This document shows, in pieces, positions 1 through 64,000 of a stretch of 64,000 nucleotides of DNA (positions are counted from its first letter, which is position 1; every line of letters starts with the position of its first letter). Where the stretch lies: contig CACZVM010000004.1 in assembly GCA_902784585.1 (NCBI GenBank), forward strand, positions 1-64,000, read 5' to 3'. Under the pieces are notes generated by a model. The model saw only the letters and a program-made list of their open reading frames with translations, was not told the DNA's origin and ran no database searches. Source of the DNA: an uncultured Bacteroidales bacterium. GTDB taxonomy: Bacteria; Bacteroidota; Bacteroidia; Bacteroidales; Paludibacteraceae. Both the position numbers and the translations under genes were made by a program.

Positions 1-52
1 AACATTTTTCTACAGCTAACAGCCGTTCTTCATAAGTGTGTTTCTTATACAT
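1..52 (-). CDS. IS3-family transposase OrfA, N-terminal fragment (cut by window edge)
   Basis: Seventeen codons are visible, reading MYKKHTYEERLLAVEKC. This is the usual opening of IS150-type OrfA helix-turn-helix proteins, where a basic start is followed by a helix with a (Y/F)xxRLxxV pattern. The ATG lies 47 nt inside the putative terminal repeat, as expected for IS3 elements. OrfA binds the inverted repeats and is normally fused to the DDE domain of OrfB by frameshifting. Nothing further can be said because the rest is off-window. Confidence 0.5.
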   Translation of the reverse strand, partial: MYKKHTYEERLLAVEKC

Positions 53-99
53 AAAATAAACCCCAAAAGTTTTTTGTCTAACTTTCGGGGTTCATTTCA
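1..99 (-). mobile_element. End of an IS3-family (IS150-like) insertion sequence
   Basis: Only the outermost part of the element lies in the window. Read on the minus strand it begins near base 99 with TGAAATGAACCCC, continues through GAAAGTTAGACA, and reaches an ATG 47 bases in. The TG start and the CCC...AAAGTTxGACA inverted-repeat style are those of IS150-group IS3 elements. Bases 61-70 and 81-90 form a nearly perfect hairpin (one mismatch), which may block read-in transcription. The opposite end and the target duplication lie outside the window, so the boundary at 99 is an estimate. Confidence 0.55.
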
Positions 100-117
100 A
101 AAGGGCGCTTTTTTTTT

Positions 118-152
118 GATTTATGATTTAAGATTTAGGATTGCAAATTCTT
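118..152. repeat. Heptad array, gatttat/gatttaa type
   Basis: Five 7-nt units (gatttat, gatttaa, gatttag, gattgca, aattctt) lie just outside the IS end and downstream of the RhuM/Fic gene. A near copy of the first units is found at 3527-3561 upstream of murB, so similar arrays flank the RhuM/Fic-murA-murB block. Confidence 0.7.
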
Positions 153-177
153 AAATTTTATCTCTTTTTCTCTCTCA

Positions 178-218
178 TCCCGGTAGTCCCTGACGCAAGT
201 CAAACTATCGGGTGTCGT
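178..218. terminator. Possible terminator hairpin
   Basis: CCCGGTAGT and ACTATCGGG pair (one G-T wobble) around a loop of about 16 nt. A T-rich stretch follows on the plus strand. It lies just beyond the stop of the RhuM/Fic gene, but the T-run is on the wrong side for that gene, so its direction of action is uncertain. Confidence 0.35.
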
Positions 219-232
219 TTTTATAGTACCCT

Positions 233-1237
233 TTAGTTCTTTTGGTTAATCAAGTTTACTACTACTTTGACCATGGTGTCTTTTTCTTCTGTGCGGCTTT
301 CGGCAATCATAAGGGTTAGTGCGACAAGGGTATTGTCTGCCAGACGCTTGGTACCATCTTCGCGGTAGAGAATGCCGTTGTTGTTTAAAAACCATAGAAA
401 CAGCGTAGCCGCGATGCGTTTGTTTCCGTCTGAAAAGGAGTGGTTCTTAGTCACCAAATACAGCAACATCGCTGCTTTCTCTTCCACACTCGGATAGAGG
501 TCCTTGCCTCCAAAGGTCTGATAAATCTGACCTATACTGCTTTTGAACGAATCGTCTTTCTCGTTTCCGAACAACGTACTACCGCCGAATTTCTCACGCA
601 GCGCGCTAATCGTTTGCATAGCATTCTCGTACGTAGCATGGAATCGTTCTTCGGGTGTTGTCTCTTTGACCGTCAAACGCTCGTAATCATAGTTGTCAAG
701 CGTGTCCAGCGCGTACGTGTAATCCAAAACCACATCAAAAATAGCCTGTGTTTCATCCTCACTCTCCACCGCTTTGCTTTGTACCGTCCTTCCTACAATC
801 TGAACCAACTGCCGTAAATCCGACAACTGCTCACGACGAATCTTTTCGTTGATGGCATAGCCTTTGACAATAAATTCTTTTAGAATCTTTGTTGACCACT
901 GTCGGAAAGCGATAGCACGCTTGGAGTTAACGCGGTATCCAATGGATAGAATCATATCCAAATTGTAAAAATCCAAATAACGTACAATTGTACGTTTACC
1001 TTCAATTTGAACTGTTTCCATTTTGGAAACTGTTGCGACCGGATTTAATTCTTCCTGACTAAATATATTGGCTATATGCTTGGAAACTGCAGCTTTTTTC
1101 ACACCAAACAATTCAGCAATTTGCTTTTGTGTCAGCCATACGGTTTCGTTCTCCATGCGCACATCGAGTTGTATCGTGTTGTCTTCTGCTCGATAGATGA
1201 TAATCTCGCCTCTATTTTCTATAGGTTTCTCGTTCAT
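233..1237 (-). CDS. RhuM-family DNA-binding protein with C-terminal Fic/Doc domain
   Basis: The protein has 334 residues from the chosen ATG. The N-terminal half matches the RhuM/COG3943 family: a helix-turn-helix region around WLTQKQIAELFGV, followed by YLDFYNLDMILSIGYRV. The C-terminal third carries the Fic-fold motif HSFSDGNKR at about residues 266-274. Having K rather than G at the eighth motif position resembles Doc toxins, which phosphorylate EF-Tu, more than AMP-transferring Fic enzymes. No separate antitoxin ORF is adjacent, so the N-terminal domain may provide autoregulation. A longer GTG start at 1285 would overlap murA by GTGA, but it lies upstream of a palindrome that looks like an operator. 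The toxin role is inference. Confidence 0.85.
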   Translation of the reverse strand: MNEKPIENRGEIIIYRAEDNTIQLDVRMENETVWLTQKQIAELFGVKKAAVSKHIANIFSQEELNPVATVSKMETVQIEGKRTIVRYLDFYNLDMILSIGYRVNSKRAIAFRQWSTKILKEFIVKGYAINEKIRREQLSDLRQLVQIVGRTVQSKAVESEDETQAIFDVVLDYTYALDTLDNYDYERLTVKETTPEERFHATYENAMQTISALREKFGGSTLFGNEKDDSFKSSIGQIYQTFGGKDLYPSVEEKAAMLLYLVTKNHSFSDGNKRIAATLFLWFLNNNGILYREDGTKRLADNTLVALTLMIAESRTEEKDTMVKVVVNLINQKN

Positions 1238-1259
1238 ACATATTCTCTTTTCTTGGGTA

Positions 1260-1274
1260 GTGCAAATTTTGCAC
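1260..1274. promoter_or_regulatory. Perfect 7-1-7 palindrome upstream of the RhuM/Fic gene
   Basis: GTGCAAATTTTGCAC is a perfect inverted repeat centred on base 1267, about 23 nt upstream of the ATG at 1237 and just after the murA stop. Its position and symmetry suit an operator bound by the helix-turn-helix half of the downstream protein. That function is inferred only from position. Confidence 0.35.
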
Positions 1275-1281
1275 ATACCAA

Positions 1282-2589
1282 TCACTCCTCTCTCCTTATG
1301 CAGGCACCGATGGCGTTGAGGCGGTGCTCGATATCCTCATATCCGCGGTCGATTTGGTCGATGTGGTCGATACGGGACGTGCCTTCGGCAGACATGGCGG
1401 CAATGAGCATGGCTATACCTGCACGGATGTCTGGCGAAGTCATGTTATTGCGTTTGAGCTGGCGGGTATGATCATGACCAACTACAACTGCACGGTGAGG
1501 ATCACAGAGGATAATCTGTGCGCCCATGTCAATCAGTTTATCTACAAAGAACAAACGAGACTCAAACATCTTCTGGTGGATGAGCACAGAGCCTTTCGCC
1601 TGTGTGGCAACCACGAGAAGAACAGACAGCAAGTCCGGCGTCAAGCCCGGCCACGGGGCATCGGCGACCGTAAGAATAGAGCCATCGAGGAAGGATTCTA
1701 TCTGATAGTGCTCTTGCGCCGGAATGACAAGATCGTCCCCTTCTTCCTCAATACGGATTCCCAGACGACGGAAAGCATCGGGAATGATTCCAAGGTCTTT
1801 TATTCCCGCCTCTTTGATACGCAGTTCAGAACCGGTGATAGCCGCCATGCCGATAAACGAACCGACCTCAATCATATCCGGCAGGAGTTTATGTTGTGCG
1901 CCGTGGAGCGATTTCACACCTTCGATGGTCAACAAGTTTGAGCCAACTCCGCTGATCTTCGCGCCCATGTTATTCAAGAGACGGCAAAGTTGCTGCACGT
2001 ACGGTTCGCAGGCTGCATTGTAGATGGTAGTGGTTCCTTCGGCAAGGACAGAAGCCATAATAATGTTCGCCGTTCCGGTGACAGAAGCCTCGTCGAGCAG
2101 CATGTATGCGCCTTTGAGATGCTTGCCGTCAAAACGGTATGCCAGCAAGTCTTGGTCGTACGTAAAAGTAGCGCCGAGGTTCACCATGCCTTGGAAATGG
2201 GTATCGAGACGGCGACGACCGATCTTATCACCACCGGGTTTGGCGTAGGTCACTTCGCCCAGACGTGCCAAGAGAGGACCGATCAACATGACCGAACCAC
2301 GCAGTTTATTGCATTTCTTGAGGAAATCGGCAGAACGCAAATACGCCGTGTCGAGGTTAGAAGCCGTAAAAGCGAACTTGCCTTTGGAGAGCTTCTCTAC
2401 CGTCACGCCGATAGATGCGAGCAGGTCGATGAGGTTATTCACATCCAATATATTCGGGAGGTTGTCAATAACGACCGTCTCCTTGGTCAACAGAACAGCG
2501 CAGAGCACTTGAAGCGCCTCATTCTTAGCGCCTTGCGGGGTGATAGAGCCATGTAATTTATGTCCGCCTTCTACTACAAAACTTGCCAT
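1282..2589 (-). CDS. murA: UDP-N-acetylglucosamine 1-carboxyvinyltransferase MurA
   Basis: First committed step of peptidoglycan synthesis: transfer of enolpyruvate from PEP to UDP-GlcNAc in the cytoplasm. The 435-residue length is normal. The substrate-binding pair Lys22-Asn23 lies in QGAKNEAL, and the family signature KLRGSVMLIGP is present. The catalytic-loop motif usually written PGGCxIG reads KPGGDKIGRRR here, so the fosfomycin-target cysteine (Cys115 in E. coli) is replaced by Asp121. The gene starts 1 nt after the murB stop, forming a murB-murA pair, and is followed by the RhuM/Fic gene. Confidence 0.96.
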   Translation of the reverse strand: MASFVVEGGHKLHGSITPQGAKNEALQVLCAVLLTKETVVIDNLPNILDVNNLIDLLASIGVTVEKLSKGKFAFTASNLDTAYLRSADFLKKCNKLRGSVMLIGPLLARLGEVTYAKPGGDKIGRRRLDTHFQGMVNLGATFTYDQDLLAYRFDGKHLKGAYMLLDEASVTGTANIIMASVLAEGTTTIYNAACEPYVQQLCRLLNNMGAKISGVGSNLLTIEGVKSLHGAQHKLLPDMIEVGSFIGMAAITGSELRIKEAGIKDLGIIPDAFRRLGIRIEEEGDDLVIPAQEHYQIESFLDGSILTVADAPWPGLTPDLLSVLLVVATQAKGSVLIHQKMFESRLFFVDKLIDMGAQIILCDPHRAVVVGHDHTRQLKRNNMTSPDIRAGIAMLIAAMSAEGTSRIDHIDQIDRGYEDIEHRLNAIGACIRREE

Positions 2590-2590
2590 A

Positions 2591-3520
2591 TTAGATGTAA
2601 TTTACTTCGGGGTGAATATCTATATTGAATTTCTCTTTGACGCTTGCGCTGACCTGCGCCGCGAGGGCGATGATGTCCTCGGGCGTGGCGTGGTTGGCGT
2701 TGACGATGACCAGCGGTTGTTTAGGCCACACTTGCGCGCCGCCGAGCGTCTTGCCTTTCCATCCGCATTGCTCAATAAGCCAAGCAGCCGGTATTTTCAC
2801 ACCTTGCGGCGAGGAGAAATTAGGCATGTCAGGGTACAATTTAAGAAGTTCGTTCGCTTGCTCTTCGGGGATGAAGGGGTTCATGAAGAACGAGCCGGCA
2901 GAACCTACTTCGCCGACCGTAGGCAGTTTCGCCATGCGCGTCTGGATGATCTCCTCGCGGGTCTTGGATGCCTCGCCGGGTTTGACCTTATAGACCACCG
3001 AAGTGACGATATACTTACCTTTCAGTTCGTGTTTGAAAATACTATCCCTATAACCAAACTTACACTCCTCGTTGCTGAACACTCGTTCTTCCTGCGTCTC
3101 CACATCCATCGTATAAACGCGCTCAATCACATCTTTCGCTTCTACGCCGTACGCCCCGACATTCTGTACTGCCGAAGCCCCCACTTCGCCCGGGATGAGA
3201 CTCAGTTTCTCCATGCCGCAGTATGCCATATCGGTCAGTTGGGCAATGAGATCATCGAGCCGCAAGCCATTCTGCGCTTCCACCGTCTCATCGTCTATAA
3301 AACGTGCACGAGCCATGCCGGAATGCAAAATTATTCCGTTGAAATCGCGGGTAAAGAGCAGGTTTGACCCCTGCCCGATATGCAGGATCTGCTCGCCTTT
3401 ATGCTCTTTCAGCACTTGCCGCAACTCGTCCAGTGAGTAGTACTCGATGAACAGCCGCGCCTTGGCGTCCAGGCCGAAGGTGTTGTAGGGCAGAAGGGAT
3501 ATGTTTTCCTTAGTGGACAT
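2591..3520 (-). CDS. murB: UDP-N-acetylenolpyruvoylglucosamine reductase MurB
   Basis: FAD- and NADPH-dependent reduction of the MurA product to UDP-MurNAc. The 309 residues show NTFGLDAKAR at the N-terminus, the FAD-binding GQGSNLLFT, IPGEVGASAVQNVGAYGVE, and GSAGSFFMNPF with the catalytic serine region, then IPAAWLIEQCGWKG. The ATG at 3520 is the first start in a good N-terminal context. It lies directly upstream of murA and is probably co-transcribed. No clear -7/-33 pair was found in front of it; a heptad array occupies that space. Confidence 0.96.
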   Translation of the reverse strand: MSTKENISLLPYNTFGLDAKARLFIEYYSLDELRQVLKEHKGEQILHIGQGSNLLFTRDFNGIILHSGMARARFIDDETVEAQNGLRLDDLIAQLTDMAYCGMEKLSLIPGEVGASAVQNVGAYGVEAKDVIERVYTMDVETQEERVFSNEECKFGYRDSIFKHELKGKYIVTSVVYKVKPGEASKTREEIIQTRMAKLPTVGEVGSAGSFFMNPFIPEEQANELLKLYPDMPNFSSPQGVKIPAAWLIEQCGWKGKTLGGAQVWPKQPLVIVNANHATPEDIIALAAQVSASVKEKFNIDIHPEVNYI

Positions 3521-3526
3521 TTTTTG

Positions 3527-3561
3527 GATTTATGATTTAAGATTGCAAATTTAAGATTTTA
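3527..3561. repeat. Heptad array upstream of murB
   Basis: Units gatttat, gatttaa, gattgca, aatttaa, gatttta lie immediately before the murB start. The first 18 bases are shared with the array at 118-152. Confidence 0.65.
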
Positions 3562-3593
3562 TTTAATCAAAAAAATTATAAAGAAAAACCTTA

Positions 3594-3706
3594 TGAAGGC
3601 TTTAGCGTGAGACGCTTATGTGTATTATATGCCAGGCCGTCTTCGTAAGCAAGCTTCCAAGCCGCTCTGACATCTTAATCCACACTCTGACGAGTTAAAG
3701 CCTTCA
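3594..3706. other. Inverted repeat enclosing a possible structured RNA
   Basis: An 11-bp perfect inverted repeat (TGAAGGCTTTA at 3594-3604, TAAAGCCTTCA at 3696-3706) encloses 91 nt that include a small GCGT/ACGC hairpin. It occupies the 368-nt gene-free space between nadE and murB. No ORF, tRNA or known motif was recognised in it. Confidence 0.4.
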
Positions 3707-3719
3707 ACGGCCAAAAAAT

Positions 3720-3804
3720 ACAAAAAATAATTATGCATCATCGGATCTCATGTTCAAAAATATCAGATCAGCCAACGGACAAAAAATAATTATGCATCAT
3801 CGGA
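3720..3804. repeat. 26-bp direct repeat in the nadE-murB spacer
   Basis: A perfect 26-bp repeat, beginning ACAAAAAATAATTATGCATC, occurs at 3720-3745 and 3779-3804, 59 bp apart. Each copy contains ATGCAT and ends in ATCGGA. It could be a regulatory repeat or the scar of a duplication. Confidence 0.7.
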
Positions 3805-3856
3805 CGTAATCATAAAATAAAATATTTTTTTTATAATTTTTTGGTTTAATATATTT

Positions 3857-3891
3857 AATTTTTAATTTTGAATTTTTAATTTTTAATTTCA
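3857..3891. repeat. Heptad array at the nadE 3' end
   Basis: Five units of the aattttt/aattttg type abut nadE. The nadE stop codon (minus-strand TGA at 3889-3891) lies in the last unit. Confidence 0.65.
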
Positions 3892-5820
3892 GATACAACA
3901 TGTATCTGACGGCATTCTCCAGTCTCCACGAGGAGATAATGAAACATTTACTACTTTCGGCCCGTCTGGCATGGCGGAACGCTTGAACTGCTGGGTGCAG
4001 AAGCGATGCATGAAGGTATTGAGCCACTTGTCGATGGTGGCAGCGTCGTAGCGGTCCTCGAAGGCCTGCTGGGCCATATAGCTGATCTTCTCGCGGGTGA
4101 AGCCGAAGCGCATGAAATAGTACAGGAAGAAATCATGCAGGTCGTACGGTCCCACCTTGTCTTCGGTCTTCTGCGCTATCTGTCCGTTGGCGTCGGTAGG
4201 CAGCAGTTCGGGCGAGACAGGTGTGTCGACGATGTCGAGCAGGATAGAGCGCAGCGGGTCGGCGTAGAGGTTCTCCGCCGCATAGCGGACGAGATAGCGG
4301 ACGAGGGTCTTGGGGATGCCGGCATTGACGCTGTACATCGACATCTGGTCGCCGTTGTAGGTACACCAGCCGAGTGCGAGTTCGCTCAGGTCGCCTGTGC
4401 CGACCACCAGTCCGTTGAGCTGGTTGGCAATATCCATGAGCGTCATCGTACGTACGCGTGCCTGTGCGTTCTCATAGGTAGCATCGTGGACGTTCATGTC
4501 GTGGCATATGTCGTGCAAGTGCTGCGTGGTGACCTCGCGTATGCTGATCTCGCGATGGGTGATACCCAGCTGCTCCATGAGGTGGAGTGCGTTCTGATAG
4601 GTGCGGTCGCTGGTTCCGAAGCCGGGCATGGTGACACCCACCACCCTGCTGCGGTCGTAGCCCAGCACATCGGCCGTCTGGACGCAGACGAGCAGGGCGA
4701 GCGTGCTGTCGAGGCCACCGGAGATGCCGATGACCACCGTCTCTGCGTGGGTGTGCTCCCATCGGCGTGCCAGCGCGGAGGTCTGGATGGAGAACACATC
4801 CATGCAGTACTGGTCCTCCTTGCCCTTCTTAGGCAAGAAAGGCATGGGCGAGAACGTACGGTGGATAGGCTGGGTGAACTCCTCCTCGCGCTCTATCGGC
4901 GCGACGTTGATATGGCGGTAGTGGCCCTGTTTGTCCTTCGTGAAATTGGTGTTGCGCTGGCGGTCGGTACGCAGCCGCTCGATGTCGAGTTCCTGAATGA
5001 TCATCGTGTTTTCGCGCTGGAACCGTTCTCCCGTGGTCAGGATATCCCCGTTCTCTGCGATATAGGTACTACCGGAGAAGACCACGTCGGTGGTGGACTC
5101 GCCTACGCCGGAGGAGGTATAGACATACCCGCAGTGGACGCGTGCGCTCTGCTGCTTGATCATCTGTTTGCGGAAGATATGCTTGCCGATGATGCAGTTG
5201 GACGAGGAGAGGTTGAAGATGATCTCCGCCCCCTGGATAGCCAGTTGGGTGGACGGCGGGAGCGGACTCCAGAGGTCTTCGCATATCTCTATACCGAAGG
5301 TATAGTTGCGTGTGCAGAAGAGCAGGTCGGTTCCGAAAGGCACTTCTCCACTCCATATCTCTATCTTAGGAATACGAGGCGCTATGCCCCCGGGCGTATA
5401 CTCGCGCGCGGCGCGTCCGGACGTGAACCAGCGTTTCTCGTAGAACTCACCGGTGTTAGGCAGGTTGACCTTGGGGACGACACCCATCACCTCGCCGTCG
5501 GTGATGACGAAGGCGCAGTTGAACAGGTCGTTGTCCACCTGGAGTGGTGCGCCAACGAGGACGATGATAGCCTTGCCGCGCGTGTAGGTACAGATACTCT
5601 CAAGTTCGCGCAGGCTGGACTGCTGTAGGGCCTGGGTGAAAAAGAGATCGGCACAGGTATAGCCCGTCAGGCTCAACTCGGGAAAACAGATCACTTCCAC
5701 TCCTTCGGCAATAGCCTCGTCGATCTGAAGCTTGATCTGCTCCGCATTGTAGCGGCAATCAGCCACGCGCATCGTCGGCACTGCAGCCGCCACACGCACA
5801 AATCCAAAATTGGTATTCAT
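3889..5820 (-). CDS. nadE: Glutamine-dependent NAD+ synthetase
   Basis: Makes NAD+ from nicotinic acid adenine dinucleotide, with ammonia produced from glutamine by an N-terminal nitrilase-type domain. From the ATG at 5820 the protein has 643 residues. The glutaminase triad is visible as Glu48 (FPELSLTGY), Lys117 (VPKVNLPN) and Cys180 (IEICEDLW). The synthetase ATP-binding motif SGGLDS is at 367-372. A longer reading frame begins at 5856, but the promoter -7 box (5846-5853) lies downstream of that codon, so 5820 is the start, with a leader of about 20 nt. Confidence 0.96.
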   Translation of the reverse strand: MNTNFGFVRVAAAVPTMRVADCRYNAEQIKLQIDEAIAEGVEVICFPELSLTGYTCADLFFTQALQQSSLRELESICTYTRGKAIIVLVGAPLQVDNDLFNCAFVITDGEVMGVVPKVNLPNTGEFYEKRWFTSGRAAREYTPGGIAPRIPKIEIWSGEVPFGTDLLFCTRNYTFGIEICEDLWSPLPPSTQLAIQGAEIIFNLSSSNCIIGKHIFRKQMIKQQSARVHCGYVYTSSGVGESTTDVVFSGSTYIAENGDILTTGERFQRENTMIIQELDIERLRTDRQRNTNFTKDKQGHYRHINVAPIEREEEFTQPIHRTFSPMPFLPKKGKEDQYCMDVFSIQTSALARRWEHTHAETVVIGISGGLDSTLALLVCVQTADVLGYDRSRVVGVTMPGFGTSDRTYQNALHLMEQLGITHREISIREVTTQHLHDICHDMNVHDATYENAQARVRTMTLMDIANQLNGLVVGTGDLSELALGWCTYNGDQMSMYSVNAGIPKTLVRYLVRYAAENLYADPLRSILLDIVDTPVSPELLPTDANGQIAQKTEDKVGPYDLHDFFLYYFMRFGFTREKISYMAQQAFEDRYDAATIDKWLNTFMHRFCTQQFKRSAMPDGPKVVNVSLSPRGDWRMPSDTCCI

Positions 5821-5845
5821 ATATCCAAACGCTATAAATAGTGCG

Positions 5846-5876
5846 CAAAGGTACACAAAAATTCACATATATGCAA
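5846..5876 (-). promoter_or_regulatory. nadE promoter
   Basis: Minus strand: TTG (5874-5876), 20-nt spacer beginning CATATATG, then TACCTTTG (5846-5853). It fixes the nadE start at 5820. Confidence 0.75.
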
Positions 5877-5914
5877 TAAAAATGCATAAAAAATTCATTT
5901 TTTTCGCAAAATAT

Positions 5915-5945
5915 TTGGTCATATCAAAAAAAAGCAGTACTTTTG
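5915..5945 (+). promoter_or_regulatory. tRNA-Glu promoter
   Basis: TTG at 5915-5917, 20-nt spacer, TACTTTTG at 5938-5945, reading toward the tRNA. The predicted 5' leader before the tRNA is about 115 nt. Confidence 0.75.
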
Positions 5946-5974
5946 CACCCGGTTTTCGCCCAGATGACGTAAAT

Positions 5975-6037
5975 GCCCTTTTGGGCGGAGGCCAGAAAAT
6001 GCGATAAAGCGTGTTGAAGCCCTTTTGGGCAGAGGCC
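5975..6037 (+). repeat. Two near-identical hairpin repeats in the tRNA-Glu leader
   Basis: GCCCTTTTGGGC followed by (G/A)GAGGCC occurs at 5975-5993 and 6019-6037, differing at one base. Each forms a GCCC/GGGC hairpin. A third hairpin, CTCCCGTTTAACGGGAG, lies at about 6043-6059, just before the tRNA. They may guide processing of the precursor. Confidence 0.6.
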
Positions 6038-6067
6038 GCTTCTCCCGTTTAACGGGAGACCGCTCTG

Positions 6068-6140
6068 GGTGCTATCGTCTAGTGGCCTAGGACAACGGCC
6101 TCTCACGCCGTAAACCCCGGTTCGAGTCCGGGTAGCACTA
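6068..6140 (+). tRNA. tRNA-Glu (anticodon CUC)
   Basis: The 73 nt fold as a cloverleaf. The acceptor is GGTGCTA/TAGCACT (first pair G-U). The D-arm has the GTCTAGTGGCCTAGGAC sequence typical of tRNA-Glu. The anticodon stem is ACGGC/GCCGT around CTCTCAC, giving anticodon CTC. The T-arm is CCCGG-TTCGAGT-CCGGG, with discriminator A6140. CCA is not encoded. It has its own promoter and a terminator immediately behind it. Confidence 0.93.
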
Positions 6141-6264
6141 CTGAAAAAAGCCTGCAATTCGCAGGTTTTTTTGTGCTACCAACGGCTCGAATCCGGGGGT
6201 TCTTAGCCCCTAAAGGGGCACGATTATTGCTTTGAAAGCAATTTACGAGTCCGGGTAGCACTAC
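6123..6264 (+). repeat. Duplicated tRNA 3' end (att-like scar)
   Basis: The last 19 bases of the tRNA region (6123-6141, starting CGAGTCCGGGTAGCAC) recur perfectly at 6246-6264. Between them lie the terminator, a second T-arm-like fragment (GGCTCGAATCC), a GCCCC-TAAA-GGGGC hairpin and the 7-1-7 palindrome at 6227-6241. A duplicated tRNA 3' end is the usual footprint of tyrosine-recombinase integration, but no integrase is nearby. Partial duplication of a tRNA gene is the alternative. Confidence 0.6.
6143..6172 (+). terminator. Intrinsic terminator after tRNA-Glu
   Basis: CCTGC-AATTC-GCAGG flanked by an A-run and a run of seven Ts. It directly follows the tRNA. Confidence 0.85.
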
Positions 6265-6321
6265 AAAAGAAGGTGAAAGGTGGGGGTGGATAATTTTTTT
6301 TGCAAAAAATTGAATAAATAT

Positions 6322-6352
6322 TTGCACGGATGAAATAATTTTAGTATCTTTG
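6322..6352 (+). promoter_or_regulatory. Promoter of the outer-membrane protein gene
   Basis: TTG at 6322-6324, 20-nt spacer, TATCTTTG at 6345-6352. The ATG at 6393 follows with a leader of about 35 nt. Confidence 0.75.
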
Positions 6353-6392
6353 CACCCCGTAAAGTGTTAACACGAGAAAGTCAATTTAATCC

Positions 6393-7313
6393 ATGAAAAG
6401 TTTCCGACACAGACTCCTATTGCTTTTGGGCTTGATTTTGTTAGGATTGCCGGTGATGATGGCAGCGAAGAAATCGCCTACTACGCGCGTGGTATGGAAC
6501 GAGAAGCAAAACAAGCGGACGGGTTTGTACACTACTAACAACTACTTTATCTCCAACGGCGTGAGCGTGAACCTCAACGCTATGTACTACTTCGGTGATG
6601 TCGATAACGAGGGCATGGCTTTCTCAGGAGGATTCAATTCGGACAACCTCAGTTACGGCGGATCGATCGTGCTGGGCAATCATATGCCCATCAGTAGGCA
6701 CTGCAACATGCGTTACACCCTGATGGTAGGTACGCTGAACGGCAACAACAAGGCGAAATTTGACCGTCTGGCTGAGCCTCGCGACGACTATCGTAAGTTC
6801 CAGTCGGTGCTGCTGCAGCCGGCCGTAGGTGTGGAGTGCTATCCGTTCAGTAATGCAGGTTTCTACGTGTATGGTGGTCTGGCGCTGACCATGAGCTTCA
6901 TCACCAACTATGAGTTCTACTACTACGCCCGTCATGAGGGCACGTCGCAGAAGACGCGCGAAGTGGTACGCGGCAAGACCTTCGGCTTCCTGCCGATGGT
7001 GCAAGTGGGAATAGGCTATACATGGAAACTGGTGGAGCAGTGGACCATCGGCGTGGAGATCATGCTGCAAGAGGGTCTGGTGGACACCAAATATATGAAC
7101 CTGGACGGTTGGCCCATGGCCGCTTCGCAGAACAGCGCAGGCGTAGATCTGGGTACCAGCTTCGGTACGTACGTCAACCGCTACGGTAAGAAAGACATCC
7201 ACTGGAACGACGGTTGGTTCCAGGTAGGTATCACGATAGGTTACCACTGGCGCAACTGCGAGCGCTGTCGTATATTGAACAACTATCAAAATATACGCGG
7301 GCGTCGCCGTTAA
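6393..7313 (+). CDS. Putative outer-membrane beta-barrel protein
   Basis: The protein has 306 residues with a clear signal peptide (basic n-region KSFRHR, Leu-rich core, MMAAKK cleavage region). The mature part has alternating aromatic and polar strands (YGGSIVLGNHM, AGFYVYGGLALTMSF, VQVGIGYTWKL, FQVGITIGYHWRN) typical of small 8-12-strand porin-like barrels in Bacteroidota. Its substrate or role cannot be read from sequence. It is a monocistronic unit with its own promoter and a strong terminator. Confidence 0.7.
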   Translation: MKSFRHRLLLLLGLILLGLPVMMAAKKSPTTRVVWNEKQNKRTGLYTTNNYFISNGVSVNLNAMYYFGDVDNEGMAFSGGFNSDNLSYGGSIVLGNHMPISRHCNMRYTLMVGTLNGNNKAKFDRLAEPRDDYRKFQSVLLQPAVGVECYPFSNAGFYVYGGLALTMSFITNYEFYYYARHEGTSQKTREVVRGKTFGFLPMVQVGIGYTWKLVEQWTIGVEIMLQEGLVDTKYMNLDGWPMAASQNSAGVDLGTSFGTYVNRYGKKDIHWNDGWFQVGITIGYHWRNCERCRILNNYQNIRGRRR

Positions 7314-7345
7314 GCTCTGCTCGCGTATAAGAGAAAGGACTGATA

Positions 7346-7382
7346 GAGGTTCCTCCGATCACTTGGAGGGACCTCTTCTTTT
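7346..7382 (+). terminator. Strong intrinsic terminator
   Basis: GAGGTTCCTCC/GGAGGGACCTC (11 pairs with one wobble, 8-nt loop) followed by TTCTTTT. It ends the outer-membrane protein gene. Its right arm overlaps the last codons of the convergent minus-strand gene. Confidence 0.85.
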
Positions 7383-8024
7383 GTCCGTTACGGTGCCTGT
7401 CTCGGCGCACTCGATCAGATTCTCGAGGATAGTCTCGAAGCGCCAACGGATGGCGTTGTTCCAGGTCTTATCGGAGATGAACGTACTGAGTACGCGTCCG
7501 AAGGTGAGGCTGAACTCGTAGTGGATACGCGTCTGATTCTCAGAGATAGGCTCCATGCGGATGATGAAGTCGCCGCCCTCGAGGATAGAGCCGCTGTAGG
7601 TGGCGGTCATATGGGCCGTGAGCGGATACTTGGAGCGTGCAGGACGCAGCAGGCGGTACTTGGTGCCGAGGTGCTGATCTTTCCACCAGCGTACACCGAG
7701 CACGTAGATGTCGATAGCTACATCGCCGGTATGCTTGACGGGATCGTAGCAGCGGTCTTTGTAGCGCAACTGGATAGCATCGCGCCCCTCTTTCGTCTTG
7801 GTGCTCTCCTCTTTGACCTCAGCTTCGCCCAGGCCGATATAAGCCCAATCGAAGAGGGAGTCGGGGCATGCTTGGAACTGGCGACAGAAACGGTTGGTGA
7901 CATGGAGCATATCCTTGAGCGGCGCGTTGCATACCGTGTCCACCACCACCGCACGTGTCTGCGGACGAGCCTGAAGCATGCTCACAGAGAGCAGCAACAA
8001 GCAGATAGTAGTTAGATGTTTCAT
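7359..8024 (-). CDS. Secreted or periplasmic SRPBCC/START-like protein
   Basis: The protein has 221 residues with a signal peptide (KHLTTICLLLLSVSMLQA). The body, with patterns such as DIYVLGVRWWK, LTAHMTATYSGSILEGGDFIIRMEPI and TRIHYEFSLTFGRVLSTF, resembles START/Bet v1-like lipid-binding folds, but I do not recognise a named family. It is convergent with the upstream outer-membrane protein, and its last codons lie in the shared terminator. It may be co-transcribed with the Dabb and ubiE genes on the same strand. Confidence 0.6.
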   Translation of the reverse strand: MKHLTTICLLLLSVSMLQARPQTRAVVVDTVCNAPLKDMLHVTNRFCRQFQACPDSLFDWAYIGLGEAEVKEESTKTKEGRDAIQLRYKDRCYDPVKHTGDVAIDIYVLGVRWWKDQHLGTKYRLLRPARSKYPLTAHMTATYSGSILEGGDFIIRMEPISENQTRIHYEFSLTFGRVLSTFISDKTWNNAIRWRFETILENLIECAETGTVTDKRRGPSK

Positions 8025-8053
8025 TGTATGATATATGTTTTAGCTTTCGTTGT

Positions 8054-8368
8054 TCAGATTGTGCCGTACTCGTAGTCGAGACAGGTACGCAGTTCGGTGA
8101 ACGGCCGCACGAGTGTCTGTGCCACGTGCACATGGTCGGGATGGACGGCGTAGCCCTTGAGCGACTCGGGCGAAGCGAGCGTGGCATCGAGCATGAGGTC
8201 GGCATTACTGCTCTCGAGCCGTCCGGCTATCTGGACGCGTATATCCACGAGTCCGGGTATCTTACCTTGCAGCCCCTCGAGGCCCTGCTTGATGGCCTGC
8301 GCAGCTGTCTGTTTCTCTTCGGCGCTCATGTCGGAGCGCAACTTCCATAGGATAATGTGTTTTACCAT
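8054..8368 (-). CDS. Dabb (stress-responsive A/B barrel) domain protein
   Basis: The protein has 104 residues, the normal length for a single-domain Dabb protein. It starts MVKHIILWKLR, the characteristic first strand with the conserved histidine, and ends with the HPDHV...F-type segment. Dabb proteins are dimeric ferredoxin-like barrels of varied or unknown function. It sits 6 nt downstream of ubiE and is probably in the same transcript. Confidence 0.85.
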   Translation of the reverse strand: MVKHIILWKLRSDMSAEEKQTAAQAIKQGLEGLQGKIPGLVDIRVQIAGRLESSNADLMLDATLASPESLKGYAVHPDHVHVAQTLVRPFTELRTCLDYEYGTI

Positions 8369-8374
8369 ATCGAT

Positions 8375-9079
8375 TTAGATTTTGTAGGCGGTATAGATGA
8401 TGCTGATCCCGCAGCTGAGCGTACGGAAATGCTCGTCGCGGAAGCCGGCATCGCGGATATGCTGCACAAAGGCTTCTCCCCAACAGAAATGCTTGACGCT
8501 GCGGTTGAGGTAGGTATAGGCCGTCTTGTCGCGGCTCACTATCCTCCCCACCCAGGGCAGCACGTAGGAGAAATAGGCGTCGTACAGCGCACGCACGAGT
8601 CGGTTGGAGGGATAGCCGAACTCCAGTATGGTCAGCTGTCCACCAGGCCGTAGCACGCGATACATCTCGCGCAGGCCTGCGTCGAGGTCGCTGAAATTGC
8701 GGCATCCGTAGGCGCAGGTGACTGCATCGAACGAGGCGTCGGCGAAAGGCATCTGCTGGGCGTTGCCCTCAACAAAAGTCACGTTCATGCCACGCTTGGC
8801 ACACTTAGCCTGCCCGATACGCATCATCTCGGTAGATAGGTCGAGCCCCGTGACGCGCTGCGCCTTGCCGGCGCGGAGCATCGCGATCGTGAGATCGGCG
8901 GTGCCGACAGCTACATCCAGCACGTGGTCAGCAGGCTGCATGAGGCACACTGTCCTACGCCGCCAGAGGCGGTCGATAGACAAGGAAAGGCCATGGTTGA
9001 GCCCGTCGTAGGTAGCGGCAATTCGGTCAAACAGGTGGCCGATATGCTGCTTTTGCTGACTTATCTCTTGCGTTTTCAA
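8375..9079 (-). CDS. ubiE: Demethylmenaquinone methyltransferase (MenG/UbiE)
   Basis: SAM-dependent C-methylation of demethylmenaquinone, the last step of menaquinone synthesis. Motif I reads VLDVAVGTADL, followed by GLDLSTEMM, PFADASFDAVTCAYGCRNF and REMYRVLRPGG, the UbiE signatures. The open frame runs upstream to 9214, but that part crosses the gene's own promoter (9089-9119). The first in-frame start after it is TTG at 9079, giving 234 residues starting (M)KTQEISQQKQ, close to the family N-terminus. The predicted leader is only about 5 nt. Confidence 0.9.
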   Translation of the reverse strand: MKTQEISQQKQHIGHLFDRIAATYDGLNHGLSLSIDRLWRRRTVCLMQPADHVLDVAVGTADLTIAMLRAGKAQRVTGLDLSTEMMRIGQAKCAKRGMNVTFVEGNAQQMPFADASFDAVTCAYGCRNFSDLDAGLREMYRVLRPGGQLTILEFGYPSNRLVRALYDAYFSYVLPWVGRIVSRDKTAYTYLNRSVKHFCWGEAFVQHIRDAGFRDEHFRTLSCGISIIYTAYKI

Positions 9080-9088
9080 TTTCGGGTG

Positions 9089-9119
9089 CAAAATTACTAC
9101 AAAAAAATGACATATGCAA
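9089..9119 (-). promoter_or_regulatory. ubiE promoter
   Basis: Minus strand: TTG (9117-9119), 20-nt spacer beginning CATATGTC, TAATTTTG (9089-9096). It decides the start codon of ubiE. Confidence 0.75.
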
Positions 9120-9150
9120 GCATTTGTCGATAAAAAAAAAACGAATAAAT

Positions 9151-9181
9151 TTGCATATGTGAAAAAATAGTAGTAATTTTG
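9151..9181 (+). promoter_or_regulatory. Promoter of the acyl-CoA ligase gene
   Basis: TTG at 9151-9153, 20-nt spacer beginning CATATGTG, TAATTTTG at 9174-9181. The ATG at 9203 follows. Confidence 0.75.
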
Positions 9182-9202
9182 CGGTGCAAAATTGTTGAAA
9201 CG

Positions 9203-10858
9203 ATGCAGAAACATTACCTACACTACCTCACCGATGTGATGGAACACCAGTGGAACGATGCCGCCCTGACCGACTACGGCGAGAACCACTCGTATAGTTT
9301 TGCGGAGCTGGCCGCGCAGATGCTACGTCTACAATGCCTGTTCGCGCAGTTGGACATCAAGCCGGGCAGCAAGATAGCCCTGTGCGGACGCAACTGCGCC
9401 AATTGGGCAGTGGCCTACCTGGCTATTACGGCCTATGAAGGCGTGTGCGTGAGCATCCTGCAGGACTTCACGGCCAAGGACATCGCGCACCTGCTGGAAC
9501 ACTCGGACAGCGAAATGCTGTTTGTAGGTCCGTACGTATGGAAAGACCTGCAGAACGAGCAGCTGCCCGCCGCCATCAAAGCCGCCGTCTCGCTGGAGGA
9601 CTGGAGGATCTTGTTTAATGGTGAGAATGGTGAGAATGGTGGGAAAGGCGGAAAGATATGGGAGCAGGTGGACAAAGCCTATCAGGCCAAGTACCCGCAT
9701 CCTCTGCTGCCGGAGGACATCCATTTTGCCGCCGACCCGGACAAGCTGTCGCTGATCAACTACACGAGCGGTTCGACGGGTAGCCCGAAGGGCGTGATGC
9801 TGAACGGACGCGCCATCAGCAACAACATAGAGATCGGCATGAAGATATTGCCCGTCGACCCTGGTCAGCGCCTCGTCTCGATGCTGCCGCTGGCCCATAT
9901 GTTCGGTCAGGTATGCGAACTACTCTACCCGCTCTGCTGCGGAACACATATCTACTTCCTGACCAAATCGCCCACGCCGAGCATACTGCTGAAAGCGATG
10001 AAAGAGGTGCAGCCCTACCTGGTGGTCACGGTGCCGCTGGTGATCGAGAAGATATACAAGAAGAACCTCGACCCGCTGCTGTCCAAATGGGCCATCCGCA
10101 TGTTCTGGCACACTCCTATCATCGGCAGCATCCTCAAATGGCGCGTGAAGAGCAGTCTGCGCAACGCCTTCGGCGGCAAGCTGCGCTATTTCATCTGCGG
10201 CGGTGCAGCGATGAACCCCGTGGTGGAGAAATGTCTGATGGACATCCATTTCCCGCTCTCCATCGGCTACGGCATGACGGAATGCGCTCCGCTGATAGGC
10301 GGCAACCCGCCCAAGTACTTCAAAGCCCGTTCGGGCGGTGTGCCTGTGGCGAACATGGACGTGAAGATAGATCATCCCAACGCCGCCGGCATAGGCGAGA
10401 TACTCGTGAAAGGCGAGAACGTGATGATGGGTTACTACAAGAACCCCGAAGCCACCAAGGCCGCCTTCACCGAAGACGGATGGATGCGCACGGGCGACCT
10501 GGGCAAGATGGACAAGAAACGAAACATATACCTGAAGGGACGCAACAAGACGATGATACTCGGCGCCAGCGGACAGAATATCTACCCCGAGGAGATAGAA
10601 GACAAACTGAACAACCAAGAGGCTGTAGGCGAGTCGCTGGTGGTGGAACGCGAAGGCAAACTAGTGGCACTGGTGTTCCCCGACGAGACACTGACCAAAC
10701 GCATGACGCTGGAGGAGATACAACAGCTGATGAAAGCGAACCTCGAGAAACTCAACAACCTGATACCCAACTACAGCAAAGTATCCAACATAGAGGTGCA
10801 GGAAAAACCGTTTGAGAAGACACCGAAGAAATCCATCAAACGATTCCTATACAAGTAA
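9203..10858 (+). CDS. AMP-forming acyl-CoA synthetase (long-chain fatty acid ligase type)
   Basis: Activates a carboxylic acid as an acyl-adenylate and then a thioester. The 551 residues include the phosphate loop YTSGSTGSPKG (from 187), YGMTE, GYYKNPEATKAAF, DGWMRTGDLG and the C-terminal catalytic-lysine region TPKKSIKRFLYK. The size and insertions fit the FadD/FAA1-like group of Bacteroidota. Residues 139-150 (NGENGENGGKGG) come from a 9-bp tandem repeat and interrupt a normally variable surface loop. The natural substrate cannot be told. Confidence 0.88.
   Translation: MQKHYLHYLTDVMEHQWNDAALTDYGENHSYSFAELAAQMLRLQCLFAQLDIKPGSKIALCGRNCANWAVAYLAITAYEGVCVSILQDFTAKDIAHLLEHSDSEMLFVGPYVWKDLQNEQLPAAIKAAVSLEDWRILFNGENGENGGKGGKIWEQVDKAYQAKYPHPLLPEDIHFAADPDKLSLINYTSGSTGSPKGVMLNGRAISNNIEIGMKILPVDPGQRLVSMLPLAHMFGQVCELLYPLCCGTHIYFLTKSPTPSILLKAMKEVQPYLVVTVPLVIEKIYKKNLDPLLSKWAIRMFWHTPIIGSILKWRVKSSLRNAFGGKLRYFICGGAAMNPVVEKCLMDIHFPLSIGYGMTECAPLIGGNPPKYFKARSGGVPVANMDVKIDHPNAAGIGEILVKGENVMMGYYKNPEATKAAFTEDGWMRTGDLGKMDKKRNIYLKGRNKTMILGASGQNIYPEEIEDKLNNQEAVGESLVVEREGKLVALVFPDETLTKRMTLEEIQQLMKANLEKLNNLIPNYSKVSNIEVQEKPFEKTPKKSIKRFLYK
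9617..9651 (+). repeat. 9-bp tandem repeat inside the acyl-CoA ligase gene
   Basis: Units aatggtgag, aatggtgag, aatggtggg and the degenerate aaaggcgg keep the frame and encode NGENGENGGKGG. Confidence 0.8.
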
Positions 10859-10866
10859 AAAAAAGA

Positions 10867-10890
10867 AAGCGGAGCCGCAAAGCTCCGCTT
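10867..10890 (-). terminator. Terminator between convergent genes
   Basis: AAGCGGAGC/GCTCCGCTT (9 bp, 6-nt loop) has a long T-run on the minus strand. It ends the ABC permease operon and may also slow the plus-strand ligase transcript. Confidence 0.85.
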
Positions 10891-10895
10891 ATCTA

Positions 10896-11753
10896 TTATA
10901 TAGTGTCGATAAAGAACTTCTGCTTGCGATTGAACATCGCTATGCCGAGCACGAGCAGCACGGCTATGACGGCTGCGCTGTAGCCCAGCGAAGTCCAGGA
11001 GAACTCACCCGCGCCGTAGGCACCATACTTGAACGTCTCGATGATAGCGGTCATGGGGTTGAAGAGCATGATATGATGCAGGGTGCGGTTGGTCACATAG
11101 CTGAGCGGATAGACGATAGGCGTAGCGTACATCCAGAGCGAGACGAACACGCCGAAGAAATTGGTCAGATCGCGATACTTGGTCGTCATGGACGATACCA
11201 TCAGTCCGAGACCCAAAGCCAGACACTGGATCATCAACACCAGCACGGGGAACAGGAGCAAGTACCACGTAGGACACAAGGCCACGCCGCGGAAGACGAA
11301 GAGCAGATAAACGATCACGAACGTGCCTAACTGCAGCGAGAAACGAAACAGCTTGGACGCCACCACCGAGACAGGACTCACCAGACGCGGGAAATAGACC
11401 TTGCCGAACAGGTTGGCATTGGTCTGGAACGTGCCGGAGACAGCAGTCAGGCACTCGGAGAAATACTCCCAGAGACAGATACCACTCAGGTAGAACACCG
11501 GTTGAGGTATGTCGTCGGTCGGGATCTCGGCGATGCGACCGAACACGACGATATACATGAACATCGTGAAGAGCGGCGAGATAAAATACCACCCCATACC
11601 GAAAATGGTCTGCTTGAACTGCACCGTGATATCACGCTTGATAAAAAGCCAAATCAGATACTTCTTCTGCCATAGCTCCTTCAGGCCTAATCCTTTCGCA
11701 AAAGTATTAGGCGATATTTCTGTAGTCCAATATGAGGATTGATTATTGGTCAT
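10896..11753 (-). CDS. ABC-2 type polysaccharide export permease (Wzm-like), copy 1
   Basis: Six-helix inner-membrane subunit of an ABC exporter for O-antigen- or teichoic-acid-like polymers. The 285 residues show FIKRDITVQFKQTIFGMGW, FYLSGICLWEYFS and NANLFGKVYFPRLVSP, the core signature of Wzm/TagG proteins. It is a paralogue of the next upstream gene (NADIFGKVYFPRIIMP there). Its start codon and first residues (MTNNQSS) are written by a heptad repeat that also abuts the upstream stop. No ATPase partner is encoded in the window. Confidence 0.88.
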   Translation of the reverse strand: MTNNQSSYWTTEISPNTFAKGLGLKELWQKKYLIWLFIKRDITVQFKQTIFGMGWYFISPLFTMFMYIVVFGRIAEIPTDDIPQPVFYLSGICLWEYFSECLTAVSGTFQTNANLFGKVYFPRLVSPVSVVASKLFRFSLQLGTFVIVYLLFVFRGVALCPTWYLLLFPVLVLMIQCLALGLGLMVSSMTTKYRDLTNFFGVFVSLWMYATPIVYPLSYVTNRTLHHIMLFNPMTAIIETFKYGAYGAGEFSWTSLGYSAAVIAVLLVLGIAMFNRKQKFFIDTI

Positions 11754-11775
11754 TAGTGATTTGTCATTGGTGATT
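11741..11775. repeat. Heptad array joining the two permease genes
   Basis: Units gattatt, ggtcatt, agtgatt, tgtcatt, ggtgatt. The array contains the start codon of permease copy 1 (11751-11753) and touches the stop of copy 2 (11775-11777). Confidence 0.75.
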
Positions 11776-12629
11776 TACACGGTATCCATGAAGGATTTCT
11801 GGACCTTGTTGAAGAGCATAAGGCCGAAGATCAACAATACGAGCGTGAAGGCGGCGCTGTAGCCGAGCCAGAGCCAGGAGAATTGTCCCTGCCCCAGCAG
11901 CGAGTACTTGATCGCTTCCATCACAGGCGTCACGGGATTAAGACTCATCGCCATGTGCAACTTCTCATTCGTCACCAAACTGAGCGGATAGATGACCGGC
12001 GTGATATAGACCCAGAGGGAGATGATCTTGGCCAACATGATCTGCAGGTCGCGGTACTTCGTCGTCATCGAAGAGAAGATCATACCGAAGCCCACCGACA
12101 TCAAAGCCAGCAAGAGGATGAGCAAGGGGAAGAGCACCACTTGCCAGTGGATGACCAGCGAGGTGCCCGTAGCCGCATAATAGACATAGAAAGCCGCGAA
12201 GATAGCCAACTGGATGGCAAAAGTGAGCAGATTGGTCGTCACAGCCACCAGCGGCATGATGATACGCGGGAAATAGACCTTGCCGAAGATATCGGCATTG
12301 GTGACAAACGAATTGCTGGTCGCACTCACGCAACTGGAGAAATAACCCCAGACGGATATACCCAACAGATAGAACAAGATAGGAGGAATGCCGTCGGTAG
12401 GAATGTTGGCAATTCCGCCGAAGACCGTTGCATAGACGATGACACTCAGCACCGGCGTGATGATGAACCATAGTGGACCAAGGATCGTCTGCTTGTAGGC
12501 CGTACGGAAATTGCGCTCCACAAAGAGCACGAACATGTCGCGGTAGCGCCACAGTTCCTTCCAGTCAATCGCCAGCAGCCGGTCGCGCGGCGTAATGGTC
12601 AAGTCCCATTTCTTCTCTTTATTCTCCAC
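11775..12629 (-). CDS. ABC-2 type polysaccharide export permease (Wzm-like), copy 2
   Basis: The protein has 284 residues and is a tandem paralogue of the preceding gene on this strand, with FVERNFRTAYKQTILGPLWF, FYLLGISVWGYFSSC and the shared C-terminal pattern (QKSFMDTV here, QKFFIDTI in copy 1). The two may form a heterodimeric channel. The start overlaps the MMPL gene by 11 nt, so translation is probably coupled. The energising ATPase must be encoded elsewhere if the pair works as a normal ABC transporter. Confidence 0.88.
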   Translation of the reverse strand: MENKEKKWDLTITPRDRLLAIDWKELWRYRDMFVLFVERNFRTAYKQTILGPLWFIITPVLSVIVYATVFGGIANIPTDGIPPILFYLLGISVWGYFSSCVSATSNSFVTNADIFGKVYFPRIIMPLVAVTTNLLTFAIQLAIFAAFYVYYAATGTSLVIHWQVVLFPLLILLLALMSVGFGMIFSSMTTKYRDLQIMLAKIISLWVYITPVIYPLSLVTNEKLHMAMSLNPVTPVMEAIKYSLLGQGQFSWLWLGYSAAFTLVLLIFGLMLFNKVQKSFMDTV

Positions 12630-15600
12630 TTTCAGTCTTTATCTCTTCTGTATCAGTTTTTATCTCTTCCGTATCTGCATTCTCCGCTTTCTCCGCCTCG
12701 TTCTGCTCGCCCGTAAAGCGGTTCTTCTTGCCATACACCACCAGTCGGTCCAGAGCCACGAGCACCGCCGGCACTACCGTCATGATAAGACAGATAGCCA
12801 CAAAAGCACCTACGGCGAGGCAACCGACGATACTACTGATCATCACATCGTCGATGAAGACTGCCATCACTCCCGGACCGAGTACCATAATCAGACCCGA
12901 AGTGAGGATAGTACGTATCGAACCCTTGTAGGCCTCTTTAACCGCATCGGAGGGTAACATCGTACGGCGTTTCTCACGATAATAATTGGCAAAGAGGATA
13001 CCATAGTCGATGGTAGCACCCATGAGGATAGCCTGTACGATCAGGTAAGCCAGATAAAGCATCTGGCCAGAGACGATACCTGCCACCACCACGTTGACAT
13101 AGACGGCCGTCATGACGGTCATCACCAGGATAGTAGGCACAATGACCGAACGGAACGTGAACGCCACGATGAGGAAGATAGCCAGGATAGTGAGCAGCGT
13201 GACCACATTCATCTCGTGGTCGAAGCCCCCGCGCATCTCGGCATACATCACCGATTCGCCTACGTAGTAGTGCTCGTGCGGCATTCGGGCATCGGCCAGG
13301 GCAGTCAGGGTATCGACGAACGCATACGTCGCGGGCGACTCAGCAGGCAAGGACGACAGCACCACCAAGAGCGAGTGTTTCTCCTTGCGCAACTGGCCAA
13401 GGCCATCCTGGAGTTGCTGCTTGATATTACGTGTCTCCGCATAGATCGTGTCGGGCAAGAGGTCCGTCAGACGCGGATCGTAGACAAGCGTATCGCATAT
13501 ATACATCAGCAGCGGTTCGAAGCCCATGCGGAGCGTATCGCAGCCACTGTTGGCCGAGAAATAATAGTCGTAGAGCAAGGCCATCTGAGCAGGCGTGACC
13601 GGCTCGGCGTTGACACTAGACAAGCGCATCAGTCGTGCGAGCTTGTCGGCCATCTGTTCGGCCGTATAGGACTTGCCGCTGAACATGAGTTCGGTGAAGA
13701 GCGCCGCCTGCTGGTCTTCGCGGCTCATTCCGCGCTTCTTGGTCACCTGTACGGGCTTCGGCATCGACGCCTCGGCACGCGTGGTATCTGTGCTATGGAG
13801 CGACAGCTGGATATCCACCAGTGAACTGACGATCTCCTCGACGTTGAGTTCGGAAGGCTGTTGCGCCACGCGTTGCGGTGTCTCCTTCTTAGGATAAGCG
13901 ATCGCCAGGAGCTGGTCGTCACTCAGGTCATCCACGCCGAAGGCGCGCAGCAGCATATTGAGGTCGTGGGCCGACAAGGACGCGTTGCCATCGGCCAGAT
14001 CCATGAGGTGCGCACGCTGACCCAGCATCATGCGCTGTTCCTCGGACACCATACCCGCCAGTCCCTTGCGCTTGAACAGGTCGTCCACCAGCAGATGAAC
14101 ATACTGCAACGGCGTCATCTTCTTGGTATTACCAGGCGCGTAGCCATAGACCAGACGCGTCTGGAACAGGGTGGAACCGATGAAGATAGACATCTCGTTG
14201 ACCGACATAGGCAGACGTATCGCCGCGGTATCGGTCAGCTTACGCATCTCGACGGAGACCGCCGAGGTACGCTGCGCATTCAGGCGCTCCATGAAGGGTA
14301 TGACGGCTATCTTGTTGCGCTCGAGCGAACGCACTTCGATGGTGTCTTCAGCAATGGTGAGGACACCCGGCTGATGCGTCAGCGGCGCTATCGTCTCGCG
14401 CGGCAGCACGACGGTATCCTCAGCAGGCTCCTCCTCCTTGGCCTTCGTCTCACGCTTCGGCGCAGGCTTGACAGGCTCCGGCGCCGGCATGTCGAGCATC
14501 GACTGGAGCGTCTCCACCTGTTCGCGCATCGCGGCATCCATGAAGTCGGCAAAGAGCGGATTTTGCGCCACGTGGGTATGCAGGAACCGTGCTACCTCGG
14601 GGAAAGAGAGTTGCTTCTCGGTGGAGTCCTTGGCATGCATATAATAGACCAGCTGCACCAGATCGGGTTGGATCATTTCGAGTGCCTCGGACGGTACCGT
14701 CATGCCCTCGGGCATCATATCGCGGAAGTCGGTGAGGAACGAGCGTACGTGCTGCGTCATCTCCTGCGGCGTGAAGCGTTTGCTCATCAAGGTAGGATAC
14801 GAGATGACCGACTCTATACCCGGCTGCGCCATCAGGCTGTCCACCAGCGTATAGATCGAGTCCTCGTCGCGGGTATCATAGACCAGCACAAACGGATTAG
14901 GCGATGGGAAGACCTCCTCTATCTTCGACTCCGCCTCGGCAGAGAAGAAGATGGTGGTCTGGGTGCTCAGGTACCACGAACTGAAGAAGAGTAGCACCGC
15001 ACACACGGCCATGGTGACTTTGTGCGAGGTGACGAAGCGTGCAAAGCCGTCGGTAGGCGGTACGTAGGCACGCTTGGCCGTCTTGATGATCGTCTGGCGG
15101 AAGAGCATCATCAGCGAAGGCAGCGCCGTGAAGGTACAAATGAGGCTGCAGAGCACGCCCTTCGCCAGCACGACACCCATATCCGCACCTATCTTAAGGC
15201 GCATGAAACAGAGCATCAGCAAGCCGACGACGGTAGTGAAAGCCGAGGAGAGGATAGACGGCGCGGCATTACGCAGAGCGCGGTTGGCCGCCACCACAGC
15301 CATCTTCTTGTCGGTATTCTCGTTCTGCTCCTGACGATAGCGATTGAGCAGGACGATACAGTAGTCGAGCGAGAGGACAGCCTGCAGGATAGAGCCGATG
15401 AAATTGGTGGTAATAGAGACAGAAGGCAGCAAGGCGTTGGTACCCATATTGAGCAGGACCGCCAAGAGCGTCGTGACCAGGATGACGACAGGTTCGAACC
15501 ACGATTGTGCCATCAGGAAGAGGATGAGCATGATCATCACTCCGGCGATGACCATGACTGCCATCGGCGGCGTGGCACCGTCCTGGCTGGTCTCCACTAC

Positions 15601-15993
15601 GCAATTGCCGCCAAAGCGGTTGCTGATCTGCTTACCCAGCGCTTTCTGATCCACCGACTTAGGCACATCCAGGTCAAAAACAGTATGTGCACTATCTTTG
15701 CTGAAGCGATAGCCCACGTCCCTTACGTCCGGATACGCCTCGAGCAGCGTCGTGATGCCAGGCACCTCCTTGGGACTCATGCCCTCGAACATGACGTGCA
15801 CGTCGCTACCGGACATCTGAGCGGACGAACCGAATTCGGTAGTCACAATCTCCAAGCCGCGCTTCATCTGCGACTTGTCCGGCAGGTACTTGGTCATGTC
15901 GGCGTTGACATTGACATGCATCATCATCACGCCGCACAACGCAGCCACCGCCACGGTTGAGAAAAACAATATATAATGCGTTATTCGCTTCAT
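12619..15993 (-). CDS. MMPL/RND-superfamily exporter
   Basis: Large inner-membrane transporter of 1124 residues with two blocks of transmembrane helices. The first block contains SILQAVLSLDYCIVLLNRYR and the second YLIVQAILMGATIDYGILFANYYREKRR; these resemble the proton-relay helices of MmpL/HpnN proteins. A long periplasmic region between the blocks contains a Pro-, Glu- and Lys-rich linker near residue 515. The extreme C-terminus repeats TEEIKT twice because of a 21-bp duplication. It heads the operon with the two Wzm-like permeases, which suggests lipid or glycolipid export. The substrate is unknown. Confidence 0.85.
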   Translation of the reverse strand: MKRITHYILFFSTVAVAALCGVMMMHVNVNADMTKYLPDKSQMKRGLEIVTTEFGSSAQMSGSDVHVMFEGMSPKEVPGITTLLEAYPDVRDVGYRFSKDSAHTVFDLDVPKSVDQKALGKQISNRFGGNCVVETSQDGATPPMAVMVIAGVMIMLILFLMAQSWFEPVVILVTTLLAVLLNMGTNALLPSVSITTNFIGSILQAVLSLDYCIVLLNRYRQEQNENTDKKMAVVAANRALRNAAPSILSSAFTTVVGLLMLCFMRLKIGADMGVVLAKGVLCSLICTFTALPSLMMLFRQTIIKTAKRAYVPPTDGFARFVTSHKVTMAVCAVLLFFSSWYLSTQTTIFFSAEAESKIEEVFPSPNPFVLVYDTRDEDSIYTLVDSLMAQPGIESVISYPTLMSKRFTPQEMTQHVRSFLTDFRDMMPEGMTVPSEALEMIQPDLVQLVYYMHAKDSTEKQLSFPEVARFLHTHVAQNPLFADFMDAAMREQVETLQSMLDMPAPEPVKPAPKRETKAKEEEPAEDTVVLPRETIAPLTHQPGVLTIAEDTIEVRSLERNKIAVIPFMERLNAQRTSAVSVEMRKLTDTAAIRLPMSVNEMSIFIGSTLFQTRLVYGYAPGNTKKMTPLQYVHLLVDDLFKRKGLAGMVSEEQRMMLGQRAHLMDLADGNASLSAHDLNMLLRAFGVDDLSDDQLLAIAYPKKETPQRVAQQPSELNVEEIVSSLVDIQLSLHSTDTTRAEASMPKPVQVTKKRGMSREDQQAALFTELMFSGKSYTAEQMADKLARLMRLSSVNAEPVTPAQMALLYDYYFSANSGCDTLRMGFEPLLMYICDTLVYDPRLTDLLPDTIYAETRNIKQQLQDGLGQLRKEKHSLLVVLSSLPAESPATYAFVDTLTALADARMPHEHYYVGESVMYAEMRGGFDHEMNVVTLLTILAIFLIVAFTFRSVIVPTILVMTVMTAVYVNVVVAGIVSGQMLYLAYLIVQAILMGATIDYGILFANYYREKRRTMLPSDAVKEAYKGSIRTILTSGLIMVLGPGVMAVFIDDVMISSIVGCLAVGAFVAICLIMTVVPAVLVALDRLVVYGKKNRFTGEQNEAEKAENADTEEIKTDTEEIKTESGE
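12633..12674 (-). repeat. 21-bp tandem duplication at the MMPL C-terminus
   Basis: Two 21-bp units (12633-12653 and 12654-12674) differ at two positions and encode the doubled TEEIKT. The unit is three heptads long, so the frame is kept. Confidence 0.7.
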
Positions 15994-15996
15994 GGA

Positions 15997-16017
15997 GAGC
16001 TATGAGCTATCAGCATT
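15997..16017. repeat. Short heptad array upstream of the MMPL gene
   Basis: Units gagctat, gagctat, cagcatt lie between the MMPL start and the rluB stop. No promoter signature was found in this 40-nt space. Confidence 0.5.
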
Positions 16018-16033
16018 CAGAAGGGATGGATCA

Positions 16034-16987
16034 TCAGAACTGTCCCATCTGCAGGAAAGCCACCTCTTTGGGAGTGAGGAAGCGATATTTGCCGCGGGCC
16101 ACTTTCTTCTTAGTCAGACCGGCGAACGACACGCGGTCGAGGCTCACTACTTTGTATCCCACTTTCTCGAAGATACGACGTACCACACGATTTTGACCCG
16201 AGTGGATCTCGAGGCCTATATGACGGCGATCGTCCTTGGTGAACTCGAGTGCATCAGGCACCACTCGCTCGTCATCCAGCACCACGCCGGCACGTACGAT
16301 GGCCTCATCCACCTCATCCAGGTCGTGATCAAGCGTCACGGCATAGATCTTCTTCTTGTTGAACTTAGGATGGGTCAGTTTGGCAGCCAAATCGCCGTCG
16401 TTGGTGAGCAAGAGCACACCGGTGGTGTTACGATCCAACCGACCTACCGGGTAGATACGCTCGGGGCAGGCATTACGCACGATGTCGATCACCGTGTGGC
16501 GCTCCTGGGGATCGTCGGTGGTGGTGACTGTGTTCTTGGGTTTGTTGAGCAGGATATACACCTTGCGCTCACGACGAACAGGCTGATTGTGGAAACGGAT
16601 GTCGTCGGTGGGCAGCACCTTGGCGCCAAGCGACGAAACGGTCTCACCATTTACGGTGATCACTCCGGCTTGTATAAAATCATCGGCCTCGCGACGGCTG
16701 CAGATGCCGGCATTGGCCAGAAACTTATTCAAACGGACAGGCTTGGTAGGGTCCTCCATCTGCTGACGATAATGCTGGCGCTTGCGCTCCGAATAGACTG
16801 CGTCGTTGCGCTGTACTCGCGGACGGAAAGGACGGTTCTCAGCAAATGTGTTAGGTCTAGGTTTGTTCTCGCCGTCGCGACTGAAGCGGGGACGAGCAGA
16901 AACAGGTTCGTTCTCTCGGCGAAAACGCGGACGAGGTCTGCGCTCACCTTCATTGTTAAGATTGTTGTTGTACATGTTTGGATTCAT
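16034..16987 (-). CDS. rluB: 23S rRNA pseudouridine synthase of the RluB/RsuA family
   Basis: The protein has 317 residues from the ATG at 16987; a GTG at 17002 is a weaker alternative. An Arg- and Asn-rich extension of about 80 residues precedes an S4 RNA-binding domain (RLNKFLANAGICSRREADDFI). The catalytic domain follows, with YPVGRLDRNTTGVLLLTNDG carrying the nucleophilic aspartate, and then GQNRVVRRIFEKVGYKV. Basic N-terminal extensions are common in Bacteroidota members. Which uridine is modified cannot be told. It lies downstream of rpmF. Confidence 0.9.
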   Translation of the reverse strand: MNPNMYNNNLNNEGERRPRPRFRRENEPVSARPRFSRDGENKPRPNTFAENRPFRPRVQRNDAVYSERKRQHYRQQMEDPTKPVRLNKFLANAGICSRREADDFIQAGVITVNGETVSSLGAKVLPTDDIRFHNQPVRRERKVYILLNKPKNTVTTTDDPQERHTVIDIVRNACPERIYPVGRLDRNTTGVLLLTNDGDLAAKLTHPKFNKKKIYAVTLDHDLDEVDEAIVRAGVVLDDERVVPDALEFTKDDRRHIGLEIHSGQNRVVRRIFEKVGYKVVSLDRVSFAGLTKKKVARGKYRFLTPKEVAFLQMGQF

Positions 16988-17049
16988 TATGCGTATACTC
17001 ACGTACGCGCGTTAATTAAATACAAGGTGAAAAGGCAAGAGGATACCCT

Positions 17050-17077
17050 CTCACCTTTCATCTCTCACCTTTCGCCC
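17050..17077. repeat. Heptad array downstream of rpmF
   Basis: Units ctcacct, ttcatct, ctcacct, ttcgccc. Together with AAGGTGA at about 17024 it can form an imperfect hairpin (AAGGTGA/TCACCTT plus GAGG/CCTC), which may end the rpmF transcript. Confidence 0.55.
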
Positions 17078-17080
17078 ATA

Positions 17081-17263
17081 TCAGGCTTCAGCTTTCTCAA
17101 TTGCCAATTTACCACGATAGTAGCCACAGCTGGGGCAAACCGTGTGGTAGATGTGAAGTGCGCCACAGTTAGGGCATGTAGCCAGTGTAGGAGCCTTCAC
17201 AACGTCATGCGTACGACGTTTCGCTTGGCGGGTGTGCGATTGTCTTCTTTTAGGATGTGCCAT
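17081..17263 (-). CDS. rpmF: 50S ribosomal protein L32
   Basis: The protein has 60 residues beginning MAHPKRRQSHTRQAKRR, the L32 signature. It carries the zinc-binding CPNC and CPSC pairs (the C+ form). It is preceded by the DUF177 gene, the usual rpmF partner, with a 33-nt gap filled by a heptad array. Confidence 0.97.
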   Translation of the reverse strand: MAHPKRRQSHTRQAKRRTHDVVKAPTLATCPNCGALHIYHTVCPSCGYYRGKLAIEKAEA

Positions 17264-17266
17264 ATT

Positions 17267-17301
17267 CTTTAAACTTTAAACGTTCAACTTTAAACTTTAC
17301 A
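17267..17301. repeat. Heptad array between yceD and rpmF
   Basis: Units ctttaaa, ctttaaa, cgttcaa, ctttaaa, ctttaca. The stop codon of the DUF177 gene (minus-strand TAA at 17297-17299) is part of the array. Confidence 0.75.
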
Positions 17302-17734
17302 CTATCTCATCGGGTTCCGGCTCGTCACAAAGGTGATCATGGAGGAGAAGTTCCATCTGCTGGTTGCACTCACCCGCTTGGTGACAGTGAACGATCGGAA
17401 TGTTGATACTAGCTATTTCATATGCCAACCAGGACAGATCAAGGCACTCGTCTCCCGACTCTATGCTCTCTACTATCTCATCGTCAGCATCTATGTCAAC
17501 GGGCATCGGGTCGAGGCATCGGTCACACACAACAAAAACAGTTCCACGAACTGCAATGTTGAGCAGATAATCCTCCTCCCGGAGATTAAGCGTCGCTTGG
17601 CCAACCACCTTACCACTGAGAATCTCGGATTTCTCTTGCGCTGCAAAAAAATCGTCATCCAGCTCTACATCAAACTGATGCACGCCTATCGGCAGGCGCT
17701 TCAGGTCAATGATTGTATGGTTGTTTTCGCTCAT
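17297..17734 (-). CDS. DUF177/YceD family protein
   Basis: The protein has 145 acidic residues. The core RGTVFVVCDRCLDPMPVDID is the YceD signature, and a second Cys/His segment (HCHQAGECNQQ) lies near the C-terminus. Members of the family are linked to rpmF and 23S rRNA metabolism in bacteria and plastids. The promoter lies immediately upstream with a predicted leader of only about 12 nt, and the gene heads the yceD-rpmF operon. Confidence 0.88.
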   Translation of the reverse strand: MSENNHTIIDLKRLPIGVHQFDVELDDDFFAAQEKSEILSGKVVGQATLNLREEDYLLNIAVRGTVFVVCDRCLDPMPVDIDADDEIVESIESGDECLDLSWLAYEIASINIPIVHCHQAGECNQQMELLLHDHLCDEPEPDEIV

Positions 17735-17750
17735 TACGCAAAATCGGCTG

Positions 17751-17781
17751 CAAAATTACTACTTTTTTTTGAATTGTACAA
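17751..17781 (-). promoter_or_regulatory. yceD-rpmF promoter
   Basis: Minus strand: TTG (17779-17781), 20-nt spacer, TAATTTTG (17751-17758). Confidence 0.75.
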
Positions 17782-17800
17782 ATATTTTTTCAAAAAAATA

Positions 17801-18841
17801 TCAGCAGCTCTCAAATTGTCGGAGGAAGCGGACGTCGTTCTCGGAGAACAAACGCAGGTCCTTGACGCGGTATTTGAGGTTGGTAATACGCTCTACGCCC
17901 ATACCGAAAGCGAAGCCGGAGTAGACCTTGCTGTCAATGCCGCAGGCCTCGAGCACATTGGGATCGACCATGCCGCAGCCGAGGATCTCGACCCAACCGG
18001 TACCCTTGCAGAACGAACAGCCCTTGCCGCCGCAGATATTACAACTGATATCCATTTCGGCACTGGGTTCGGTGAAGGGGAAATAAGACGGGCGCAGACG
18101 TATCTGCGTCTCGGCTCCAAACATCTCCTTGGAGAAATAGAGCAGTGCCTCGCGCAGGTCGGCAAACGACACATTCTTGTCGATATACAAGCCCTCGACC
18201 TGATGGAAGAAGCAGTGAGCACGTGCCGAAATAGCCTCGTTGCGGTATACACGTCCCGGGCAAAGCACGCGGATAGGCGGTTTGCGAGTGGTCATGACAC
18301 GCGTCTGGACAGACGAGGTATGGGAGCGAAGCAACACATCGGTAGGCTTCTGCACACCGATCTCCTTCTCGATGAAGAAGGTGTCCTGCATGTCGCGTGC
18401 AGGGTGCTCCGGTGCAAAATTGAGCATACCATAGACGTGCTTGTCGTCCTCGACCTCCGGTCCCTGCTCAACGGTGAAACCGATACGCGCAAAGATATCC
18501 TCAATCTCCTCGCGCACCAACGACAAAGGATGACGCGTACCCAAAGCGATCGGATCGGGCGTACGGGTCAGGTCAAGACGCTCCGCCTCGGCCTTCTTCG
18601 CCTCGAACTGCTCACGCAGCTCATTCACACGGCTCTCGGCCTGCTGGCGAAGCTGGTTGAGCATCTGTCCCAACTCACGCTTCTCCTCCGGAGCCACATT
18701 GCGAAACTCGTTGAAGAGGGCTGTGATCTCACCCTTCTTGCTCAGATACTTGATACGCAGCGCCTCCAGTTCGTCGGCACTATTCGCCTTCATATCCTGC
18801 ACCTGCGCCAGCAACGATTGTATATTATCTCTTAATGCCAT
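17801..18841 (-). CDS. pheS: Phenylalanyl-tRNA synthetase alpha subunit
   Basis: Catalytic subunit of the alpha2-beta2 PheRS. The 346 residues have an N-terminal coiled coil (about 1-90), then the class II core: motif 2 region GRVYRNEAISARAHCFFHQVEGL and motif 3 FAFGMGVERITNLKY. An inserted Cys4 cluster (Cys267, 270, 275, 278; CNICGGKGCSFC) probably binds zinc, as in other Bacteroidota PheS. The beta subunit is not in the window. It is transcribed divergently from glyA. Confidence 0.96.
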   Translation of the reverse strand: MALRDNIQSLLAQVQDMKANSADELEALRIKYLSKKGEITALFNEFRNVAPEEKRELGQMLNQLRQQAESRVNELREQFEAKKAEAERLDLTRTPDPIALGTRHPLSLVREEIEDIFARIGFTVEQGPEVEDDKHVYGMLNFAPEHPARDMQDTFFIEKEIGVQKPTDVLLRSHTSSVQTRVMTTRKPPIRVLCPGRVYRNEAISARAHCFFHQVEGLYIDKNVSFADLREALLYFSKEMFGAETQIRLRPSYFPFTEPSAEMDISCNICGGKGCSFCKGTGWVEILGCGMVDPNVLEACGIDSKVYSGFAFGMGVERITNLKYRVKDLRLFSENDVRFLRQFESC

Positions 18842-18866
18842 AATGTCATTATTTGAAAAACGGCTG

Positions 18867-18896
18867 CAAAATTACAAATATTTTTGCACATATCAA
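18867..18896 (-). promoter_or_regulatory. pheS promoter
   Basis: Minus strand: TTG (18894-18896), 19-nt spacer, TAATTTTG (18867-18874). It interleaves with the glyA promoter. Confidence 0.7.
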
Positions 18897-18914
18897 AATT
18901 TTTTTGTAATTTTG
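18884..18914 (+). promoter_or_regulatory. glyA promoter
   Basis: TTG (18884-18886), 20-nt spacer beginning CACATATC, TAATTTTG (18907-18914). Its -33 element lies inside the pheS promoter. Confidence 0.75.
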
Positions 18915-18941
18915 TGCCAAATTTGAAAAGATATACAAACT

Positions 18942-20222
18942 ATGATTCGTGACAAAGAGATTTTTGACGTCATCCGCCGGGAGCGTGAGCGTCAGACCAA
19001 AGGAATTGAGTTGATCGCCAGTGAGAACTTCGTAAGCGACCAAGTGATGGAAGCCATGGGTAGCGTGCTGACCAACAAGTATGCGGAGGGTTATCCAGGT
19101 CATCGCTATTACGGAGGATGCGAAGTGGTGGACATAGCCGAGACGATCGCCCGCGAGCGTCTAAAGAAGCTCTATGACGCCGAATATGTGAACGTACAGC
19201 CGCACAGCGGTGCACAAGCCAACATGGCGGTGTTCATGGCTTGTCTGAAGGCCGGCGACACCTTCATGGGCCTCAACCTCAGCCACGGAGGTCACCTCAG
19301 TCACGGATCGGCCGTCAATTTCTCGGGCCTGATGTTCAATGCCATCGGCTACGACCTCTGCGAGGAGACAGGACGGGTGGACTATGACGATCTGGAGATG
19401 AAAGCCCGCACGCACAAGCCGAAACTAATCATCGCCGGTGCGAGTGCGTACAGCCGCGAGTGGGACTATGCGCGTATCCGTCGCGTGGCCGACGAAATTG
19501 GCGCGATCTTCATGGTAGATATGGCTCACCCGGCCGGACTGATAGCAGCAGGACTGCTGGACAACCCGCTCAAACATGCCCATATCGTGACGAGTACGAC
19601 CCACAAGACGCTTCGCGGTCCGCGCGGAGGTATCATCCTGATGGGAAAAGACTTTGACAATCCATGGGGCAAGACCACTCCGAAGGGAGAGATCAAGAAG
19701 ATGAGTGCCCTACTCGACTCAGCCGTCTTCCCAGGTACGCAGGGCGGTCCGCTGGAGCACGTGATAGCCGCCAAGGCAGTGGCATTCGGCGAAGCACTGA
19801 CCGAGGACTTCAAGGCCTATCAGCGTCAGGTGAAGAAGAACGCCGCAGTAATGGCACAAGCCTTCATCGACAAGGGTTACAAAGTGATCAGCGGCGGAAC
19901 GGACAACCACTCGATGCTCATCGATCTGCGCACCAAATATCCAGACCTGACCGGCAAAGTGGCAGAACAGGCCCTCGTGAGCGCGGATATCACGACCAAC
20001 AAGAACATGGTGCCCTTCGACAGCCGTAGTGCGTTCCAGACTTCGGGTCTGCGCTTCGGCACACCAGCTATCACCACCCGCGGCCTGAAAGAAGACCAGA
20101 TGCCATGGATAGTGGAGTTGATCGACACGGTACTAAAAAACCCCGCGAACGAAAGCGTAATAGCCTCTGTTCGCGAGGAAGTGAACCGTGAGATGACGCA
20201 ACATCCGCTGTTCGCGTATTAG
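18942..20222 (+). CDS. glyA: Serine hydroxymethyltransferase
   Basis: PLP enzyme converting serine and tetrahydrofolate to glycine and methylene-THF. The 426 residues show [21 protein letters not shown], the PLP-lysine motif [14 protein letters not shown] and GTPAITTRG. Length and start are standard. Its stop overlaps the end of the convergent AraC-type gene by 4 nt, with no terminator hairpin between them. Confidence 0.97.
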
Positions 20223-21082
20223 TCGCGCATCGACTTGCGCAACTGGTGGGGCGTCATCCCCGTGTGTTTCTTAGTGTATTGGCAGAAGAAGCTGGTGTTG
20301 GGGAACTCCATCTCCGCCGCCACTTCGTGGATAGAATGGGTAGTGCCACGCAGACGCTGCTTCAGTTCGCTTACCGTCACGTCGGCGATCCACTCGCTGG
20401 CCGACTTGCCACTACGCTGCTTGCTGATCTCGGACAGATACTTAGGCGTGATATAGAGTTGTGCCGCAAACCACTGTACCTCGCGCTGATGCGGATTCAA
20501 CTGCAGTAGATGTATGAAGCGATGGAAGGTATAGTCGCTCTGGTTGACCGTATTACGCAGCTCTTCCATATCCGGCGCATCCACCAACATCCGATCCATA
20601 TAATAAAACATATCCAAGGTACCCGTACGTGCCATGCTGCGCAGCACCTGACGACGCATATCCGTCTGCGGCACCGACAATTGCATCTCCAACATTCCTT
20701 CATAGAGCCCCACCACCTTGCTGGACCAATCGCTCAGGGGGAAGACAGGGTTCTCGCGCAAGAACTGCAACTTCTGCCACCAACGCGGCTCGATACGCAT
20801 ATGCTCGAACATCAACTCCTCAAAAACCGACTCGTGGATAGCCAGCAACGTAAACTCAAAATCATGGGAATAACTAACCTTGCCGATGTCCATTCGGAAT
20901 GAAGGAATACGCACGTACAAGTCGCCCTTCTTCACCTCCATCTTACGGTGGTTGAGATCGACGGTCAATGTTCCGTGCTTACATACCAAGACCGTCATCG
21001 AGTTGTCCGAACGCGTTGCACGACACTCCTGCAGACCACTCAGTTCATCTGTGAAAAAAAGTGTATCAGTAGAATACTTCAT
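20219..21082 (-). CDS. AraC-family transcriptional regulator
   Basis: The protein has 287 residues. The N-terminal part resembles a cupin-like sensing domain ([22 protein letters not shown]). The C-terminal approx. 100 residues form the AraC double helix-turn-helix, with [24 protein letters not shown] and [28 protein letters not shown]. The ligand and regulon are unknown. It has its own promoter, divergent from the DUF4837 gene, which is one possible target. Confidence 0.9.
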
Positions 21083-21128
21083 TTCAGAAAAAATAGTTTA
21101 TTTGACTTAATAATGTTTAATTTCGGCG

Positions 21129-21159
21129 CAAAAGTAGTATAAATATTTCAAATATGCAA
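21129..21159 (-). promoter_or_regulatory. Promoter of the AraC-type regulator
   Basis: Minus strand: TTG (21157-21159), 20-nt spacer beginning CATATTTG, TACTTTTG (21129-21136). Confidence 0.75.
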
Positions 21160-21176
21160 ATTTTTTACACTTTTTT

Positions 21177-21207
21177 TTGCATTTTCAAGAAATTTTGTTT
21201 AATTTTG
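21177..21207 (+). promoter_or_regulatory. Promoter of the DUF4837 gene
   Basis: TTG (21177-21179), 20-nt spacer, TAATTTTG (21200-21207). The ATG follows at 21231. Confidence 0.75.
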
Positions 21208-21230
21208 CACTCAAAAATTGAACACCCTAT

Positions 21231-22265
21231 ATGAAGAAGAACTTTGTTTTGGCGCTGATAGCGCTGGTGATGATGGCTTGTGGCAACGGGAACGAACGCC
21301 TGCTGACTTCGGCCACAGGCACTATATACGAGTGTCTGATCGTGAGCGATGCAGCAGTGAAAGCGGCGCTGACGGAAACGATGGGTGCAGACATGTACGG
21401 TCTTCCGCAGATGGAAGCGACCTTCAACGTGACGCACGTGAGTCCCGGACAGTTTGACGACTTTCTGAAATCGACCCGTAACATCCTCCTGGTGGATGTC
21501 AATCCGAACAAATACACCCTAGTGAAAGTGATGAAGTCGCGCGATGTATGGTCGCAGCCGCAGGCGATGATCCGCATCCAAGCCCCAAGTGACGAGGTGC
21601 TACTGGACTACTGGCGTGAGAACGGAGAACAGATACGCGAGTGGTTCGTACGCGAAGAACTCGCCCGACAGATACGATTCTATCGCGCCAGCACCAATAA
21701 AGAGGCACGCGCGCAACTCAATGCGCAGGGATACGACCTGCTCATTCCGGAAGACTATATCGTCGTTCAGAATTCAACATTGAAAATCAAAGATGAAGAG
21801 GAGGTAGCCGTCCTCTGGTGCTGCAACGACAAGGGACCAATGCGGCGTGACGTAATCGTCTATAGTTATCCGTACACGGCGCAAGAGCAGTTCAGCGGAG
21901 AGTCGATCGTGGCGATGCGCAACAAGGTGTTGGGTCAGTTGGTTAGCGGACAAGTGGCCGGCAGTCATATGGGCACCGAGTACAAGCATTTCCCGCCCGT
22001 GACACGTCCGGTGAGTGCGCTTCGCGACACAGTAGGCGGATTCTATGGCCTGGAGACGCGCGGACTATGGAAGATGCTGGACGGCGAAGCGATGGGTGGA
22101 CCGTTCGTCAGCCTGACGCGCCTCGACCAGGTGAACGGTCGCGTGGTGACAGCCGAAGCCTTCCTCTTTGCCGCAGGCCAGAAGAAACGCAACGCACTCC
22201 GCCAACAAGAGGCGATACTCTATACCTTGGAAATGCCTAATGAACGCCAGCGGCGGAGACCGTAG
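21231..22265 (+). CDS. DUF4837 family lipoprotein
   Basis: The protein has 344 residues with a lipoprotein signal (MKKNFVLALIALVMMACGN; lipobox Cys17). The body matches the Bacteroidota DUF4837 family by length and by segments such as LLTSATGTIYECLIV and SRDVWSQPQAMIRIQAP. Its function is unknown. The mature protein should be anchored in the inner or outer membrane. Its 3' end overlaps the convergent pnuC gene by 46 bp. Confidence 0.82.
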   Translation: MKKNFVLALIALVMMACGNGNERLLTSATGTIYECLIVSDAAVKAALTETMGADMYGLPQMEATFNVTHVSPGQFDDFLKSTRNILLVDVNPNKYTLVKVMKSRDVWSQPQAMIRIQAPSDEVLLDYWRENGEQIREWFVREELARQIRFYRASTNKEARAQLNAQGYDLLIPEDYIVVQNSTLKIKDEEEVAVLWCCNDKGPMRRDVIVYSYPYTAQEQFSGESIVAMRNKVLGQLVSGQVAGSHMGTEYKHFPPVTRPVSALRDTVGGFYGLETRGLWKMLDGEAMGGPFVSLTRLDQVNGRVVTAEAFLFAAGQKKRNALRQQEAILYTLEMPNERQRRRP

Positions 22266-22882
22266 AGGCAATTGGCGCACCAGAAAGCATATTGCACCGT
22301 CATGCAGTAGTCGCCGGCACGCAGCCACAGCACCACATTGAGTATGTCTACTGCCAGCCAAATGAACCAATGCTCGCGATAGACGAGAATCATCAGTACC
22401 TGCGCTACGAGTGCAGGTACTGTCGTAAAGGCATCGAGGTAAGGCTGGGTGTCGTCGGTCCATGAGGCGAGTCCCCACCCTCCAAGCCAAGAGCCGACCA
22501 GCGAGACCAACACGATAAGCAACAGCCACTCTCTACTGAGACGGCGAGGACTGACCAATCGCTCATCGCTCGACGACAAGCGTCTATGCCAGACATAGAC
22601 ACCGTAGATCATCGTCAGGAAATAATAGGCATTGATAGCGATCTCACCGTAGAAACGCTGCGTCCAGCAAAGATAGGTATAGGTAATGACCTGTGCAAAG
22701 CCGAAAGCGAAAGTGAGGATGTTGCCCTGCGCCGTCAGACAGACAGAACACACCCCGAGACAACCACTCAGCACGCTCAACCAAGTGTCATGCGGCATGA
22801 GCAGATAGGTAACCGCCTGAATGAGCAGTCCCAGCGCAAGGAAAGCATAGTCGAAAATCTTATTTCTTCTTAGGTGCGGCAT
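22220..22882 (-). CDS. pnuC: Nicotinamide riboside transporter PnuC
   Basis: Inner-membrane facilitator of about seven helices for nicotinamide riboside. The 220 residues contain QVITYTYLCWTQRFYGE, NAYYFLTMIYGVYVWHRR and the C-terminal YREHWFIWLAVDILNVVLWLR...QYAFWCANCLYGLRRWR, the PnuC signature with paired Trp and Asn residues. Trapping of the substrate would need a kinase encoded elsewhere. The start overlaps the end of the upstream Ig-like lipoprotein gene by 23 bp, implying coupled translation. Confidence 0.88.
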   Translation of the reverse strand: MPHLRRNKIFDYAFLALGLLIQAVTYLLMPHDTWLSVLSGCLGVCSVCLTAQGNILTFAFGFAQVITYTYLCWTQRFYGEIAINAYYFLTMIYGVYVWHRRLSSSDERLVSPRRLSREWLLLIVLVSLVGSWLGGWGLASWTDDTQPYLDAFTTVPALVAQVLMILVYREHWFIWLAVDILNVVLWLRAGDYCMTVQYAFWCANCLYGLRRWRSLGISKV

Positions 22883-24599
22883 TGATCAGTTCCTTGGGCT
22901 TCGCCTCCAGTTGCGGCACAGCCAAATAATTCCACTCCTCCTCAAAATCCCAGTTGCTCTTGGTCTGAATTTTCTCCGGGAAATAATACACCTGTTCTGG
23001 TTGCCGCTGTTCCTTCCAACTGCCGGTTGTCCACTCGCCGTCACCGTTAGCGTCGATATAGAGGCGCAGATAATAGCCGTCGGGCTTGAGGTACTCGAAG
23101 AACGCACCTTCGGGCGTAGCCGGCAACTCACGAAGCACCTGATCCTTGTCGTTGAGCAGTTGGATACGTGCATCGGGCACCTGCGGGTTGAGCCGTACGC
23201 GCAGCGTGGAGTAGTCCTCCGGCGTACGCAACTGCAGTTGGTATGAGCTATAGCCGTTGGCTACACCGTAGATATCGGCGAGGGCACCGCTGTCGATGCG
23301 CAACTCGTAGCGTTCACCCGGCTTCATCGAAGCCACCAGCTGAAAACGCATCGGCAAGGAGTCGGCGGTGAGGATGCGGAAATCGACAGGCTGACGCGTA
23401 CTATCCACCGCGTGCAGCAGATGGATGGAATCGGCCTGGATAAGCACCAAAGGCGTAGCACACACCACCAGCAGGGTGTCGTTGAGTTCGAAGTTCTGGC
23501 GGGCACTGCATCCCAGCTCGAGCACACGCTGCTTAGGCGCGGCAGCCGATTTCTGGCGCGGGGCACGCCAGACAGCACGCAGCGTATCTACCGTCCACTC
23601 GGGGCGGAAGAGCGAGTCGGTGCGACGATAGCGCAACTCGAAGAAGAGTGAGTCACGCGCGATGGCATCGCTGTCGGTCAACCAAATAGTCATCGTATCG
23701 GCATGCTCCGAGTAGCAAGTCGTATAGCTGAGACTGTCGTGCAACGGACGCACCTGAGGCAGGCTGTCCGGGGAAGAAGAGAAATAGACCTCCACACAAT
23801 GCCGCTGCTCACGGAGCGTACGCTGGAGGTAGAGGCGCTGCTGCTTCTCGCGGAAGAGAAAGAGCACCGAGAGCGTCACGCTGTCGGTAGAGTCTTTGGC
23901 CTGCTCGGCACCCACACGGATAGGTTCTTCGCCGAAAGCCAACGCCTCACCTGCGGTGAGACGATAGTCGCGACTCACATCATCCAAAGCATAGAGCCGA
24001 TAGGTGCCCGCACGCATATTACCGATACGGAAGCGACCCGCTGCGTCCGTGCGTGCCACCCGTAGGAACGGCCCAGAGACGAAAGCCGTGTCGCTCAAGT
24101 CGCTATGAATACCCGCAGAGAGTCCAGCACACGGATTGAGGTTCTCCGCATCCACCACCAAGCCAAACGTCTCCAGCGTGTCAATCGTAGGACCTGTGGC
24201 AAAAGAGAAAGAGTAGCCCGGCAGAGGGATCTTCTCGTTGTAGTCGCACACGGCGGAACCGAAATCGATAGTATAGGTCGTGCTGTCGCGCAGCGAATCG
24301 ACGAAATGTATCAGCAAGCGTTTGCCACGGGCTTTCACCTCAGGTGGCGTCTGCTGGGGCGGCGACATCAGCATGTTCTGCGCCAAGTTGTCGAGCTGGA
24401 TATACTCGTTGAACGTCACCTCGATACGATCGCCGGTGAAATTGACCGAACCGTTAGCAGGCTCGGCCTTGAGAGGCACCGGTGGTATCGAATCCTTGGG
24501 ACCACCCTGCGGCCCCACGCCACGGTTGGCACAGCCGACAGGCAGCGCCATGAGCACCACCATCGCCATATACCCTATTGCTCTTAGTATTCGTTTCAC
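22860..24599 (-). CDS. Ig-like domain lipoprotein
   Basis: The protein has 579 residues. A lipoprotein signal (KRILRAIGYMAMVVLMALPVGC) is followed by PQGGPKDSIPPVPLKAEPANGSVNF, the start of an SbsA-type Ig-like domain (about 30-140). A carboxypeptidase-like segment (AAGRFRIGNMRAGTYRLYALDD) and an internally repetitive all-beta region follow. This is a conserved Bacteroidota cell-surface lipoprotein type of unknown role. The start is GTG at 24599, almost directly at the predicted transcription start, so the mRNA may be leaderless. An ATG at 24569 would lose the basic n-region. Confidence 0.78.
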   Translation of the reverse strand: MKRILRAIGYMAMVVLMALPVGCANRGVGPQGGPKDSIPPVPLKAEPANGSVNFTGDRIEVTFNEYIQLDNLAQNMLMSPPQQTPPEVKARGKRLLIHFVDSLRDSTTYTIDFGSAVCDYNEKIPLPGYSFSFATGPTIDTLETFGLVVDAENLNPCAGLSAGIHSDLSDTAFVSGPFLRVARTDAAGRFRIGNMRAGTYRLYALDDVSRDYRLTAGEALAFGEEPIRVGAEQAKDSTDSVTLSVLFLFREKQQRLYLQRTLREQRHCVEVYFSSSPDSLPQVRPLHDSLSYTTCYSEHADTMTIWLTDSDAIARDSLFFELRYRRTDSLFRPEWTVDTLRAVWRAPRQKSAAAPKQRVLELGCSARQNFELNDTLLVVCATPLVLIQADSIHLLHAVDSTRQPVDFRILTADSLPMRFQLVASMKPGERYELRIDSGALADIYGVANGYSSYQLQLRTPEDYSTLRVRLNPQVPDARIQLLNDKDQVLRELPATPEGAFFEYLKPDGYYLRLYIDANGDGEWTTGSWKEQRQPEQVYYFPEKIQTKSNWDFEEEWNYLAVPQLEAKPKELINAAPKKK

Positions 24600-24603
24600 G
24601 CTG

Positions 24604-24634
24604 CAAAATTACTACAAATATTTGATATATGCAA
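24604..24634 (-). promoter_or_regulatory. Promoter of the Ig-like lipoprotein-pnuC operon
   Basis: Minus strand: TTG (24632-24634), 20-nt spacer beginning CATATATC, TAATTTTG (24604-24611). Only 4 nt separate the -7 box from the GTG start. Confidence 0.75.
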
Positions 24635-24728
24635 GAAATCGGCACAAAATAGTCAGGTAAATGTCTCGATAATGTCTCGATCACTCTCGGTCGAGTCTTG
24701 GGAAAATATGATAAAAATATGCAAATAT

Positions 24729-24759
24729 TTGCATATGTCAAAAAAAAGTAGTATCTTTG
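24729..24759 (+). promoter_or_regulatory. hpf-metK promoter
   Basis: TTG (24729-24731), 20-nt spacer beginning CATATGTC, TATCTTTG (24752-24759). It excludes any start upstream of 24798. Confidence 0.8.
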
Positions 24760-24797
24760 CAACAAATTTGAAATCAACCTTTAAAAACAATACTATT

Positions 24798-25073
24798 ATG
24801 ACACTGACTATTAATGCCGTAAATTTTGAAATGGCAGAGAAACTCGAACAGTTTATCGACAAGAAACTAAACCGTTTCGGCCGTCACCTGAACGCAGACG
24901 ACAAAGTGGAGATTCGCATGTCGGTCATCAAACCGCAAACGAACCTGAACAAAGAGGTGAAGATCCGCATCGCCGGCCTGTTCGCAGAAAAGACCGCAGA
25001 CAGCTTTGAGGAAGGTATCGACGCATGTCTGGATGCACTGGAGGGACAGTTGGAACGTCGCAAAAACGGATAA
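24798..25073 (+). CDS. hpf: Ribosome hibernation promoting factor (HPF/RaiA family)
   Basis: The protein has 91 residues, the short form without a dimerisation tail. The pattern TLTINAVNFEMAEKLEQFIDKKLNRF...VEIRMSVIKP...VKIRIAGLFAEKTADSFEEGIDACLDALEGQLER is the S30AE fold that binds the 30S decoding site in stationary phase. The frame is open upstream to 24672, but the promoter lies inside that stretch, so the ATG at 24798 is chosen. metK follows 62 nt downstream without its own visible promoter. Confidence 0.92.
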   Translation: MTLTINAVNFEMAEKLEQFIDKKLNRFGRHLNADDKVEIRMSVIKPQTNLNKEVKIRIAGLFAEKTADSFEEGIDACLDALEGQLERRKNG

Positions 25074-25135
25074 AACAACCTGTATGAGGACAGATTTGGC
25101 TGCTTGCAACCTCACACAAAAAATGCTAAAAAACA

Positions 25136-26449
25136 ATGAAACAATCGTTAGATCAAAGTGCAAATAAGCACTACCTTTTCACAAGCGAATCGGTGTCGGA
25201 AGGACACCCGGACAAGGTGAGCGATCAGATCTCTGACGCCATCCTGGACAATATGTTGGCACAAGACCCGCAGGCCCACGTGGCCTGCGAGACTATGTGT
25301 ACCACCGGACAAGTGGTGATAGCTGGCGAAGTGACCTGCCGGGGATGGGTGGACGTACAGCAGATAGCACGTAAGACTATCGCCGAAATAGGCTACACCA
25401 AGGCAGAGTATAAATTTGAAGCGGAGAGTTGTGGCATACTGACCGCACTCCACGCACAGAGCCAGGACATCAACATGGGCGTGAGTCGTGCTACAGAGGA
25501 CGAACAGGGCGCCGGTGACCAAGGAATGATGTTCGGCTACGCCACCGACGAGACCGATAACTACATGCCGCTGACGCTGGACCTGGCCCACACTCTGGTC
25601 TATACGCTGGCACGTATTCGCAAAGAAGGCAAGCAGATGACGTATCTGCGGCCGGACAGCAAGAGTCAGGTGACAATCGAATATGATGAGTACAACAAAC
25701 CTGTGCGCATCGACACCATCGTGCTCTCGACACAACATGACGAAAATGTACAAAGTGACAAAGGACAATGTACAAAGGTAACACCGGAGCTGATCAAGCA
25801 AGATGTGATTGACATCCTCCTGCCCCGCGTGGCAACGCGTGACTCGCGCTACAGCCACCTGCTGCATGAATTTCTGAAAGACCCGCAGGCTAAGCTGCTG
25901 GTGAACCCAACCGGCAACTTCGTCATCGGAGGTCCGCACGGCGATACGGGATTGACCGGAAGGAAGATCATCGTAGATACTTACGGCGGTCGCGGTGCGC
26001 ACGGCGGCGGAGCGTTCAGCGGCAAAGACCCATCGAAAGTGGACCGTTCGGCCGCCTATGCTGCCCGCTGGATAGCCAAACATCTGGTGGCCGCAGGCGT
26101 GGCCCACGAGGCGCTGGTGCAAGTGAGTTATGCCATCGGCGTGGCTGAGCCAGTCTCGCTGTATGTCAACACCAACGGTACGGCGATGGTAGGCCTGAGC
26201 GACACAGAGATAGCACAACGCGTAGGCGAACTATTTGACCTGCGTCCGGCTGCTATCATCCGCAGCCTGAAACTGACCCAACCGATGTATCAGGAGACCG
26301 CCAAATACGGTCACGTGGGACGTACCAACGAGGTGGTAGAAAAGACCTTCCTGGACGCTGACGGAAAAGAATATACCCGCAAAGTAGAACTATTCACATG
26401 GGAGAAACTCGATCGATTGGACGAAGTAAAGGCCAAGTTTGGCTTGTAG
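25136..26449 (+). CDS. metK: S-adenosylmethionine synthetase
   Basis: Forms SAM from methionine and ATP. The 437 residues include [53 protein letters not shown] and [23 protein letters not shown], with all the usual motifs. Residues about 203-215 ([16 protein letters not shown]) are encoded by a heptad array and replace the normal charged loop after STQHDE. The 3' end overlaps lspA by 52 nt. Confidence 0.97.
25745..25779 (+). repeat. Heptad array inside metK
   Basis: Five units (aatgtac, aaagtga, caaagga, caatgta, caaaggt). The last 23 bases (25757-25779) are identical to 54536-54558 inside the second UDP-sugar dehydrogenase gene, but are read there in another frame. Confidence 0.8.
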
Positions 26450-26970
26450 TCTTGATCGTGCTGCTGGCCGTGACGGCCGATCAGGCACTCAAACTCTATA
26501 TTGCCACTCATTTTGCATTAGGCGAGAGCCACGAGATATGCTCGTGGTTCTGGCTCTGCTATATAGAGAACAACGGCATGGCCTTCGGCATCGAATGGTT
26601 CAGCAAGTTGGCACTAACGCTGTTTCGTCTGCTGGCTGTAGGACTGCTAGGATGGTATATCCATCTGCTGATCCACCGCGACCATGCCCGCACGGGTTAC
26701 ATCGCCACCATCGCCTTCATCATCGCAGGTGCACTGGGAAATATCATCGATTGCGTCGCCTACGGCAAGCTCTTCGGCTACGCCGGCTGGCTCTACGGAC
26801 GCGTGGTGGACATGTTCTACTTCCCGCTGATCCACAACAGCGCCGGCGAAGTGATCTTCTTCAGACCGGTGTTCAACCTAGCCGACAGTTGTATCACCTG
26901 CGCCGTGATAATGATCCTACTGTTCTATCTAAAAGATCTCAATCAGACACTGGAGAAAGGTGAAAAGTGA
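26398..26970 (+). CDS. lspA: Lipoprotein signal peptidase LspA
   Basis: Aspartyl peptidase that removes prolipoprotein signal peptides. The 190 residues and four helices carry the NNGMAFG motif, [10 protein letters not shown] with catalytic Asp118, and FNLADS with Asp163. The Arg often found after the first Asp is Cys here. The ATG at 26398 lies inside metK (52-nt overlap); homologous N-terminal sequence ([14 protein letters not shown]) begins within the overlap, so the overlap is probably real. The last codons and the stop are part of a heptad array. Confidence 0.93.
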
Positions 26971-26994
26971 AAGATGAAAGATGAAGGGTGAAAG
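26953..26994. repeat. Heptad array at the lspA / DUF4296 junction
   Basis: Six units (gagaaag, gtgaaaa, gtgaaag, atgaaag, atgaagg, gtgaaag). The array contains the lspA stop (TGA 26968-26970) and the ATG of the next gene (26981-26983). Confidence 0.8.
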
Positions 26995-27505
26995 GTACAT
27001 ATTCATCTGTGTTGTGTATGCCGTACTCTGTATACTGGCTTGCGGTTGCCGTCCGCGCGGAGTGCTTAGTTCGCGACAGATGCGGCGTGTGATGATCGAC
27101 CTGCATAAGACCGATGCGCTGCTGCAGGTATGCGGATTGCACACGGAACATGACTCAATAGAAGATGCCGCCTATGCGTCGGTGCTCGAGCGGCATGGTA
27201 TCACCCAAGCACAATTTGATTCCTCGCTGGTCTGGTATACCAACCATCCACAACTGTTTGACAAGATATATCCGAAGGTGTTGGCGGCATTGAACGACGA
27301 GAACCAAGCCTTCAGTCAGGCGCACGCAGACGAACTGGAAGTGCCGGCTATAGCGGAAGAGAACGCAGCTGCCATGCCGCTAAGTGACGACCAAGCCAAG
27401 GAAGCCATCGACCGCCTGCTATGGGTGAACCGCCACGGGCTACCCTCCTTATGGAACGAACGGCCGGCCTCTTCGCCAACCGTACGTATTCCCTACTCGC
27501 TTTAA
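26981..27505 (+). CDS. DUF4296 family lipoprotein
   Basis: The protein has 174 residues with a lipoprotein signal (YIFICVVYAVLCILACGC). The mature part contains MRRVMIDLHKTDALLQV and SVLERHGITQAQFDSSLVWYTNHPQLFDKIYPKVL, the DUF4296 pattern common in Bacteroidota next to lspA. Its function is unknown. The start codon is supplied by the heptad array. Its last codon overlaps the end of the convergent holA by 4 nt. Confidence 0.82.
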   Translation: MKGERYIFICVVYAVLCILACGCRPRGVLSSRQMRRVMIDLHKTDALLQVCGLHTEHDSIEDAAYASVLERHGITQAQFDSSLVWYTNHPQLFDKIYPKVLAALNDENQAFSQAHADELEVPAIAEENAAAMPLSDDQAKEAIDRLLWVNRHGLPSLWNERPASSPTVRIPYSL

Positions 27506-28542
27506 TGCATGATCTTATAGATCAGTTCCTTCCATAGATCCGCATCTTTGGCGGACGGGTTGTCTATACCCTTGAGTCGCGCATCTATCTCACGCAGATA
27601 ACCCAGGATACGGAAGGTCTTACCAGCCGGATAGCGACGGGCCGCATCGGTGTAATCGCGGACAAAGAACGGATTGATTCCCAACTCACGCGCCACCGTG
27701 TCTTTGCTCTTGTCGGGCATATACTCGTACATGAGCAGATTGGAGAAGAAAGTGAAGAGAGGACTTAGTTCGCGCACCATCGGATGATCTTTGCTGCTCG
27801 CGAAATACTGAGTGATACGATTCGCCTTGACCACATCGCCACGGATGAGGGCAGACTGCAATTCCATAATATTATAATCCTTGGAGATACCAATATTACG
27901 CTCCACGATGGCCGCATCGATGGTTGTCACGCCGTCCGGACGACCGTCGGTGAGTTTCTGCAACGCTCCGACTATAGCCGACAGGTCGGTGCCCAGATGA
28001 TCGGCCAAGAGCGGTGCGATGCGCGGATCGATGCGGACCTGATCGGACTCAGCCAGTTGCTGATTCCTCTCCTGGATATAACCGACGATCCATTTCTCTA
28101 CCTGATAGTCGCGCAACTTATCGCTCTGGAGCCAGACGTACTGCTTATGTTCGGAGAGCCGCTTCCATACCGCCTGACGCTTGTCAGGTTTGCCGTTGTA
28201 GCAGATGACGAGCACCGTCTGCGGCATAGGATTGTCCACATAAGCGGCCAATGCATCCCACTTCTTGACAGCCTGCGCTTCGCGAACGATGACCACCTTG
28301 CGACCACCCATCATGGCAAAGCCACGTGCCGCGCCGATGACCGGCGCAATGTCTGCCCCGGATATGTCACGCCCATAGAGCACCTGCTGGTCGAACTCAC
28401 GCGCCATTTCGTCCAAGGCATGATTGGCAATAAAGTCGCACACCTGGTCGGAGAAATACGGTTCCTCACCACACAATATATAAATAGGCGCGTACGTGCC
28501 CTCGCGCAACGCGCGCATGATATCCTCAAATTTCTGTATCAT
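27502..28542 (-). CDS. holA: DNA polymerase III delta subunit
   Basis: Clamp-loader subunit that opens the beta clamp. The 346 residues begin with IMRALREGTYAPIYILCGEEPYFSDQVCDFI and continue with VVIVREAQ and the AAA+ collar region NIGISKDYNIMELQSALIRGD, as in HolA. It is the last gene of the long minus-strand run and overlaps the preceding membrane-protein gene by 17 nt. Placement behind glycan genes is unusual and probably reflects read-through, not function. Confidence 0.9.
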   Translation of the reverse strand: MIQKFEDIMRALREGTYAPIYILCGEEPYFSDQVCDFIANHALDEMAREFDQQVLYGRDISGADIAPVIGAARGFAMMGGRKVVIVREAQAVKKWDALAAYVDNPMPQTVLVICYNGKPDKRQAVWKRLSEHKQYVWLQSDKLRDYQVEKWIVGYIQERNQQLAESDQVRIDPRIAPLLADHLGTDLSAIVGALQKLTDGRPDGVTTIDAAIVERNIGISKDYNIMELQSALIRGDVVKANRITQYFASSKDHPMVRELSPLFTFFSNLLMYEYMPDKSKDTVARELGINPFFVRDYTDAARRYPAGKTFRILGYLREIDARLKGIDNPSAKDADLWKELIYKIMH

Positions 28543-30004
28543 CGTCAGGAATATATATCATATATTTGTATTTGCTGCGATCAAGAGGCCGATAGCCCTC
28601 GTCAAGCAGCATCTTCTCCAGCGCACTCTCCTTGTCCACATAGACAGGTTTGGTCTTGAACTGCGGCGAGAAGGTGCATATCACTACAGGTCGCTCGGCA
28701 ACAATGATCGGCCGGTACTTAGCCGTATATACCGAATCGAAAATATTCGACCAGAACTCGTTGAAGCGTGCAGCCTCACAGCCCGTCACGGCCCGCACGA
28801 GGTGCATGTCCTGACCGAGCGCAAGGACCGGCGCTGCCAAGCTGTCGCAATCGGTTTGGTACTGGCGGAGCACCGCCTCTTCCGCCGGACGGATAGCGAG
28901 GTGGCGGTAAGGCGTGACCTGAGAGAACGTAGTGGCTTCGGTCAAATTGCACTTACCGATACTGTTCTGACTCATTCGTAATGCAACGACGATGCTCAGC
29001 ACCGCCAGTGCGCACCATAGATAGCGCCTACCCTCTTCGGCAAAACACGTAGCTGCCACCGGAAGCAGGCAGAGCACGGCAGGAAAGAGTTTGAGCCAGC
29101 CAGTATCCGTGCCCAGCGTGGCGACCGAGAGCAGCGCGACACCTATATAGAGCAGACGCTGCTTGGTGGCCAGAGCCGTCACGAGACATAAGGCCGAGAG
29201 CAGATAGGTCATGTCGATATTATACCACTGGGTAGGCTTCATCGTCTGGGAGACAAAGAGTGCAAGCACGAGTCCCGCCACAAGGCCGCTATGCACAGGC
29301 CGGTTGTTAGCCAACTTATAGCCGGCGAGCACACCGAGAGCAAGCAGACTGTAGCCCAGCAGTCGACCGGAGTTATCCCATAGGAGCGAGAGCATCTTCG
29401 TCAATTGGTGGCTGTTCATCGCTGCATCTGCCGCCGCCGGCGTGATAAAGAATGCGCCTAAGAGGTATACAACACCCACTGTGAGTGCCACGACGGGTAT
29501 ATTCCAGAGGTTCTTCTTTCTCCAAAGGGGAATCAACAAAAGCAAGACGAGTATATTCGGCAGTCGAGCTGCAATAGCCAGGCCAGCCACAACAGGTGAG
29601 TGCGTGACCCAAAGGAGCGACAGCAAGAGCACAGAGAGCGTGCCCGGACTGAACTCCTGGAAGGCGCCGTAGCCCATGAGCAGGAATGCAAGTGCCAGCC
29701 AGTGGAGGTTGTCGCGTCGTTGGTCCGGGCGCAACAGATAGCAGTACGGCAGGGCGATAGCCAGCGTAGTGCAGAGCCATCCGGCGAGCCGTAGCCAGAG
29801 CAGTTGAGCACCGCATAGACGTACGATAGTGCCACCCATGAGCAGAGTACCCACGGCCATCCAACCACCCTCCAGCGTCTCGTATTTGTACAACCAATAA
29901 AGCGGATCCTGGTGGTTGCCAAACCCTGCGAACACAAACCAAAGCGTCCAGACGAGTGACGCCAGGAGCAGGATTACCGATAATATGTAGCGATAGCTTC
30001 GCAT
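28526..30004 (-). CDS. Polytopic membrane protein, GT-C glycosyltransferase-like
   Basis: The protein has 492 residues with about ten or more predicted helices. An acidic/aromatic segment after the first helix (FGNHQDPLYWLYKYET) stands where GT-C enzymes keep their catalytic loop, and a soluble C-terminal portion of about 120 residues follows. I do not recognise a named family. By context (flippase pair, UndP glycosyltransferase, aminotransferase) it could transfer an undecaprenyl-linked sugar on the periplasmic side. It overlaps wecE by 31 nt and holA by 17 nt. Confidence 0.6.
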   Translation of the reverse strand: MRSYRYILSVILLLASLVWTLWFVFAGFGNHQDPLYWLYKYETLEGGWMAVGTLLMGGTIVRLCGAQLLWLRLAGWLCTTLAIALPYCYLLRPDQRRDNLHWLALAFLLMGYGAFQEFSPGTLSVLLLSLLWVTHSPVVAGLAIAARLPNILVLLLLIPLWRKKNLWNIPVVALTVGVVYLLGAFFITPAAADAAMNSHQLTKMLSLLWDNSGRLLGYSLLALGVLAGYKLANNRPVHSGLVAGLVLALFVSQTMKPTQWYNIDMTYLLSALCLVTALATKQRLLYIGVALLSVATLGTDTGWLKLFPAVLCLLPVAATCFAEEGRRYLWCALAVLSIVVALRMSQNSIGKCNLTEATTFSQVTPYRHLAIRPAEEAVLRQYQTDCDSLAAPVLALGQDMHLVRAVTGCEAARFNEFWSNIFDSVYTAKYRPIIVAERPVVICTFSPQFKTKPVYVDKESALEKMLLDEGYRPLDRSKYKYMIYIPDDDTEI

Positions 30005-31125
30005 ATATGATCTACTTGCTCAAGCGACAAGTCGTAGTAAAGCGGCAGACGTACCAGGCAGTCCGCATAGCGATCGCACTCAGGCAGAGCGCGGCCGTCG
30101 TGACGCGTGTGGTAATAGGGGCTGCTATGCAGACTCAGATAATGGAATACGGCCTGCGCCCCCTGCTCACGCAGATGGGCTATCAGTCCCGTTCGTGCCT
30201 CCAAGTTCGGCAACACGAGATAAAACATATGCGCGTTATTGGTGGCATAGTCAGGAATATCCGGCAGAGAGAAGAGTCCCTTGGCGGCCAGAGGCTGCAG
30301 GCGTTCCCAATAACGCTGCCAGAGCGCTTTTCGCTTGGATTGTATATCCTCTATGTTCTCCAGTTGAGCCCATAGGAAAGCCGCATTCACCTCACTAGGC
30401 AAGAAACTCGAGCCCTTGTCCACCCATCCGTACTTGTTCACTTCGCCGCGGAAGAACTCAGCGCGGTTGGTGCCTTTCTCCCAAAGAATCTCAGCGCGAC
30501 GCACGAACCGCTCGTCGTTAACGACCAGCAGACCACCCTCACCGCCGGCGGTGATATTCTTCGTCTCATGGAAAGAGAAAGCCGCGAGGTGGCTAATACC
30601 ACCTAATGGTGACTGGTGATTGGTGATTGGTGATTGATAATAACTATCTATCGCCTGCGCTGCATCCTCCACCACCAACAGATTGTGTTTCTTCGCCACA
30701 GCCATGATGGCATCCATATTACAAGCCACGCCGGCATAATGGACGGGGACGATGACCCGTGTACGCGGAGTGACGAGCGACTCCAGCGTGTCTGCATCGA
30801 TATTCGGATTGCGCTGCATCGAATCGGCAAACACCACCTTAGCTCCTTCACGCAGGAATGCGAGAGCCGTACTGACGAAGGTATAGCTAGGGATGATGAC
30901 TTCATCATCCGGCTGCAGATCGCACAGCATCGCGCACATCTCCAGTGCATCGGTGCCGCTGGTGGTCAGCAAAGTCTTACGGAAACCGTAACGCTCCTGG
31001 AACCACTGCTGGCAACGCTTGGTGAACTTACCGTTGCCCGACAACTTGCATTCATAGACAGCCTCATACATATAGTGGGCTTCCTTACCCGTCAGATGAG
31101 GTTTGTTAAAGGGAATCTGTATCAT
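29974..31125 (-). CDS. wecE: WecE-type sugar aminotransferase (DegT/DnrJ/EryC1 family)
   Basis: PLP-dependent amination of a 4-keto-6-deoxy sugar nucleotide. The 383 residues begin MIQIPFNKPHLTGKE, and TSGTDALEMCAM, PSYTFVSTA, VVEDAAQ and FSFHETKNITAGGEGG (PLP lysine Lys189) match WecE closely. The open frame continues upstream to 31362 but crosses the next gene, so the ATG at 31125 with a 4-nt overlap is chosen. Residues 163-173 (YQSPITNHQSP) are encoded by a heptad array replacing the short loop found in E. coli WecE. Confidence 0.9.
   Translation of the reverse strand: MIQIPFNKPHLTGKEAHYMYEAVYECKLSGNGKFTKRCQQWFQERYGFRKTLLTTSGTDALEMCAMLCDLQPDDEVIIPSYTFVSTALAFLREGAKVVFADSMQRNPNIDADTLESLVTPRTRVIVPVHYAGVACNMDAIMAVAKKHNLLVVEDAAQAIDSYYQSPITNHQSPLGGISHLAAFSFHETKNITAGGEGGLLVVNDERFVRRAEILWEKGTNRAEFFRGEVNKYGWVDKGSSFLPSEVNAAFLWAQLENIEDIQSKRKALWQRYWERLQPLAAKGLFSLPDIPDYATNNAHMFYLVLPNLEARTGLIAHLREQGAQAVFHYLSLHSSPYYHTRHDGRALPECDRYADCLVRLPLYYDLSLEQVDHICEAIATYYR
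30607..30641 (-). repeat. Heptad array inside wecE
   Basis: Units tggtgac, tggtgat, tggtgat, tggtgat, tgataat on the plus strand. They are read on the minus strand as residues YQSPITNHQSP without interrupting the frame. Confidence 0.85.
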
Positions 31126-31457
31126 AGGAAAAAGACAATTACTCCGATAATAATAACTACAATTGCGATAGCTTTGCGCCGCGTGATAGGTTCGCGGAAG
31201 ATGAGCCAACTCAAAGCAGGCACAAAGAAATAAGACATCGACTCGATGATGCTCAACTCCTTGAGCAGCAGTCCTTGGTGCAAGCACCATATATTCGCCA
31301 CCATCGAAGCGAACATGATGGCATAGCCACTGATGACCCATGGATTCACATACTGCCGCCACCAGGGCGTGTAACCCTGACGGGCGCCCTGCTTGAGCAA
31401 CATCTGTGCTCCGGCTGCTATCGCCACCACCACGAATGCAATCAGTCCGTAAATCAT
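31122..31457 (-). CDS. EmrE/ArnE-like small membrane protein, subunit A
   Basis: The protein has 111 residues and four helices, starting MIYGLIAFVVVAIAAGAQMLLKQGARQG, with SIIESMSYFFVPALSWLIFREPITRRKAIAIVVIIIGV at the end. This is the SMR/EamA half-transporter pattern. Small proteins of this type act in pairs as undecaprenyl-phosphate-sugar flippases (ArnE/ArnF). It overlaps its partner gene and wecE by 4 nt each. Confidence 0.82.
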   Translation of the reverse strand: MIYGLIAFVVVAIAAGAQMLLKQGARQGYTPWWRQYVNPWVISGYAIMFASMVANIWCLHQGLLLKELSIIESMSYFFVPALSWLIFREPITRRKAIAIVVIIIGVIVFFL

Positions 31458-31792
31458 GCGCGTGCCAAAAGAGTTATTCCCACAATAATGATAATTGAAC
31501 CGATGATATTAGGCCAGGTGATGACCTCGCCGAAGAGCAAGGCCGCTATCAGCATCGTGAAGATAAGCGTAGTGCCCTTGAACATATATGCCGTACTGAG
31601 TTCGATGCGGCGGAGTATCTGTTGCCAGAGCACCGCATAGGCCCCGATGATCGCCACGGCGCCACCGAACCAGAAGAGATATGCCCACGACAACATCGGT
31701 TGCAGCGAAGCCATCTTCGTGCAGATACCTACGCAGGCGTAAAGCATGTTGACTCCCACTAAGGCGATAATATGTTTATAAGACTTCAGCAT
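31454..31792 (-). CDS. EmrE/ArnF-like small membrane protein, subunit B
   Basis: The protein has 112 residues from the ATG at 31792; the open frame extends upstream into the acetyltransferase gene. Four helices are visible, with NMLYACVGICTKMAS, LSTAYMFKGTTLIFTMLIAALLFGE and IIGSIIIIVGITLL, the same half-transporter pattern as its neighbour. The two probably form a heterodimer that flips a lipid-linked sugar. Confidence 0.82.
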   Translation of the reverse strand: MLKSYKHIIALVGVNMLYACVGICTKMASLQPMLSWAYLFWFGGAVAIIGAYAVLWQQILRRIELSTAYMFKGTTLIFTMLIAALLFGEVITWPNIIGSIIIIVGITLLARA

Positions 31793-31799
31793 CCCATTT

Positions 31800-32459
31800 T
31801 TACTTGGCCATTCGCAAGAAACGTGCAGGATTGCCCGCCCAAATCTCACCTTCGTCTATATCATGCTTGAGTACACTACCCATGCCCAGGGTGGAATAGT
31901 CGCCGATGGTGAACCCTTCGTGGATGGTGGCATTAAGGCCGATATGTACGCCCTTGCCTATACGCAAATAACTGCCCACCGCCGCCTGCGCCGCAATATG
32001 GCAGAAATCACCCACCACGTTGTCGTGTCCCATCATCGCACCTGCCATCATCAGACAGCCGCGACCCAAACGGGTGGCCGGCGACATCGACACATTCGGC
32101 ATGATAATACACCCAGGACCCAACTGCACACTCGGAGCCACATAGGCCATCGGATGGACAAACGTCGCCAACCGATCATCCGGTAGATCCAAAGCCTCGA
32201 ACATAGCAATGCGTTCGCGATTGCCGTCGATACGCAAGATCGTGTTGATGAACCAATACCCTTCGTCCAGAAGACGACGGGCATCCTCTACGCGACCGAT
32301 GACGGGGAATAGATCGAGGGTCTTGCCAATGGGTTCACGGTCGTTGAGGAATCCTGCCACCTCCAAGTCGGTGGCACCCATCCGCCGTGCATGTTCGATA
32401 GCCGCAGCCACCACCGTGGCATTGCCTACTCCACCTAATATTGCTACTTTGCGACTCAT
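31800..32459 (-). CDS. NeuD/PglD-type sugar acetyltransferase (left-handed beta helix)
   Basis: The protein has 219 residues. An N-terminal Rossmann-like part begins SRKVAILGGVGNATVVAAAI. Hexapeptide repeats follow (CIIMPNVSMSPATRLGRGCLMMAGAMMGHDNVVGD), then the GNPARF motif. Such enzymes N- or O-acetylate amino sugars from acetyl-CoA. Next to a WecE-type aminotransferase, N-acetylation of the new amino group is likely, but this is inference. Confidence 0.85.
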   Translation of the reverse strand: MSRKVAILGGVGNATVVAAAIEHARRMGATDLEVAGFLNDREPIGKTLDLFPVIGRVEDARRLLDEGYWFINTILRIDGNRERIAMFEALDLPDDRLATFVHPMAYVAPSVQLGPGCIIMPNVSMSPATRLGRGCLMMAGAMMGHDNVVGDFCHIAAQAAVGSYLRIGKGVHIGLNATIHEGFTIGDYSTLGMGSVLKHDIDEGEIWAGNPARFLRMAK

Positions 32460-33385
32460 AATACCTGCTCAATAATAAAGTTAGGACGCTGCTTGGTCTC
32501 AAGGAAGATACGTCCGATATACTCGCCAAGAATACCCAGGAAGGCGAAGTTCAGGCCGAAGAGGAAGAGCATCAGCACCATCATACTGGTCCAACCGGTA
32601 ACCACATTGCCCACCAGCTTGTAAATGACGAGTGCCAGTGCGGCGATCATGCTTCCCACACAGAGCAATGCACCCATATAGGTCACCATCCGGATGGGGA
32701 ACATCGAGAAGGAGAGGATGCGGGCGAAAGTGAGGCTGAGCATCTTACTGAGATTGTATCCGCTCTTGCCGGCAAAACGTGCATCGCGCTTGAGAGGCAC
32801 AGCCACGTACTTATGACCGATGAAATATAGCAGACTGACTGCCGTAGCCGTTCGTTCGGGGAAATTACGCAACTCATCCACCACGCTCTTCCTCATCACA
32901 CGGAAGATACCCAGACGCGGCATTGTATGGATGTCTGTAATGCGGTTGGACACATGCTGGAAGAGCCGCGAGACGGCTATCTTCAACCTGCTATCCTTGC
33001 GTTCTTCCCACTGGGCGATAGCCATCGTAGCCTCACTGTCCGCCAACAGGGCATTAATAAGCGTAGGGATATCTTCAGGACGATCCTGCAGGTCACTATC
33101 CATGAGTACGATCAGTTCTTTGGTAGTAAGCGAAAGACCGGCCGCGATGGCATTCTGTTGTCCGAAGTTGCGGCTCAGGCGTGCAATGCGCAAGTGTTGA
33201 CGCTGCCGGCGTTCGGCCTGCATCAGCGCCCATGACTGATCACGACTACCGTCATCCACAAGGATGATCTCATAGTCGCTAACCAGCGATTCAACCACCG
33301 CTGTCAGTCGCCTGAGTAACTCGGCGATGACCTCCTGGTCGTTATAGATCGGTACGACTACCGACAGACTGTTTGTATATCTCAT
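32456..33385 (-). CDS. GT2 glycosyltransferase of the GtrB/ArnC (polyprenyl-P-sugar synthase) type
   Basis: Transfers a sugar from a nucleotide to undecaprenyl phosphate on the cytoplasmic face. The 309 residues show VVVPIYNDQEVI, IILVDDGSRDQS, LIVLMDSDLQDRPEDI and the family-specific GKSGYNLSKMLSLTFARI, then two C-terminal membrane helices. It overlaps the ATP-grasp gene by 44 nt upstream and the acetyltransferase gene by 4 nt downstream. With the EmrE-like pair it makes the core of an Arn/Gtr-like pathway. Confidence 0.9.
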   Translation of the reverse strand: MRYTNSLSVVVPIYNDQEVIAELLRRLTAVVESLVSDYEIILVDDGSRDQSWALMQAERRQRQHLRIARLSRNFGQQNAIAAGLSLTTKELIVLMDSDLQDRPEDIPTLINALLADSEATMAIAQWEERKDSRLKIAVSRLFQHVSNRITDIHTMPRLGIFRVMRKSVVDELRNFPERTATAVSLLYFIGHKYVAVPLKRDARFAGKSGYNLSKMLSLTFARILSFSMFPIRMVTYMGALLCVGSMIAALALVIYKLVGNVVTGWTSMMVLMLFLFGLNFAFLGILGEYIGRIFLETKQRPNFIIEQVL

Positions 33386-34406
33386 TGTTGCGATAAATTG
33401 TATACCCTTTTCTATCTGCGCTGCAGCTCACATCTGCTGCCGCCTCAAAAACGACACTACTCGAACCCAACTGCTTCACCTCCACCTCAATCGGTTGTCC
33501 CAAGGCCACCTCGATGACGCCACGCAGGAAGTCGTAGCCGGTGCTGAGTTGCACCAAGTGGCTGCCAATGAAGTCTCCGCCCATACGTCCGGCTATCTCC
33601 ATGACGACGATGCGTCCGTCGGCCGTGATCTTATATTCCGAATGACTCGCACCGTTGGTGAGTCCCAGTGCATCCAATGCACGACGGGTAATAGCGAAGA
33701 TACGCGTCTGCATCTGAGCAGGCAGCGACGACGGCTGATGGTGCTCCAGTTCAACAAAATGTGGAGCACCTGTCGTCACCTTATCCGTGATCTGCAATGC
33801 ATGATGGATGCCACCGCAGGAGATCATCTCCACGCTTATCTCACGTCCCTCGATAAACTCTTCCACCATACTCTCCCCTTTGATCGACAGGCGTTCAGCC
33901 TCAGCGATAGCAGGTGCCAGATCTTCCCAGCGAGATATCTTCTGCACACCGAGACTACCACTACGATCGCTGGGTTTGACGATAAGCGGTAGCGTCAGTC
34001 CGTCGGTGTTCAACTGATCGCCCTGCACCATCAGCCGATAGTGCGGACAATCGATGCCTGCTGCCACCAGTGCCTGACGCATGAGGTATTTGTTATTGGC
34101 ACGCACTGCCGCCTCATATCTGTTACCCGCCAGTCCCATCTGTTCGGCCACGTAAGCCACCGTGGGAGCGGATATGTCACTGCCGATGGTGCATACACAA
34201 CTGATCTGCTCTTCGCGGCAGATACAGAGTATCTCCTCTTTCTCGGTAATAGAGACCGGATAGAACCGATCGCATACCTCGCGACATACGGCACCTTCGG
34301 CCCATGCAAAGCAGATGGTACGCAAGCCCATCTGACGGGCTTTCTCCACCAGCGGCAGTTGCAGATAACCGGCTCCTATGATTGCTATCGTTTTCTTATC
34401 ATGCAT
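33342..34406 (-). CDS. ATP-grasp domain protein
   Basis: The protein has 354 residues. The N-terminal pre-ATP-grasp fold starts with KTIAIIGAGYLQLPLVEKA. The grasp domain contains PLIVKPSDRSGSLGVQKI, SMVEEFIEGREISVEMI and VVMEIAGRMGGDFIGSHLV, with the metal-binding Glu and Asn-like positions near the end. Relatives ligate carboxylates to amines, including amino acids to sugars in surface-glycan loci. The actual substrate is unknown. It overlaps the GT2 gene by 44 nt, suggesting tight coupling. Confidence 0.82.
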   Translation of the reverse strand: MHDKKTIAIIGAGYLQLPLVEKARQMGLRTICFAWAEGAVCREVCDRFYPVSITEKEEILCICREEQISCVCTIGSDISAPTVAYVAEQMGLAGNRYEAAVRANNKYLMRQALVAAGIDCPHYRLMVQGDQLNTDGLTLPLIVKPSDRSGSLGVQKISRWEDLAPAIAEAERLSIKGESMVEEFIEGREISVEMISCGGIHHALQITDKVTTGAPHFVELEHHQPSSLPAQMQTRIFAITRRALDALGLTNGASHSEYKITADGRIVVMEIAGRMGGDFIGSHLVQLSTGYDFLRGVIEVALGQPIEVEVKQLGSSSVVFEAAADVSCSADRKGYTIYRNNEIYKQSVGSRTDL

Positions 34407-34422
34407 AGTTCAAACGATTCTT

Positions 34423-35988
34423 TTACTCAATTGCTTGTATTTGTATCAGGGCGTGACGGCCGTTATGACAAATGGGTCGAATACGTGTCTGCACGCCATA
34501 GTGCTTCTCAATCTGTTCGCGGATACGCGGGATAGCCGTCCGTTCACGTTCGTACTCCACGGTGGTAAAGATATACATGTCGTCGCGCAGCAAGCCGAGG
34601 TAACTGCTGGCCACGGGAGTATTGAAGGGGATCCCAGTCATCCATCCAAGTACATACTTATGGAAAGGATAGTCCCATACGCGCCACGGGTTGACAGCCT
34701 CCATGCTCATGTAGGTACCCAGCGTTATGACGTAGGCATCCTCCGGTACGAATGCTAACAGAGGCTGCTGCAGGCGGGTCCACTGATAACGGACGTACTG
34801 CTTCTTCTCCACCGTCTCGAGGGTCTGGGCGATATACCATCCACCCAGCAACATCATGGCAATACAGAGCGCATACTTTCGCTTCTTGCCGGTGGTGTCG
34901 GGCAACAGCACGAAGTCAGTAACCAAGAGCGGCAGCAGCATACAAAGGAATACGCGGTTCTTCAGAAAACCGTCCAGACTCACATGGATGATGAGCGCGA
35001 GGAAGAAGAGCGTATATAGGATGAGAAAGATATACTTACGCCGGTTGCCGGTGGTGAGTATCATAAGGATAAGCATCAGAAAGAGTATCGACAGTTCGAC
35101 GGCATACTTGTTCAGACGATGCAAGTTACGCATCTGTCGTGCGATAGGAACACTGCCCACCGTAGCGCTCAGCTGACGGATGGCCTTGATGTCCATCTGC
35201 TGCGGATCGGGAATAAAACGCAGCAACAGCACGTAGTCAATCAGGTCGATGCCATCCGGCAGGTGGGATTGCACCTCGTGGGTATAGGCATTGGGGTTGT
35301 CGTTGAGTTGTGCCCGTAGCTGGTTGTACTCGCGATAGGTCTGCCACTCAGGGTCTTGGGCATACGTACGTGCATTGATCACACGGCAGCCCACCACCAG
35401 CATCAGCATGACGACAATCGGTATGTACTTTCTCCACTGGCGGCCGAGTGTATAGAGAATGATGGGTGCCATCAGCAGCCCTACCAGGCCGGCAGCCACA
35501 AAGCGTATCAAAGCGGCTACAACTACCATCGCCACACCTGCCCACTGGCTACGCGGCGTACCGCGCAGTAGCAGTACACATCCCGCCAGGCAGGTCAAAC
35601 CCGCCGTCGTGGTAAACTGCATAGCCACGATGATACGTGCCCAAATAATATAGAGCACTCCCATCCATAGCACCTGTTCCCAACGGGCACGGTTGGGCGT
35701 GGTCAGCAGGCAATAACTGAGTACGGTCATTGAGAGAATATGCAGCACCACAAACGCCAACGTGTACCACTCTATTGCCGTTGTCAGGCTATAGAGCCAT
35801 GCCAACACGCGGCCGTAGAGCACATTGATATACACCAGATGGTAGTCCGGTGTACCGGAATACGTGCCGTTGGCAATCATGGTCATCATCACATCATCGT
35901 TCTCCTCGAACTGCATCGGCAATATTGTTGCCATCAGTGCGAAATACGCAATGTTGACTGCCAGTAATATGTATTTCAGGTGTCTCAC
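34423..35988 (-). CDS. Polytopic membrane protein, GT-C glycosyltransferase-like
   Basis: The protein has 521 residues from the GTG at 35988, which overlaps the upstream stop as GTGA; a longer frame to 36036 lies inside that gene. After the first helix comes the acidic loop MQFEENDDVMMTMIANGTY, the kind of Asp/Glu-rich first periplasmic loop that marks GT-C enzymes. About ten helices and a C-terminal soluble part follow. I do not recognise a named family. A role as the periplasmic glycosyltransferase or polymerase of this cluster is inference. Confidence 0.62.
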   Translation of the reverse strand: MRHLKYILLAVNIAYFALMATILPMQFEENDDVMMTMIANGTYSGTPDYHLVYINVLYGRVLAWLYSLTTAIEWYTLAFVVLHILSMTVLSYCLLTTPNRARWEQVLWMGVLYIIWARIIVAMQFTTTAGLTCLAGCVLLLRGTPRSQWAGVAMVVVAALIRFVAAGLVGLLMAPIILYTLGRQWRKYIPIVVMLMLVVGCRVINARTYAQDPEWQTYREYNQLRAQLNDNPNAYTHEVQSHLPDGIDLIDYVLLLRFIPDPQQMDIKAIRQLSATVGSVPIARQMRNLHRLNKYAVELSILFLMLILMILTTGNRRKYIFLILYTLFFLALIIHVSLDGFLKNRVFLCMLLPLLVTDFVLLPDTTGKKRKYALCIAMMLLGGWYIAQTLETVEKKQYVRYQWTRLQQPLLAFVPEDAYVITLGTYMSMEAVNPWRVWDYPFHKYVLGWMTGIPFNTPVASSYLGLLRDDMYIFTTVEYERERTAIPRIREQIEKHYGVQTRIRPICHNGRHALIQIQAIE

Positions 35989-37097
35989 TCCCAATGTCTG
36001 TCTTTCGCAAAGAATCGCAATGCGCCGTGCAACCAAGTTGTAGCCATCATATGTCGCGCGTAGGATGGACTATACTGCCTTATCCGCTTGGCATTCTCAT
36101 TACGTAGTTGCATTGTACGCCACTTACGCACGAAGCGGTTGGTTTGTTTAGCGGATGAACTGCCCTCAGCTGCCTTCTGCTCCGCCATCTTTCCTCCCAG
36201 CAAATCAGCCAGCAGACGCTCTGCTCGATCCGCTATTACTGTCGAGACATAAAGCTGACATTCAGCTGGCAATCCCAGGTGCTTAACCAATATATATTCC
36301 ACTACCTGCCATACGTCCAGCAGATGTATCGACATTAACCATCGGTGCAGGCGCACAGCATCTATCCTGTCCTTATAATGGCTGAGCAGCAATGCCAAGT
36401 CGCATAGTTGCCGCATGTTCGCACCGGCTGAGAGCATATGTTCCCATGCATGCAGAAAGACAAAGAGGACATTGAAGGTCGGTTCGGGCACACGAATGTT
36501 CAGACCGTTCTCCATCAAGGGCTCGCTATGCATCATCCCATATTTCTCCATCGCGTCATAACGCCGCTCATCCAAGGGGTGCTGCAAGCCTACCGTCACA
36601 CGGTGCAGTTCAATAGAGACACCGTCGGCTATCAGGTTGTAGTGCTTATAATGTTCGAGTTCTTCATCAAACTTCAGTGCGTCGGGAAACAATGCGCGCA
36701 TCGCTGCACAGGCCGTGTGGTAATGCTTTTTGCCCACAAACAAATCTATGTCGCCCCAAGCACGGTAGTACGGTTTAGGATAAAGAGCTGCCAGTCCAGC
36801 CCCCTTGAGCAATACAGGCTCTACACCTGCATCGGTCAGTGCTTGCCATGACTGCGTGAGTATGTGCTGCAAGTGTACTTGCTGCTGCATCGTATGAACA
36901 CACACAGTGCGCATCTGTGCACGCGCGTACGAAGAAAGTGCAGATTGCGTTAATACAAGCGGATAGACCAGTGCTCCCGTACCCTGCTGCGCATGAAGCG
37001 TCAGCAGATGGTCAGTCTCTGCCTCCGGCCAACTCACTTCCCCGCCCCACAAGGCGGCACGGACTTGGGCCAAATATGTATGGTATTCGCTATGCAC
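35985..37097 (-). CDS. Uncharacterised nucleotidyltransferase-fold protein (NTP_transf_5 type)
   Basis: The protein has 370 residues. The segment GVEPVLLKGAGLAALYPKPYYRAWGDIDLFV, with GDIDLFV as metal-binding motif, and the later ISIELH-like VSIELHRV identify the MNT-like family that often occurs in capsule and lasso-peptide loci. Its function is not known. It overlaps the sugar-transferase gene by 8 nt and the next gene by 4 nt. Confidence 0.78.
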   Translation of the reverse strand: MHSEYHTYLAQVRAALWGGEVSWPEAETDHLLTLHAQQGTGALVYPLVLTQSALSSYARAQMRTVCVHTMQQQVHLQHILTQSWQALTDAGVEPVLLKGAGLAALYPKPYYRAWGDIDLFVGKKHYHTACAAMRALFPDALKFDEELEHYKHYNLIADGVSIELHRVTVGLQHPLDERRYDAMEKYGMMHSEPLMENGLNIRVPEPTFNVLFVFLHAWEHMLSAGANMRQLCDLALLLSHYKDRIDAVRLHRWLMSIHLLDVWQVVEYILVKHLGLPAECQLYVSTVIADRAERLLADLLGGKMAEQKAAEGSSSAKQTNRFVRKWRTMQLRNENAKRIRQYSPSYARHMMATTWLHGALRFFAKDRHWE

Positions 37098-38604
37098 TAT
37101 GTGTCTTTCTGGTCAGGATAGAACGCATGGTCAGGAAGAAATACTTGATGTCAGTGCGTACGGGATGCGCCAGATATTCTGTCAGGTATTTATCTTCGCT
37201 GGCAAAGAGTTCCTCAAACGTGTCCGGATGGTCAATATAGAACGGGGGTATCAGTCCTGGTTTGGCAAGCGTTCGCTTGTCCTGCAACCACTTGGGATAC
37301 GTATCGAACATGGTCTTACTCAACGGCCGCACGCCAACCAATTTCACATCGCGTTTCAACCAATTGATGAGCATCGGCAGTTCGTCCAACCAGTACTTGC
37401 GCATGAACTTACCCCATGTAGTGATACGCCAGTCGTCGTGGCTCTTATCCGATATATCCATGCCTCCGCGGGCATCGAACACATATTTCTGTATATACTC
37501 GGCGTACGGGTGCATCGTGCGGAACTTATAGAAATACTTAATTTGTTTGTTCTTGCAGACCCGCGGCAGTTTAATCAGCGGACCATAGACCTTGATCTGC
37601 TGCTGCGGATACGGCTGGGAATGACGATGAGCGAACACATATTCGATGTGTCCCATAGGAACTATCTCGTCCACCTCAAATCCGCAATAATAAAGTCGTC
37701 CGATCACCTCGGTCTTGCTCAACATACGCTTGCGACCTTTGTTCACATCGTAGTACAAGCGGCTGGTCAGCAGCAGTCGCGGCCACACGCGTTTCGTCCA
37801 GAAATAGAGCGTATAGATAAGCCAGTTGAGCCCCTTCGGATAACGCGCCAACATCTTCTGCTTGATATACTCCTGCGGTCGATAGCAGCAGACGTAACGT
37901 CCTTCGTCCGGCAGTTTCTGATTGACGACGCAGAGCCGCTTGTTGATGCCTCGCATGTCGTTGAGCAATGTCATATCGACGATTGTGGCATATTGATAAT
38001 CAGGTATCTGCAGCATGCTGAACATATCTCGGTCGCACACCACACGGGTCTGCATCGAGTCCAGACGTGCTTTCTTGCGCAGCAGGTAGTAATCTGCTTC
38101 GGTCGTGACGGAGAGCACTGACTGATGGATCGATTCGACAGACGCCTTGCTTCGTTTCTTGTCTTCGCGCGTCACTTGAGCATGCTTGCGCTGCTCGATA
38201 TTCATGACCGGCACCGTCATGTTGGTCGCATATTTCCAATAATGCTCCGCCACTACCACGATGGTCTCCAACGCACCGACGATGAGGATCGTCCACATCG
38301 CCACTTTCGGCGAGAGGTTGTAAGGCATTTGTGGCAACCACCACCAGCAAAGCGCGATCAGAATAGCAGCATCGGCGATGACCGATAAGACGGACTGCCA
38401 GAGGCGGACGATTCGATAAGACCGATACAATTGCACGGCAAAGCCGATGATCACCCACATAACGGCCAACAGGCCGAAGAGCGACCAATAAACGGTTATC
38501 TCACTCTTGTCTGTCACCCAGCGCCAGAGCATGCAGAGCAATGCAGCAATAACCCACATCAGCAGGTCAATCAGTATTCGTCTATGCCATCCTTCGCGTA
38601 ACAT
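37090..38604 (-). CDS. Undecaprenyl-phosphate sugar-1-phosphate transferase (WbaP/PglC-like domain)
   Basis: Starts glycan assembly by moving a sugar-1-P to undecaprenyl phosphate. The 504 residues have four N-terminal helices (about 1-125), a long variable middle part, and the bacterial sugar-transferase domain at the C-terminus (FRTMHPYAEYIQ, KYWLDELPMLINWLKRDVKLVGVRPLS). The membrane re-entrant helix normally before FRTM is weakly hydrophobic here (KLPRVCKNKQIKYFYK), which is atypical. It lies between manA and the nucleotidyltransferase-fold gene. Confidence 0.82.
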   Translation of the reverse strand: MLREGWHRRILIDLLMWVIAALLCMLWRWVTDKSEITVYWSLFGLLAVMWVIIGFAVQLYRSYRIVRLWQSVLSVIADAAILIALCWWWLPQMPYNLSPKVAMWTILIVGALETIVVVAEHYWKYATNMTVPVMNIEQRKHAQVTREDKKRSKASVESIHQSVLSVTTEADYYLLRKKARLDSMQTRVVCDRDMFSMLQIPDYQYATIVDMTLLNDMRGINKRLCVVNQKLPDEGRYVCCYRPQEYIKQKMLARYPKGLNWLIYTLYFWTKRVWPRLLLTSRLYYDVNKGRKRMLSKTEVIGRLYYCGFEVDEIVPMGHIEYVFAHRHSQPYPQQQIKVYGPLIKLPRVCKNKQIKYFYKFRTMHPYAEYIQKYVFDARGGMDISDKSHDDWRITTWGKFMRKYWLDELPMLINWLKRDVKLVGVRPLSKTMFDTYPKWLQDKRTLAKPGLIPPFYIDHPDTFEELFASEDKYLTEYLAHPVRTDIKYFFLTMRSILTRKTHSA

Positions 38605-38610
38605 GTCTGA

Positions 38611-39612
38611 TTATTTAATATCCAGATATACCTCAATGAGTTTACACGGTTGGTCGGGACGCAACACGATGTCGTTAAGGGCAGCAGGGATGAGTACGGC
38701 CTCGCCCTGACGAACAACGACAGCACGATCCTCCTCGGTCTCTGCATCGAGTGCCTCAACAGTGGCACTTCCCTCCACGCACATATAGGCCACGAACGAA
38801 TCGAGCGGTGCGTAGTCGCGCTGTACGGCGTGGTTCAGTTGCAGTATATTGGCCGCGAAATACGGGGTCTGCTTCAGACACTCCACCTCTTTGCCGGTAG
38901 GCTCATGATGCGCTACCGTTGCCTCTGACGTCGGAGCAAAATCCATCACCTCGAGTGCCTTGTCCAACTTAAGCGGACGCATGCGTCCGTCGTTACCCAC
39001 ACGGTTGTAGTCGTACAGACGATAAGTGATATCCGAGTTCTCCTGTATCTCCGCCACGATAGTATTGCGACGCATAGCGTGCACCGTGCCGGCAGGAATA
39101 TAGGCAACGTCACCAGCCTTCACCGCATACTCGCAGAGATAGTTGGAGAGCGAACCACCGGCGATAGCAGCATGGATGAGCGAAGCGTTCATCTCCTGGT
39201 TCCAACCCAGATAGACAGCCGCCTCAGCAGGAGACGGCATGACGTACCACATCTCCGTCTTACCGAGTGAGTGCTCGTTGTCGAGTGCATAAGCATCGTC
39301 TGGGTGTACCTGGATAGAGAGATCATCCACCGCATCGATGAATTTGAGCAGCAACGGGAAATGTGTACCAAACTGCTCATATACCCGTCCACCTACCAGT
39401 TCGTCCAGATAGACCTCCAGCAGATCCTGCAGCGTGTCGCCGGCATGCGAACCGTTGCATACCTCCGTAGGATATTTCTCCACATCCGACATCACCCACG
39501 ACTCACCTACGTTCTCGTAGTCGGCCGGTACATGATCGTACCACTTCTCTATCGTGTGCCCGCCCCAAATCTTATGAAACAACTGGGGCTTGAATTTGAA
39601 AGGATAAAGCAT
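38611..39612 (-). CDS. manA: Mannose-6-phosphate isomerase, class I
   Basis: Zinc enzyme interconverting fructose-6-P and mannose-6-P. The 333 residues show FHKIWGG, LLLKFIDAVDDLSIQVHPDD, KTEMWYVM and YIPAGTVHAM, the cupin metal ligands of short class I enzymes. It supplies mannose-derived nucleotide sugars. It sits 6 nt upstream of the sugar-transferase gene. Confidence 0.93.
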   Translation of the reverse strand: MLYPFKFKPQLFHKIWGGHTIEKWYDHVPADYENVGESWVMSDVEKYPTEVCNGSHAGDTLQDLLEVYLDELVGGRVYEQFGTHFPLLLKFIDAVDDLSIQVHPDDAYALDNEHSLGKTEMWYVMPSPAEAAVYLGWNQEMNASLIHAAIAGGSLSNYLCEYAVKAGDVAYIPAGTVHAMRRNTIVAEIQENSDITYRLYDYNRVGNDGRMRPLKLDKALEVMDFAPTSEATVAHHEPTGKEVECLKQTPYFAANILQLNHAVQRDYAPLDSFVAYMCVEGSATVEALDAETEEDRAVVVRQGEAVLIPAALNDIVLRPDQPCKLIEVYLDIK

Positions 39613-39615
39613 CTA

Positions 39616-39650
39616 ATCAACAATTACAAATTACCAATCACAAATTTCTA
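39616..39650. repeat. Heptad array at the galE 3' end
   Basis: Units atcaaca, attacaa, attacca, atcacaa, atttcta. The galE stop (minus-strand TGA at 39638-39640) and its last residues come from the array. Confidence 0.7.
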
Positions 39651-40666
39651 ATGTGTTTCTCCCACTTCCATGCACTCAGTAGTACGTCGGCGATAGGCGT
39701 ATCGGCTTTCCAACCAAGCACTTCGTTGGCTTTCTTAGGCGCAGCCCATACTTGTTCGATATCACCTTCGCGGCGGCCGACGATGGTATATGGGATCTTC
39801 ACACCCGTAGCTGCTTCAAATCCGCGAATGATCTCCAGTACACTCAGTCCGCGACCGGTACCGAGATTGAAGACCTCCACCTGATCACGATCTGCCACAT
39901 GGAGCATACGGTCAATCGCTTTGACATGTGCCTTAGCCAGATCCACCACATAGATATAATCGCGGATGCACGATCCGTCAGGTGTGTTGTAGTCGTCGCC
40001 GAAGACCTTAAGTTGCGGACGAAGTCCGGCAGCCGTCTGCGTCACAAAGGGCAGCAAATTCTGCGGTACACCGTTAGGCAACTCACCGATGAGTGCGGAT
40101 GGGTGTGCTCCGATAGGATTAAAATAACGCAGGATAGTGGCATGCAGATGCGCGTCCGCATGCGCCTCATCGCAGATGATCTCTTCGTTGATCTGCTTGG
40201 TGTTGCCGTAAGGCGAGAGGGCCTTCTGGATAGGAGCCGTCTCATCCACGGGCAGGTGGTCTGCATCCGGTTGACCATAGACGGTACAAGAGGATGAGAA
40301 GACAAGATTAGCGACACTATGTGCGCGCATCACCTCCAGCAAAGTGACCAGACTACCAAGGTTGTTGCGATAGTAGAGCAAGGGTTTCTCCACCGACTCA
40401 CCCACCGCCTTGCTGGCTGCAAAATGGATCACTCCGACGATGTCGGGATAGGTACGGAAGACAGCATCCAAGTCCACAAAATTACCGCAGTCGATGTTCG
40501 CGAACTCAGGACGACGTCCTACTATCGCCTCAATGCCTTCCAGTACGTCCACCGACGAATTGGAGAGATTATCCACGATAGTGACATCGTAGCCCTGTTG
40601 CATCAGTTCTACCGTAGTATGCGAACCGATATAGCCGGTTCCGCCTGTTACAAGTATTCGTGCCAT
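39638..40666 (-). CDS. galE: UDP-glucose 4-epimerase
   Basis: NAD-dependent SDR enzyme. The 342 residues have GGTGYIGSHTTVELMQ at the N-terminus, the SSSCTVYG and SPYGNTKQINEE catalytic segments (Tyr-x3-Lys), and the GalE-typical FNLGTGRGLSVLEII and GWKADTPIADVL. Provides UDP-galactose or the GlcNAc form for the glycan genes downstream. Confidence 0.95.
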   Translation of the reverse strand: MARILVTGGTGYIGSHTTVELMQQGYDVTIVDNLSNSSVDVLEGIEAIVGRRPEFANIDCGNFVDLDAVFRTYPDIVGVIHFAASKAVGESVEKPLLYYRNNLGSLVTLLEVMRAHSVANLVFSSSCTVYGQPDADHLPVDETAPIQKALSPYGNTKQINEEIICDEAHADAHLHATILRYFNPIGAHPSALIGELPNGVPQNLLPFVTQTAAGLRPQLKVFGDDYNTPDGSCIRDYIYVVDLAKAHVKAIDRMLHVADRDQVEVFNLGTGRGLSVLEIIRGFEAATGVKIPYTIVGRREGDIEQVWAAPKKANEVLGWKADTPIADVLLSAWKWEKHIRNL

Positions 40667-40670
40667 AAAA

Positions 40671-40698
40671 ATTCAGTGTTCAGTGTGCTGTATTCAGA
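40671..40698. repeat. Heptad array between galE and the nucleotidyltransferase gene
   Basis: Units attcagt, gttcagt, gtgctgt, attcaga. The stop codon of the upstream nucleotidyltransferase gene (40694-40696) lies in the last unit. Confidence 0.65.
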
Positions 40699-41593
40699 AT
40701 AACTTAGCAGGGTAAGCACCCTCGCTGATGAGTTGGTTGATCTTCATGACCACTTGGGGACGATCTTCGGCATATGTAACGCCGAACCAGCGGCTGGGAG
40801 TGTCCAGCACACGACAAGTGGCTTTGCCCGAACGGATGAGGTCGTTGACAAGCGTCGGGATGTAATACTCTGATTTGAGTTCCTGTCCTCGTTCAGCCAG
40901 GAAAGCACGGAAGCCCTCTTCCGAATATCGGAAGTACTCGGGCGTAAAGCCCCACATATTCATCGACACGGGTGCATGGGGATCCAGCGGTGTGTCCACG
41001 CCGTCTTCAGTAAAGACGATCGTACCGTTTTTATCCTCAATCTTCGTACGCTCGATGACATCGGTGAGCAGTCCATCAGCATCAGTGGTGCACACTCCGC
41101 GGCTGACAGCACCGTTCTCGCTGAGCGTGTTGCATACGCGGTAGCCGACCATGCAGTAGCGTCCCTCGGTGCCCTCCACCGAACGGAGATAGTCGGCCAG
41201 CACCTGGAAAGACTCGCGACCGTAGAAATCGTCGGCATTGATGACGGCGAAAGGTTCACGGATCAGATCCTTACCCATCAGTACGGCATGGTTGGTACCC
41301 CAAGGCTTGCTACGCTCGGAATTGTAAATGCAGCCGGCCGGCACCTTGTCAATCGACTGGAAGCACACTTCGCACTGTACCTTGTCGGCATACTTACTGA
41401 GTACTTTCTCACGGAAGTCTGCCTCAAAATCCTTGCGGATAACAAAGACAATCTTGCCAAAGCCGACACGCAGTGCATCGAAGACGCTGTAGTCCATGAT
41501 GGTCTCGCCATTAGGTCCCAGTCCGTCCAACTGCTTCAGTCCTCCGTAACGACTGCCCATACCGGCAGCCAAAATAAACAATGTAGGTTTCAT
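40694..41593 (-). CDS. Sugar-phosphate nucleotidyltransferase
   Basis: The protein has 299 residues of the NTP_transferase fold: FILAAGMGSRYGGLKQL (nucleotide-binding loop), PWGTNHAVLMG, PFAVINADDFYG and NMWGFTPEYF. It lacks the hexapeptide domain of GlmU. The LKQLDGLGPNGETIMDYS opening is that of a Bacteroidota and Firmicutes group with unassigned substrate. It sits beside galE and manA, so a UDP- or GDP-sugar product is plausible. Confidence 0.85.
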   Translation of the reverse strand: MKPTLFILAAGMGSRYGGLKQLDGLGPNGETIMDYSVFDALRVGFGKIVFVIRKDFEADFREKVLSKYADKVQCEVCFQSIDKVPAGCIYNSERSKPWGTNHAVLMGKDLIREPFAVINADDFYGRESFQVLADYLRSVEGTEGRYCMVGYRVCNTLSENGAVSRGVCTTDADGLLTDVIERTKIEDKNGTIVFTEDGVDTPLDPHAPVSMNMWGFTPEYFRYSEEGFRAFLAERGQELKSEYYIPTLVNDLIRSGKATCRVLDTPSRWFGVTYAEDRPQVVMKINQLISEGAYPAKLF

Positions 41594-41610
41594 ATCTAAG
41601 TTGTATTATG

Positions 41611-42717
41611 TTATTCCTTAACTATCTCCACACGTCCATTATGCTTCTTGTGGCGAAGCCATAGTCCGTACACCTCCGAGCAGTTGCCGGCGGTAATAAA
41701 GGCCTTGATCTTATTATCACGTATGAAGGCCATGAGTGCGGAGAACTCGTTTTGGGTGAGTAGCACCTGTATCTCGGTGTGCTCCTCGCCACTATATCCT
41801 CCCTGTATCTGATATAGCGAGCAACCGCGTACCAAGTCGTTGACGATGTAAGCGCGCACGCGCTCAGGTTGGTCGGAGATGATACATACGCGCTTGCGCT
41901 TGTTGAGCGAAGCGGTGAAATAGTCAATGGCCAGTCCGTTGATCCACGTACCTATGATACCAATAACGACCATACGGAAGTCGTTGATGAGGAAGGCGGT
42001 GCAGCAGATGATGACACCACCGATGGCAACCGACGTACCGATGTCGAAATGCAGGTACTTGTTGACAATCTTACCAAGTATGTCCAGACCACCAGTAGAA
42101 GCGTTGATGCGGAATAGGAAAGCCTGACATGCACTCAAGAGCAAGACGAAGCAGATGAGGTCGAACCACACATCTCCCATGCCGAGACCGCCACTCATGA
42201 CTGACTCTCGCACCTGCTCGAGCACCTCGCCCGAGCGGCTGAGTATATACGGATTACCGTTCGCATCCAGCACCGACTGACCGGCCTGAAGCTGCGCAAG
42301 AATATCGGGGTTGCTGATGACCTTATGGGTAAGATTGGTATAGGGATAGATACGATCCCACATTTGCGTCAACGGACCGAGGATCATGGCCGTATAGACT
42401 GTTTTGGCTCCGAACTCATTGCCGATAAGGATAAAGGCCAACAGCAGCAGGAAGGCGTTGATAGCCATCACCACATAGGAGAAGGTATCCGCATCGCCGC
42501 CAAAGAGGGTGTTGAAGACGATGGCCAGACCGGAGATAGAACCCACGATCAAGTGGCTCGGCATCAAGAAATAATAGACGGCGGCTGCACCGAGACTCAT
42601 GCCGACGGTCATCATCAATAGTTCGCGCCAGAACTTAAGCGTACCGAGTGCATGCACAAAGGTGATAAAAAGGTTGCGCCAGTACGCGCGCGTGAAATAT
42701 TCCCGAAGGTGTTCCAT
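41611..42717 (-). CDS. YitT-family membrane protein (DUF161 + DUF2179)
   Basis: The protein has 368 residues, with helices through about residue 270 and a C-terminal soluble DUF2179 domain (KRVCIISDQPERVRAYIVNDLVRGCSLYQIQGGYSGEE). The GLGMGDVWFDLICFVLLL and GIIGTWINGLAIDYF segments are typical. An extra loop of about 50 residues after the third helix is not usual in short YitT proteins. The transported substrate is not established for the family. Confidence 0.85.
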   Translation of the reverse strand: MEHLREYFTRAYWRNLFITFVHALGTLKFWRELLMMTVGMSLGAAAVYYFLMPSHLIVGSISGLAIVFNTLFGGDADTFSYVVMAINAFLLLLAFILIGNEFGAKTVYTAMILGPLTQMWDRIYPYTNLTHKVISNPDILAQLQAGQSVLDANGNPYILSRSGEVLEQVRESVMSGGLGMGDVWFDLICFVLLLSACQAFLFRINASTGGLDILGKIVNKYLHFDIGTSVAIGGVIICCTAFLINDFRMVVIGIIGTWINGLAIDYFTASLNKRKRVCIISDQPERVRAYIVNDLVRGCSLYQIQGGYSGEEHTEIQVLLTQNEFSALMAFIRDNKIKAFITAGNCSEVYGLWLRHKKHNGRVEIVKE

Positions 42718-42720
42718 AGA

Positions 42721-43992
42721 TTAGTTTGTTTCGTTTTTGATGACCAGACGCGCCGTGCGACGGGTGGTCTGACTAAGCATGATAGTGCGTCCTGCGCGGG
42801 CGCGGTCGAGTATCTCAGGAGTAGTTCCTCGAATCGTAAGGAGGGACAATTGGTCGTTGTAAGAGACCAGAAAATGTTCTTTCAGCGCCTCGATAGCCGC
42901 CGGTACGAATCGTGTGTTGTCCACACAGACAGATATAGTGACGGCAGAAGACTGAATGAGTGATACGCGCAGGCGATGGCGATGGATAATATCGAAGATC
43001 TCGCTCAGACTCTCCTCGAGTACGAAAGCGAAGTCCTTGGCACGCATCGTGATGAGCAGCTGATTCTTGCGCCATATAAAGACCGGCACTTCTACGGGGT
43101 GGTCCACCGCAGCAGAAATACACGATCCTCCGGCCTCGGGATTTCCGAACGGCTTGACATAGAGAGGTATACGCTTGTTCTCCAGCGGACGGATGGTCTT
43201 GGGGTGAATGATCTGCGCTCCCGAATAGCTTAGTTCGACAGCATCGGAGTAGCGCAACTCGGGAATGAGGATCGTATCCGGTTCCAATCGCGGATCGGCA
43301 TTGAGTATGCCCGGCACATCCTTCCATATAGTGACGCTCTCCGCATCGAGGTAATTGCCCAGCAGCGCGGCGGTATAGTCGGATCCCTCCCGACCGAGCG
43401 TCGTGCGGCGTCCGTCGGCTGTACCACCTATGAAACCCTGCGTCACTACCACCTGTGGCCGATTCGACCGTTGCCAACCGGCCCGAATAGCCGCAGCACT
43501 GGCGGCATTGTCCACTTGGGCTTCGCGCCAGGTGTCATCGGTGCGCAGCAGTTTAGGCATATTCCACCACTCCACCGACAAGCCCTGCTTGAGCAGATAG
43601 ACGGCGATGATCTGGGTGGACATGATCTCACCCAGCGAGACGATCTGGTCGTAGTTCTCGTCGTAGGAGCGTGCAGGATCGTATGGTATCTCGCCCTGCA
43701 GGCGGATGTCAGAGCCTGGTTGGAGTCCCAACTCACGCATGATAGCTACATGGAAGTCGATGATATCCACCCACTGGTTGAGAGCCTCTTCCTCTTTGCC
43801 GGCATGGATGAACTCCAGCACTCGTTCGAGTGCATTGGTGGTCTTACCCATAGCCGAGACAACGACCATGAGTGAATGGTCATTGGTCATTGGTGATTGG
43901 TCATTGACGGCCAACCGCACAATATGCTCCAAGTTACGGACGCCTGCTGCGTCCTTCACCGACGCTCCACCAAACTTATATACTATAGCCAT
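42721..43992 (-). CDS. lysC: Aspartate kinase
   Basis: First step of the Lys, Thr and Met pathway. The 423 residues carry YKFGGASVKDA, VVVSAMGKTTNAL, TLGREGSDYTAALLGNYL and the C-terminal ACT region (TISVCVDNTRF). It is a monofunctional enzyme, not fused to homoserine dehydrogenase. Residues 30-39 (NDQSPMTNDH) are written by a heptad array inserted between the first helix and the VVVSAM strand. It lies between ribH and the YitT gene in the long minus-strand run. Confidence 0.93.
   Translation of the reverse strand: MAIVYKFGGASVKDAAGVRNLEHIVRLAVNDQSPMTNDHSLMVVVSAMGKTTNALERVLEFIHAGKEEEALNQWVDIIDFHVAIMRELGLQPGSDIRLQGEIPYDPARSYDENYDQIVSLGEIMSTQIIAVYLLKQGLSVEWWNMPKLLRTDDTWREAQVDNAASAAAIRAGWQRSNRPQVVVTQGFIGGTADGRRTTLGREGSDYTAALLGNYLDAESVTIWKDVPGILNADPRLEPDTILIPELRYSDAVELSYSGAQIIHPKTIRPLENKRIPLYVKPFGNPEAGGSCISAAVDHPVEVPVFIWRKNQLLITMRAKDFAFVLEESLSEIFDIIHRHRLRVSLIQSSAVTISVCVDNTRFVPAAIEALKEHFLVSYNDQLSLLTIRGTTPEILDRARAGRTIMLSQTTRRTARLVIKNETN
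43877..43904 (-). repeat. Heptad array inside lysC
   Basis: Units tggtcat, tggtcat, tggtgat, tggtcat (plus strand). In frame, encoding residues 30-39 of aspartate kinase. Confidence 0.85.
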
Positions 43993-44018
43993 CAGAGATC
44001 AGCTTTCTGCATTCAGAT
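43991..44018. repeat. Degenerate heptad array between lysC and ribH
   Basis: Units atcagag, atcagct, ttctgca, ttcagat. The ribH stop (44013-44015) falls in the last unit and the lysC start abuts the first. Confidence 0.45.
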
Positions 44019-44534
44019 ATTCGCCATACGAATGGCAGTATAGGCTCCTTCGACGCCCTTGTTGCCGAGACGTCCGCCGCAACGGTCGAGTGCCTGCTGA
44101 CGATTGTCAACCGTAAGTACGGAGAAGATGACAGGCACATGAGTAGTACCGCCTGCGTACCAAGAGTGCATACCCGTGTTCAGGATCGTTACGCCTTGTG
44201 TGACAGACTGGCATACATAGTCGAAATGCGGTGTATCGCCACGGATGACACATCCGATGACGATGACAGCATCCAGTCCCTTGCGCAGCAAGCTCGCGTG
44301 CTTGCGAATCGTGCGCGCCGCGGCATAGGTCAGTTCGACAGTACCTGGCACATGGATCACCTCGATATGTTCTTCGGCGACGCCATGCTTGGTCAAGGTA
44401 TTAATAGCCCCTTGCGCCATGGCATAGGTGATCTCGCTGTTCCAGTCGGCTACTACAATAGCATAACGCTGGCGCCCAAGGACGTCAGCGTTAGGCAATT
44501 GGTTTGCTTCGTATTTCGACAAATCGGTCGTCAT
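44013..44534 (-). CDS. ribH: 6,7-dimethyl-8-ribityllumazine synthase
   Basis: Penultimate step of riboflavin synthesis; forms an icosahedral or pentameric particle. The 173 residues include VVADWNSEIT, HVPGTVELTYAA, DAVIVIGCVIRGDTPHFDYVC and NGM-type contexts ending in RCGGRLGNKGVEGAYTAIRM. Its start overlaps the stop of the TPR gene (TAATG). No other riboflavin genes are present in the window. Confidence 0.95.
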   Translation of the reverse strand: MTTDLSKYEANQLPNADVLGRQRYAIVVADWNSEITYAMAQGAINTLTKHGVAEEHIEVIHVPGTVELTYAAARTIRKHASLLRKGLDAVIVIGCVIRGDTPHFDYVCQSVTQGVTILNTGMHSWYAGGTTHVPVIFSVLTVDNRQQALDRCGGRLGNKGVEGAYTAIRMANI

Positions 44535-45217
44535 TACTCTGCGATTGCGATATACTTGTCAATATCCTGTGCCTCTTGCGAAGCAGGGAAGTCAGCCTTG
44601 ATACGCTCGAAGCATTTCTTCGCTTTGGCGTTCTGTCCCTCATGCAGATAAACGAGGCCAGCCTTCTTGAGGCTCATCGGAGCGATGATGTCGTTGCCGG
44701 TGCGTGCAGCTGACTCGAAAGCCTTAGCTGCCTTACCGTACTCACCGAGCTCTACATAAGCGTCACCCAAGAGCTGACGTGCAGCCGGTTCGATAGTCAG
44801 GTCGTCGGCCGAGAACTTCTTCAGATACTTGGCAGCGTCCTCGAACTCACCCTTCTCATAATAGCAGATACCTGCATAAAGGGCAGCAAGTTTGCCTTGC
44901 TGATAGAGGCTGTACTCATCGGCGATTGCCTCAAAGCCGATGCACTCAGCATCGTCACCCAGAAGCGCCTTGTCGAAGTCACCGTTCATAAAATAAACGA
45001 CGGCCTTGGCGTTCTCGTTGCTTGCCTCCATCGCCTTCGGCTTGATGATGTACTGGTTGATAGCAATGACGCCGATCACTACGGCAGCGATGCCGGCGAC
45101 GATCCAACTCAGGAGCGAAGCGTTTTCCTCGATCCATTTACCTGCGCCGGTGAGCGCTTCGTTCACTTCCTGAAGCTGCTCGTCCTGCTTAACAAATTCT
45201 TCTTTCTTTTTTGCCAT
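44534..45217 (-). CDS. Membrane-anchored TPR protein (YfgM-like)
   Basis: The protein has 227 residues. A charged N-terminus is followed by one helix (LLSWIVAGIAAVVIGVIAI, about 39-57). TPR repeats such as YAGICYYEKGEFEDAAKYLKKF, LGDAYVELGEYGKAAKAFESA and AGLVYLHEGQNAKAKKCFERI follow. The topology suggests a periplasmic scaffold attached to the inner membrane. It is the first gene of the long minus-strand run and the only one there with a clear promoter. Confidence 0.82.
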   Translation of the reverse strand: MAKKKEEFVKQDEQLQEVNEALTGAGKWIEENASLLSWIVAGIAAVVIGVIAINQYIIKPKAMEASNENAKAVVYFMNGDFDKALLGDDAECIGFEAIADEYSLYQQGKLAALYAGICYYEKGEFEDAAKYLKKFSADDLTIEPAARQLLGDAYVELGEYGKAAKAFESAARTGNDIIAPMSLKKAGLVYLHEGQNAKAKKCFERIKADFPASQEAQDIDKYIAIAE

Positions 45218-45270
45218 ATTATTTTGTTGTTTTTATTGTATCAATAAAAGTGTTGATTCGAAAAAGCGTG

Positions 45271-45301
45271 CAAAGGTACAAATTTTTCTGCATATACGCA
45301 A
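45271..45301 (-). promoter_or_regulatory. Promoter of the TPR-ribH-lysC...holA run
   Basis: Minus strand: TTG (45299-45301), 20-nt spacer beginning CGTATATG, TACCTTTG (45271-45278). Confidence 0.75.
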
Positions 45302-45329
45302 GTATTCTTGCACTTTTTTGCAAAAATTC

Positions 45330-46625
45330 TTACTGCAAGCAGAAATCGAGTGCCTCTGTAATGGCATTGCGGTCCAGATGCTGGCCAATAAAGACCAGTT
45401 TCTGCATACGATCGCCGTACTCGTCGTCCCAGTCTTTGCGCAGCTGCGGATCCTCGGCGATGAGCTGCATGAGTTCCTCTTTGGGCATCGTGGCGAACCA
45501 CTCTCCCGCCTTACGGATATTAAACTGTCGTCCAGCCTGTTCGAACAAATAGCACATATCGTATTCTTCTGCAAAATAGCACATTCCCTTGCAGCGGATG
45601 ACATTCTTGGGCCAGTGAGCAGCGACGAACTCATCAAACAGACCGAGATCGAACGGACGGCGGGCATGATAGACAAAAGTCTCGATGCCGAATTCCGCCA
45701 GATGGTCATGATCGCCATGCTCGTGATCGTGATCATGGTGATGATGATGTTCATGCTCACAATAACCGTGCTCATGATCGCAGTGGGAATGATCTTCGTG
45801 GTCATGGTCATGGTCCTCGTGGTCATGGTCGTGATCTTCATCATCATGGTCATGACGGGCATCTTCTATCTCGTGGATCCAAGTGGCGGAAGTAGCGGTG
45901 CGGTCGAAGTCGAACAGACGGGTGTTGAGTATCTTCTCAAAGGGCACATCACAATAGTTGGTTTCAATGATTTCCGCCTTGGGCTGAATAGCACGAATGA
46001 TTGACTTGATTTTGTTCAACTCATCTTCGCTAACCTCAGACGCCTTATTCAAGAGAATAAGGTTGCAGAATTCGATCTGTTCTACGACGAGTGCAGCAAG
46101 ATCTTCTTCCTTGGTCACATACTTCAATGCCTGGCCGTTTTCGAACTCATCCCGCAGACGTAATGCATCCACGACAGAGCAGATACAATCGATGGCGGGA
46201 ATACCATCTTCGGCAAAGGCGGGTACCATCTCCGGATAGGAGCATATGGTTTGCGCAATAGGCCCAGGCTCGCATATACCGGAAGCCTCGATGACGATAT
46301 AGTCGAAGAGGTTAGGTGCATCCTCACCCTGAACAGAAGGGCTTTTTTTCATTGCACACAAGTCGTGGAGCTGTGTGATGAGATCCATCTTCAGAGAACA
46401 ACATATACAGCCGTTCTGCAGGGCAATGAGTGAATCGTCGTTCTGCGACACTACCCCGCCCTGCTGGATAAGCGTGGCATCGATATTCACCTCGCCGATG
46501 TCGTTGACGATGACGGCAAAGCGTATGCCGCGGTTGTTGGTGAGGATACGATTGAGCAAGGTAGTCTTGCCGCTACCGAGATAACCGGTAAGCAGCAAGA
46601 CTGGGATTTTCTTTATTTCCTTCAT
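45330..46625 (-). CDS. G3E GTPase metallochaperone (CobW/ZNG1 family) with long His-rich segment
   Basis: The protein has 431 residues. P-loop GYLGSGKT at 14-21, the metal-binding CxCC motif as Cys73-Cys75-Cys76 (GCICCSL), VIEASGICEPGPI, and LLNKASE are the COG0523 signatures. Residues 258-308 contain about two dozen His among Asp and Glu, between the GTPase and the CobW_C domain. It probably delivers or buffers zinc (or another divalent metal). It overlaps the DUF2723 gene stop by 4 nt (ATGA). No zinc-repressor site was recognised upstream. Confidence 0.9.
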   Translation of the reverse strand: MKEIKKIPVLLLTGYLGSGKTTLLNRILTNNRGIRFAVIVNDIGEVNIDATLIQQGGVVSQNDDSLIALQNGCICCSLKMDLITQLHDLCAMKKSPSVQGEDAPNLFDYIVIEASGICEPGPIAQTICSYPEMVPAFAEDGIPAIDCICSVVDALRLRDEFENGQALKYVTKEEDLAALVVEQIEFCNLILLNKASEVSEDELNKIKSIIRAIQPKAEIIETNYCDVPFEKILNTRLFDFDRTATSATWIHEIEDARHDHDDEDHDHDHEDHDHDHEDHSHCDHEHGYCEHEHHHHHDHDHEHGDHDHLAEFGIETFVYHARRPFDLGLFDEFVAAHWPKNVIRCKGMCYFAEEYDMCYLFEQAGRQFNIRKAGEWFATMPKEELMQLIAEDPQLRKDWDDEYGDRMQKLVFIGQHLDRNAITEALDFCLQ

Positions 46626-49600
46626 TGTACGTATTGAGCGTAGTCGTTATAGTATTTCTCGACGATGTCGTGTGCACCATTGCGTTCGCAGGTCTGCAGG
46701 ACATAGTTGAGGATAGCTGCTTCGCGCCCGGTGGTGGACTGCATCAGGTCACGTTGACGCCGATCAAGCGAGCGCGCGAAACGCAGGTACTCGACGCAGG
46801 TATTAGCCACTGTATCCATGATAGCGACAGCCTTGTCCTTCTGGTCGAGCATGAAATACATGGCGGCCATGGATGCAGAAGTGTAGTCGTAGGGGATGTT
46901 ATATCCCGGCAGCTGCTCTTCGGCATAGTCGAGTACTTCGAGTGCTTTGTCGCGTTGCCCCGTACGCAGCAGTTCTTCCGCCAGTTGGGCGAACATCATA
47001 CGATGTGTGCGGCACATGCGCATCAAGTTCTCGTCGATATAAATGCCCGGGATGTTCATGTTGCCATAGCGGAACTTATGCATCATGTTGTCGTACATCT
47101 TCTCAGCATTGACGCGGGGTTGTCCGTCGTAGCTGCGTGTGGGCGTGATCTGATAAGCCAGACCCGTCAGTTCCATATAGGGTTCGAGTCCCAAATAATA
47201 GTCGTTGCCCACAGTGGCGCAGAAATACATGGGGCGTTGCCAATGATTGGAAGAAAGCATCTCCATGATCATCATCTCCGAACGGGTGTAGTGGCGTTTC
47301 TGCTTGAAGTTAACGCGTTCGCCGTCAGGAGTCTCCACGTAGAGTTGGTCGGACGGCAAGTAGTTGTCGCCTTCGCGGGTCTTGGTACGCGGGTCTTCGG
47401 AGCGGAGGAAAGCAAAAGCTTTCTCCACGCTGATGGGTTGTCCCAGACGGTTGTCCACACGGGCTATCTCGTTCGCACCGGGCATATAATCCTTGTATTC
47501 CCAACAGATGGGCAGCGCGGGTGAGAGGTAGTACGGACGCTTCATCTGCGCGATATACCAGTCGGTCTGCAGATACGAGAGGTTGCAGACACGGATGTCG
47601 GTACCTACTTCTTCCACCTCCTGGTTGTACCAAAGTGGGAAGGTATCGTTGTCGCCGTTGGAGAAGAGGATAGCTTCGCCTTCGCAGGACTTGAGGTAGT
47701 TCGCGCCGAAGTCGCGGCAGCTGTAGCGCTGCGAGCGGTCGTGGTCGTCCCAGTTCTGCTGTGCCATGAGAGCAGGTACGCCAAGGCATATCAGAGATAC
47801 GCAGACGGCAGCAGCCGTCATTGGTAATTGGTGATTGGTGATTGGTGATTTTTCTATCGCGCTGTTGATCCAATCGATCAGAGCGAGTACACCGAGTCCA
47901 ATCCAGATGCAGAAGGCGTAGAACGAGCCGGCGTAGGCGTAGTCACGTTCACGCGGTTGGTAGGGCGTCTGGTTGAGGTAGAGCACGATGGCCAAACCCG
48001 TCAGGAAGAAGAGCAAGAAAGTCAGCGTGAAGTTCTTCCAACCCTCGGCCTTGCCGTCGTTATCGCGTTTGCCACACTGCCATACAATACCGATGATACC
48101 AAGCAGCAGCGGCAGCATATAATAGACATTGTGCCCCTTGTTCTCCTTGAGTTCGGTAGGCAGCAGGCTCTGATCGCCGAGCATGGCATTGTCGATGAAC
48201 GGAATGCCGCTGATCCAGTTACCCTTGGTGATGTCACCATAGGACTGCAGGTCGTTCTGGCGGCCGGCGAAATTCCACATGAAATAGCGCCAGTACATGA
48301 AGTTGACCTGATAACGGAAGAAGAAACGAAGGTTCTCGGCAAACGTCGGACAATAGTCCGTCTTCTGCTGTCCGCAGTATTCGTAGCGCACACGACGTCC
48401 CTTGATGTTAGCCCACTCCTTGTAGGCACTGACATGACTTCCCTGGGCAGAGTACATGCGCGGGAAGAGCATGCAGAACTGCGGCATATACTGATAGCTG
48501 GACTTGTAGCCGGTGATAGCATAATGGTCTTTCTCGCCTTCCACCTTCGGTGCCGGAGCATACTGGGCATGGCCTTGTTTCTCAACAGGCACGCACATGT
48601 TACCCTCGATGCGCAGTTCTACTGGTGCATTATAGGTCTGGCCGTAGAACAAAGGCCGATCGCCATACTGCTCGCGGTTGAGGTAATACTTGAGCGAGAA
48701 GACATTATCAGGGCTGTTCTGGTCCATCGGCGTATCCGCATTGGAACGGATGACGAGTGCAGCATATGAACTATAGCCAACCAAGATGACGGTGAGCGCC
48801 AGTACGGCTGTGTTCGCCCATCGCCAGAGCTGTTTGTTGGTATTGGTCTTGGCGTTGGCTTCGTATTCCACGTTGGCACGTTTATGCGTGTACCAGATAG
48901 CCCACGAGATCGCACCTACGATCAGCACGAGGCATACCCACATACCTGTATTGAACGGACATCCGAAGCCGTTGACGAACAGGAGTTCGAACCAACCGAT
49001 CAACGTCGGGAAGCCAGGGATGATGCCATAGAGGATGACAAGCAACACCGCACACGAAGCCAGGAAAGCATAGATGAGGCCCTTCCACGAGAATGTGTAC
49101 TTACGGAAGTAATAAACGAGTCCGATGGCCGGTATGGTCAACAGGTTCAGAAGGTGGACACCGATACTCAGACCCATCAGGTAAGCGATGGCGATGAGCC
49201 ATTTGTCAGAGCCCTCCTCGTCAGCCTGTTCGTCCCACTTGAGAATAAGCCAGAAGACGACGGCAGTAAAGAGGGATGAGCTGGCATATACTTCGCCTTC
49301 GACAGCAGAGAACCAGAACGTGTCGCTGAAGGTGTAAGCCAATGCACCTACCGCACCTGCACCCAGCAAAGCGATGCCTTTCCATGTGGTGTCCGGCGCC
49401 ACCAGCTTCTTCGCCAGGGCCGTGATGGTCCAGAAGAGGAAGAGGATGGTGAATGCGCTGGCCAGCGCCGAGAGGGCGTTGACGCACATGGCGACATGCG
49501 AGGTGTCGGATGCAAACAGACTGAAGAAATGGCCCATCAGCATGAAGAACGGTGCTCCAGGCGGGTGTCCTACGTCCAACTTCCATGCGCTGGCGATGAA

Positions 49601-49714
49601 CTCGCCGCAGTCCCAGAAAGAGGCAGTGGGCTCGATAGTCAGGAGATACGTAGCGGCAGCGACGGCAAACACCATCCATCCGCAGAGCGTATTCCACAAT
49701 TTGAAATGTTTCAT
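46622..49714 (-). CDS. DUF2723 (TMEM260-like) membrane protein
   Basis: The protein has 1030 residues. The N-terminal half is polytopic and contains the DUF2723 core: ASFWDCGEFIASAWKLDVGHPPGAPFFML, with the acidic CGEF loop expected of GT-C glycosyltransferases. The C-terminal part is soluble, with TPR-like helices. The eukaryotic relative TMEM260 is an O-mannosyltransferase, so O-glycosylation of exported proteins is a reasonable guess. Residues 622-632 (SPITNHQLPMT region) come from a heptad array between helices. It is followed by the CobW-type gene in the same operon. Confidence 0.85.
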   Translation of the reverse strand: MKHFKLWNTLCGWMVFAVAAATYLLTIEPTASFWDCGEFIASAWKLDVGHPPGAPFFMLMGHFFSLFASDTSHVAMCVNALSALASAFTILFLFWTITALAKKLVAPDTTWKGIALLGAGAVGALAYTFSDTFWFSAVEGEVYASSSLFTAVVFWLILKWDEQADEEGSDKWLIAIAYLMGLSIGVHLLNLLTIPAIGLVYYFRKYTFSWKGLIYAFLASCAVLLVILYGIIPGFPTLIGWFELLFVNGFGCPFNTGMWVCLVLIVGAISWAIWYTHKRANVEYEANAKTNTNKQLWRWANTAVLALTVILVGYSSYAALVIRSNADTPMDQNSPDNVFSLKYYLNREQYGDRPLFYGQTYNAPVELRIEGNMCVPVEKQGHAQYAPAPKVEGEKDHYAITGYKSSYQYMPQFCMLFPRMYSAQGSHVSAYKEWANIKGRRVRYEYCGQQKTDYCPTFAENLRFFFRYQVNFMYWRYFMWNFAGRQNDLQSYGDITKGNWISGIPFIDNAMLGDQSLLPTELKENKGHNVYYMLPLLLGIIGIVWQCGKRDNDGKAEGWKNFTLTFLLFFLTGLAIVLYLNQTPYQPRERDYAYAGSFYAFCIWIGLGVLALIDWINSAIEKSPITNHQLPMTAAAVCVSLICLGVPALMAQQNWDDHDRSQRYSCRDFGANYLKSCEGEAILFSNGDNDTFPLWYNQEVEEVGTDIRVCNLSYLQTDWYIAQMKRPYYLSPALPICWEYKDYMPGANEIARVDNRLGQPISVEKAFAFLRSEDPRTKTREGDNYLPSDQLYVETPDGERVNFKQKRHYTRSEMMIMEMLSSNHWQRPMYFCATVGNDYYLGLEPYMELTGLAYQITPTRSYDGQPRVNAEKMYDNMMHKFRYGNMNIPGIYIDENLMRMCRTHRMMFAQLAEELLRTGQRDKALEVLDYAEEQLPGYNIPYDYTSASMAAMYFMLDQKDKAVAIMDTVANTCVEYLRFARSLDRRQRDLMQSTTGREAAILNYVLQTCERNGAHDIVEKYYNDYAQYVQ
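47821..47848 (-). repeat. Heptad array inside the DUF2723 gene
   Basis: Units ttggtaa, ttggtga, ttggtga, ttggtga (plus strand), flanked by further partial units. Read in frame as SPITNHQLP. Confidence 0.85.
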
Positions 49715-49765
49715 ATCAATAATTAATTATTACAGGCACACAATAAGCCAAAATAAAAACGGCTG

Positions 49766-49796
49766 CAAAATTACAACTTTTTTTGCATGTATGCAA
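49766..49796 (-). promoter_or_regulatory. Promoter of the DUF2723-cobW operon
   Basis: Minus strand: TTG (49794-49796), 20-nt spacer beginning CATACATG, TAATTTTG (49766-49773). Confidence 0.75.
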
Positions 49797-49862
49797 ATAA
49801 AAAAGAGAAAAAATCGCTTTTCGGAAAAAAGACGGTACAAAAATGACAGTGGATTGGCAGAT

Positions 49863-49917
49863 TAATCACCTACTAATAACCTACTAATCACCTACTAATA
49901 ACCTACTAATCACCTAC
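49863..49917. repeat. Five tandem 11-bp units
   Basis: taatcacctac and taataacctac alternate (a 22-bp super-period) in the 313-nt gene-free space between the WG-repeat gene and the DUF2723 promoter. No other feature was seen here apart from that promoter and the terminator hairpin at 49963-49984. Confidence 0.85.
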
Positions 49918-49962
49918 TAATGTCGTACTACAGATAGGTCATACGATGGATAATATGAAAAG

Positions 49963-49984
49963 AGCCACGCGAGGAGGCGTGGCT
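49963..49984 (-). terminator. Terminator hairpin after the WG-repeat gene
   Basis: AGCCACGC/GCGTGGCT (8 bp, 6-nt loop), followed on the minus strand by CTTTTCAT. It lies 43 nt beyond the stop of the WG-repeat gene. Confidence 0.65.
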
Positions 49985-50027
49985 TATGGTACCCCTACTG
50001 GTAGAGGCAGAGGGGAAAGGGCCTTGG

Positions 50028-51359
50028 TTAAAACTCGTTAAGATAAAGGGCGAACTTCACTTTGCCTGTCAGATCGGCGAAGAAGGCCCAGCGAATAGGA
50101 TCGCCCAAGAAAGTATCGTTGTTGGCACGAACCATGGGATGGCTGGTGATTTGGAATGCGCCCATGCGCCCTCCATCGCCTTGAATATCCTTATATTTCC
50201 AACCATTGACAATCACATGTCGTCCGACAAAATCGTAGGTGCCAAGACTGGCGTTGTAGAGGTAGACTTTTCGTCCGTTCCAGAAATACGCATCATCTTG
50301 GATGAAACATTCTTCGTTATTGTTGACGACCTCGAAAGATGTGTTGACGCAATAGTGGGTGTAGCGCTGGGTGTCGCGCACGAAGGCATAGCCATGATAG
50401 AAAGGCGTGGCGCGCTCGTAGTCCTGGGAAACGACTTGTCCTTGCGGATTGATGTAGACAAACAACTCATTGGTCTTCTGGACGAGCGCTAAGCCGTCGG
50501 AAAAATCGTCCGGTTGGTTGGAGAAACGCGGTGGGATGGTCCATTGACCTTTGGTGGAGATATACCCCCATTTCATCGGTGCGTCGCTATCCATGGGCAG
50601 TTGGACGGCAGCCAATCCTTCGGAGAACTCATGTGCGCTCTGATACTTCGCGGGAATGACCTTGCGTCCATTCTTGTCGAAATAGCCCCATCTGTCAGCC
50701 ACAAAATCATAATAAAGCGCCAAGCCGTCGTTCATATCATAGGCATCGAGAAAGCGTCGATCGGGCATCTCTTTGTGTAGTTTATTGCCATAGATGTCCG
50801 GCATAATCTCTTGTCCTAAGGAATTGATAAACACGACTCTAAAGCGGGTTTGATACTTATCGATCATGACTTCTTTGATGGCCAAGGCATAGCCTGCATT
50901 CGAGAAATCCGAGCAATAGATGACATGCGGCAACTTAACCGTTTTGCCCGTTTTGCTTAGGATGATCCAATCGTATTTGTTGTTTGCATTTTTGAGGCGG
51001 CACACGCAATAGCCGTTTTGGAAATAAGGGGCTTCATTCGGCCGGCCGGCCAGGTACAGCGAGAGAGGAATGGCCCATTCGCCCTCTTCGTTGAGGAAGC
51101 CGCATTTACCCGTGACGACATCCTGAATGCAAAGCATTCCGTCCTCAAACTCATTGAGGATGGCGAACTCGTCCAAGTAAATCTCTTTGACCTGCGAGAA
51201 GTCCCACTGGAGGGTGTCCGGCACCAGGGCGCGCGCATCAGCAAAGGCTTTTTGTTGCGCCTCGGGATTGATCTGGATTTTCTGGGCAAGAAGGGCTCCG
51301 CTAAATGCACAGAGGCACAGAGAAAGAGTAAGTAATTGGCGAGATAAACGAAGTTGCAT
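50028..51359 (-). CDS. Secreted WG-repeat protein
   Basis: The protein has 443 residues from the ATG at 51359. A signal peptide (LSRQLLTLSLCLCAFSGALLAQ) is followed by repeats of the WG type (CGFLNEEGEWAIPLSL, RWGYFDKNGRKVIPAKYQSAHEFSEGLAAV, KWGYISTKGQWTIPPRFSNQPDDFSDGLALV), which form beta-sheet units. The function of WG repeats is unknown; they are often surface or periplasmic. The upstream in-frame codon at 51389 lies inside the promoter and is rejected. Confidence 0.85.
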   Translation of the reverse strand: MQLRLSRQLLTLSLCLCAFSGALLAQKIQINPEAQQKAFADARALVPDTLQWDFSQVKEIYLDEFAILNEFEDGMLCIQDVVTGKCGFLNEEGEWAIPLSLYLAGRPNEAPYFQNGYCVCRLKNANNKYDWIILSKTGKTVKLPHVIYCSDFSNAGYALAIKEVMIDKYQTRFRVVFINSLGQEIMPDIYGNKLHKEMPDRRFLDAYDMNDGLALYYDFVADRWGYFDKNGRKVIPAKYQSAHEFSEGLAAVQLPMDSDAPMKWGYISTKGQWTIPPRFSNQPDDFSDGLALVQKTNELFVYINPQGQVVSQDYERATPFYHGYAFVRDTQRYTHYCVNTSFEVVNNNEECFIQDDAYFWNGRKVYLYNASLGTYDFVGRHVIVNGWKYKDIQGDGGRMGAFQITSHPMVRANNDTFLGDPIRWAFFADLTGKVKFALYLNEF

Positions 51360-51386
51360 ACGTGATTGGATTTTAATCTTTGGCTG

Positions 51387-51417
51387 CAAAGGTACAAAAA
51401 ATTCTCAATATATGCAA
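51387..51417 (-). promoter_or_regulatory. Promoter of the WG-repeat gene
   Basis: Minus strand: TTG (51415-51417), 20-nt spacer beginning CATATATT, TACCTTTG (51387-51394). Confidence 0.75.
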
Positions 51418-51500
51418 ATAAAATTTGCAATTTGTGTCAAAAAAAAATCTCAAAGTAGGCCATAAAAGAATATTCCGCGCAAAAGAAGAAGCTTTTTAGC

Positions 51501-51517
51501 GGCGTTTAGTAAACGCC
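51501..51517 (-). terminator. Possible terminator downstream of the AT-rich lipoprotein gene
   Basis: GGCGTTTA-G-TAAACGCC is a perfect 8-1-8 palindrome followed on the minus strand by GCTAAAAAGC. A second weaker stem (AAAGCC/GGCTTT) lies near 51536-51572. No strong T-run is present. Confidence 0.4.
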
Positions 51518-51599
51518 TGGAATACAAAGAAAGACAAAGCCGTCTAGCTGGATTGCGGGAGGGCTTTGCATGTTGTTGGAATAAGATATAAATCTATCT

Positions 51600-51836
51600 T
51601 TATTTTTGCGGTTTAGCAAAGGGATTAAGTAATTTTTGTTGATACTCACTCTGAGCATCTGTTCCTATTTCTGTATAGCCATCATATGTAGAACTATAAT
51701 AGAATTTGCTTGTGTCCTTATAAAGTTTACGTTTCGACAATATGTAATATGTCAAATAGAAACATTTTGATACATCAAAATTATAATATCTATCATATAC
51801 TTGTTGGATACGTAGTTTTATAATTTTTACTATCAT
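51600..51836 (-). pseudogene. Probable C-terminal part of the lipoprotein, separated by a +1 frameshift
   Basis: The 78-codon frame overlaps the lipoprotein gene by 44 nt and continues directly past its stop. Its sequence (VYDRYYNFDVSKCFYLTYYILSKRKLYKD) looks like natural protein, but the first residues would reread the codons for DDSKNYKTT. Removing one A from the AAAAA run near 51820-51825 would join the two frames without a stop. It could instead be a short separate gene, but no signal peptide or ribosome site is seen. Confidence 0.5.
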
Positions 51837-52683
51837 CGGAGGTTAAATTTTGGCAGGGTTTAATACGTTCCACATACTTAAAAGCAGATGGCTCCGCATA
51901 GTTTGTAATTTTAGAAACATAAAAACTATTGGTGAGAACCATCTCTGACGAATTATCTCCTATAGTATATGTTATGTAGTTACTAAAGCTAAGTGGACTA
52001 TTTTCTTTATCAAACTCTATAGAAGCCTTCTCTTCTGGGAAACGGTCCAAGTCGCAATCTGCTAATATCTTATTGCTGATAGAATATTCAACAATTATTT
52101 TTGAGGACTTCGGCGGTATAGCCAATATTTTCTGCTCTTTAACCGCAGAAGAAACGGTTTTACTAGTGGCCATAGTATTGGCAATTGCTGTTGTATAGTT
52201 TATTCCGTACGTCTCGGTGATATTAGATGAAGCTGTTGTTAATATCGGATCTAACTCTGTAACGGGAAGTGTTCCATAATTGCCCATATACGTGGCACTT
52301 GCACCATAAGAACGACTTTTACTTCCGGAGGCTGAAGCAGAATTAGAAGTTTGAATAGCGTTGGTAACAGTTCTAGATTCTCCCCACTCGCGCTCTTTAT
52401 AATAATCATTAGCAAGCCCATTTCGAATAAAGAAAGACTTACTCAAATCCACGTACATAATCTCGTTCGATTTGTTAAAAATGGCAAAACTCGCGTCACC
52501 TCCATTTGCCCAAAACGAATAATAGATGGAACATAATTCGTCTTCATACAGCAAACCATTTTTTACAGTTTTGATGTTTTCAGAAGATGATTTTGTCTCA
52601 AACACTTGCACGAAATTGTACAATTGCGAACAAGAGGAAAATAGGAATGCTACGCATAGTAGCCATAAGTAATTGTGTTTCAT
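51793..52683 (-). CDS. AT-rich lipoprotein gene of unknown function, probably frameshifted
   Basis: The protein has 296 residues from the ATG at 52683. The lipoprotein signal is MKHNYLWLLCVAFLFSSC (lipobox Cys18). The mature protein is Ser-, Thr- and Asn-rich, with TSNSASASGSKSRSYGASATYMG and YVDLSKSFFIRNGLANDYY. I recognise no domain. Codon use (many ATA, TTA and AAT codons) and low GC differ from all neighbours, suggesting transfer. The C-terminus appears cut off by a one-base insertion (see the adjoining fragment). The promoter is about 300 nt upstream at 52989-53019. Confidence 0.65.
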   Translation of the reverse strand: MKHNYLWLLCVAFLFSSCSQLYNFVQVFETKSSSENIKTVKNGLLYEDELCSIYYSFWANGGDASFAIFNKSNEIMYVDLSKSFFIRNGLANDYYKEREWGESRTVTNAIQTSNSASASGSKSRSYGASATYMGNYGTLPVTELDPILTTASSNITETYGINYTTAIANTMATSKTVSSAVKEQKILAIPPKSSKIIVEYSISNKILADCDLDRFPEEKASIEFDKENSPLSFSNYITYTIGDNSSEMVLTNSFYVSKITNYAEPSAFKYVERIKPCQNLTSDDSKNYKTTYPTSI

Positions 52684-52771
52684 TGTAGTAAAAGTCATAT
52701 TGTTGGTATTCATATTGTAATATCGCATACAAAAAAGCGCGGATTACTGTTTACTTATACTTTATTCAGGC

Positions 52772-52864
52772 TCTGGTAAACCTTTACAGCATATAAGCAC
52801 AAATAATCCACGCCATTTGGCGTGAACTTTTACTATACTTATCCTCGCTGTGAAATTTACCAGA
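52772..52864 (-). ncRNA. Candidate structured RNA: long interrupted stem-loop
   Basis: Nested complementary arms lie in order: TCTGGTAAA/TTTACCAGA (52772-52780, 52856-52864), ACAGC/GCTGT (52786-52790, 52847-52851), ATAAG/CTTAT (52793-52797, 52838-52842) and CACGCC/GGCGTG (52809-52814, 52819-52824). It lies in the 5' leader of the AT-rich lipoprotein gene if the promoter at 52989-53019 is used. No known family was recognised. Confidence 0.45.
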
Positions 52865-52883
52865 TTTCGAATAAAAAGAATAA

Positions 52884-52942
52884 GAGCAAAAGCTCAATGT
52901 CTATGTTATCGCGCAACGCTTTGCGCGCTTCCTTTCTTTTTT
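52884..52942. terminator. Two hairpins with T-rich flanks
   Basis: GAGC-aaaa-GCTC (52884-52895) is followed by a T-rich run on the minus strand. CGCGCAA-CGCT-TTGCGCG (52910-52927) is followed by a 15-nt pyrimidine-rich run on the plus strand. They could end a short RNA from the promoter at 52989-53019, or act as leader attenuators. Confidence 0.4.
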
Positions 52943-52988
52943 ACGCTGTTAAGGCCAGCATAAAGGCGATAAAAAACCTTTGCGGCTG

Positions 52989-53019
52989 CAAAAGTACAAC
53001 AAAAATTTGATTTATGCAA
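52989..53019 (-). promoter_or_regulatory. Promoter reading toward the AT-rich lipoprotein gene
   Basis: Minus strand: TTG (53017-53019), 20-nt spacer beginning CATAAATC, TACTTTTG (52989-52996). The first ORF on this strand starts 300 nt downstream. Confidence 0.7.
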
Positions 53020-53039
53020 ATCATTTGCAAAAAAAGTTG

Positions 53040-53340
53040 CGCTCCGCATGGGCTACACCCGCATTGAGGCTCTTCCGGGCGGGGCGGCGCGTTTGTGACC
53101 TGACACAAAGCGGCGGACGGAAGAGGCGAAGAATGGCGCGGGGAGGACTAAGGCGAGGGAGGGCGCCAGCGAAGCGGTAATCCGCCTACACCGCGAGCCT
53201 CACATAAGCAAAGAAACAAAGACGGCGGCATACATTGACGGAGACGAAGGAGCGGCTCATCGGATGAGCCTAAAATAGAAGAAAGCGAGCCGGAATTAAA
53301 TTCCTGGATTATCGCACAGAAAGATGACAAAAGAGCAAAA
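53040..53340. other. GC-rich, palindrome-rich stretch without a convincing gene
   Basis: The composition is much richer in GC than either flank. It contains the stem CTCTTCCG/CGGAAGAG (53070-53077, 53118-53125) enclosing TTTGTG/CACAAA (53092-53097, 53104-53109), the palindrome GGCTCATC-G-GATGAGCC (53254-53270) and GGAATT-A-AATTCC (53292-53304). The short open frames here show no protein-like pattern. It may encode an RNA or be a decayed insertion. Confidence 0.4.
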
Positions 53341-53364
53341 AATTAAGAAAAAGTGCGTGCGCGC

Positions 53365-53395
53365 TTGCACATGTGAAAATAAATTTGTAATTTTG
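53365..53395 (+). promoter_or_regulatory. Promoter of the second polysaccharide locus
   Basis: TTG (53365-53367), 20-nt spacer beginning CACATGTG, TAATTTTG (53388-53395). The leader to the first ATG at 53570 is about 165 nt. No inverted repeats flank it, so it does not look like an invertible promoter. Confidence 0.75.
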
Positions 53396-53460
53396 CAGGC
53401 TGAATTGTGTTCGTCACCCTCGTACGCGTGTTAAAAATTTATTTTAACAATTAAGCACTC

Positions 53461-53524
53461 GGGGATGCCCGCTCTCCCCACCGCAAACAGCCAAAGGCTT
53501 AGTTTACGTTGGGGGCCCCAAAAA
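53461..53524 (+). promoter_or_regulatory. Structured 5' leader with alternative pairings
   Basis: CCCCACCGCAAAC (53476-53488) pairs with GTTTACGTTGGGG (53502-53514) in 11 of 13 positions around the inner hairpin AGCC-AAA-GGCT. The first GGGGA (53461-53465) can pair either with TCCCC (53475-53479), which would break the long stem, or with CCCC (53516-53519) after it. Such mutually exclusive pairings suit a riboswitch or attenuator. No known class was recognised. Confidence 0.5.
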
Positions 53525-53569
53525 GACAAAAAAACACACAAACATATTAAAAACAAATACATAAAAAAA

Positions 53570-54325
53570 ATGATTAAAGTTGGAATTATTGGGTGTGGCT
53601 TCGTAGGAGGAGCCCTGAAAAATTGGTTGGAGAACAACAACCCGGAGTGCAAACTGTTCATCAGCGACCCGTACAAGGGTTACAATGATGACTTGAGCGA
53701 TATCGACATCGCTTTCTTGCAGATCCACGTACCGACGGAAGAGGATGGTACCCAGGATTTGACGCTGATGAAGGAGTTGATCAAGAACTTGCCGGATGTG
53801 CCAGTGTTCGTTCGTACGACCATTCTGCCGGGCACGAGCAAGATGCTGTCGGAAGAGACCGGTCACAGCGTGTATTACATGCCGGAGTTCCTGACCGAGC
53901 GTACGTTCATCGAGGACTTCAACAAGCAGACGATGGTGTTCACCGGTGCACAGGAGTTGTTGACAAAGATCTTCGTGGGTAAGAAATTCACCGTAATGAC
54001 TCCGCTGGAGGCAGAGCTGACAAAATACATGCACAATGTGTTCGGTGCATACAAAGTGACGTATTTCAATGCCTGCAAGGAATATTGCGAGAAGATGGGT
54101 GCCGACTGGCGCAAAGTACACACGGGTGTTCTGCTGTCGGGTTACATCAACGACACGCACACGTATGTTCCCGGTCCGGACGGCAAGTACGGATACGGAG
54201 GCAAGTGCTTCCCGAAGGATGTGAATGCGTTTGCAGAGATGACCAAAGGTACGTCGCTGGGTACGCTGCTGGAACACCTGCACGAACTGAATGTGCATTT
54301 CCGTGGCGTGGAAGAGCGGATCTAA
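53570..54325 (+). CDS. Short UDP-sugar dehydrogenase-like protein
   Basis: The protein has 251 residues. The Rossmann start VGIIGCGFVGGALKNWL, VRTTILPGTSKML, MPEFLTERTFIEDF, AELTKYMHNVFGAYKVTYFN and the catalytic-cysteine motif YGGKCFPKD are those of UDP-glucose/GDP-mannose dehydrogenases, but the C-terminal third (UDP-binding domain) is absent. Because the motifs and frame are intact and the usual stop is followed by a heptad array, it looks like a stable short form, not a recent truncation. It is the first gene of the plus-strand locus. Confidence 0.82.
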   Translation: MIKVGIIGCGFVGGALKNWLENNNPECKLFISDPYKGYNDDLSDIDIAFLQIHVPTEEDGTQDLTLMKELIKNLPDVPVFVRTTILPGTSKMLSEETGHSVYYMPEFLTERTFIEDFNKQTMVFTGAQELLTKIFVGKKFTVMTPLEAELTKYMHNVFGAYKVTYFNACKEYCEKMGADWRKVHTGVLLSGYINDTHTYVPGPDGKYGYGGKCFPKDVNAFAEMTKGTSLGTLLEHLHELNVHFRGVEERI

Positions 54326-54359
54326 ATTAAGAATTAAAAATTAAGAATTAAAAATTCTT
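54325..54359. repeat. Heptad array between the two dehydrogenase genes
   Basis: Units aattaag, aattaaa, aattaag, aattaaa, aattctt. It fills the whole gap and touches both the upstream stop and the downstream ATG. Confidence 0.8.
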
Positions 54360-55625
54360 ATGAAAATTGCTGTAGCAGGAACAGGGTATGTGGGACTGAG
54401 TATCGCTACCCTACTGGCACAACATAACGAGGTGACGGCGGTGGATATCGTGCCAGAGAAAGTGGAGATGATCAACCGGCGCCAGTCGCCTATCCAGGAC
54501 GAGTGGATAGAGAAATACTTCGAGAAGGACAAAGGGACAAAGGACAATGTACAAAGGTTTCTCCACCTCGAGGCAACACTCGATGCGGAGGCGGCGTATA
54601 AGGATGCGGAGTATGTGGTGATAGCTGCGCCGACCAACTATGACAGCAGATTGAATTATTTCGACACCTCGGCCGTAGAGAATGTGATCGAGACCGTAAT
54701 GCGCGTCAATCCGAAGGCGATCATGGTGATCAAATCGACTATCCCGGTGGGCTATACCGAGAGCGTGCGCAAGAAATATGCGTGCGACAACATCCTCTTC
54801 TCGCCGGAGTTTCTGCGTGAGAGCAAGGCACTGTATGACAACCTGTATCCGAGCCGTATCATCGTAGGTACGGTGCTGACAGATCAGCGTTTGACGGCCG
54901 CAGCCGAACGATTTGCCTCGTTGCTACAGGAAGGCGCAATCAAGGAGGATATAGAGACGCGTATCATGGGACAGACCGAAGCCGAGGCGGTGAAGCTGTT
55001 TGCCAACACCTATCTGGCGCTGCGTGTGAGTTACTTCAACGAACTGGACACCTACGCAGAGATGAAAGGTCTGGATACGCAGTCGATCATCGACGGCGTG
55101 TGTCTGGATCCGCGTATCGGCACGCACTATAACAACCCCTCGTTCGGATACGGCGGTTACTGTCTGCCGAAAGACACGAAGCAGCTGCTGGCCAACTATG
55201 CCGACGTGCCGGAGAACCTGATAGGTGCCATCGTGGAGAGTAACCGTACGCGGAAAGATTTTATCGCCGACCGCGTGCTGGCTAAGGCCGGATATTATGA
55301 CTACTACCACAAGGGCGATTTTGATGCCAAGCAGGAACATGACTGCACGATAGGCGTTTACCGACTGACGATGAAAGCCAACAGCGATAACTTCCGTCAA
55401 TCGAGTATACAAGGCATCATGAAGCGAGTGAAAGCCAAGGGTGCGCAGGTGATCATCTACGAACCGACGCTGGAGGACGGCAGCACGTTCTTCGGCAGTC
55501 TGGTGGTGAACGACCTGAGCGAGTTCAAGCGCCGCAGCCAGGCCATCATAGCCAATCGCTATGACACGAGTCTGGACGACGTGAAGGAGAAGGTTTACAC
55601 TCGCGACATATTCCGGAGAGACTGA
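54360..55625 (+). CDS. UDP-glucose/UDP-sugar 6-dehydrogenase, full length
   Basis: Oxidises a UDP-hexose to the uronic acid. The 421 residues include [54 protein letters not shown], the catalytic Cys motif [11 protein letters not shown] and the C-terminal UDP-binding domain ([19 protein letters not shown]). This is the Ugd group found in capsule loci. Residues about 57-67 (GTKDNVQRF) come from a heptad array that shares 23 bases with metK. Confidence 0.93.
54527..54558 (+). repeat. Heptad array inside the full-length dehydrogenase gene
   Basis: Units ggacaaa, gggacaa, aggacaa, tgtacaa, aggt. Bases 54536-54558 equal 25757-25779 in metK. Confidence 0.8.
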
Positions 55626-55632
55626 TTCATAA

Positions 55633-55709
55633 TTTGTAATTGGTGATTGGTGATTGGTAATTGGTGATTGGTAATTGGTAATTGGTGATTGGTAATTGGT
55701 AATTGGTAA
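55633..55709. repeat. Eleven-unit heptad array upstream of the flippase gene
   Basis: The largest array in the window: units ttggtga and ttggtaa in irregular order, with a degenerate first unit. It lies between the dehydrogenase stop and the flippase start, ending 9 nt before the TTG start codon. Confidence 0.9.
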
Positions 55710-55718
55710 TTTGAGATT

Positions 55719-57077
55719 TTGGCAGAGAAGATAGAACATATAGGCAAGCGGGAGATCATGTGGAGTTATGCAGGCACGGCGTTTATGATCGGAGCCGGTG
55801 TGCTGCTGTTGCCGTTTATCCTGCACAAGATGCCACAAGAGACGGTGGGAATTTGGAATATCTTCCAGACCATCACGGCGCTGGTGCTGCTGTTGGATTT
55901 CGGTTTCCGTCCCACCTTCGCCCGTAACATCAGTTATATCTTCTCCGGCGTGAAGACGCTGCAGAAGGACGGCGTGGAGCAGACGACGAGTGACGCAGCG
56001 GTGGACTATAGTCTGCTGAAAGGTTCGTTGCTGGCCATGCGCCGTTTCTATCGCTGGATAGGCATCGTGGTGTTTACTGTGCTGGCTACTGCAGGTACGG
56101 CTTATTTCTACTATATTCTGCAGAAATATTCCGGAGACAGGCAGGACGCTCTGGTGGCATGGATATTACTGATTGCCATCAACTGCTATAACCTCTACAC
56201 GTTCTATTACGATGCACTACTGACCGGAAAAGGGTATGTCACCCGCACGCAACAGATCAATATGTTGGGTCAAGGGGTGTATTTCGGATTAGCCGTCGCC
56301 CTGATTTATGCCGGTTTCGGCTTGACAGCCATCGTGGCTTCGCAACTTATATCTACCATCATTCGCCGTGTACTCACCTATCGAGTGTTCTTCACTCCGG
56401 AGATCAAACAACGACTGAATGAAGTAGAGCCGCAGGAACCGAAAGCCATACTGAGCACAATCACGCCGAACGCGATCAAGATCGGTTTAACGCAAGCAGG
56501 CGGTTTTCTGGTGAACAAATCCGCCATCCTCATCGGTTCGGCCTTTCTGACGCTGGAAGAAGTGGCATGTTACGGTATCACCTTGCAGGTGATGGATATA
56601 CTGGCACGCTGTGCCATGGTTTTCTATCAATCGTACCTACCGAAGTTGGCACAATGCCGTGCGGAGAAAGACCTGATAGGACTGAAGCGCTATTATCTGC
56701 AGTGTACAGGCAGTCTGCTGGCAGTGTATATCGTCGGCGGTGCCCTGTGGGTGTTCTTCGGCAATTGGGCCATGGACCTGATTGGCAGTCAGACCTATTT
56801 TGTGCCGACGGCGATGCTCTGTGTGATGCTCGTCATCAGCCTATTGGAACATAATCATGCACAATCGGCAGGGTTCATCATGGCGGACAACAAGATTCCA
56901 TTCTTCATCCCGAGTCTGGCCAGTGGTGCAGCTACGGTGGTGCTGCTGTGGTTGTTCCTGGGTCCGTTGCACTGGGGCGTATGGGGACTGATTCTTGCTC
57001 CGGGTCTGGCACAACTGGCATATCAGAACTGGAAGTGGCCGAGCGTAGTGATAAAGGAATTAAGAATTGAAAAATAA
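55719..57077 (+). CDS. Polysaccharide flippase (Wzx-like, MOP superfamily)
   Basis: The protein has 452 residues with about 12-14 helices. MWSYAGTAFMIGAGVLLLPFIL and VGIWNIFQTITALVLLLDFGFRPTFARNISY are typical N-terminal flippase segments. It would move undecaprenyl-linked repeat units to the periplasm. The start is probably TTG at 55719 just after the heptad array; ATG at 55758 is the alternative and would drop 13 residues. Its last codons (ELRIEK) lie in another array. Confidence 0.86.
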   Translation: MAEKIEHIGKREIMWSYAGTAFMIGAGVLLLPFILHKMPQETVGIWNIFQTITALVLLLDFGFRPTFARNISYIFSGVKTLQKDGVEQTTSDAAVDYSLLKGSLLAMRRFYRWIGIVVFTVLATAGTAYFYYILQKYSGDRQDALVAWILLIAINCYNLYTFYYDALLTGKGYVTRTQQINMLGQGVYFGLAVALIYAGFGLTAIVASQLISTIIRRVLTYRVFFTPEIKQRLNEVEPQEPKAILSTITPNAIKIGLTQAGGFLVNKSAILIGSAFLTLEEVACYGITLQVMDILARCAMVFYQSYLPKLAQCRAEKDLIGLKRYYLQCTGSLLAVYIVGGALWVFFGNWAMDLIGSQTYFVPTAMLCVMLVISLLEHNHAQSAGFIMADNKIPFFIPSLASGAATVVLLWLFLGPLHWGVWGLILAPGLAQLAYQNWKWPSVVIKELRIEK

Positions 57078-57084
57078 GAATTGA
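57057..57084. repeat. Heptad array at the flippase / glycosyltransferase junction
   Basis: Units gaattaa, gaattga, aaaataa, gaattga. It contains the flippase stop and the TTG start codon of the next gene (57081-57083). Confidence 0.7.
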
Positions 57085-57956
57085 AAGCACTATCGGTTGT
57101 CATAGTAACGTATAACTCGGAGCCGGACATCTACGGATGTCTGGATGCGCTGTTTGCGAAGAACGATTTGGGTGAGGGGTTGGAAGTGATAGTGGTGGAT
57201 AACAACAGTCGCGACTACGCGCACATGAGGGATGAACTTGCGCGCCTGTACGGCGAACGAGTGGCGGTGGTGCAGAACACCAGAAACGGAGGCTACGGGC
57301 AAGGCAATAACATCGGTATTCGTCAGTCGAGTGCACCGATCATCATGATCATGAACCCTGACGTGCGGATGGAGACGACGGGACTGAAGACGATTGTTCA
57401 GGCATTTGAGCGCGATGCAAAGATGGCGATGTACGGTATGAAACAATTGACGATGAGCGGAAAACGATCTCTGTCATTTGCCTATACGAATTACTGCTCG
57501 CCTGTCCTACGAAGTATCGGTACGTTTATTGCCAACAAGTATGACCAGTATGACGAAAAGAAGATGTGTTTTGCCGGGGCCTGTTTCTGTATTCGCAAGG
57601 CGATGTTTGAGCAGGTAGGACTATTTGACGAGCATATCTTCCTGTTCGGCGAGGAGAATGACATCCACTATCGATTGCGAACGCAAGTTCCTTCCGCACA
57701 TTTCTTCTATAACCCGTCCATCATCTATCGCCATGATTGTGAGGATCGGGAATTTTCCGAGAAGAGTTATCTGCTTCAATTGGAATCAAATTGTTATGTC
57801 ATCAGCAAGCAGCACCGCACTCCTCAACGTTATTTGAACATAGAGGAACGCACGCTACAGCTGGTGCGCATCATCAAGATACTGACCGGCACGACCGGCA
57901 ATTTGGATATTGTAAACAAGAAAATAGCCTTAGTGCGTTCCTATAGCCCATGCTAA
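57081..57956 (+). CDS. GT2 glycosyltransferase (rhamnosyltransferase-like)
   Basis: The protein has 291 residues. LSVVIVTYNSEPDIYGCLDAL, VIVVDNNSRD, NGGYGQGNNIGI and IMNPDVRM (metal-binding Asp) are those of WbbL-like GT2 enzymes, and FAGACFCIRKAMFEQVGLFDEHIFLFGEENDIHYRL carries the acceptor/catalytic Glu-Asp segment. The start is TTG in a heptad array. It overlaps the next gene by 7 nt. Cytoplasmic, acting on the lipid-linked repeat unit. Confidence 0.88.
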   Translation: MKALSVVIVTYNSEPDIYGCLDALFAKNDLGEGLEVIVVDNNSRDYAHMRDELARLYGERVAVVQNTRNGGYGQGNNIGIRQSSAPIIMIMNPDVRMETTGLKTIVQAFERDAKMAMYGMKQLTMSGKRSLSFAYTNYCSPVLRSIGTFIANKYDQYDEKKMCFAGACFCIRKAMFEQVGLFDEHIFLFGEENDIHYRLRTQVPSAHFFYNPSIIYRHDCEDREFSEKSYLLQLESNCYVISKQHRTPQRYLNIEERTLQLVRIIKILTGTTGNLDIVNKKIALVRSYSPC

Positions 57957-59101
57957 CCAAGCAACGTCTCATAGATTATATTATCAGTGCGGCTGTTTTC
58001 TCTCAGTCTATTTTGGTGATACTGGAACTGTACTGGGTGGACGTTGTGCAGATGAATGAAGAGATGGCGACGACGTACCGTGTGTTACTAACCGCTGTAC
58101 CTATGTCGATTGCGCTACTGCTGGGTGCTATCCGCCGTCCTGCTTTGTTTGTGACGACGTATGTAGCTGCGGGACTTTGCCTGCTGCTGTCGGTCTATCT
58201 GTTTCCAGCCACAGGCGAGTGGATAGAAAAACTTGGATTACGATTTACCCTGCCACTGGTTGTCGGCAGTGCCTTGTGTCTGCTGAGCGTGTATGAAACA
58301 GAGATCATCCACAAGACCCTCTATTGGATCTCGTATATCGTGCTGGCGATAGCGATTTTCTATTTTCATGCGATCTACGCCACGCTGGGCGGATTTTCTA
58401 TAACGGACTACAACATGAGTTTCTCCTATGCGCTGCTACTGCCGATGGCATCGCTGTATGCAGAGAAGAAACCACTATCGCTGATAGGCGCCGGTGCGAT
58501 GATGATGATGGTGGTGCTGGTCGGTTCGCGTGGCGCGGCTGTATTCTTTGTGCTCTACGTGTTCGCAGACTTATTCCTGAATCACAAGAAGCTGATCATT
58601 CCTTTCACGCTTGTTTTCGCCTTTCTGCTGGTGCTGCTGCCTGCATTCTCGCTCTATCTGGACACCTACGGTATTGAATCTCGTACAATCACCCAGCTGA
58701 TGGAATCCGACCGTTCGGATCAAGACTCGGGACGATTGGAAATGTACGCACAAATGTGGCAGGTGCTGAAAGAGAACTGGTTTACAGGCATCGGGTTGTT
58801 CGGCGACCGCGTTTATCTGGACGTCTATTGCCACAACATCGTGCTGGAGGTTTTGCTGAATTTCGGCATGTTGTTCGGGATGGTGGTTATCCTGTTTTTC
58901 GGAGGAATATGTATATCGGTCTTCTATCATGCCGACTTGGCAGACAAGAATGTGTTTCTGCTCTATTTCATGGCCACTATCTGTCCCTTATTCGTCTCGC
59001 ACTCCTATCTGACAGATTATAATTTCGGCATTTTCGTCGGCATGCTCGGTTGTATTGCCACACATACCAAACATCTACAAACCCATCCAGATACGCCATG
59101 A
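57950..59101 (+). CDS. O-antigen polymerase/ligase family protein (Wzy_C)
   Basis: The protein has 383 residues and about ten helices. The Wzy_C signature is present: SGRLEMYAQMWQVLKENWFTGIG followed by the HN-x2-LE motif in YCHNIVLEVLLNFG, with SRG in the preceding loop (LVGSRGAAVFF). In a locus with Wzx it most likely polymerises repeat units; a WaaL-like ligase role cannot be excluded. It overlaps both neighbours by a few bases. Confidence 0.85.
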   Translation: MLTKQRLIDYIISAAVFSQSILVILELYWVDVVQMNEEMATTYRVLLTAVPMSIALLLGAIRRPALFVTTYVAAGLCLLLSVYLFPATGEWIEKLGLRFTLPLVVGSALCLLSVYETEIIHKTLYWISYIVLAIAIFYFHAIYATLGGFSITDYNMSFSYALLLPMASLYAEKKPLSLIGAGAMMMMVVLVGSRGAAVFFVLYVFADLFLNHKKLIIPFTLVFAFLLVLLPAFSLYLDTYGIESRTITQLMESDRSDQDSGRLEMYAQMWQVLKENWFTGIGLFGDRVYLDVYCHNIVLEVLLNFGMLFGMVVILFFGGICISVFYHADLADKNVFLLYFMATICPLFVSHSYLTDYNFGIFVGMLGCIATHTKHLQTHPDTP

Positions 59102-60183
59102 AGCCCAAGATAGTCTTTATCATCAATTCGATTCAGCAGCAACGTTGTATCAAGCGAATCGAGGAATTCATAGCCCATGGTTATGAAGTAGAGGCTTATG
59201 GGTTCAATCGTGCCGAGGTGGTTCCTACCCTGCCGGAACATTTCCGGATACATGTTATAGGTCAGTTCACGAACACGATGAGTTATCCGAAACGCCTGCT
59301 ATACATGTACAAGACCTTGCGCCCGATCCTGCTGCAATACAAGGACAAGGATGTTGTGTTCTACTATTTCCTACTGGATGTAGCGATGGTATGTCGGGCG
59401 ATTACGAACAAGCCATATATATACGAAGAATCCGATCTGATGCAAACATATCTGCCGTCTCGCATCTTATGCGAAGGGCTGAACCGGATAGACCGATGGC
59501 TCATACGTCATTCCTTATTGACGACCATGACCTCGGAAGGATTTATACAGTATCATTTCGGAAGTACACCGCCGAAGAATGTGGTGTTGGTACCTAATCG
59601 GCTCAATCCGACAGTTACGTCCCTCACGTATCACCCGTCGCAGCCGGATATTCATCATCTGCGTGTCGGATTTGTCGGCAGTGCACGATACGAGTCGATC
59701 ATTCGTTTCTCGGATGCGTTTTTGAGCGCCTGCCCTCAACATGAATTGCATTTCTACGGCATTATTAATGACCGTCCTGAGGAATTTGAGCGTATCAAAA
59801 ACACGTATCCAAATGTCTATTTCCACGGTAAGTTCTCCAATCCGAAAGACTTGCCGTCTATCTATGAGCAGGTAGATATCGTATTGGCAACGTACGATAA
59901 CCGATATGAGAATGTGCGTTATGCCGAACCGAACAAATTGTACGAAGCGGCCTACTTTGAAACACCGATTATCGTCTCATCCGACACATTCCTGGCGCAG
60001 AAAACACAGAAATGGGGAGTTGGCTTTGCACTTAATCCACTGGACGGACAGGCCGTGAAGACATTCTTTGAAACCCTGACCCAAGCACAGATGGATGAGT
60101 GTATTGCGCACTGCAAGGCCATCGACAAGAATGCATTATTGGATCATAATCCGCAATTATTTGAACGATTATCATGGAATTAG
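59098..60183 (+). CDS. Glycosyltransferase (GT4/GT1-like, GT-B fold)
   Basis: The protein has 361 residues from the ATG at 59098, overlapping the previous stop as ATGA. The N-terminal half begins KPKIVFIINSIQQQRCIKRIEEFIAHGYEVEAYGF. The C-terminal half has LRVGFVGSARYES, YFHGKFSNPKDLPSIYEQVDIVLATYD and EPNKLYEAAYFETPIIVS, the donor-binding part of GT-B enzymes. Linkage and sugar are unknown. Confidence 0.8.
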   Translation: MKPKIVFIINSIQQQRCIKRIEEFIAHGYEVEAYGFNRAEVVPTLPEHFRIHVIGQFTNTMSYPKRLLYMYKTLRPILLQYKDKDVVFYYFLLDVAMVCRAITNKPYIYEESDLMQTYLPSRILCEGLNRIDRWLIRHSLLTTMTSEGFIQYHFGSTPPKNVVLVPNRLNPTVTSLTYHPSQPDIHHLRVGFVGSARYESIIRFSDAFLSACPQHELHFYGIINDRPEEFERIKNTYPNVYFHGKFSNPKDLPSIYEQVDIVLATYDNRYENVRYAEPNKLYEAAYFETPIIVSSDTFLAQKTQKWGVGFALNPLDGQAVKTFFETLTQAQMDECIAHCKAIDKNALLDHNPQLFERLSWN

Positions 60184-60935
60184 TATCTATCATAATGCCT
60201 GCGTATAACGCCAGTCGGTATTTAAAAGAATCGATTGACAGTGTGCTTGCCCAGACCTATAGGAACTGGGAACTGCTCATTGTGGATGATTGCTCAACGG
60301 ACGAGACGGCCAAGATAGTGCAAACTTATGAGGACAAGCGGATACGATATAAGCGCAACACCACTAATCTTGGCGCAGCCAAGACACGCAATGAAGCCAT
60401 TAGGATGGCTACCGGCCGGTATATTGCCTTCTTGGACTCAGACGACAGGTGGCTGCCCAACAAACTGGAACGGCAAATACACTTTATGCAGGAGCATAAC
60501 TACGCGATGACTTATACTCCCTATTATGTCATCACTTCAGGAGATACGTACAGGCAGATACATATGGGACCACGCTCATTGAATTACTATCAAATGACTC
60601 GCTGGGACCGAATCGGCTGTTTAACCGTCATCTATGACAGTCAGGCAGTAGGAAAAATGTATCTTCCTACGATTCGTAATCGGGAGGACTACGGATTATG
60701 GTTACTCATTTTGCGGAAAGGTATAACGGCGTATATGCTAGAAGAACCTCTCGCCGTGTACCGAAGTCATAACGGAATAAGCAGCGGCAGCAAATTTGCA
60801 TTGGTCAAATATCACTATGAGATGTTTCGCATAGCACTCGGCTATTCGGCTGTCGTCTCCGCTTTGCTTACCCTGCGTAATAGTTTCTATTATGTACTAT
60901 ACACTTTAACCGATAACAAATCATTGGCGTCATGA
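60174..60935 (+). CDS. GT2 glycosyltransferase
   Basis: The protein has 253 residues, a short GT-A enzyme. VSIIMPAYNASRYLKESIDSVLAQTYRNWELLIVDDCSTDET and YIAFLDSDDRWLPNKLERQI are the classic nucleotide- and metal-binding segments, and NREDYGLWLLIL holds the catalytic Glu-Asp. Overlaps the upstream gene by 10 nt and the downstream SDR gene by 4 nt. Confidence 0.9.
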   Translation: MELVSIIMPAYNASRYLKESIDSVLAQTYRNWELLIVDDCSTDETAKIVQTYEDKRIRYKRNTTNLGAAKTRNEAIRMATGRYIAFLDSDDRWLPNKLERQIHFMQEHNYAMTYTPYYVITSGDTYRQIHMGPRSLNYYQMTRWDRIGCLTVIYDSQAVGKMYLPTIRNREDYGLWLLILRKGITAYMLEEPLAVYRSHNGISSGSKFALVKYHYEMFRIALGYSAVVSALLTLRNSFYYVLYTLTDNKSLAS

Positions 60936-61783
60936 AGATACTTATCACCGGTGCAAATAGTTATGTAGGAACGAGTGTGGAGAAATGGATTAGAACGCAC
61001 TCCAATCATATCGTTGATACCGTCGATATGATGGGTGAGGCATGGAAAGAAACCGATTTTTCGCTGTATGACGTAGTTTATCACGTAGCGGGGATAGCAC
61101 ATGTGAATGCAGATCCGAAGATGGAATCGCTGTACTATAAGGTGAATCGTGACTTGACAGTGGAAGTGGCCCGGTATGCCAAAGAAGCAGGAGTGAAGCA
61201 ATTCATCTTCATGAGTAGCATGATTGTGTTTCATGAAAGTCAGTCATTAGGCCCAGAAATGCTCACTGCCCGGACTCTACCGAATCCAAATGGCTTCTAC
61301 GGAGACAGCAAACTGCAAGCAGAGAACGGATTACACCAACTTGAATGCGACACATTCAAAGTATGTATCCTGCGTCCGCCTATGATTTACGGCAAAGGAT
61401 CGAAAGGCAACTTCCCACGACTGATTCAGTTAGCAGCCAAGACACCTGCTTTCCCAGATTTCCCGAATCAACGCAGCATGCTATACATTGATAATCTGGC
61501 GGAGTTCGTATTACAAGCTATCAACGGCCAACTGAGTGGTACGTTCTATCCCCAGAATCGAGAACTGAGTAATACAGTGGAGATCATTCGATATTTTGCC
61601 AAAGCACAGAATCATCATATATGGTTTGCCAAATGGCTTAATCCGTTGGTTCGGTTGGCGAGTCATTTCCTGCAACCAATCAATAAGATGTTCGGCACGT
61701 ATTACTACGCTCCGGAAATGAGCGCAATGCCGTTTGAATATCAGTTAGTCAGTTTTGACGAATCGCTAAAGCGCATCCTATAA
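60932..61783 (+). CDS. NAD-dependent epimerase/reductase (extended SDR)
   Basis: The protein has 283 residues. The nucleotide motif reads KILITGANSYVGTSVEKW (ANSYVG replaces the usual GxxGxxG form). The catalytic Tyr-x3-Lys is GFYGDSKLQAE. Short SDRs placed directly before a WecA-type transferase are often 4-keto reductases of the WbpV/WreQ kind that make UDP-QuiNAc or a related 6-deoxy sugar. That assignment here is inference from position and size. Confidence 0.8.
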   Translation: MKILITGANSYVGTSVEKWIRTHSNHIVDTVDMMGEAWKETDFSLYDVVYHVAGIAHVNADPKMESLYYKVNRDLTVEVARYAKEAGVKQFIFMSSMIVFHESQSLGPEMLTARTLPNPNGFYGDSKLQAENGLHQLECDTFKVCILRPPMIYGKGSKGNFPRLIQLAAKTPAFPDFPNQRSMLYIDNLAEFVLQAINGQLSGTFYPQNRELSNTVEIIRYFAKAQNHHIWFAKWLNPLVRLASHFLQPINKMFGTYYYAPEMSAMPFEYQLVSFDESLKRIL

Positions 61784-62766
61784 TGCCTGTTTATTGCACA
61801 TATAGTATCATCTTTGTTTTGCTGGTAGTTTTGGAACTGGCCTATTTCCGCATAGCCGATCATTTTCATATCATCGACAAGCCCAACGAACGCTCTTCGC
61901 ATAATACGATTGTGTTGCGCGGAGGAGGCATACTGTTCCTGCTGAGTGCCTGGCTATGGAGCCTATTCTACGGTTTTCAGTATCCATGGTTCTTAGCCGG
62001 ATTAACCCTGATTGCCGGTATCAGTTTTGCAGATGACATTCATTCGTTGCCGGACTCGGTTCGATTGATTGCACATTTCGTTGCCATGTTCCTGCTCTTT
62101 GCCGAGTTCGGGATACTGCATATAGAGAGCTGGTGGCTTATCCTGCTGGCACTGATTATATGCGTGGGTATCATCAATGCCTATAACTTCATGGACGGCA
62201 TTAATGGCATCACCGGCGGTTACTCTCTGGCTGTGCTCATACCGCTGATGGTGCTGAACTACCGGCTGCATTTCATTGACATGTCGTATATAGTGGTAGC
62301 GATGATGGCCTGCATAGTCTTCTGTTTCTTCAATTTCCGTCCGAAAGGAAAAGCCAAATGCTTTGCGGGTGATGTAGGAAGTATAGGTATGGCTTTTATG
62401 CTGCTTTTACCATTAGGTAAGTTGATACTTCAAACCGGAGACTGCACCTATATATTGCTTCTGGTGGTGTACGGCGTGGATACTATTCTAACGATATGTC
62501 ATCGCATCCTACTGCATGAGAACTTAGGACAAGCGCATCGCAAACATGCCTTTCAGATCATGGCGAACGAGCTGACTATATCTCATGTAGTCGTATCACT
62601 TTTTTACACCATCGTACAATTATTGGTGTCCTTTGGACTGATTTATATCAGTCATATTCATTGGATCTACTTCATCGTAGCAACCGCAGTGCTGTGTGGT
62701 GCCTACTTGCTATTCATGAAGAAATACTACCATCTTCATGCTGAATATCTTGAGAAAATTAAATAA
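61783..62766 (+). CDS. WecA/MraY-type undecaprenyl-phosphate sugar-1-P transferase
   Basis: Initiating enzyme of polymer synthesis in the inner membrane. The 327 residues and about ten helices carry SFADDIHSLP, NAYNFMDGINGITGGYSL and FAGDVGSIGMAFML with the catalytic aspartates, then the cytosolic HRKHAFQIMANE (family HxHH-like region). It starts on the TAATG overlap with the SDR gene. It is the second initiating transferase in the window, of a different fold from the one at 37090-38604. Confidence 0.9.
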   Translation: MPVYCTYSIIFVLLVVLELAYFRIADHFHIIDKPNERSSHNTIVLRGGGILFLLSAWLWSLFYGFQYPWFLAGLTLIAGISFADDIHSLPDSVRLIAHFVAMFLLFAEFGILHIESWWLILLALIICVGIINAYNFMDGINGITGGYSLAVLIPLMVLNYRLHFIDMSYIVVAMMACIVFCFFNFRPKGKAKCFAGDVGSIGMAFMLLLPLGKLILQTGDCTYILLLVVYGVDTILTICHRILLHENLGQAHRKHAFQIMANELTISHVVVSLFYTIVQLLVSFGLIYISHIHWIYFIVATAVLCGAYLLFMKKYYHLHAEYLEKIK

Positions 62767-62773
62767 ACACTAT

Positions 62774-63988
62774 ATGGAACGAGAATTTATTTTGATCAAC
62801 ATCATCGGCTTTGACAAACCGGGTGTGACGTCGGCAGTGACAGAAGTGCTGGGTAAGTACGGCGCGTTCGTACAGGACATCGGACAATCGAACCTACACC
62901 ACCAGTTGAACCTAAGTATCCTGATTCGCGTGGATGACTCATCGCAGAGCGGTGACATGATCAAGGAGGTGCTGTTCTGCTGCTCGCGTCTGGAGATGAT
63001 CGTTCGCTTCACGCCGCTGAGTGAAGAGGAATATGCGGCATGGGTGGGACGTCAGGAACAGGAACGCTATGTGGTGACACTGCTGGCTCGCGAACTGAAC
63101 GCACGCCATATAGCACGCGTCACGGCACTGCTGGCCGGACGGCAACTCAATATCGATAATATCCTGCGACTGAGTGACCGTCCTAGTGTAGAGATACCTG
63201 TGGAGAAACGCCACTCGTGCATCGAGTTCTCGCTGCGCGGCAACCTACCCGACCGCGAGGCACTGCAACGCGAGTTGCTGGAGGTGTCACGCGAAGAGGG
63301 CATCGATATATCGTTCCAACGCGATGATATGTTCCGCCGTAATAGGCGCCTGATATGCGTGGATATGGACTCGACGTTTATCCAGACTGAGGTGATAGAT
63401 GAACTGGCAGAACGCGCCGGCGTGGGTGAACAGGTGAAAGCCATCACTCTCTCGGCCATGCGTGGCGAAATAGATTTCAAGGAGAGCTTCACGCGCCGCG
63501 TAGCCCTTCTGAAAGGTCTGGACGTAAGCGCCAAACAGGACATCATCGATCATCTGCCTATCACCGAGGGTGCAGACCGCCTGTTCAGCATACTCAAGAA
63601 ATGCGGATTCAAGATCGCTATTCTATCCGGTGGATTCACGTTTGTGGGCAAATACCTGCAACAACGTTTCGGCGTGGATTACGTCTATGCCAACGAGCTG
63701 GAGGAGCAGGACGGCAAGTTCACCGGTAGATATCTGGGCGACGTAGTGGATGCCAAGCGCAAGGCCGAACTGCTGGAACTCATCGCGCAGGTGGAACATA
63801 TCGACCTGGCGCAGGTGATCGCCGTAGGCGACGGTGCCAACGACCTGAACATGCTCGGCAAAGCCGGTCTGGGCATCGCCTTCCATGCCAAACCCAAAGT
63901 GAAAGAGAGTGCCCAACAGGCTATCTCCACCGTCGGACTGGACGGTATACTCTATTTCTTGGGCTTCAAAGACTCATTCCTGAAATAA
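62774..63988 (+). CDS. serB: Phosphoserine phosphatase with N-terminal ACT domains
   Basis: Final step of serine synthesis. The 404 residues begin with an ACT-like domain (EFILINIIGFDKPGVTSAVTEVL) and a second regulatory domain (about 95-180). The HAD phosphatase follows: CVDMDSTFIQTEVIDELA (Asp197, Asp199), LSGGFTFVGKYL and VGDGANDLNML. The chosen ATG at 62774 is 7 nt after the upstream stop; the longer frame to 62738 lies inside the transferase gene. It probably shares the polysaccharide transcript. Confidence 0.95.
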   Translation: MEREFILINIIGFDKPGVTSAVTEVLGKYGAFVQDIGQSNLHHQLNLSILIRVDDSSQSGDMIKEVLFCCSRLEMIVRFTPLSEEEYAAWVGRQEQERYVVTLLARELNARHIARVTALLAGRQLNIDNILRLSDRPSVEIPVEKRHSCIEFSLRGNLPDREALQRELLEVSREEGIDISFQRDDMFRRNRRLICVDMDSTFIQTEVIDELAERAGVGEQVKAITLSAMRGEIDFKESFTRRVALLKGLDVSAKQDIIDHLPITEGADRLFSILKKCGFKIAILSGGFTFVGKYLQQRFGVDYVYANELEEQDGKFTGRYLGDVVDAKRKAELLELIAQVEHIDLAQVIAVGDGANDLNMLGKAGLGIAFHAKPKVKESAQQAISTVGLDGILYFLGFKDSFLK

Positions 63989-64000
63989 CCGAAAAAAAAA

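Follow-up and report, generated by a model that had tools for sequence, protein, structure and literature searches.

Background

Bacterial heptameric repeats, some of them in Bacteroidetes, are already known. An excess of 7-nt units in many bacterial genomes of scattered lineages was noted in 2007 and polymerase slippage was proposed (Mrazek 2007, via PMC4679880 and PMC4692102); as described in the available portions of these two papers, the long simple sequence repeats are tied neither to junction replacement nor to tract copying, and a test of the mechanism was not found there. A published guess relates the step of seven to how long a stretch of DNA the polymerase holds. Direct repeats of TAACTGA were reported from marine Beggiatoaceae, cyanobacteria and five Bacteroidetes, with other heptamers alongside and with 7-nt indels between two Cyanothece strains (MacGregor 2015, PMC4679880, sections available). 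Heptamers are not singled out in the accessible part of PMC4060949.

Here we analyzed a 64-kb stretch of DNA (the window) from a gut bacterium and its own genome (G000), whose nearest named records are uncultured Bacteroidales/Paludibacteraceae. A sequence-only reading of the window had known of no described mechanism in Bacteroidota for making many different heptads; TAACTGA arrays and further heptamer repeats are on record from that phylum (PMC4679880, in part). The tracts resemble three described systems: i) like the cyanobacterial STRR, they are tandem 7-nt units, several per genome (three in Calothrix; PMC4692102, in part), but by published description G000 stands apart in carrying 78 consensus units among 280 tracts, mostly of 3-5 copies; ii) like the TAACTGA repeats, which lie just upstream of start codons, they are patchily spread heptamers with other heptamers alongside, and many of them reach a start codon, but the available text of PMC4679880 centres on one word while G000 has many, and the canonical TAACTGA is absent from its 78 consensus units; iii) like the Xanthomonas and Nostoc repeats GGGAATC and GGGGA(C/T)T, they prefer four units, lie near start or stop codons, are rare between divergent genes and vary in length and sequence at the same junctions between species (two species in Rehm 2015, PMC4692102, as far as available), but those repeats form G-quadruplexes while the main G000 families lack G runs of three or more (five GGGTTAC-type tracts occur). 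Genomes with many words, junction turnover and tract copying were not found in searches of an open-licence library. In the species compared here, a few percent apart, the same junctions are empty, filled or filled with different words, and single tracts have been copied within one genome; the origin of heptameric repeats thus becomes directly testable through strain comparison, and the heptad junctions offer a natural experiment on the replacement of operon spacers and ribosome entry sites.

Period-7 tracts in the window and its genome

The sequence-only reading had listed 19 period-7 sites in the window, and each of two methods confirmed 15 of them. Tandem Repeats Finder, run at score 30, recovered 14 sites as period 7 and that at 11741 as period 14, with no match at 15997, 17050, 43991 and 57057. 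A lag-7 score of at least 8, which occurred in 0.8% of 3000 random 46-nt window stretches, was not reached at 17050, 25745, 43991 and 57057; three sites were missed by both methods and two were in disagreement. Ten tracts across the window are retained at a lag-7 score of at least 10. The tracts are as follows (coordinates, strand, description).

113..142, unstranded: heptad tract TTTATGA (Tandem Repeats Finder and lag-7 scan)
3527..3559, unstranded: heptad tract GATTTAA, in the gap of genes 2591-3520 (-) and 3889-5820 (-); lag-7 score 8.5
3851..3889, unstranded: heptad tract TTTAATT, likewise between genes 2591-3520 (-) and 3889-5820 (-)
11738..11775, minus: heptad tract AATCACC/AATGACC, from the end of gene 11775-12629 (-) through the called start of gene 10896-11753 (-)
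17267..17303, unstranded: heptad tract CTTTAAA, in the space separating 16034-16987 (-) from 17297-17734 (-)
25748..25777, plus: weak ACAAAGG/ACAATGT-family tract within ORF 25136-26449; lag-7 score 7.0; matches the tract at 54525
26952..26996, plus: heptad tract GAAAGGT, spanning the stop of 26452-26970
30607..30636, minus: in-gene tract, AATCACC on the gene strand; gene 29974-31125
39622..39646, unstranded: heptad tract AATTACA, junction of 38611-39612 (-) and 39638-40666 (-); lag-7 score 9.5
40672..40697, unstranded: heptad tract TTCAGTG, junction of 39638-40666 (-) and 40694-41593 (-); lag-7 score 8
43877..43906, minus: in-gene tract, CAATGAC on the gene strand; gene 42721-43992
47817..47850, minus: in-gene tract, AATCACC on the gene strand; gene 46622-49714
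54325..54356, plus: heptad tract AATTAAG/AATTAAA, in the gap of 34 nt that precedes the UDP-glucose dehydrogenase gene
54525..54557, plus: in-gene tract ACAAAGG/ACAATGT, within the UDP-glucose dehydrogenase gene
55630..55719, plus: ATTGGTN tract of about 12 units, the longest of the window, in the 93-nt gap behind the UDP-glucose dehydrogenase gene

The lag scan of G000 covered 1,173,559 of 1,634,244 bases, genes and gaps together, at scores of at least 10 and at least 16. At the lower threshold there were 280 tracts at lag 7, as against 38 at lag 6, 33 at lag 8 and 50 at lag 11, while one Markov-1 simulation gave a single lag-7 tract; at the higher threshold the counts were 151 (lag 7), 4 (lag 6), 16 (lag 8) and 29 (lag 11), with none at lag 7 in the simulation. 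Over genes and gaps together, the surplus of period 7 over periods 6 and 8 expected from the window was borne out, and periods 8 and 11 were raised as well. Most period-7 tracts (217/280) have 3-5 units, tracts below about 2.5 units being hidden by the search thresholds. By their 7-nt excess and mainly non-coding position, the tracts belong with the bacterial heptameric short tandem repeats in the wide sense (STRR/LSSR).

The units form recurrent families with a constant core and one to three variable positions, the main ones in G000 being AATT-, ATTGGT-, GAAAGG- and CTGAA-type. Consensus units lay within one mismatch of each other in 14.5% of sampled array pairs, compared with 4.3% for composition-matched random 7-mers, and one family varies at the same position over 66 loci. 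The description of the arrays as "unrelated sequence" was thus not supported, given these families, near-identical units and position-specific variation. The suggestion of a common process that keeps length near 7 but not sequence was supported, as period 7 dominates and junction words differ by species; the sequence-only reading therefore held in part, the units being not simply unrelated. The variable seventh position of ATTGGTN in G000 was not seen in six such tracts of the relative G740, where only 5 of 18 mismatches fell there.

Position and strand of the tracts

Based on our own gene calls in G000, 174 of the 277 placed tracts lie outside called genes, in roughly a tenth of the sequence. 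Co-directional gaps (88 kb) hold 154 of the 280 tracts, often spanning from stop to start codon, while convergent gaps (9.2 kb) hold 12, divergent gaps (24.3 kb) 8, contig edges 3 and the interior of called genes (1050 kb) 103. Many tracts reach the ATG, many start right at the stop codon of the preceding gene, and both strands are represented. In co-directional spacers the unit contains a stop codon on the sense strand only in 58 tracts, on the antisense strand only in 33, on both in 56 and on neither in 7; inside genes the corresponding numbers are 19, 70, 7 and 7. Thus strand follows translation, with stop-containing strands favoured in spacers and stop-free strands inside genes. On several contigs, most AATCACC/GGTGATT-type tracts share a single strand, which might reflect replication-strand polarity, but GC skew is weak and the contigs are unoriented.

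Leaders with a tract near the ATG have a GC content of 0.235 and a Shine-Dalgarno (SD)-like motif in 1 of 65, versus 9.7% of 237 compact junctions. Among co-directional G000 gaps measuring 20-60 nt, 126 of 186 had no detected tract, and in such gaps without a detected tract SD-like motifs were also rare (4.5% of 111). The minimum free energy of leaders at tract junctions was alike for real and shuffled sequences (-9.81 vs -9.79).

By analogy, the tracts might be functional RNA or DNA sites, bound for example by a post-transcriptional regulator or a ribosomal protein near start codons, as was suggested for TAACTGA (MacGregor 2015, PMC4679880, in the part available). Their stop-to-start position, their depletion in divergent gaps, the AT-rich leaders without SD motif and the constant cores would fit such sites, but many unlike families coexist within one genome, the family changes at one junction between close species, and tracts also occur inside genes, mostly with a stop-free strand; we therefore consider this explanation improbable.

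Turnover of junctions between related species

At orthologous junctions in relatives, the same gap is either compact (an ATGA overlap, an SD spacer or TAA-TT-ATG) or filled with a longer heptad spacer, often of 28-38 nt, and different heptad families occupy one junction in different species, including close ones. On a tree for which 46 of 63 rows were retained (rows less than 30% filled or more than 98.5% identical to a kept row being removed) and periods 7, 8 and 11 were all scored as array, the rnfB/C junction (33 rows: 16 array, 11 compact, 6 other) changed 11 times and the rnfE/A junction (42 rows: 13 array, 14 compact, 15 other) 16 times. Spacers of period 8 and 11 exist alongside those of period 7. 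Where distant species share the same array allele, it may be an ancient one and need not have been exchanged.

For rnfE/A and rnfD/G, spacer lengths were compared within the in-group with near-duplicates included. At rnfE/A (n=47), 18 spacers were of 6 nt or less, none of 7-18 nt, three of 19-21 nt, 23 of 28-38 nt and three longer. At rnfD/G, 44 of 49 were of 10-13 nt, all 44 with GGAG or GAGG; the five longer spacers had neither motif, and three of them were scored as period 7. At rnfB/C, AATTTTT spacers were of 20, 27, 34 and 41 nt plus one of 35 nt, and AAATGG spacers of 39, 46, 53, 53 and 53 nt. Under a loose family rule, same-family length differences were multiples of 7 in 14/29 pairs at rnfB/C, 22/105 at rnfC/D and 4/29 at rnfE/A.

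The gap of 34 nt that precedes the UDP-glucose dehydrogenase gene in the window is matched by 1-2 nt or by other heptads in some species. Of the 29 relatives compared, 20 have a version of this gene that is 9 codons shorter. Some in-gene inserts in the dehydrogenase genes of other species look non-heptad.

Whole-tract copying and local slippage as possible origins

Different junctions of a single genome carry tracts that resemble one another: the mean longest shared string was 12.8 nt in 31 same-genome pairs (6 of them supplied by one genome, L123) versus 6.8 nt in 1206 pairs. In a permutation test, in which relatedness remains, the mean was 7.36 (sd 0.90) and 0 of 2000 permutations reached 12.8. 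Moreover, one exact 30-nt tract of four units was found in 15 copies in G740, eight in G737, three each in G742 and G751, two in G738 and one in each of four further genomes; it was absent from 12 of the 21 genomes, including G000, and its reversed sequence had no match in the 21. The flanks of the G740 copies are mostly unlike, and they are unlike in the 10 copies read. AA directly precedes the tract in 26 of 29 contexts read, so that AATT stands at its left end. Unit order was also retained in G740, with 17 pairs sharing at least 32 nt compared with 3-7 in four unit-order shuffles. In G000, 44 shared strings of at least 30 nt were observed versus 56 and 51 after shuffling; since shuffles equal the observed strings there, whole-tract copying is demonstrated in relatives but not in G000. 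In G000, tracts did not resemble their neighbours more than they did remote tracts (p 0.21), which gives no signal of regional spreading, and of 23 close tract pairs none matched in inverted orientation with at most one mismatch.

If replication slippage acted locally and by itself, with 7 nt as its preferred step, each tract would expand where it stands from a seed present by chance, and the recurrent families would be a matter of sequence bias. Several lines of evidence are consistent with it: i) unit similarity falls off along the tract, mismatches rising from 1.10 to 1.29, 1.48 and 1.58 at unit lags 1-4; ii) lengths at rnfB/C form ladders in steps of 7; iii) G000 lacks order-preserved copies beyond shuffling. 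Moreover, slippage would need no repair defect, as loops of 7 nt are considered to evade mismatch repair and mutL was found in 21/21 genomes tested; loss of mismatch repair is itself not supported by the mutL result. On the other hand, slippage alone leaves unexplained the 15 exact copies of one four-unit tract in G740 with unlike flanks in the 10 read, the same-genome resemblance across junctions and the family varying at one position over 66 loci, and stepwise growth would yield rnfE/A spacers of 7-18 nt (0/47) unless they were selected against. We regard slippage alone as unlikely, though the strongest of the alternatives.

The best reading is a heptad-generating process combined with whole-tract copying and filtered by translation. 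That short heptad spacers, commonly of 28-38 nt, arise, spread and get replaced at gene junctions has, in our estimate, a probability of roughly one half. Enzymes of replication or repair might do the copying, guided by short homology in the core (template switching from AATT to AATT), slippage by one unit could tune tract length, junction alleles could be swapped between species by short-tract homologous recombination, and an AT-rich tract without SD motif would serve as a tolerated ribosome entry spacer. A more specific and quite speculative version is that a host-encoded copying process takes existing tracts from other loci and installs them, preformed with about four heptads, in gene junctions, where it joins them at a short core (AATT, for example) while misreading certain positions of the unit; each lineage would thus acquire its own word set, and compact or SD junctions would be exchanged for heptad spacers.

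Mobile elements and wider scans

REP/RAYT elements are short dispersed intergenic sequences, with a palindromic unit of about 20-40 nt. The heptad tracts are likewise dispersed, intergenic and short, but they are direct repeats and not palindromes; a 43-bp palindrome found in G000 is a separate element. That a mobile element of this kind, about 43 bp long and lying inside ATTGGTN tracts, carries the tracts seems very improbable. It has 12 copies in G000, 11 of which are bordered on one or both sides by ATTGGTN units, but 9 of 11 copies in other genomes have no surrounding heptads, and G002, G004, G006 and G012 have TTGGTGA tracts while the element is absent. Nor was a Y1 transposase match found in G000 (79% complete), although 8 of 13 genomes tested had matches (one weak match in G740). 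Reverse transcriptase (RVT_1) was matched in none of nine genomes comprising G000 and eight rnf-locus relatives (G740 and G737 included), by which RT-templated repeats of a diversity-generating or telomerase-like kind were rejected; overall, 2 of 13 genomes had RVT_1, both of them tract-bearing and from other families.

A TTGGTNA scan of the phylum was positive in 12 of 296 genomes, 5 of which also matched the reversed control. An AATT-pattern scan of the order was positive in 164 of 295 genomes with many control hits and is a poor guide to tracts: in strongly positive samples, G095 (GC 0.61) had no period-7 tract in 40 kb, G130 (GC 0.22) none in 18 kb, G076 (GC 0.27) one in 28 kb, G265 eight in 60 kb and G310 nine in 28 kb.

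Genome-wide excess and placement of period-7 tracts

Nineteen heptad tracts (short tandem repeats of a 7-nt unit) had been listed in the window by the sequence-only reading. Tandem Repeats Finder at score 30, which returned 52 rows (14 with period 7), recovered 15 of them (14 with period 7 and one with period 14) and missed four. By a separate lag-7 score, 15 of the 19 passed a threshold that 0.8% of random stretches attain, and the remaining four did not: sites 17050, 43991 and 57057 were missed by both methods, and at 15997 and 25745 the two disagreed. The suggested genome-wide excess over periods 6 and 8 held. In the genome containing the window (G000; incomplete at 79%, 1.63 Mb in 21 contigs, numbered C1 onwards), 1,173,559 bases were scanned, yielding 280 period-7 tracts of score at least 10 versus 38 of period 6, 33 of period 8 and a single period-7 tract in Markov-simulated sequence. 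The multiples of 7, periods 14 and 21, gave 192 and 134 tracts; apart from these the next commonest class was period 11 (50 tracts). A period 11/22 tract, TAATCACCTAC, lies at window 49863-49921.

With genes called by a simple ORF model of our own instead of a published finder, the 280 tracts fell in co-directional gaps (154; 1.75 per kb), called genes (103; 0.10 per kb), convergent gaps (12; 1.3 per kb), divergent gaps (8; 0.33 per kb) and edges (3). Among 732 co-directional gaps 137 held a tract, and many spacers consisted of heptads all the way from the stop codon to the next start codon. Three to five units were present in 217 tracts, the detection threshold hiding those below ~2.5 units. 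Where a tract came within 15 nt of the ATG, the leader was AT-rich (GC 0.235), and a Shine-Dalgarno-like motif was found in one of 65 such leaders, versus 9.7% of 237 compact junctions and 4.5% of 111 tract-free gaps of 20-60 nt. In co-directional spacers, a stop codon occurred only in the sense-strand unit in 58 cases versus only in the antisense in 33, while within genes the counts were 19 versus 70, a bias that is partly definitional as a stop-free tract lengthens its gene. These opposed ratios show that translation filters tract orientation.

Three GGGTTAC-type tracts, potentially G-quadruplex forming, lie within one called gene (C2:5811-6488). At window 25080-25139 a SAM-II riboswitch (Rfam) lies at the start of ORF 25136-26449, which holds a weak tract at 25748.

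A constant core in the repeat unit

Across the 66 ATTGGTN tracts of G000 (299 units; N, variable position), six core positions were 93-100% constant, and the seventh was G in 56% of units, with A, C and T counted 80, 34 and 19 times. AATTNNN units (78 tracts) varied mainly at the three N positions, and in a relative's genome, G740, the variable positions of TACACCN units were mainly the last two. Families are defined with N unconstrained; mismatches were also counted against each tract's own consensus, a figure inflated by duplication of variant units, and for ATTGGTN 89 of 145 fell on the seventh position in G000 and 5 of 18 (6 tracts) in G740. When all longer tracts were pooled, 52% (G000) and 49% (G740) of mismatches sat at the leading position, with 39% expected. 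Core agreement across the 66 ATTGGTN loci has a source other than variant-unit duplication: either copying draws words from a common pool, or the process itself requires the core.

Gain, loss and replacement of arrays at orthologous junctions

Gain and loss at orthologous junctions, which the sequence-only reading had put forward for comparison, was evident in the rnf operon (C4:147-152 kb in G000; 110 loci obtained), where single sites held, by species, the compact state or spacers of differing heptad families. The closest named records of RnfC (80-89% identity) were uncultured Bacteroidales and Paludibacteraceae, several titled as ruminant gut. In the compact state, rnfB and rnfC overlap by 4 nt, ATGA (6 of 31 in-group and 13 of 22 near out-group rows), and rnfD/rnfG has a 10-13-nt spacer (44 of 49 in-group rows) with GGAG or GAGG in all 44 and in none of the remaining five in-group spacers. 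TAA-TT-ATG or a close variant is the compact form at rnfE/rnfA, where 18 of 47 spacers were no longer than 6 nt, 23 measured 28-38 nt and none fell between 7 and 18; the gap is consistent with tracts being inserted ready-made or with short spacers being selected against.

The best period of in-group spacers of at least 20 nt was 7 in 59 of 132, 8 in 14, 11 in 10, 13 in one and none in 48; after shuffling it was 7 in 2 of 132. Out-group spacers of that length gave 7 in 8 of 116, 8 in 7, others in 6 and none in 95. In some relatives 8-nt or 11-nt arrays occupy junctions. On a 46-row tree the state (array, compact or other) changed 11 times at rnfB/C, 7 at rnfC/D, 6 at rnfD/G and 16 at rnfE/A. 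Spacers were wholly different within species pairs only a few percent apart: loci L121/L122 (rnfB/C, rnfE/A), L123/L142 (rnfB/C) and L106/L182 (rnfC/D, rnfE/A).

The junction preceding the UDP-glucose dehydrogenase gene (at window 54325) was compared in relatives keeping the same upstream gene: some carried AATTAAA, GATTTAA, GTCGAAA, CTGAATA, AGTTAAA, AAATCAT, AATTTTT or ATTCACA heptads, and in others just one or two nt separated stop and ATG. The in-gene tract site at 54525 was short in 20 of 29 relatives, 5-20 codons longer in 8 and cut by a contig end in one.

At rnfB/C, spacer lengths were 20, 27, 34 and 41 (plus one of 35) in the AATTTTT family and 39, 46 and 53 in the AAATGG family, and the length difference was divisible by 7 in 14 of 29 same-family pairs; with families loosely defined, rnfC/D (22 of 105) and rnfE/A (4 of 29) gave little or no such signal. 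Within tracts, neighbouring units were more alike than distant ones. Given these steps of 7 at rnfB/C and the likeness of neighbours, single-unit slippage probably occurs.

Copying of whole tracts and probable exchange between species

Between L123 and L142, the rnfB end and first rnfC codons beside the spacer were strongly diverged and the remaining stretch nearly identical; the nearest match to the L123 junction region was L117 (88% over 146 nt), with the sister L142 at 70%. L122 and L192 had in common 66 nt at 98.5%, spanning the rnfB/C spacer and rnfC start, and the rnfC/D spacers of L182 and G000 differed at one site while the surrounding 160 nt were 81% identical. On these alignments, short-tract recombination between species would best account for the mosaic junctions; old shared junction alleles with uneven loss are a possible reading in place of such exchange.

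Strings were also shared among different junctions. In 62 spacers from 38 loci, the longest shared string averaged 12.8 nt within a genome (31 pairs, six supplied by L123) versus 6.8 nt between genomes (1206 pairs); when genomes were permuted junction by junction the mean was 7.36 (sd 0.90), and 12.8 was reached in none of 2000 trials. A single 30-mer recurs at three junctions of one operon in L123. Among 21 genomes searched, exact copies numbered 15 in G740 (genome of L126), 8 in G737 (genome of L123), 3 each in G742 and G751, 2 in G738 and one in each of four others, with none in G000 and 11 more; the reversed control had no match in the 21. Loci were obtained for 30 of these 35 places, giving 29 distinct contexts. 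AA precedes the 30-mer in 26 of the 29, and therefore AATT stands at both ends. By eye, the 30-mer continues into similar heptads in four contexts (L255, L258, L265, L277) and adjoins another heptad family in one (L274), and the remaining flanks are unlike save at a few orthologous junctions. An ORF ended within ~30 nt of its left end in 17 of 29 contexts and one started within 60 nt of its right end in 15.

In G740 (388 kb scanned, 135 period-7 tracts), 33 tract pairs shared at least 28 nt versus 14-18 in four unit-order shuffles, and 17 shared at least 32 nt versus 3-7; in G000 the shuffle test gave no excess of long shared strings. In G740, 7 cases had the CGT spacer at one end of the four-core AATT window and 2 had it mid-window. 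A second string, AAATGGTAAATGGTAAATGA, had 10 and 8 copies in two genomes and 0-5 in 19 others.

Distribution and relation to described heptamers

The word TTGGTNA occurred in 12 of 296 genomes of the phylum (7 of 140 genera), the reversed control also matching in 5 of the 12. G265 and G310, genomes from other families, carried several differing heptads in small samples, and five 20-kb samples from genomes without AATT-pattern matches contained no heptads. Thus heptad tracts are patchy across the order and beyond. MacGregor 2015 (PMC4679880) includes an account of TAACTGA arrays close to start codons and mentions further heptamers in Bacteroidetes, and a section of Rehm 2015 (PMC4692102) reports that GGGNATC heptads favour four units and are depleted between divergent genes; as cited in portions of both, Mrazek 2007 proposed that 7 nt is the DNA held by the polymerase. 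To these accounts the present analysis adds a genome of many words, single junctions seen empty, filled or refilled, whole tracts being copied, and a unit core that stays constant.

Palindromic and hairpin elements

A dispersed palindromic element of ~43 bp, CCCCTTCCGTCTAGGGTTTCCCCG...CGGGGACACCGTCA, has 12 copies in G000, 11 of which are flanked by ATTGGTN units on one or both sides.

Copies of the palindromic element in G000 (contig:position; element loci, L229-L251)
C1:6247, C1:11725, C1:159852, C1:161665
C3:132734
C4:120848
C6:25309
C7:72036
C8:39200, C8:52732
C9:61538
C15:33282

Nine other same-genus genomes, of 150, held 1-3 copies; 9 of the 11 copies outside G000 were without heptads. 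A hairpin of the AATCGTTCCCC-GGGGATAAGAA type was found at C2:37575, C6:26214, C1:129170, C2:58132 and C4:6225 (in the window), two copies lying within AATTTTG tracts. In locus L220 (G265), two pairs of close, inverted heptad tracts, at 1540-1630 and 8396-8480, could form hairpins.
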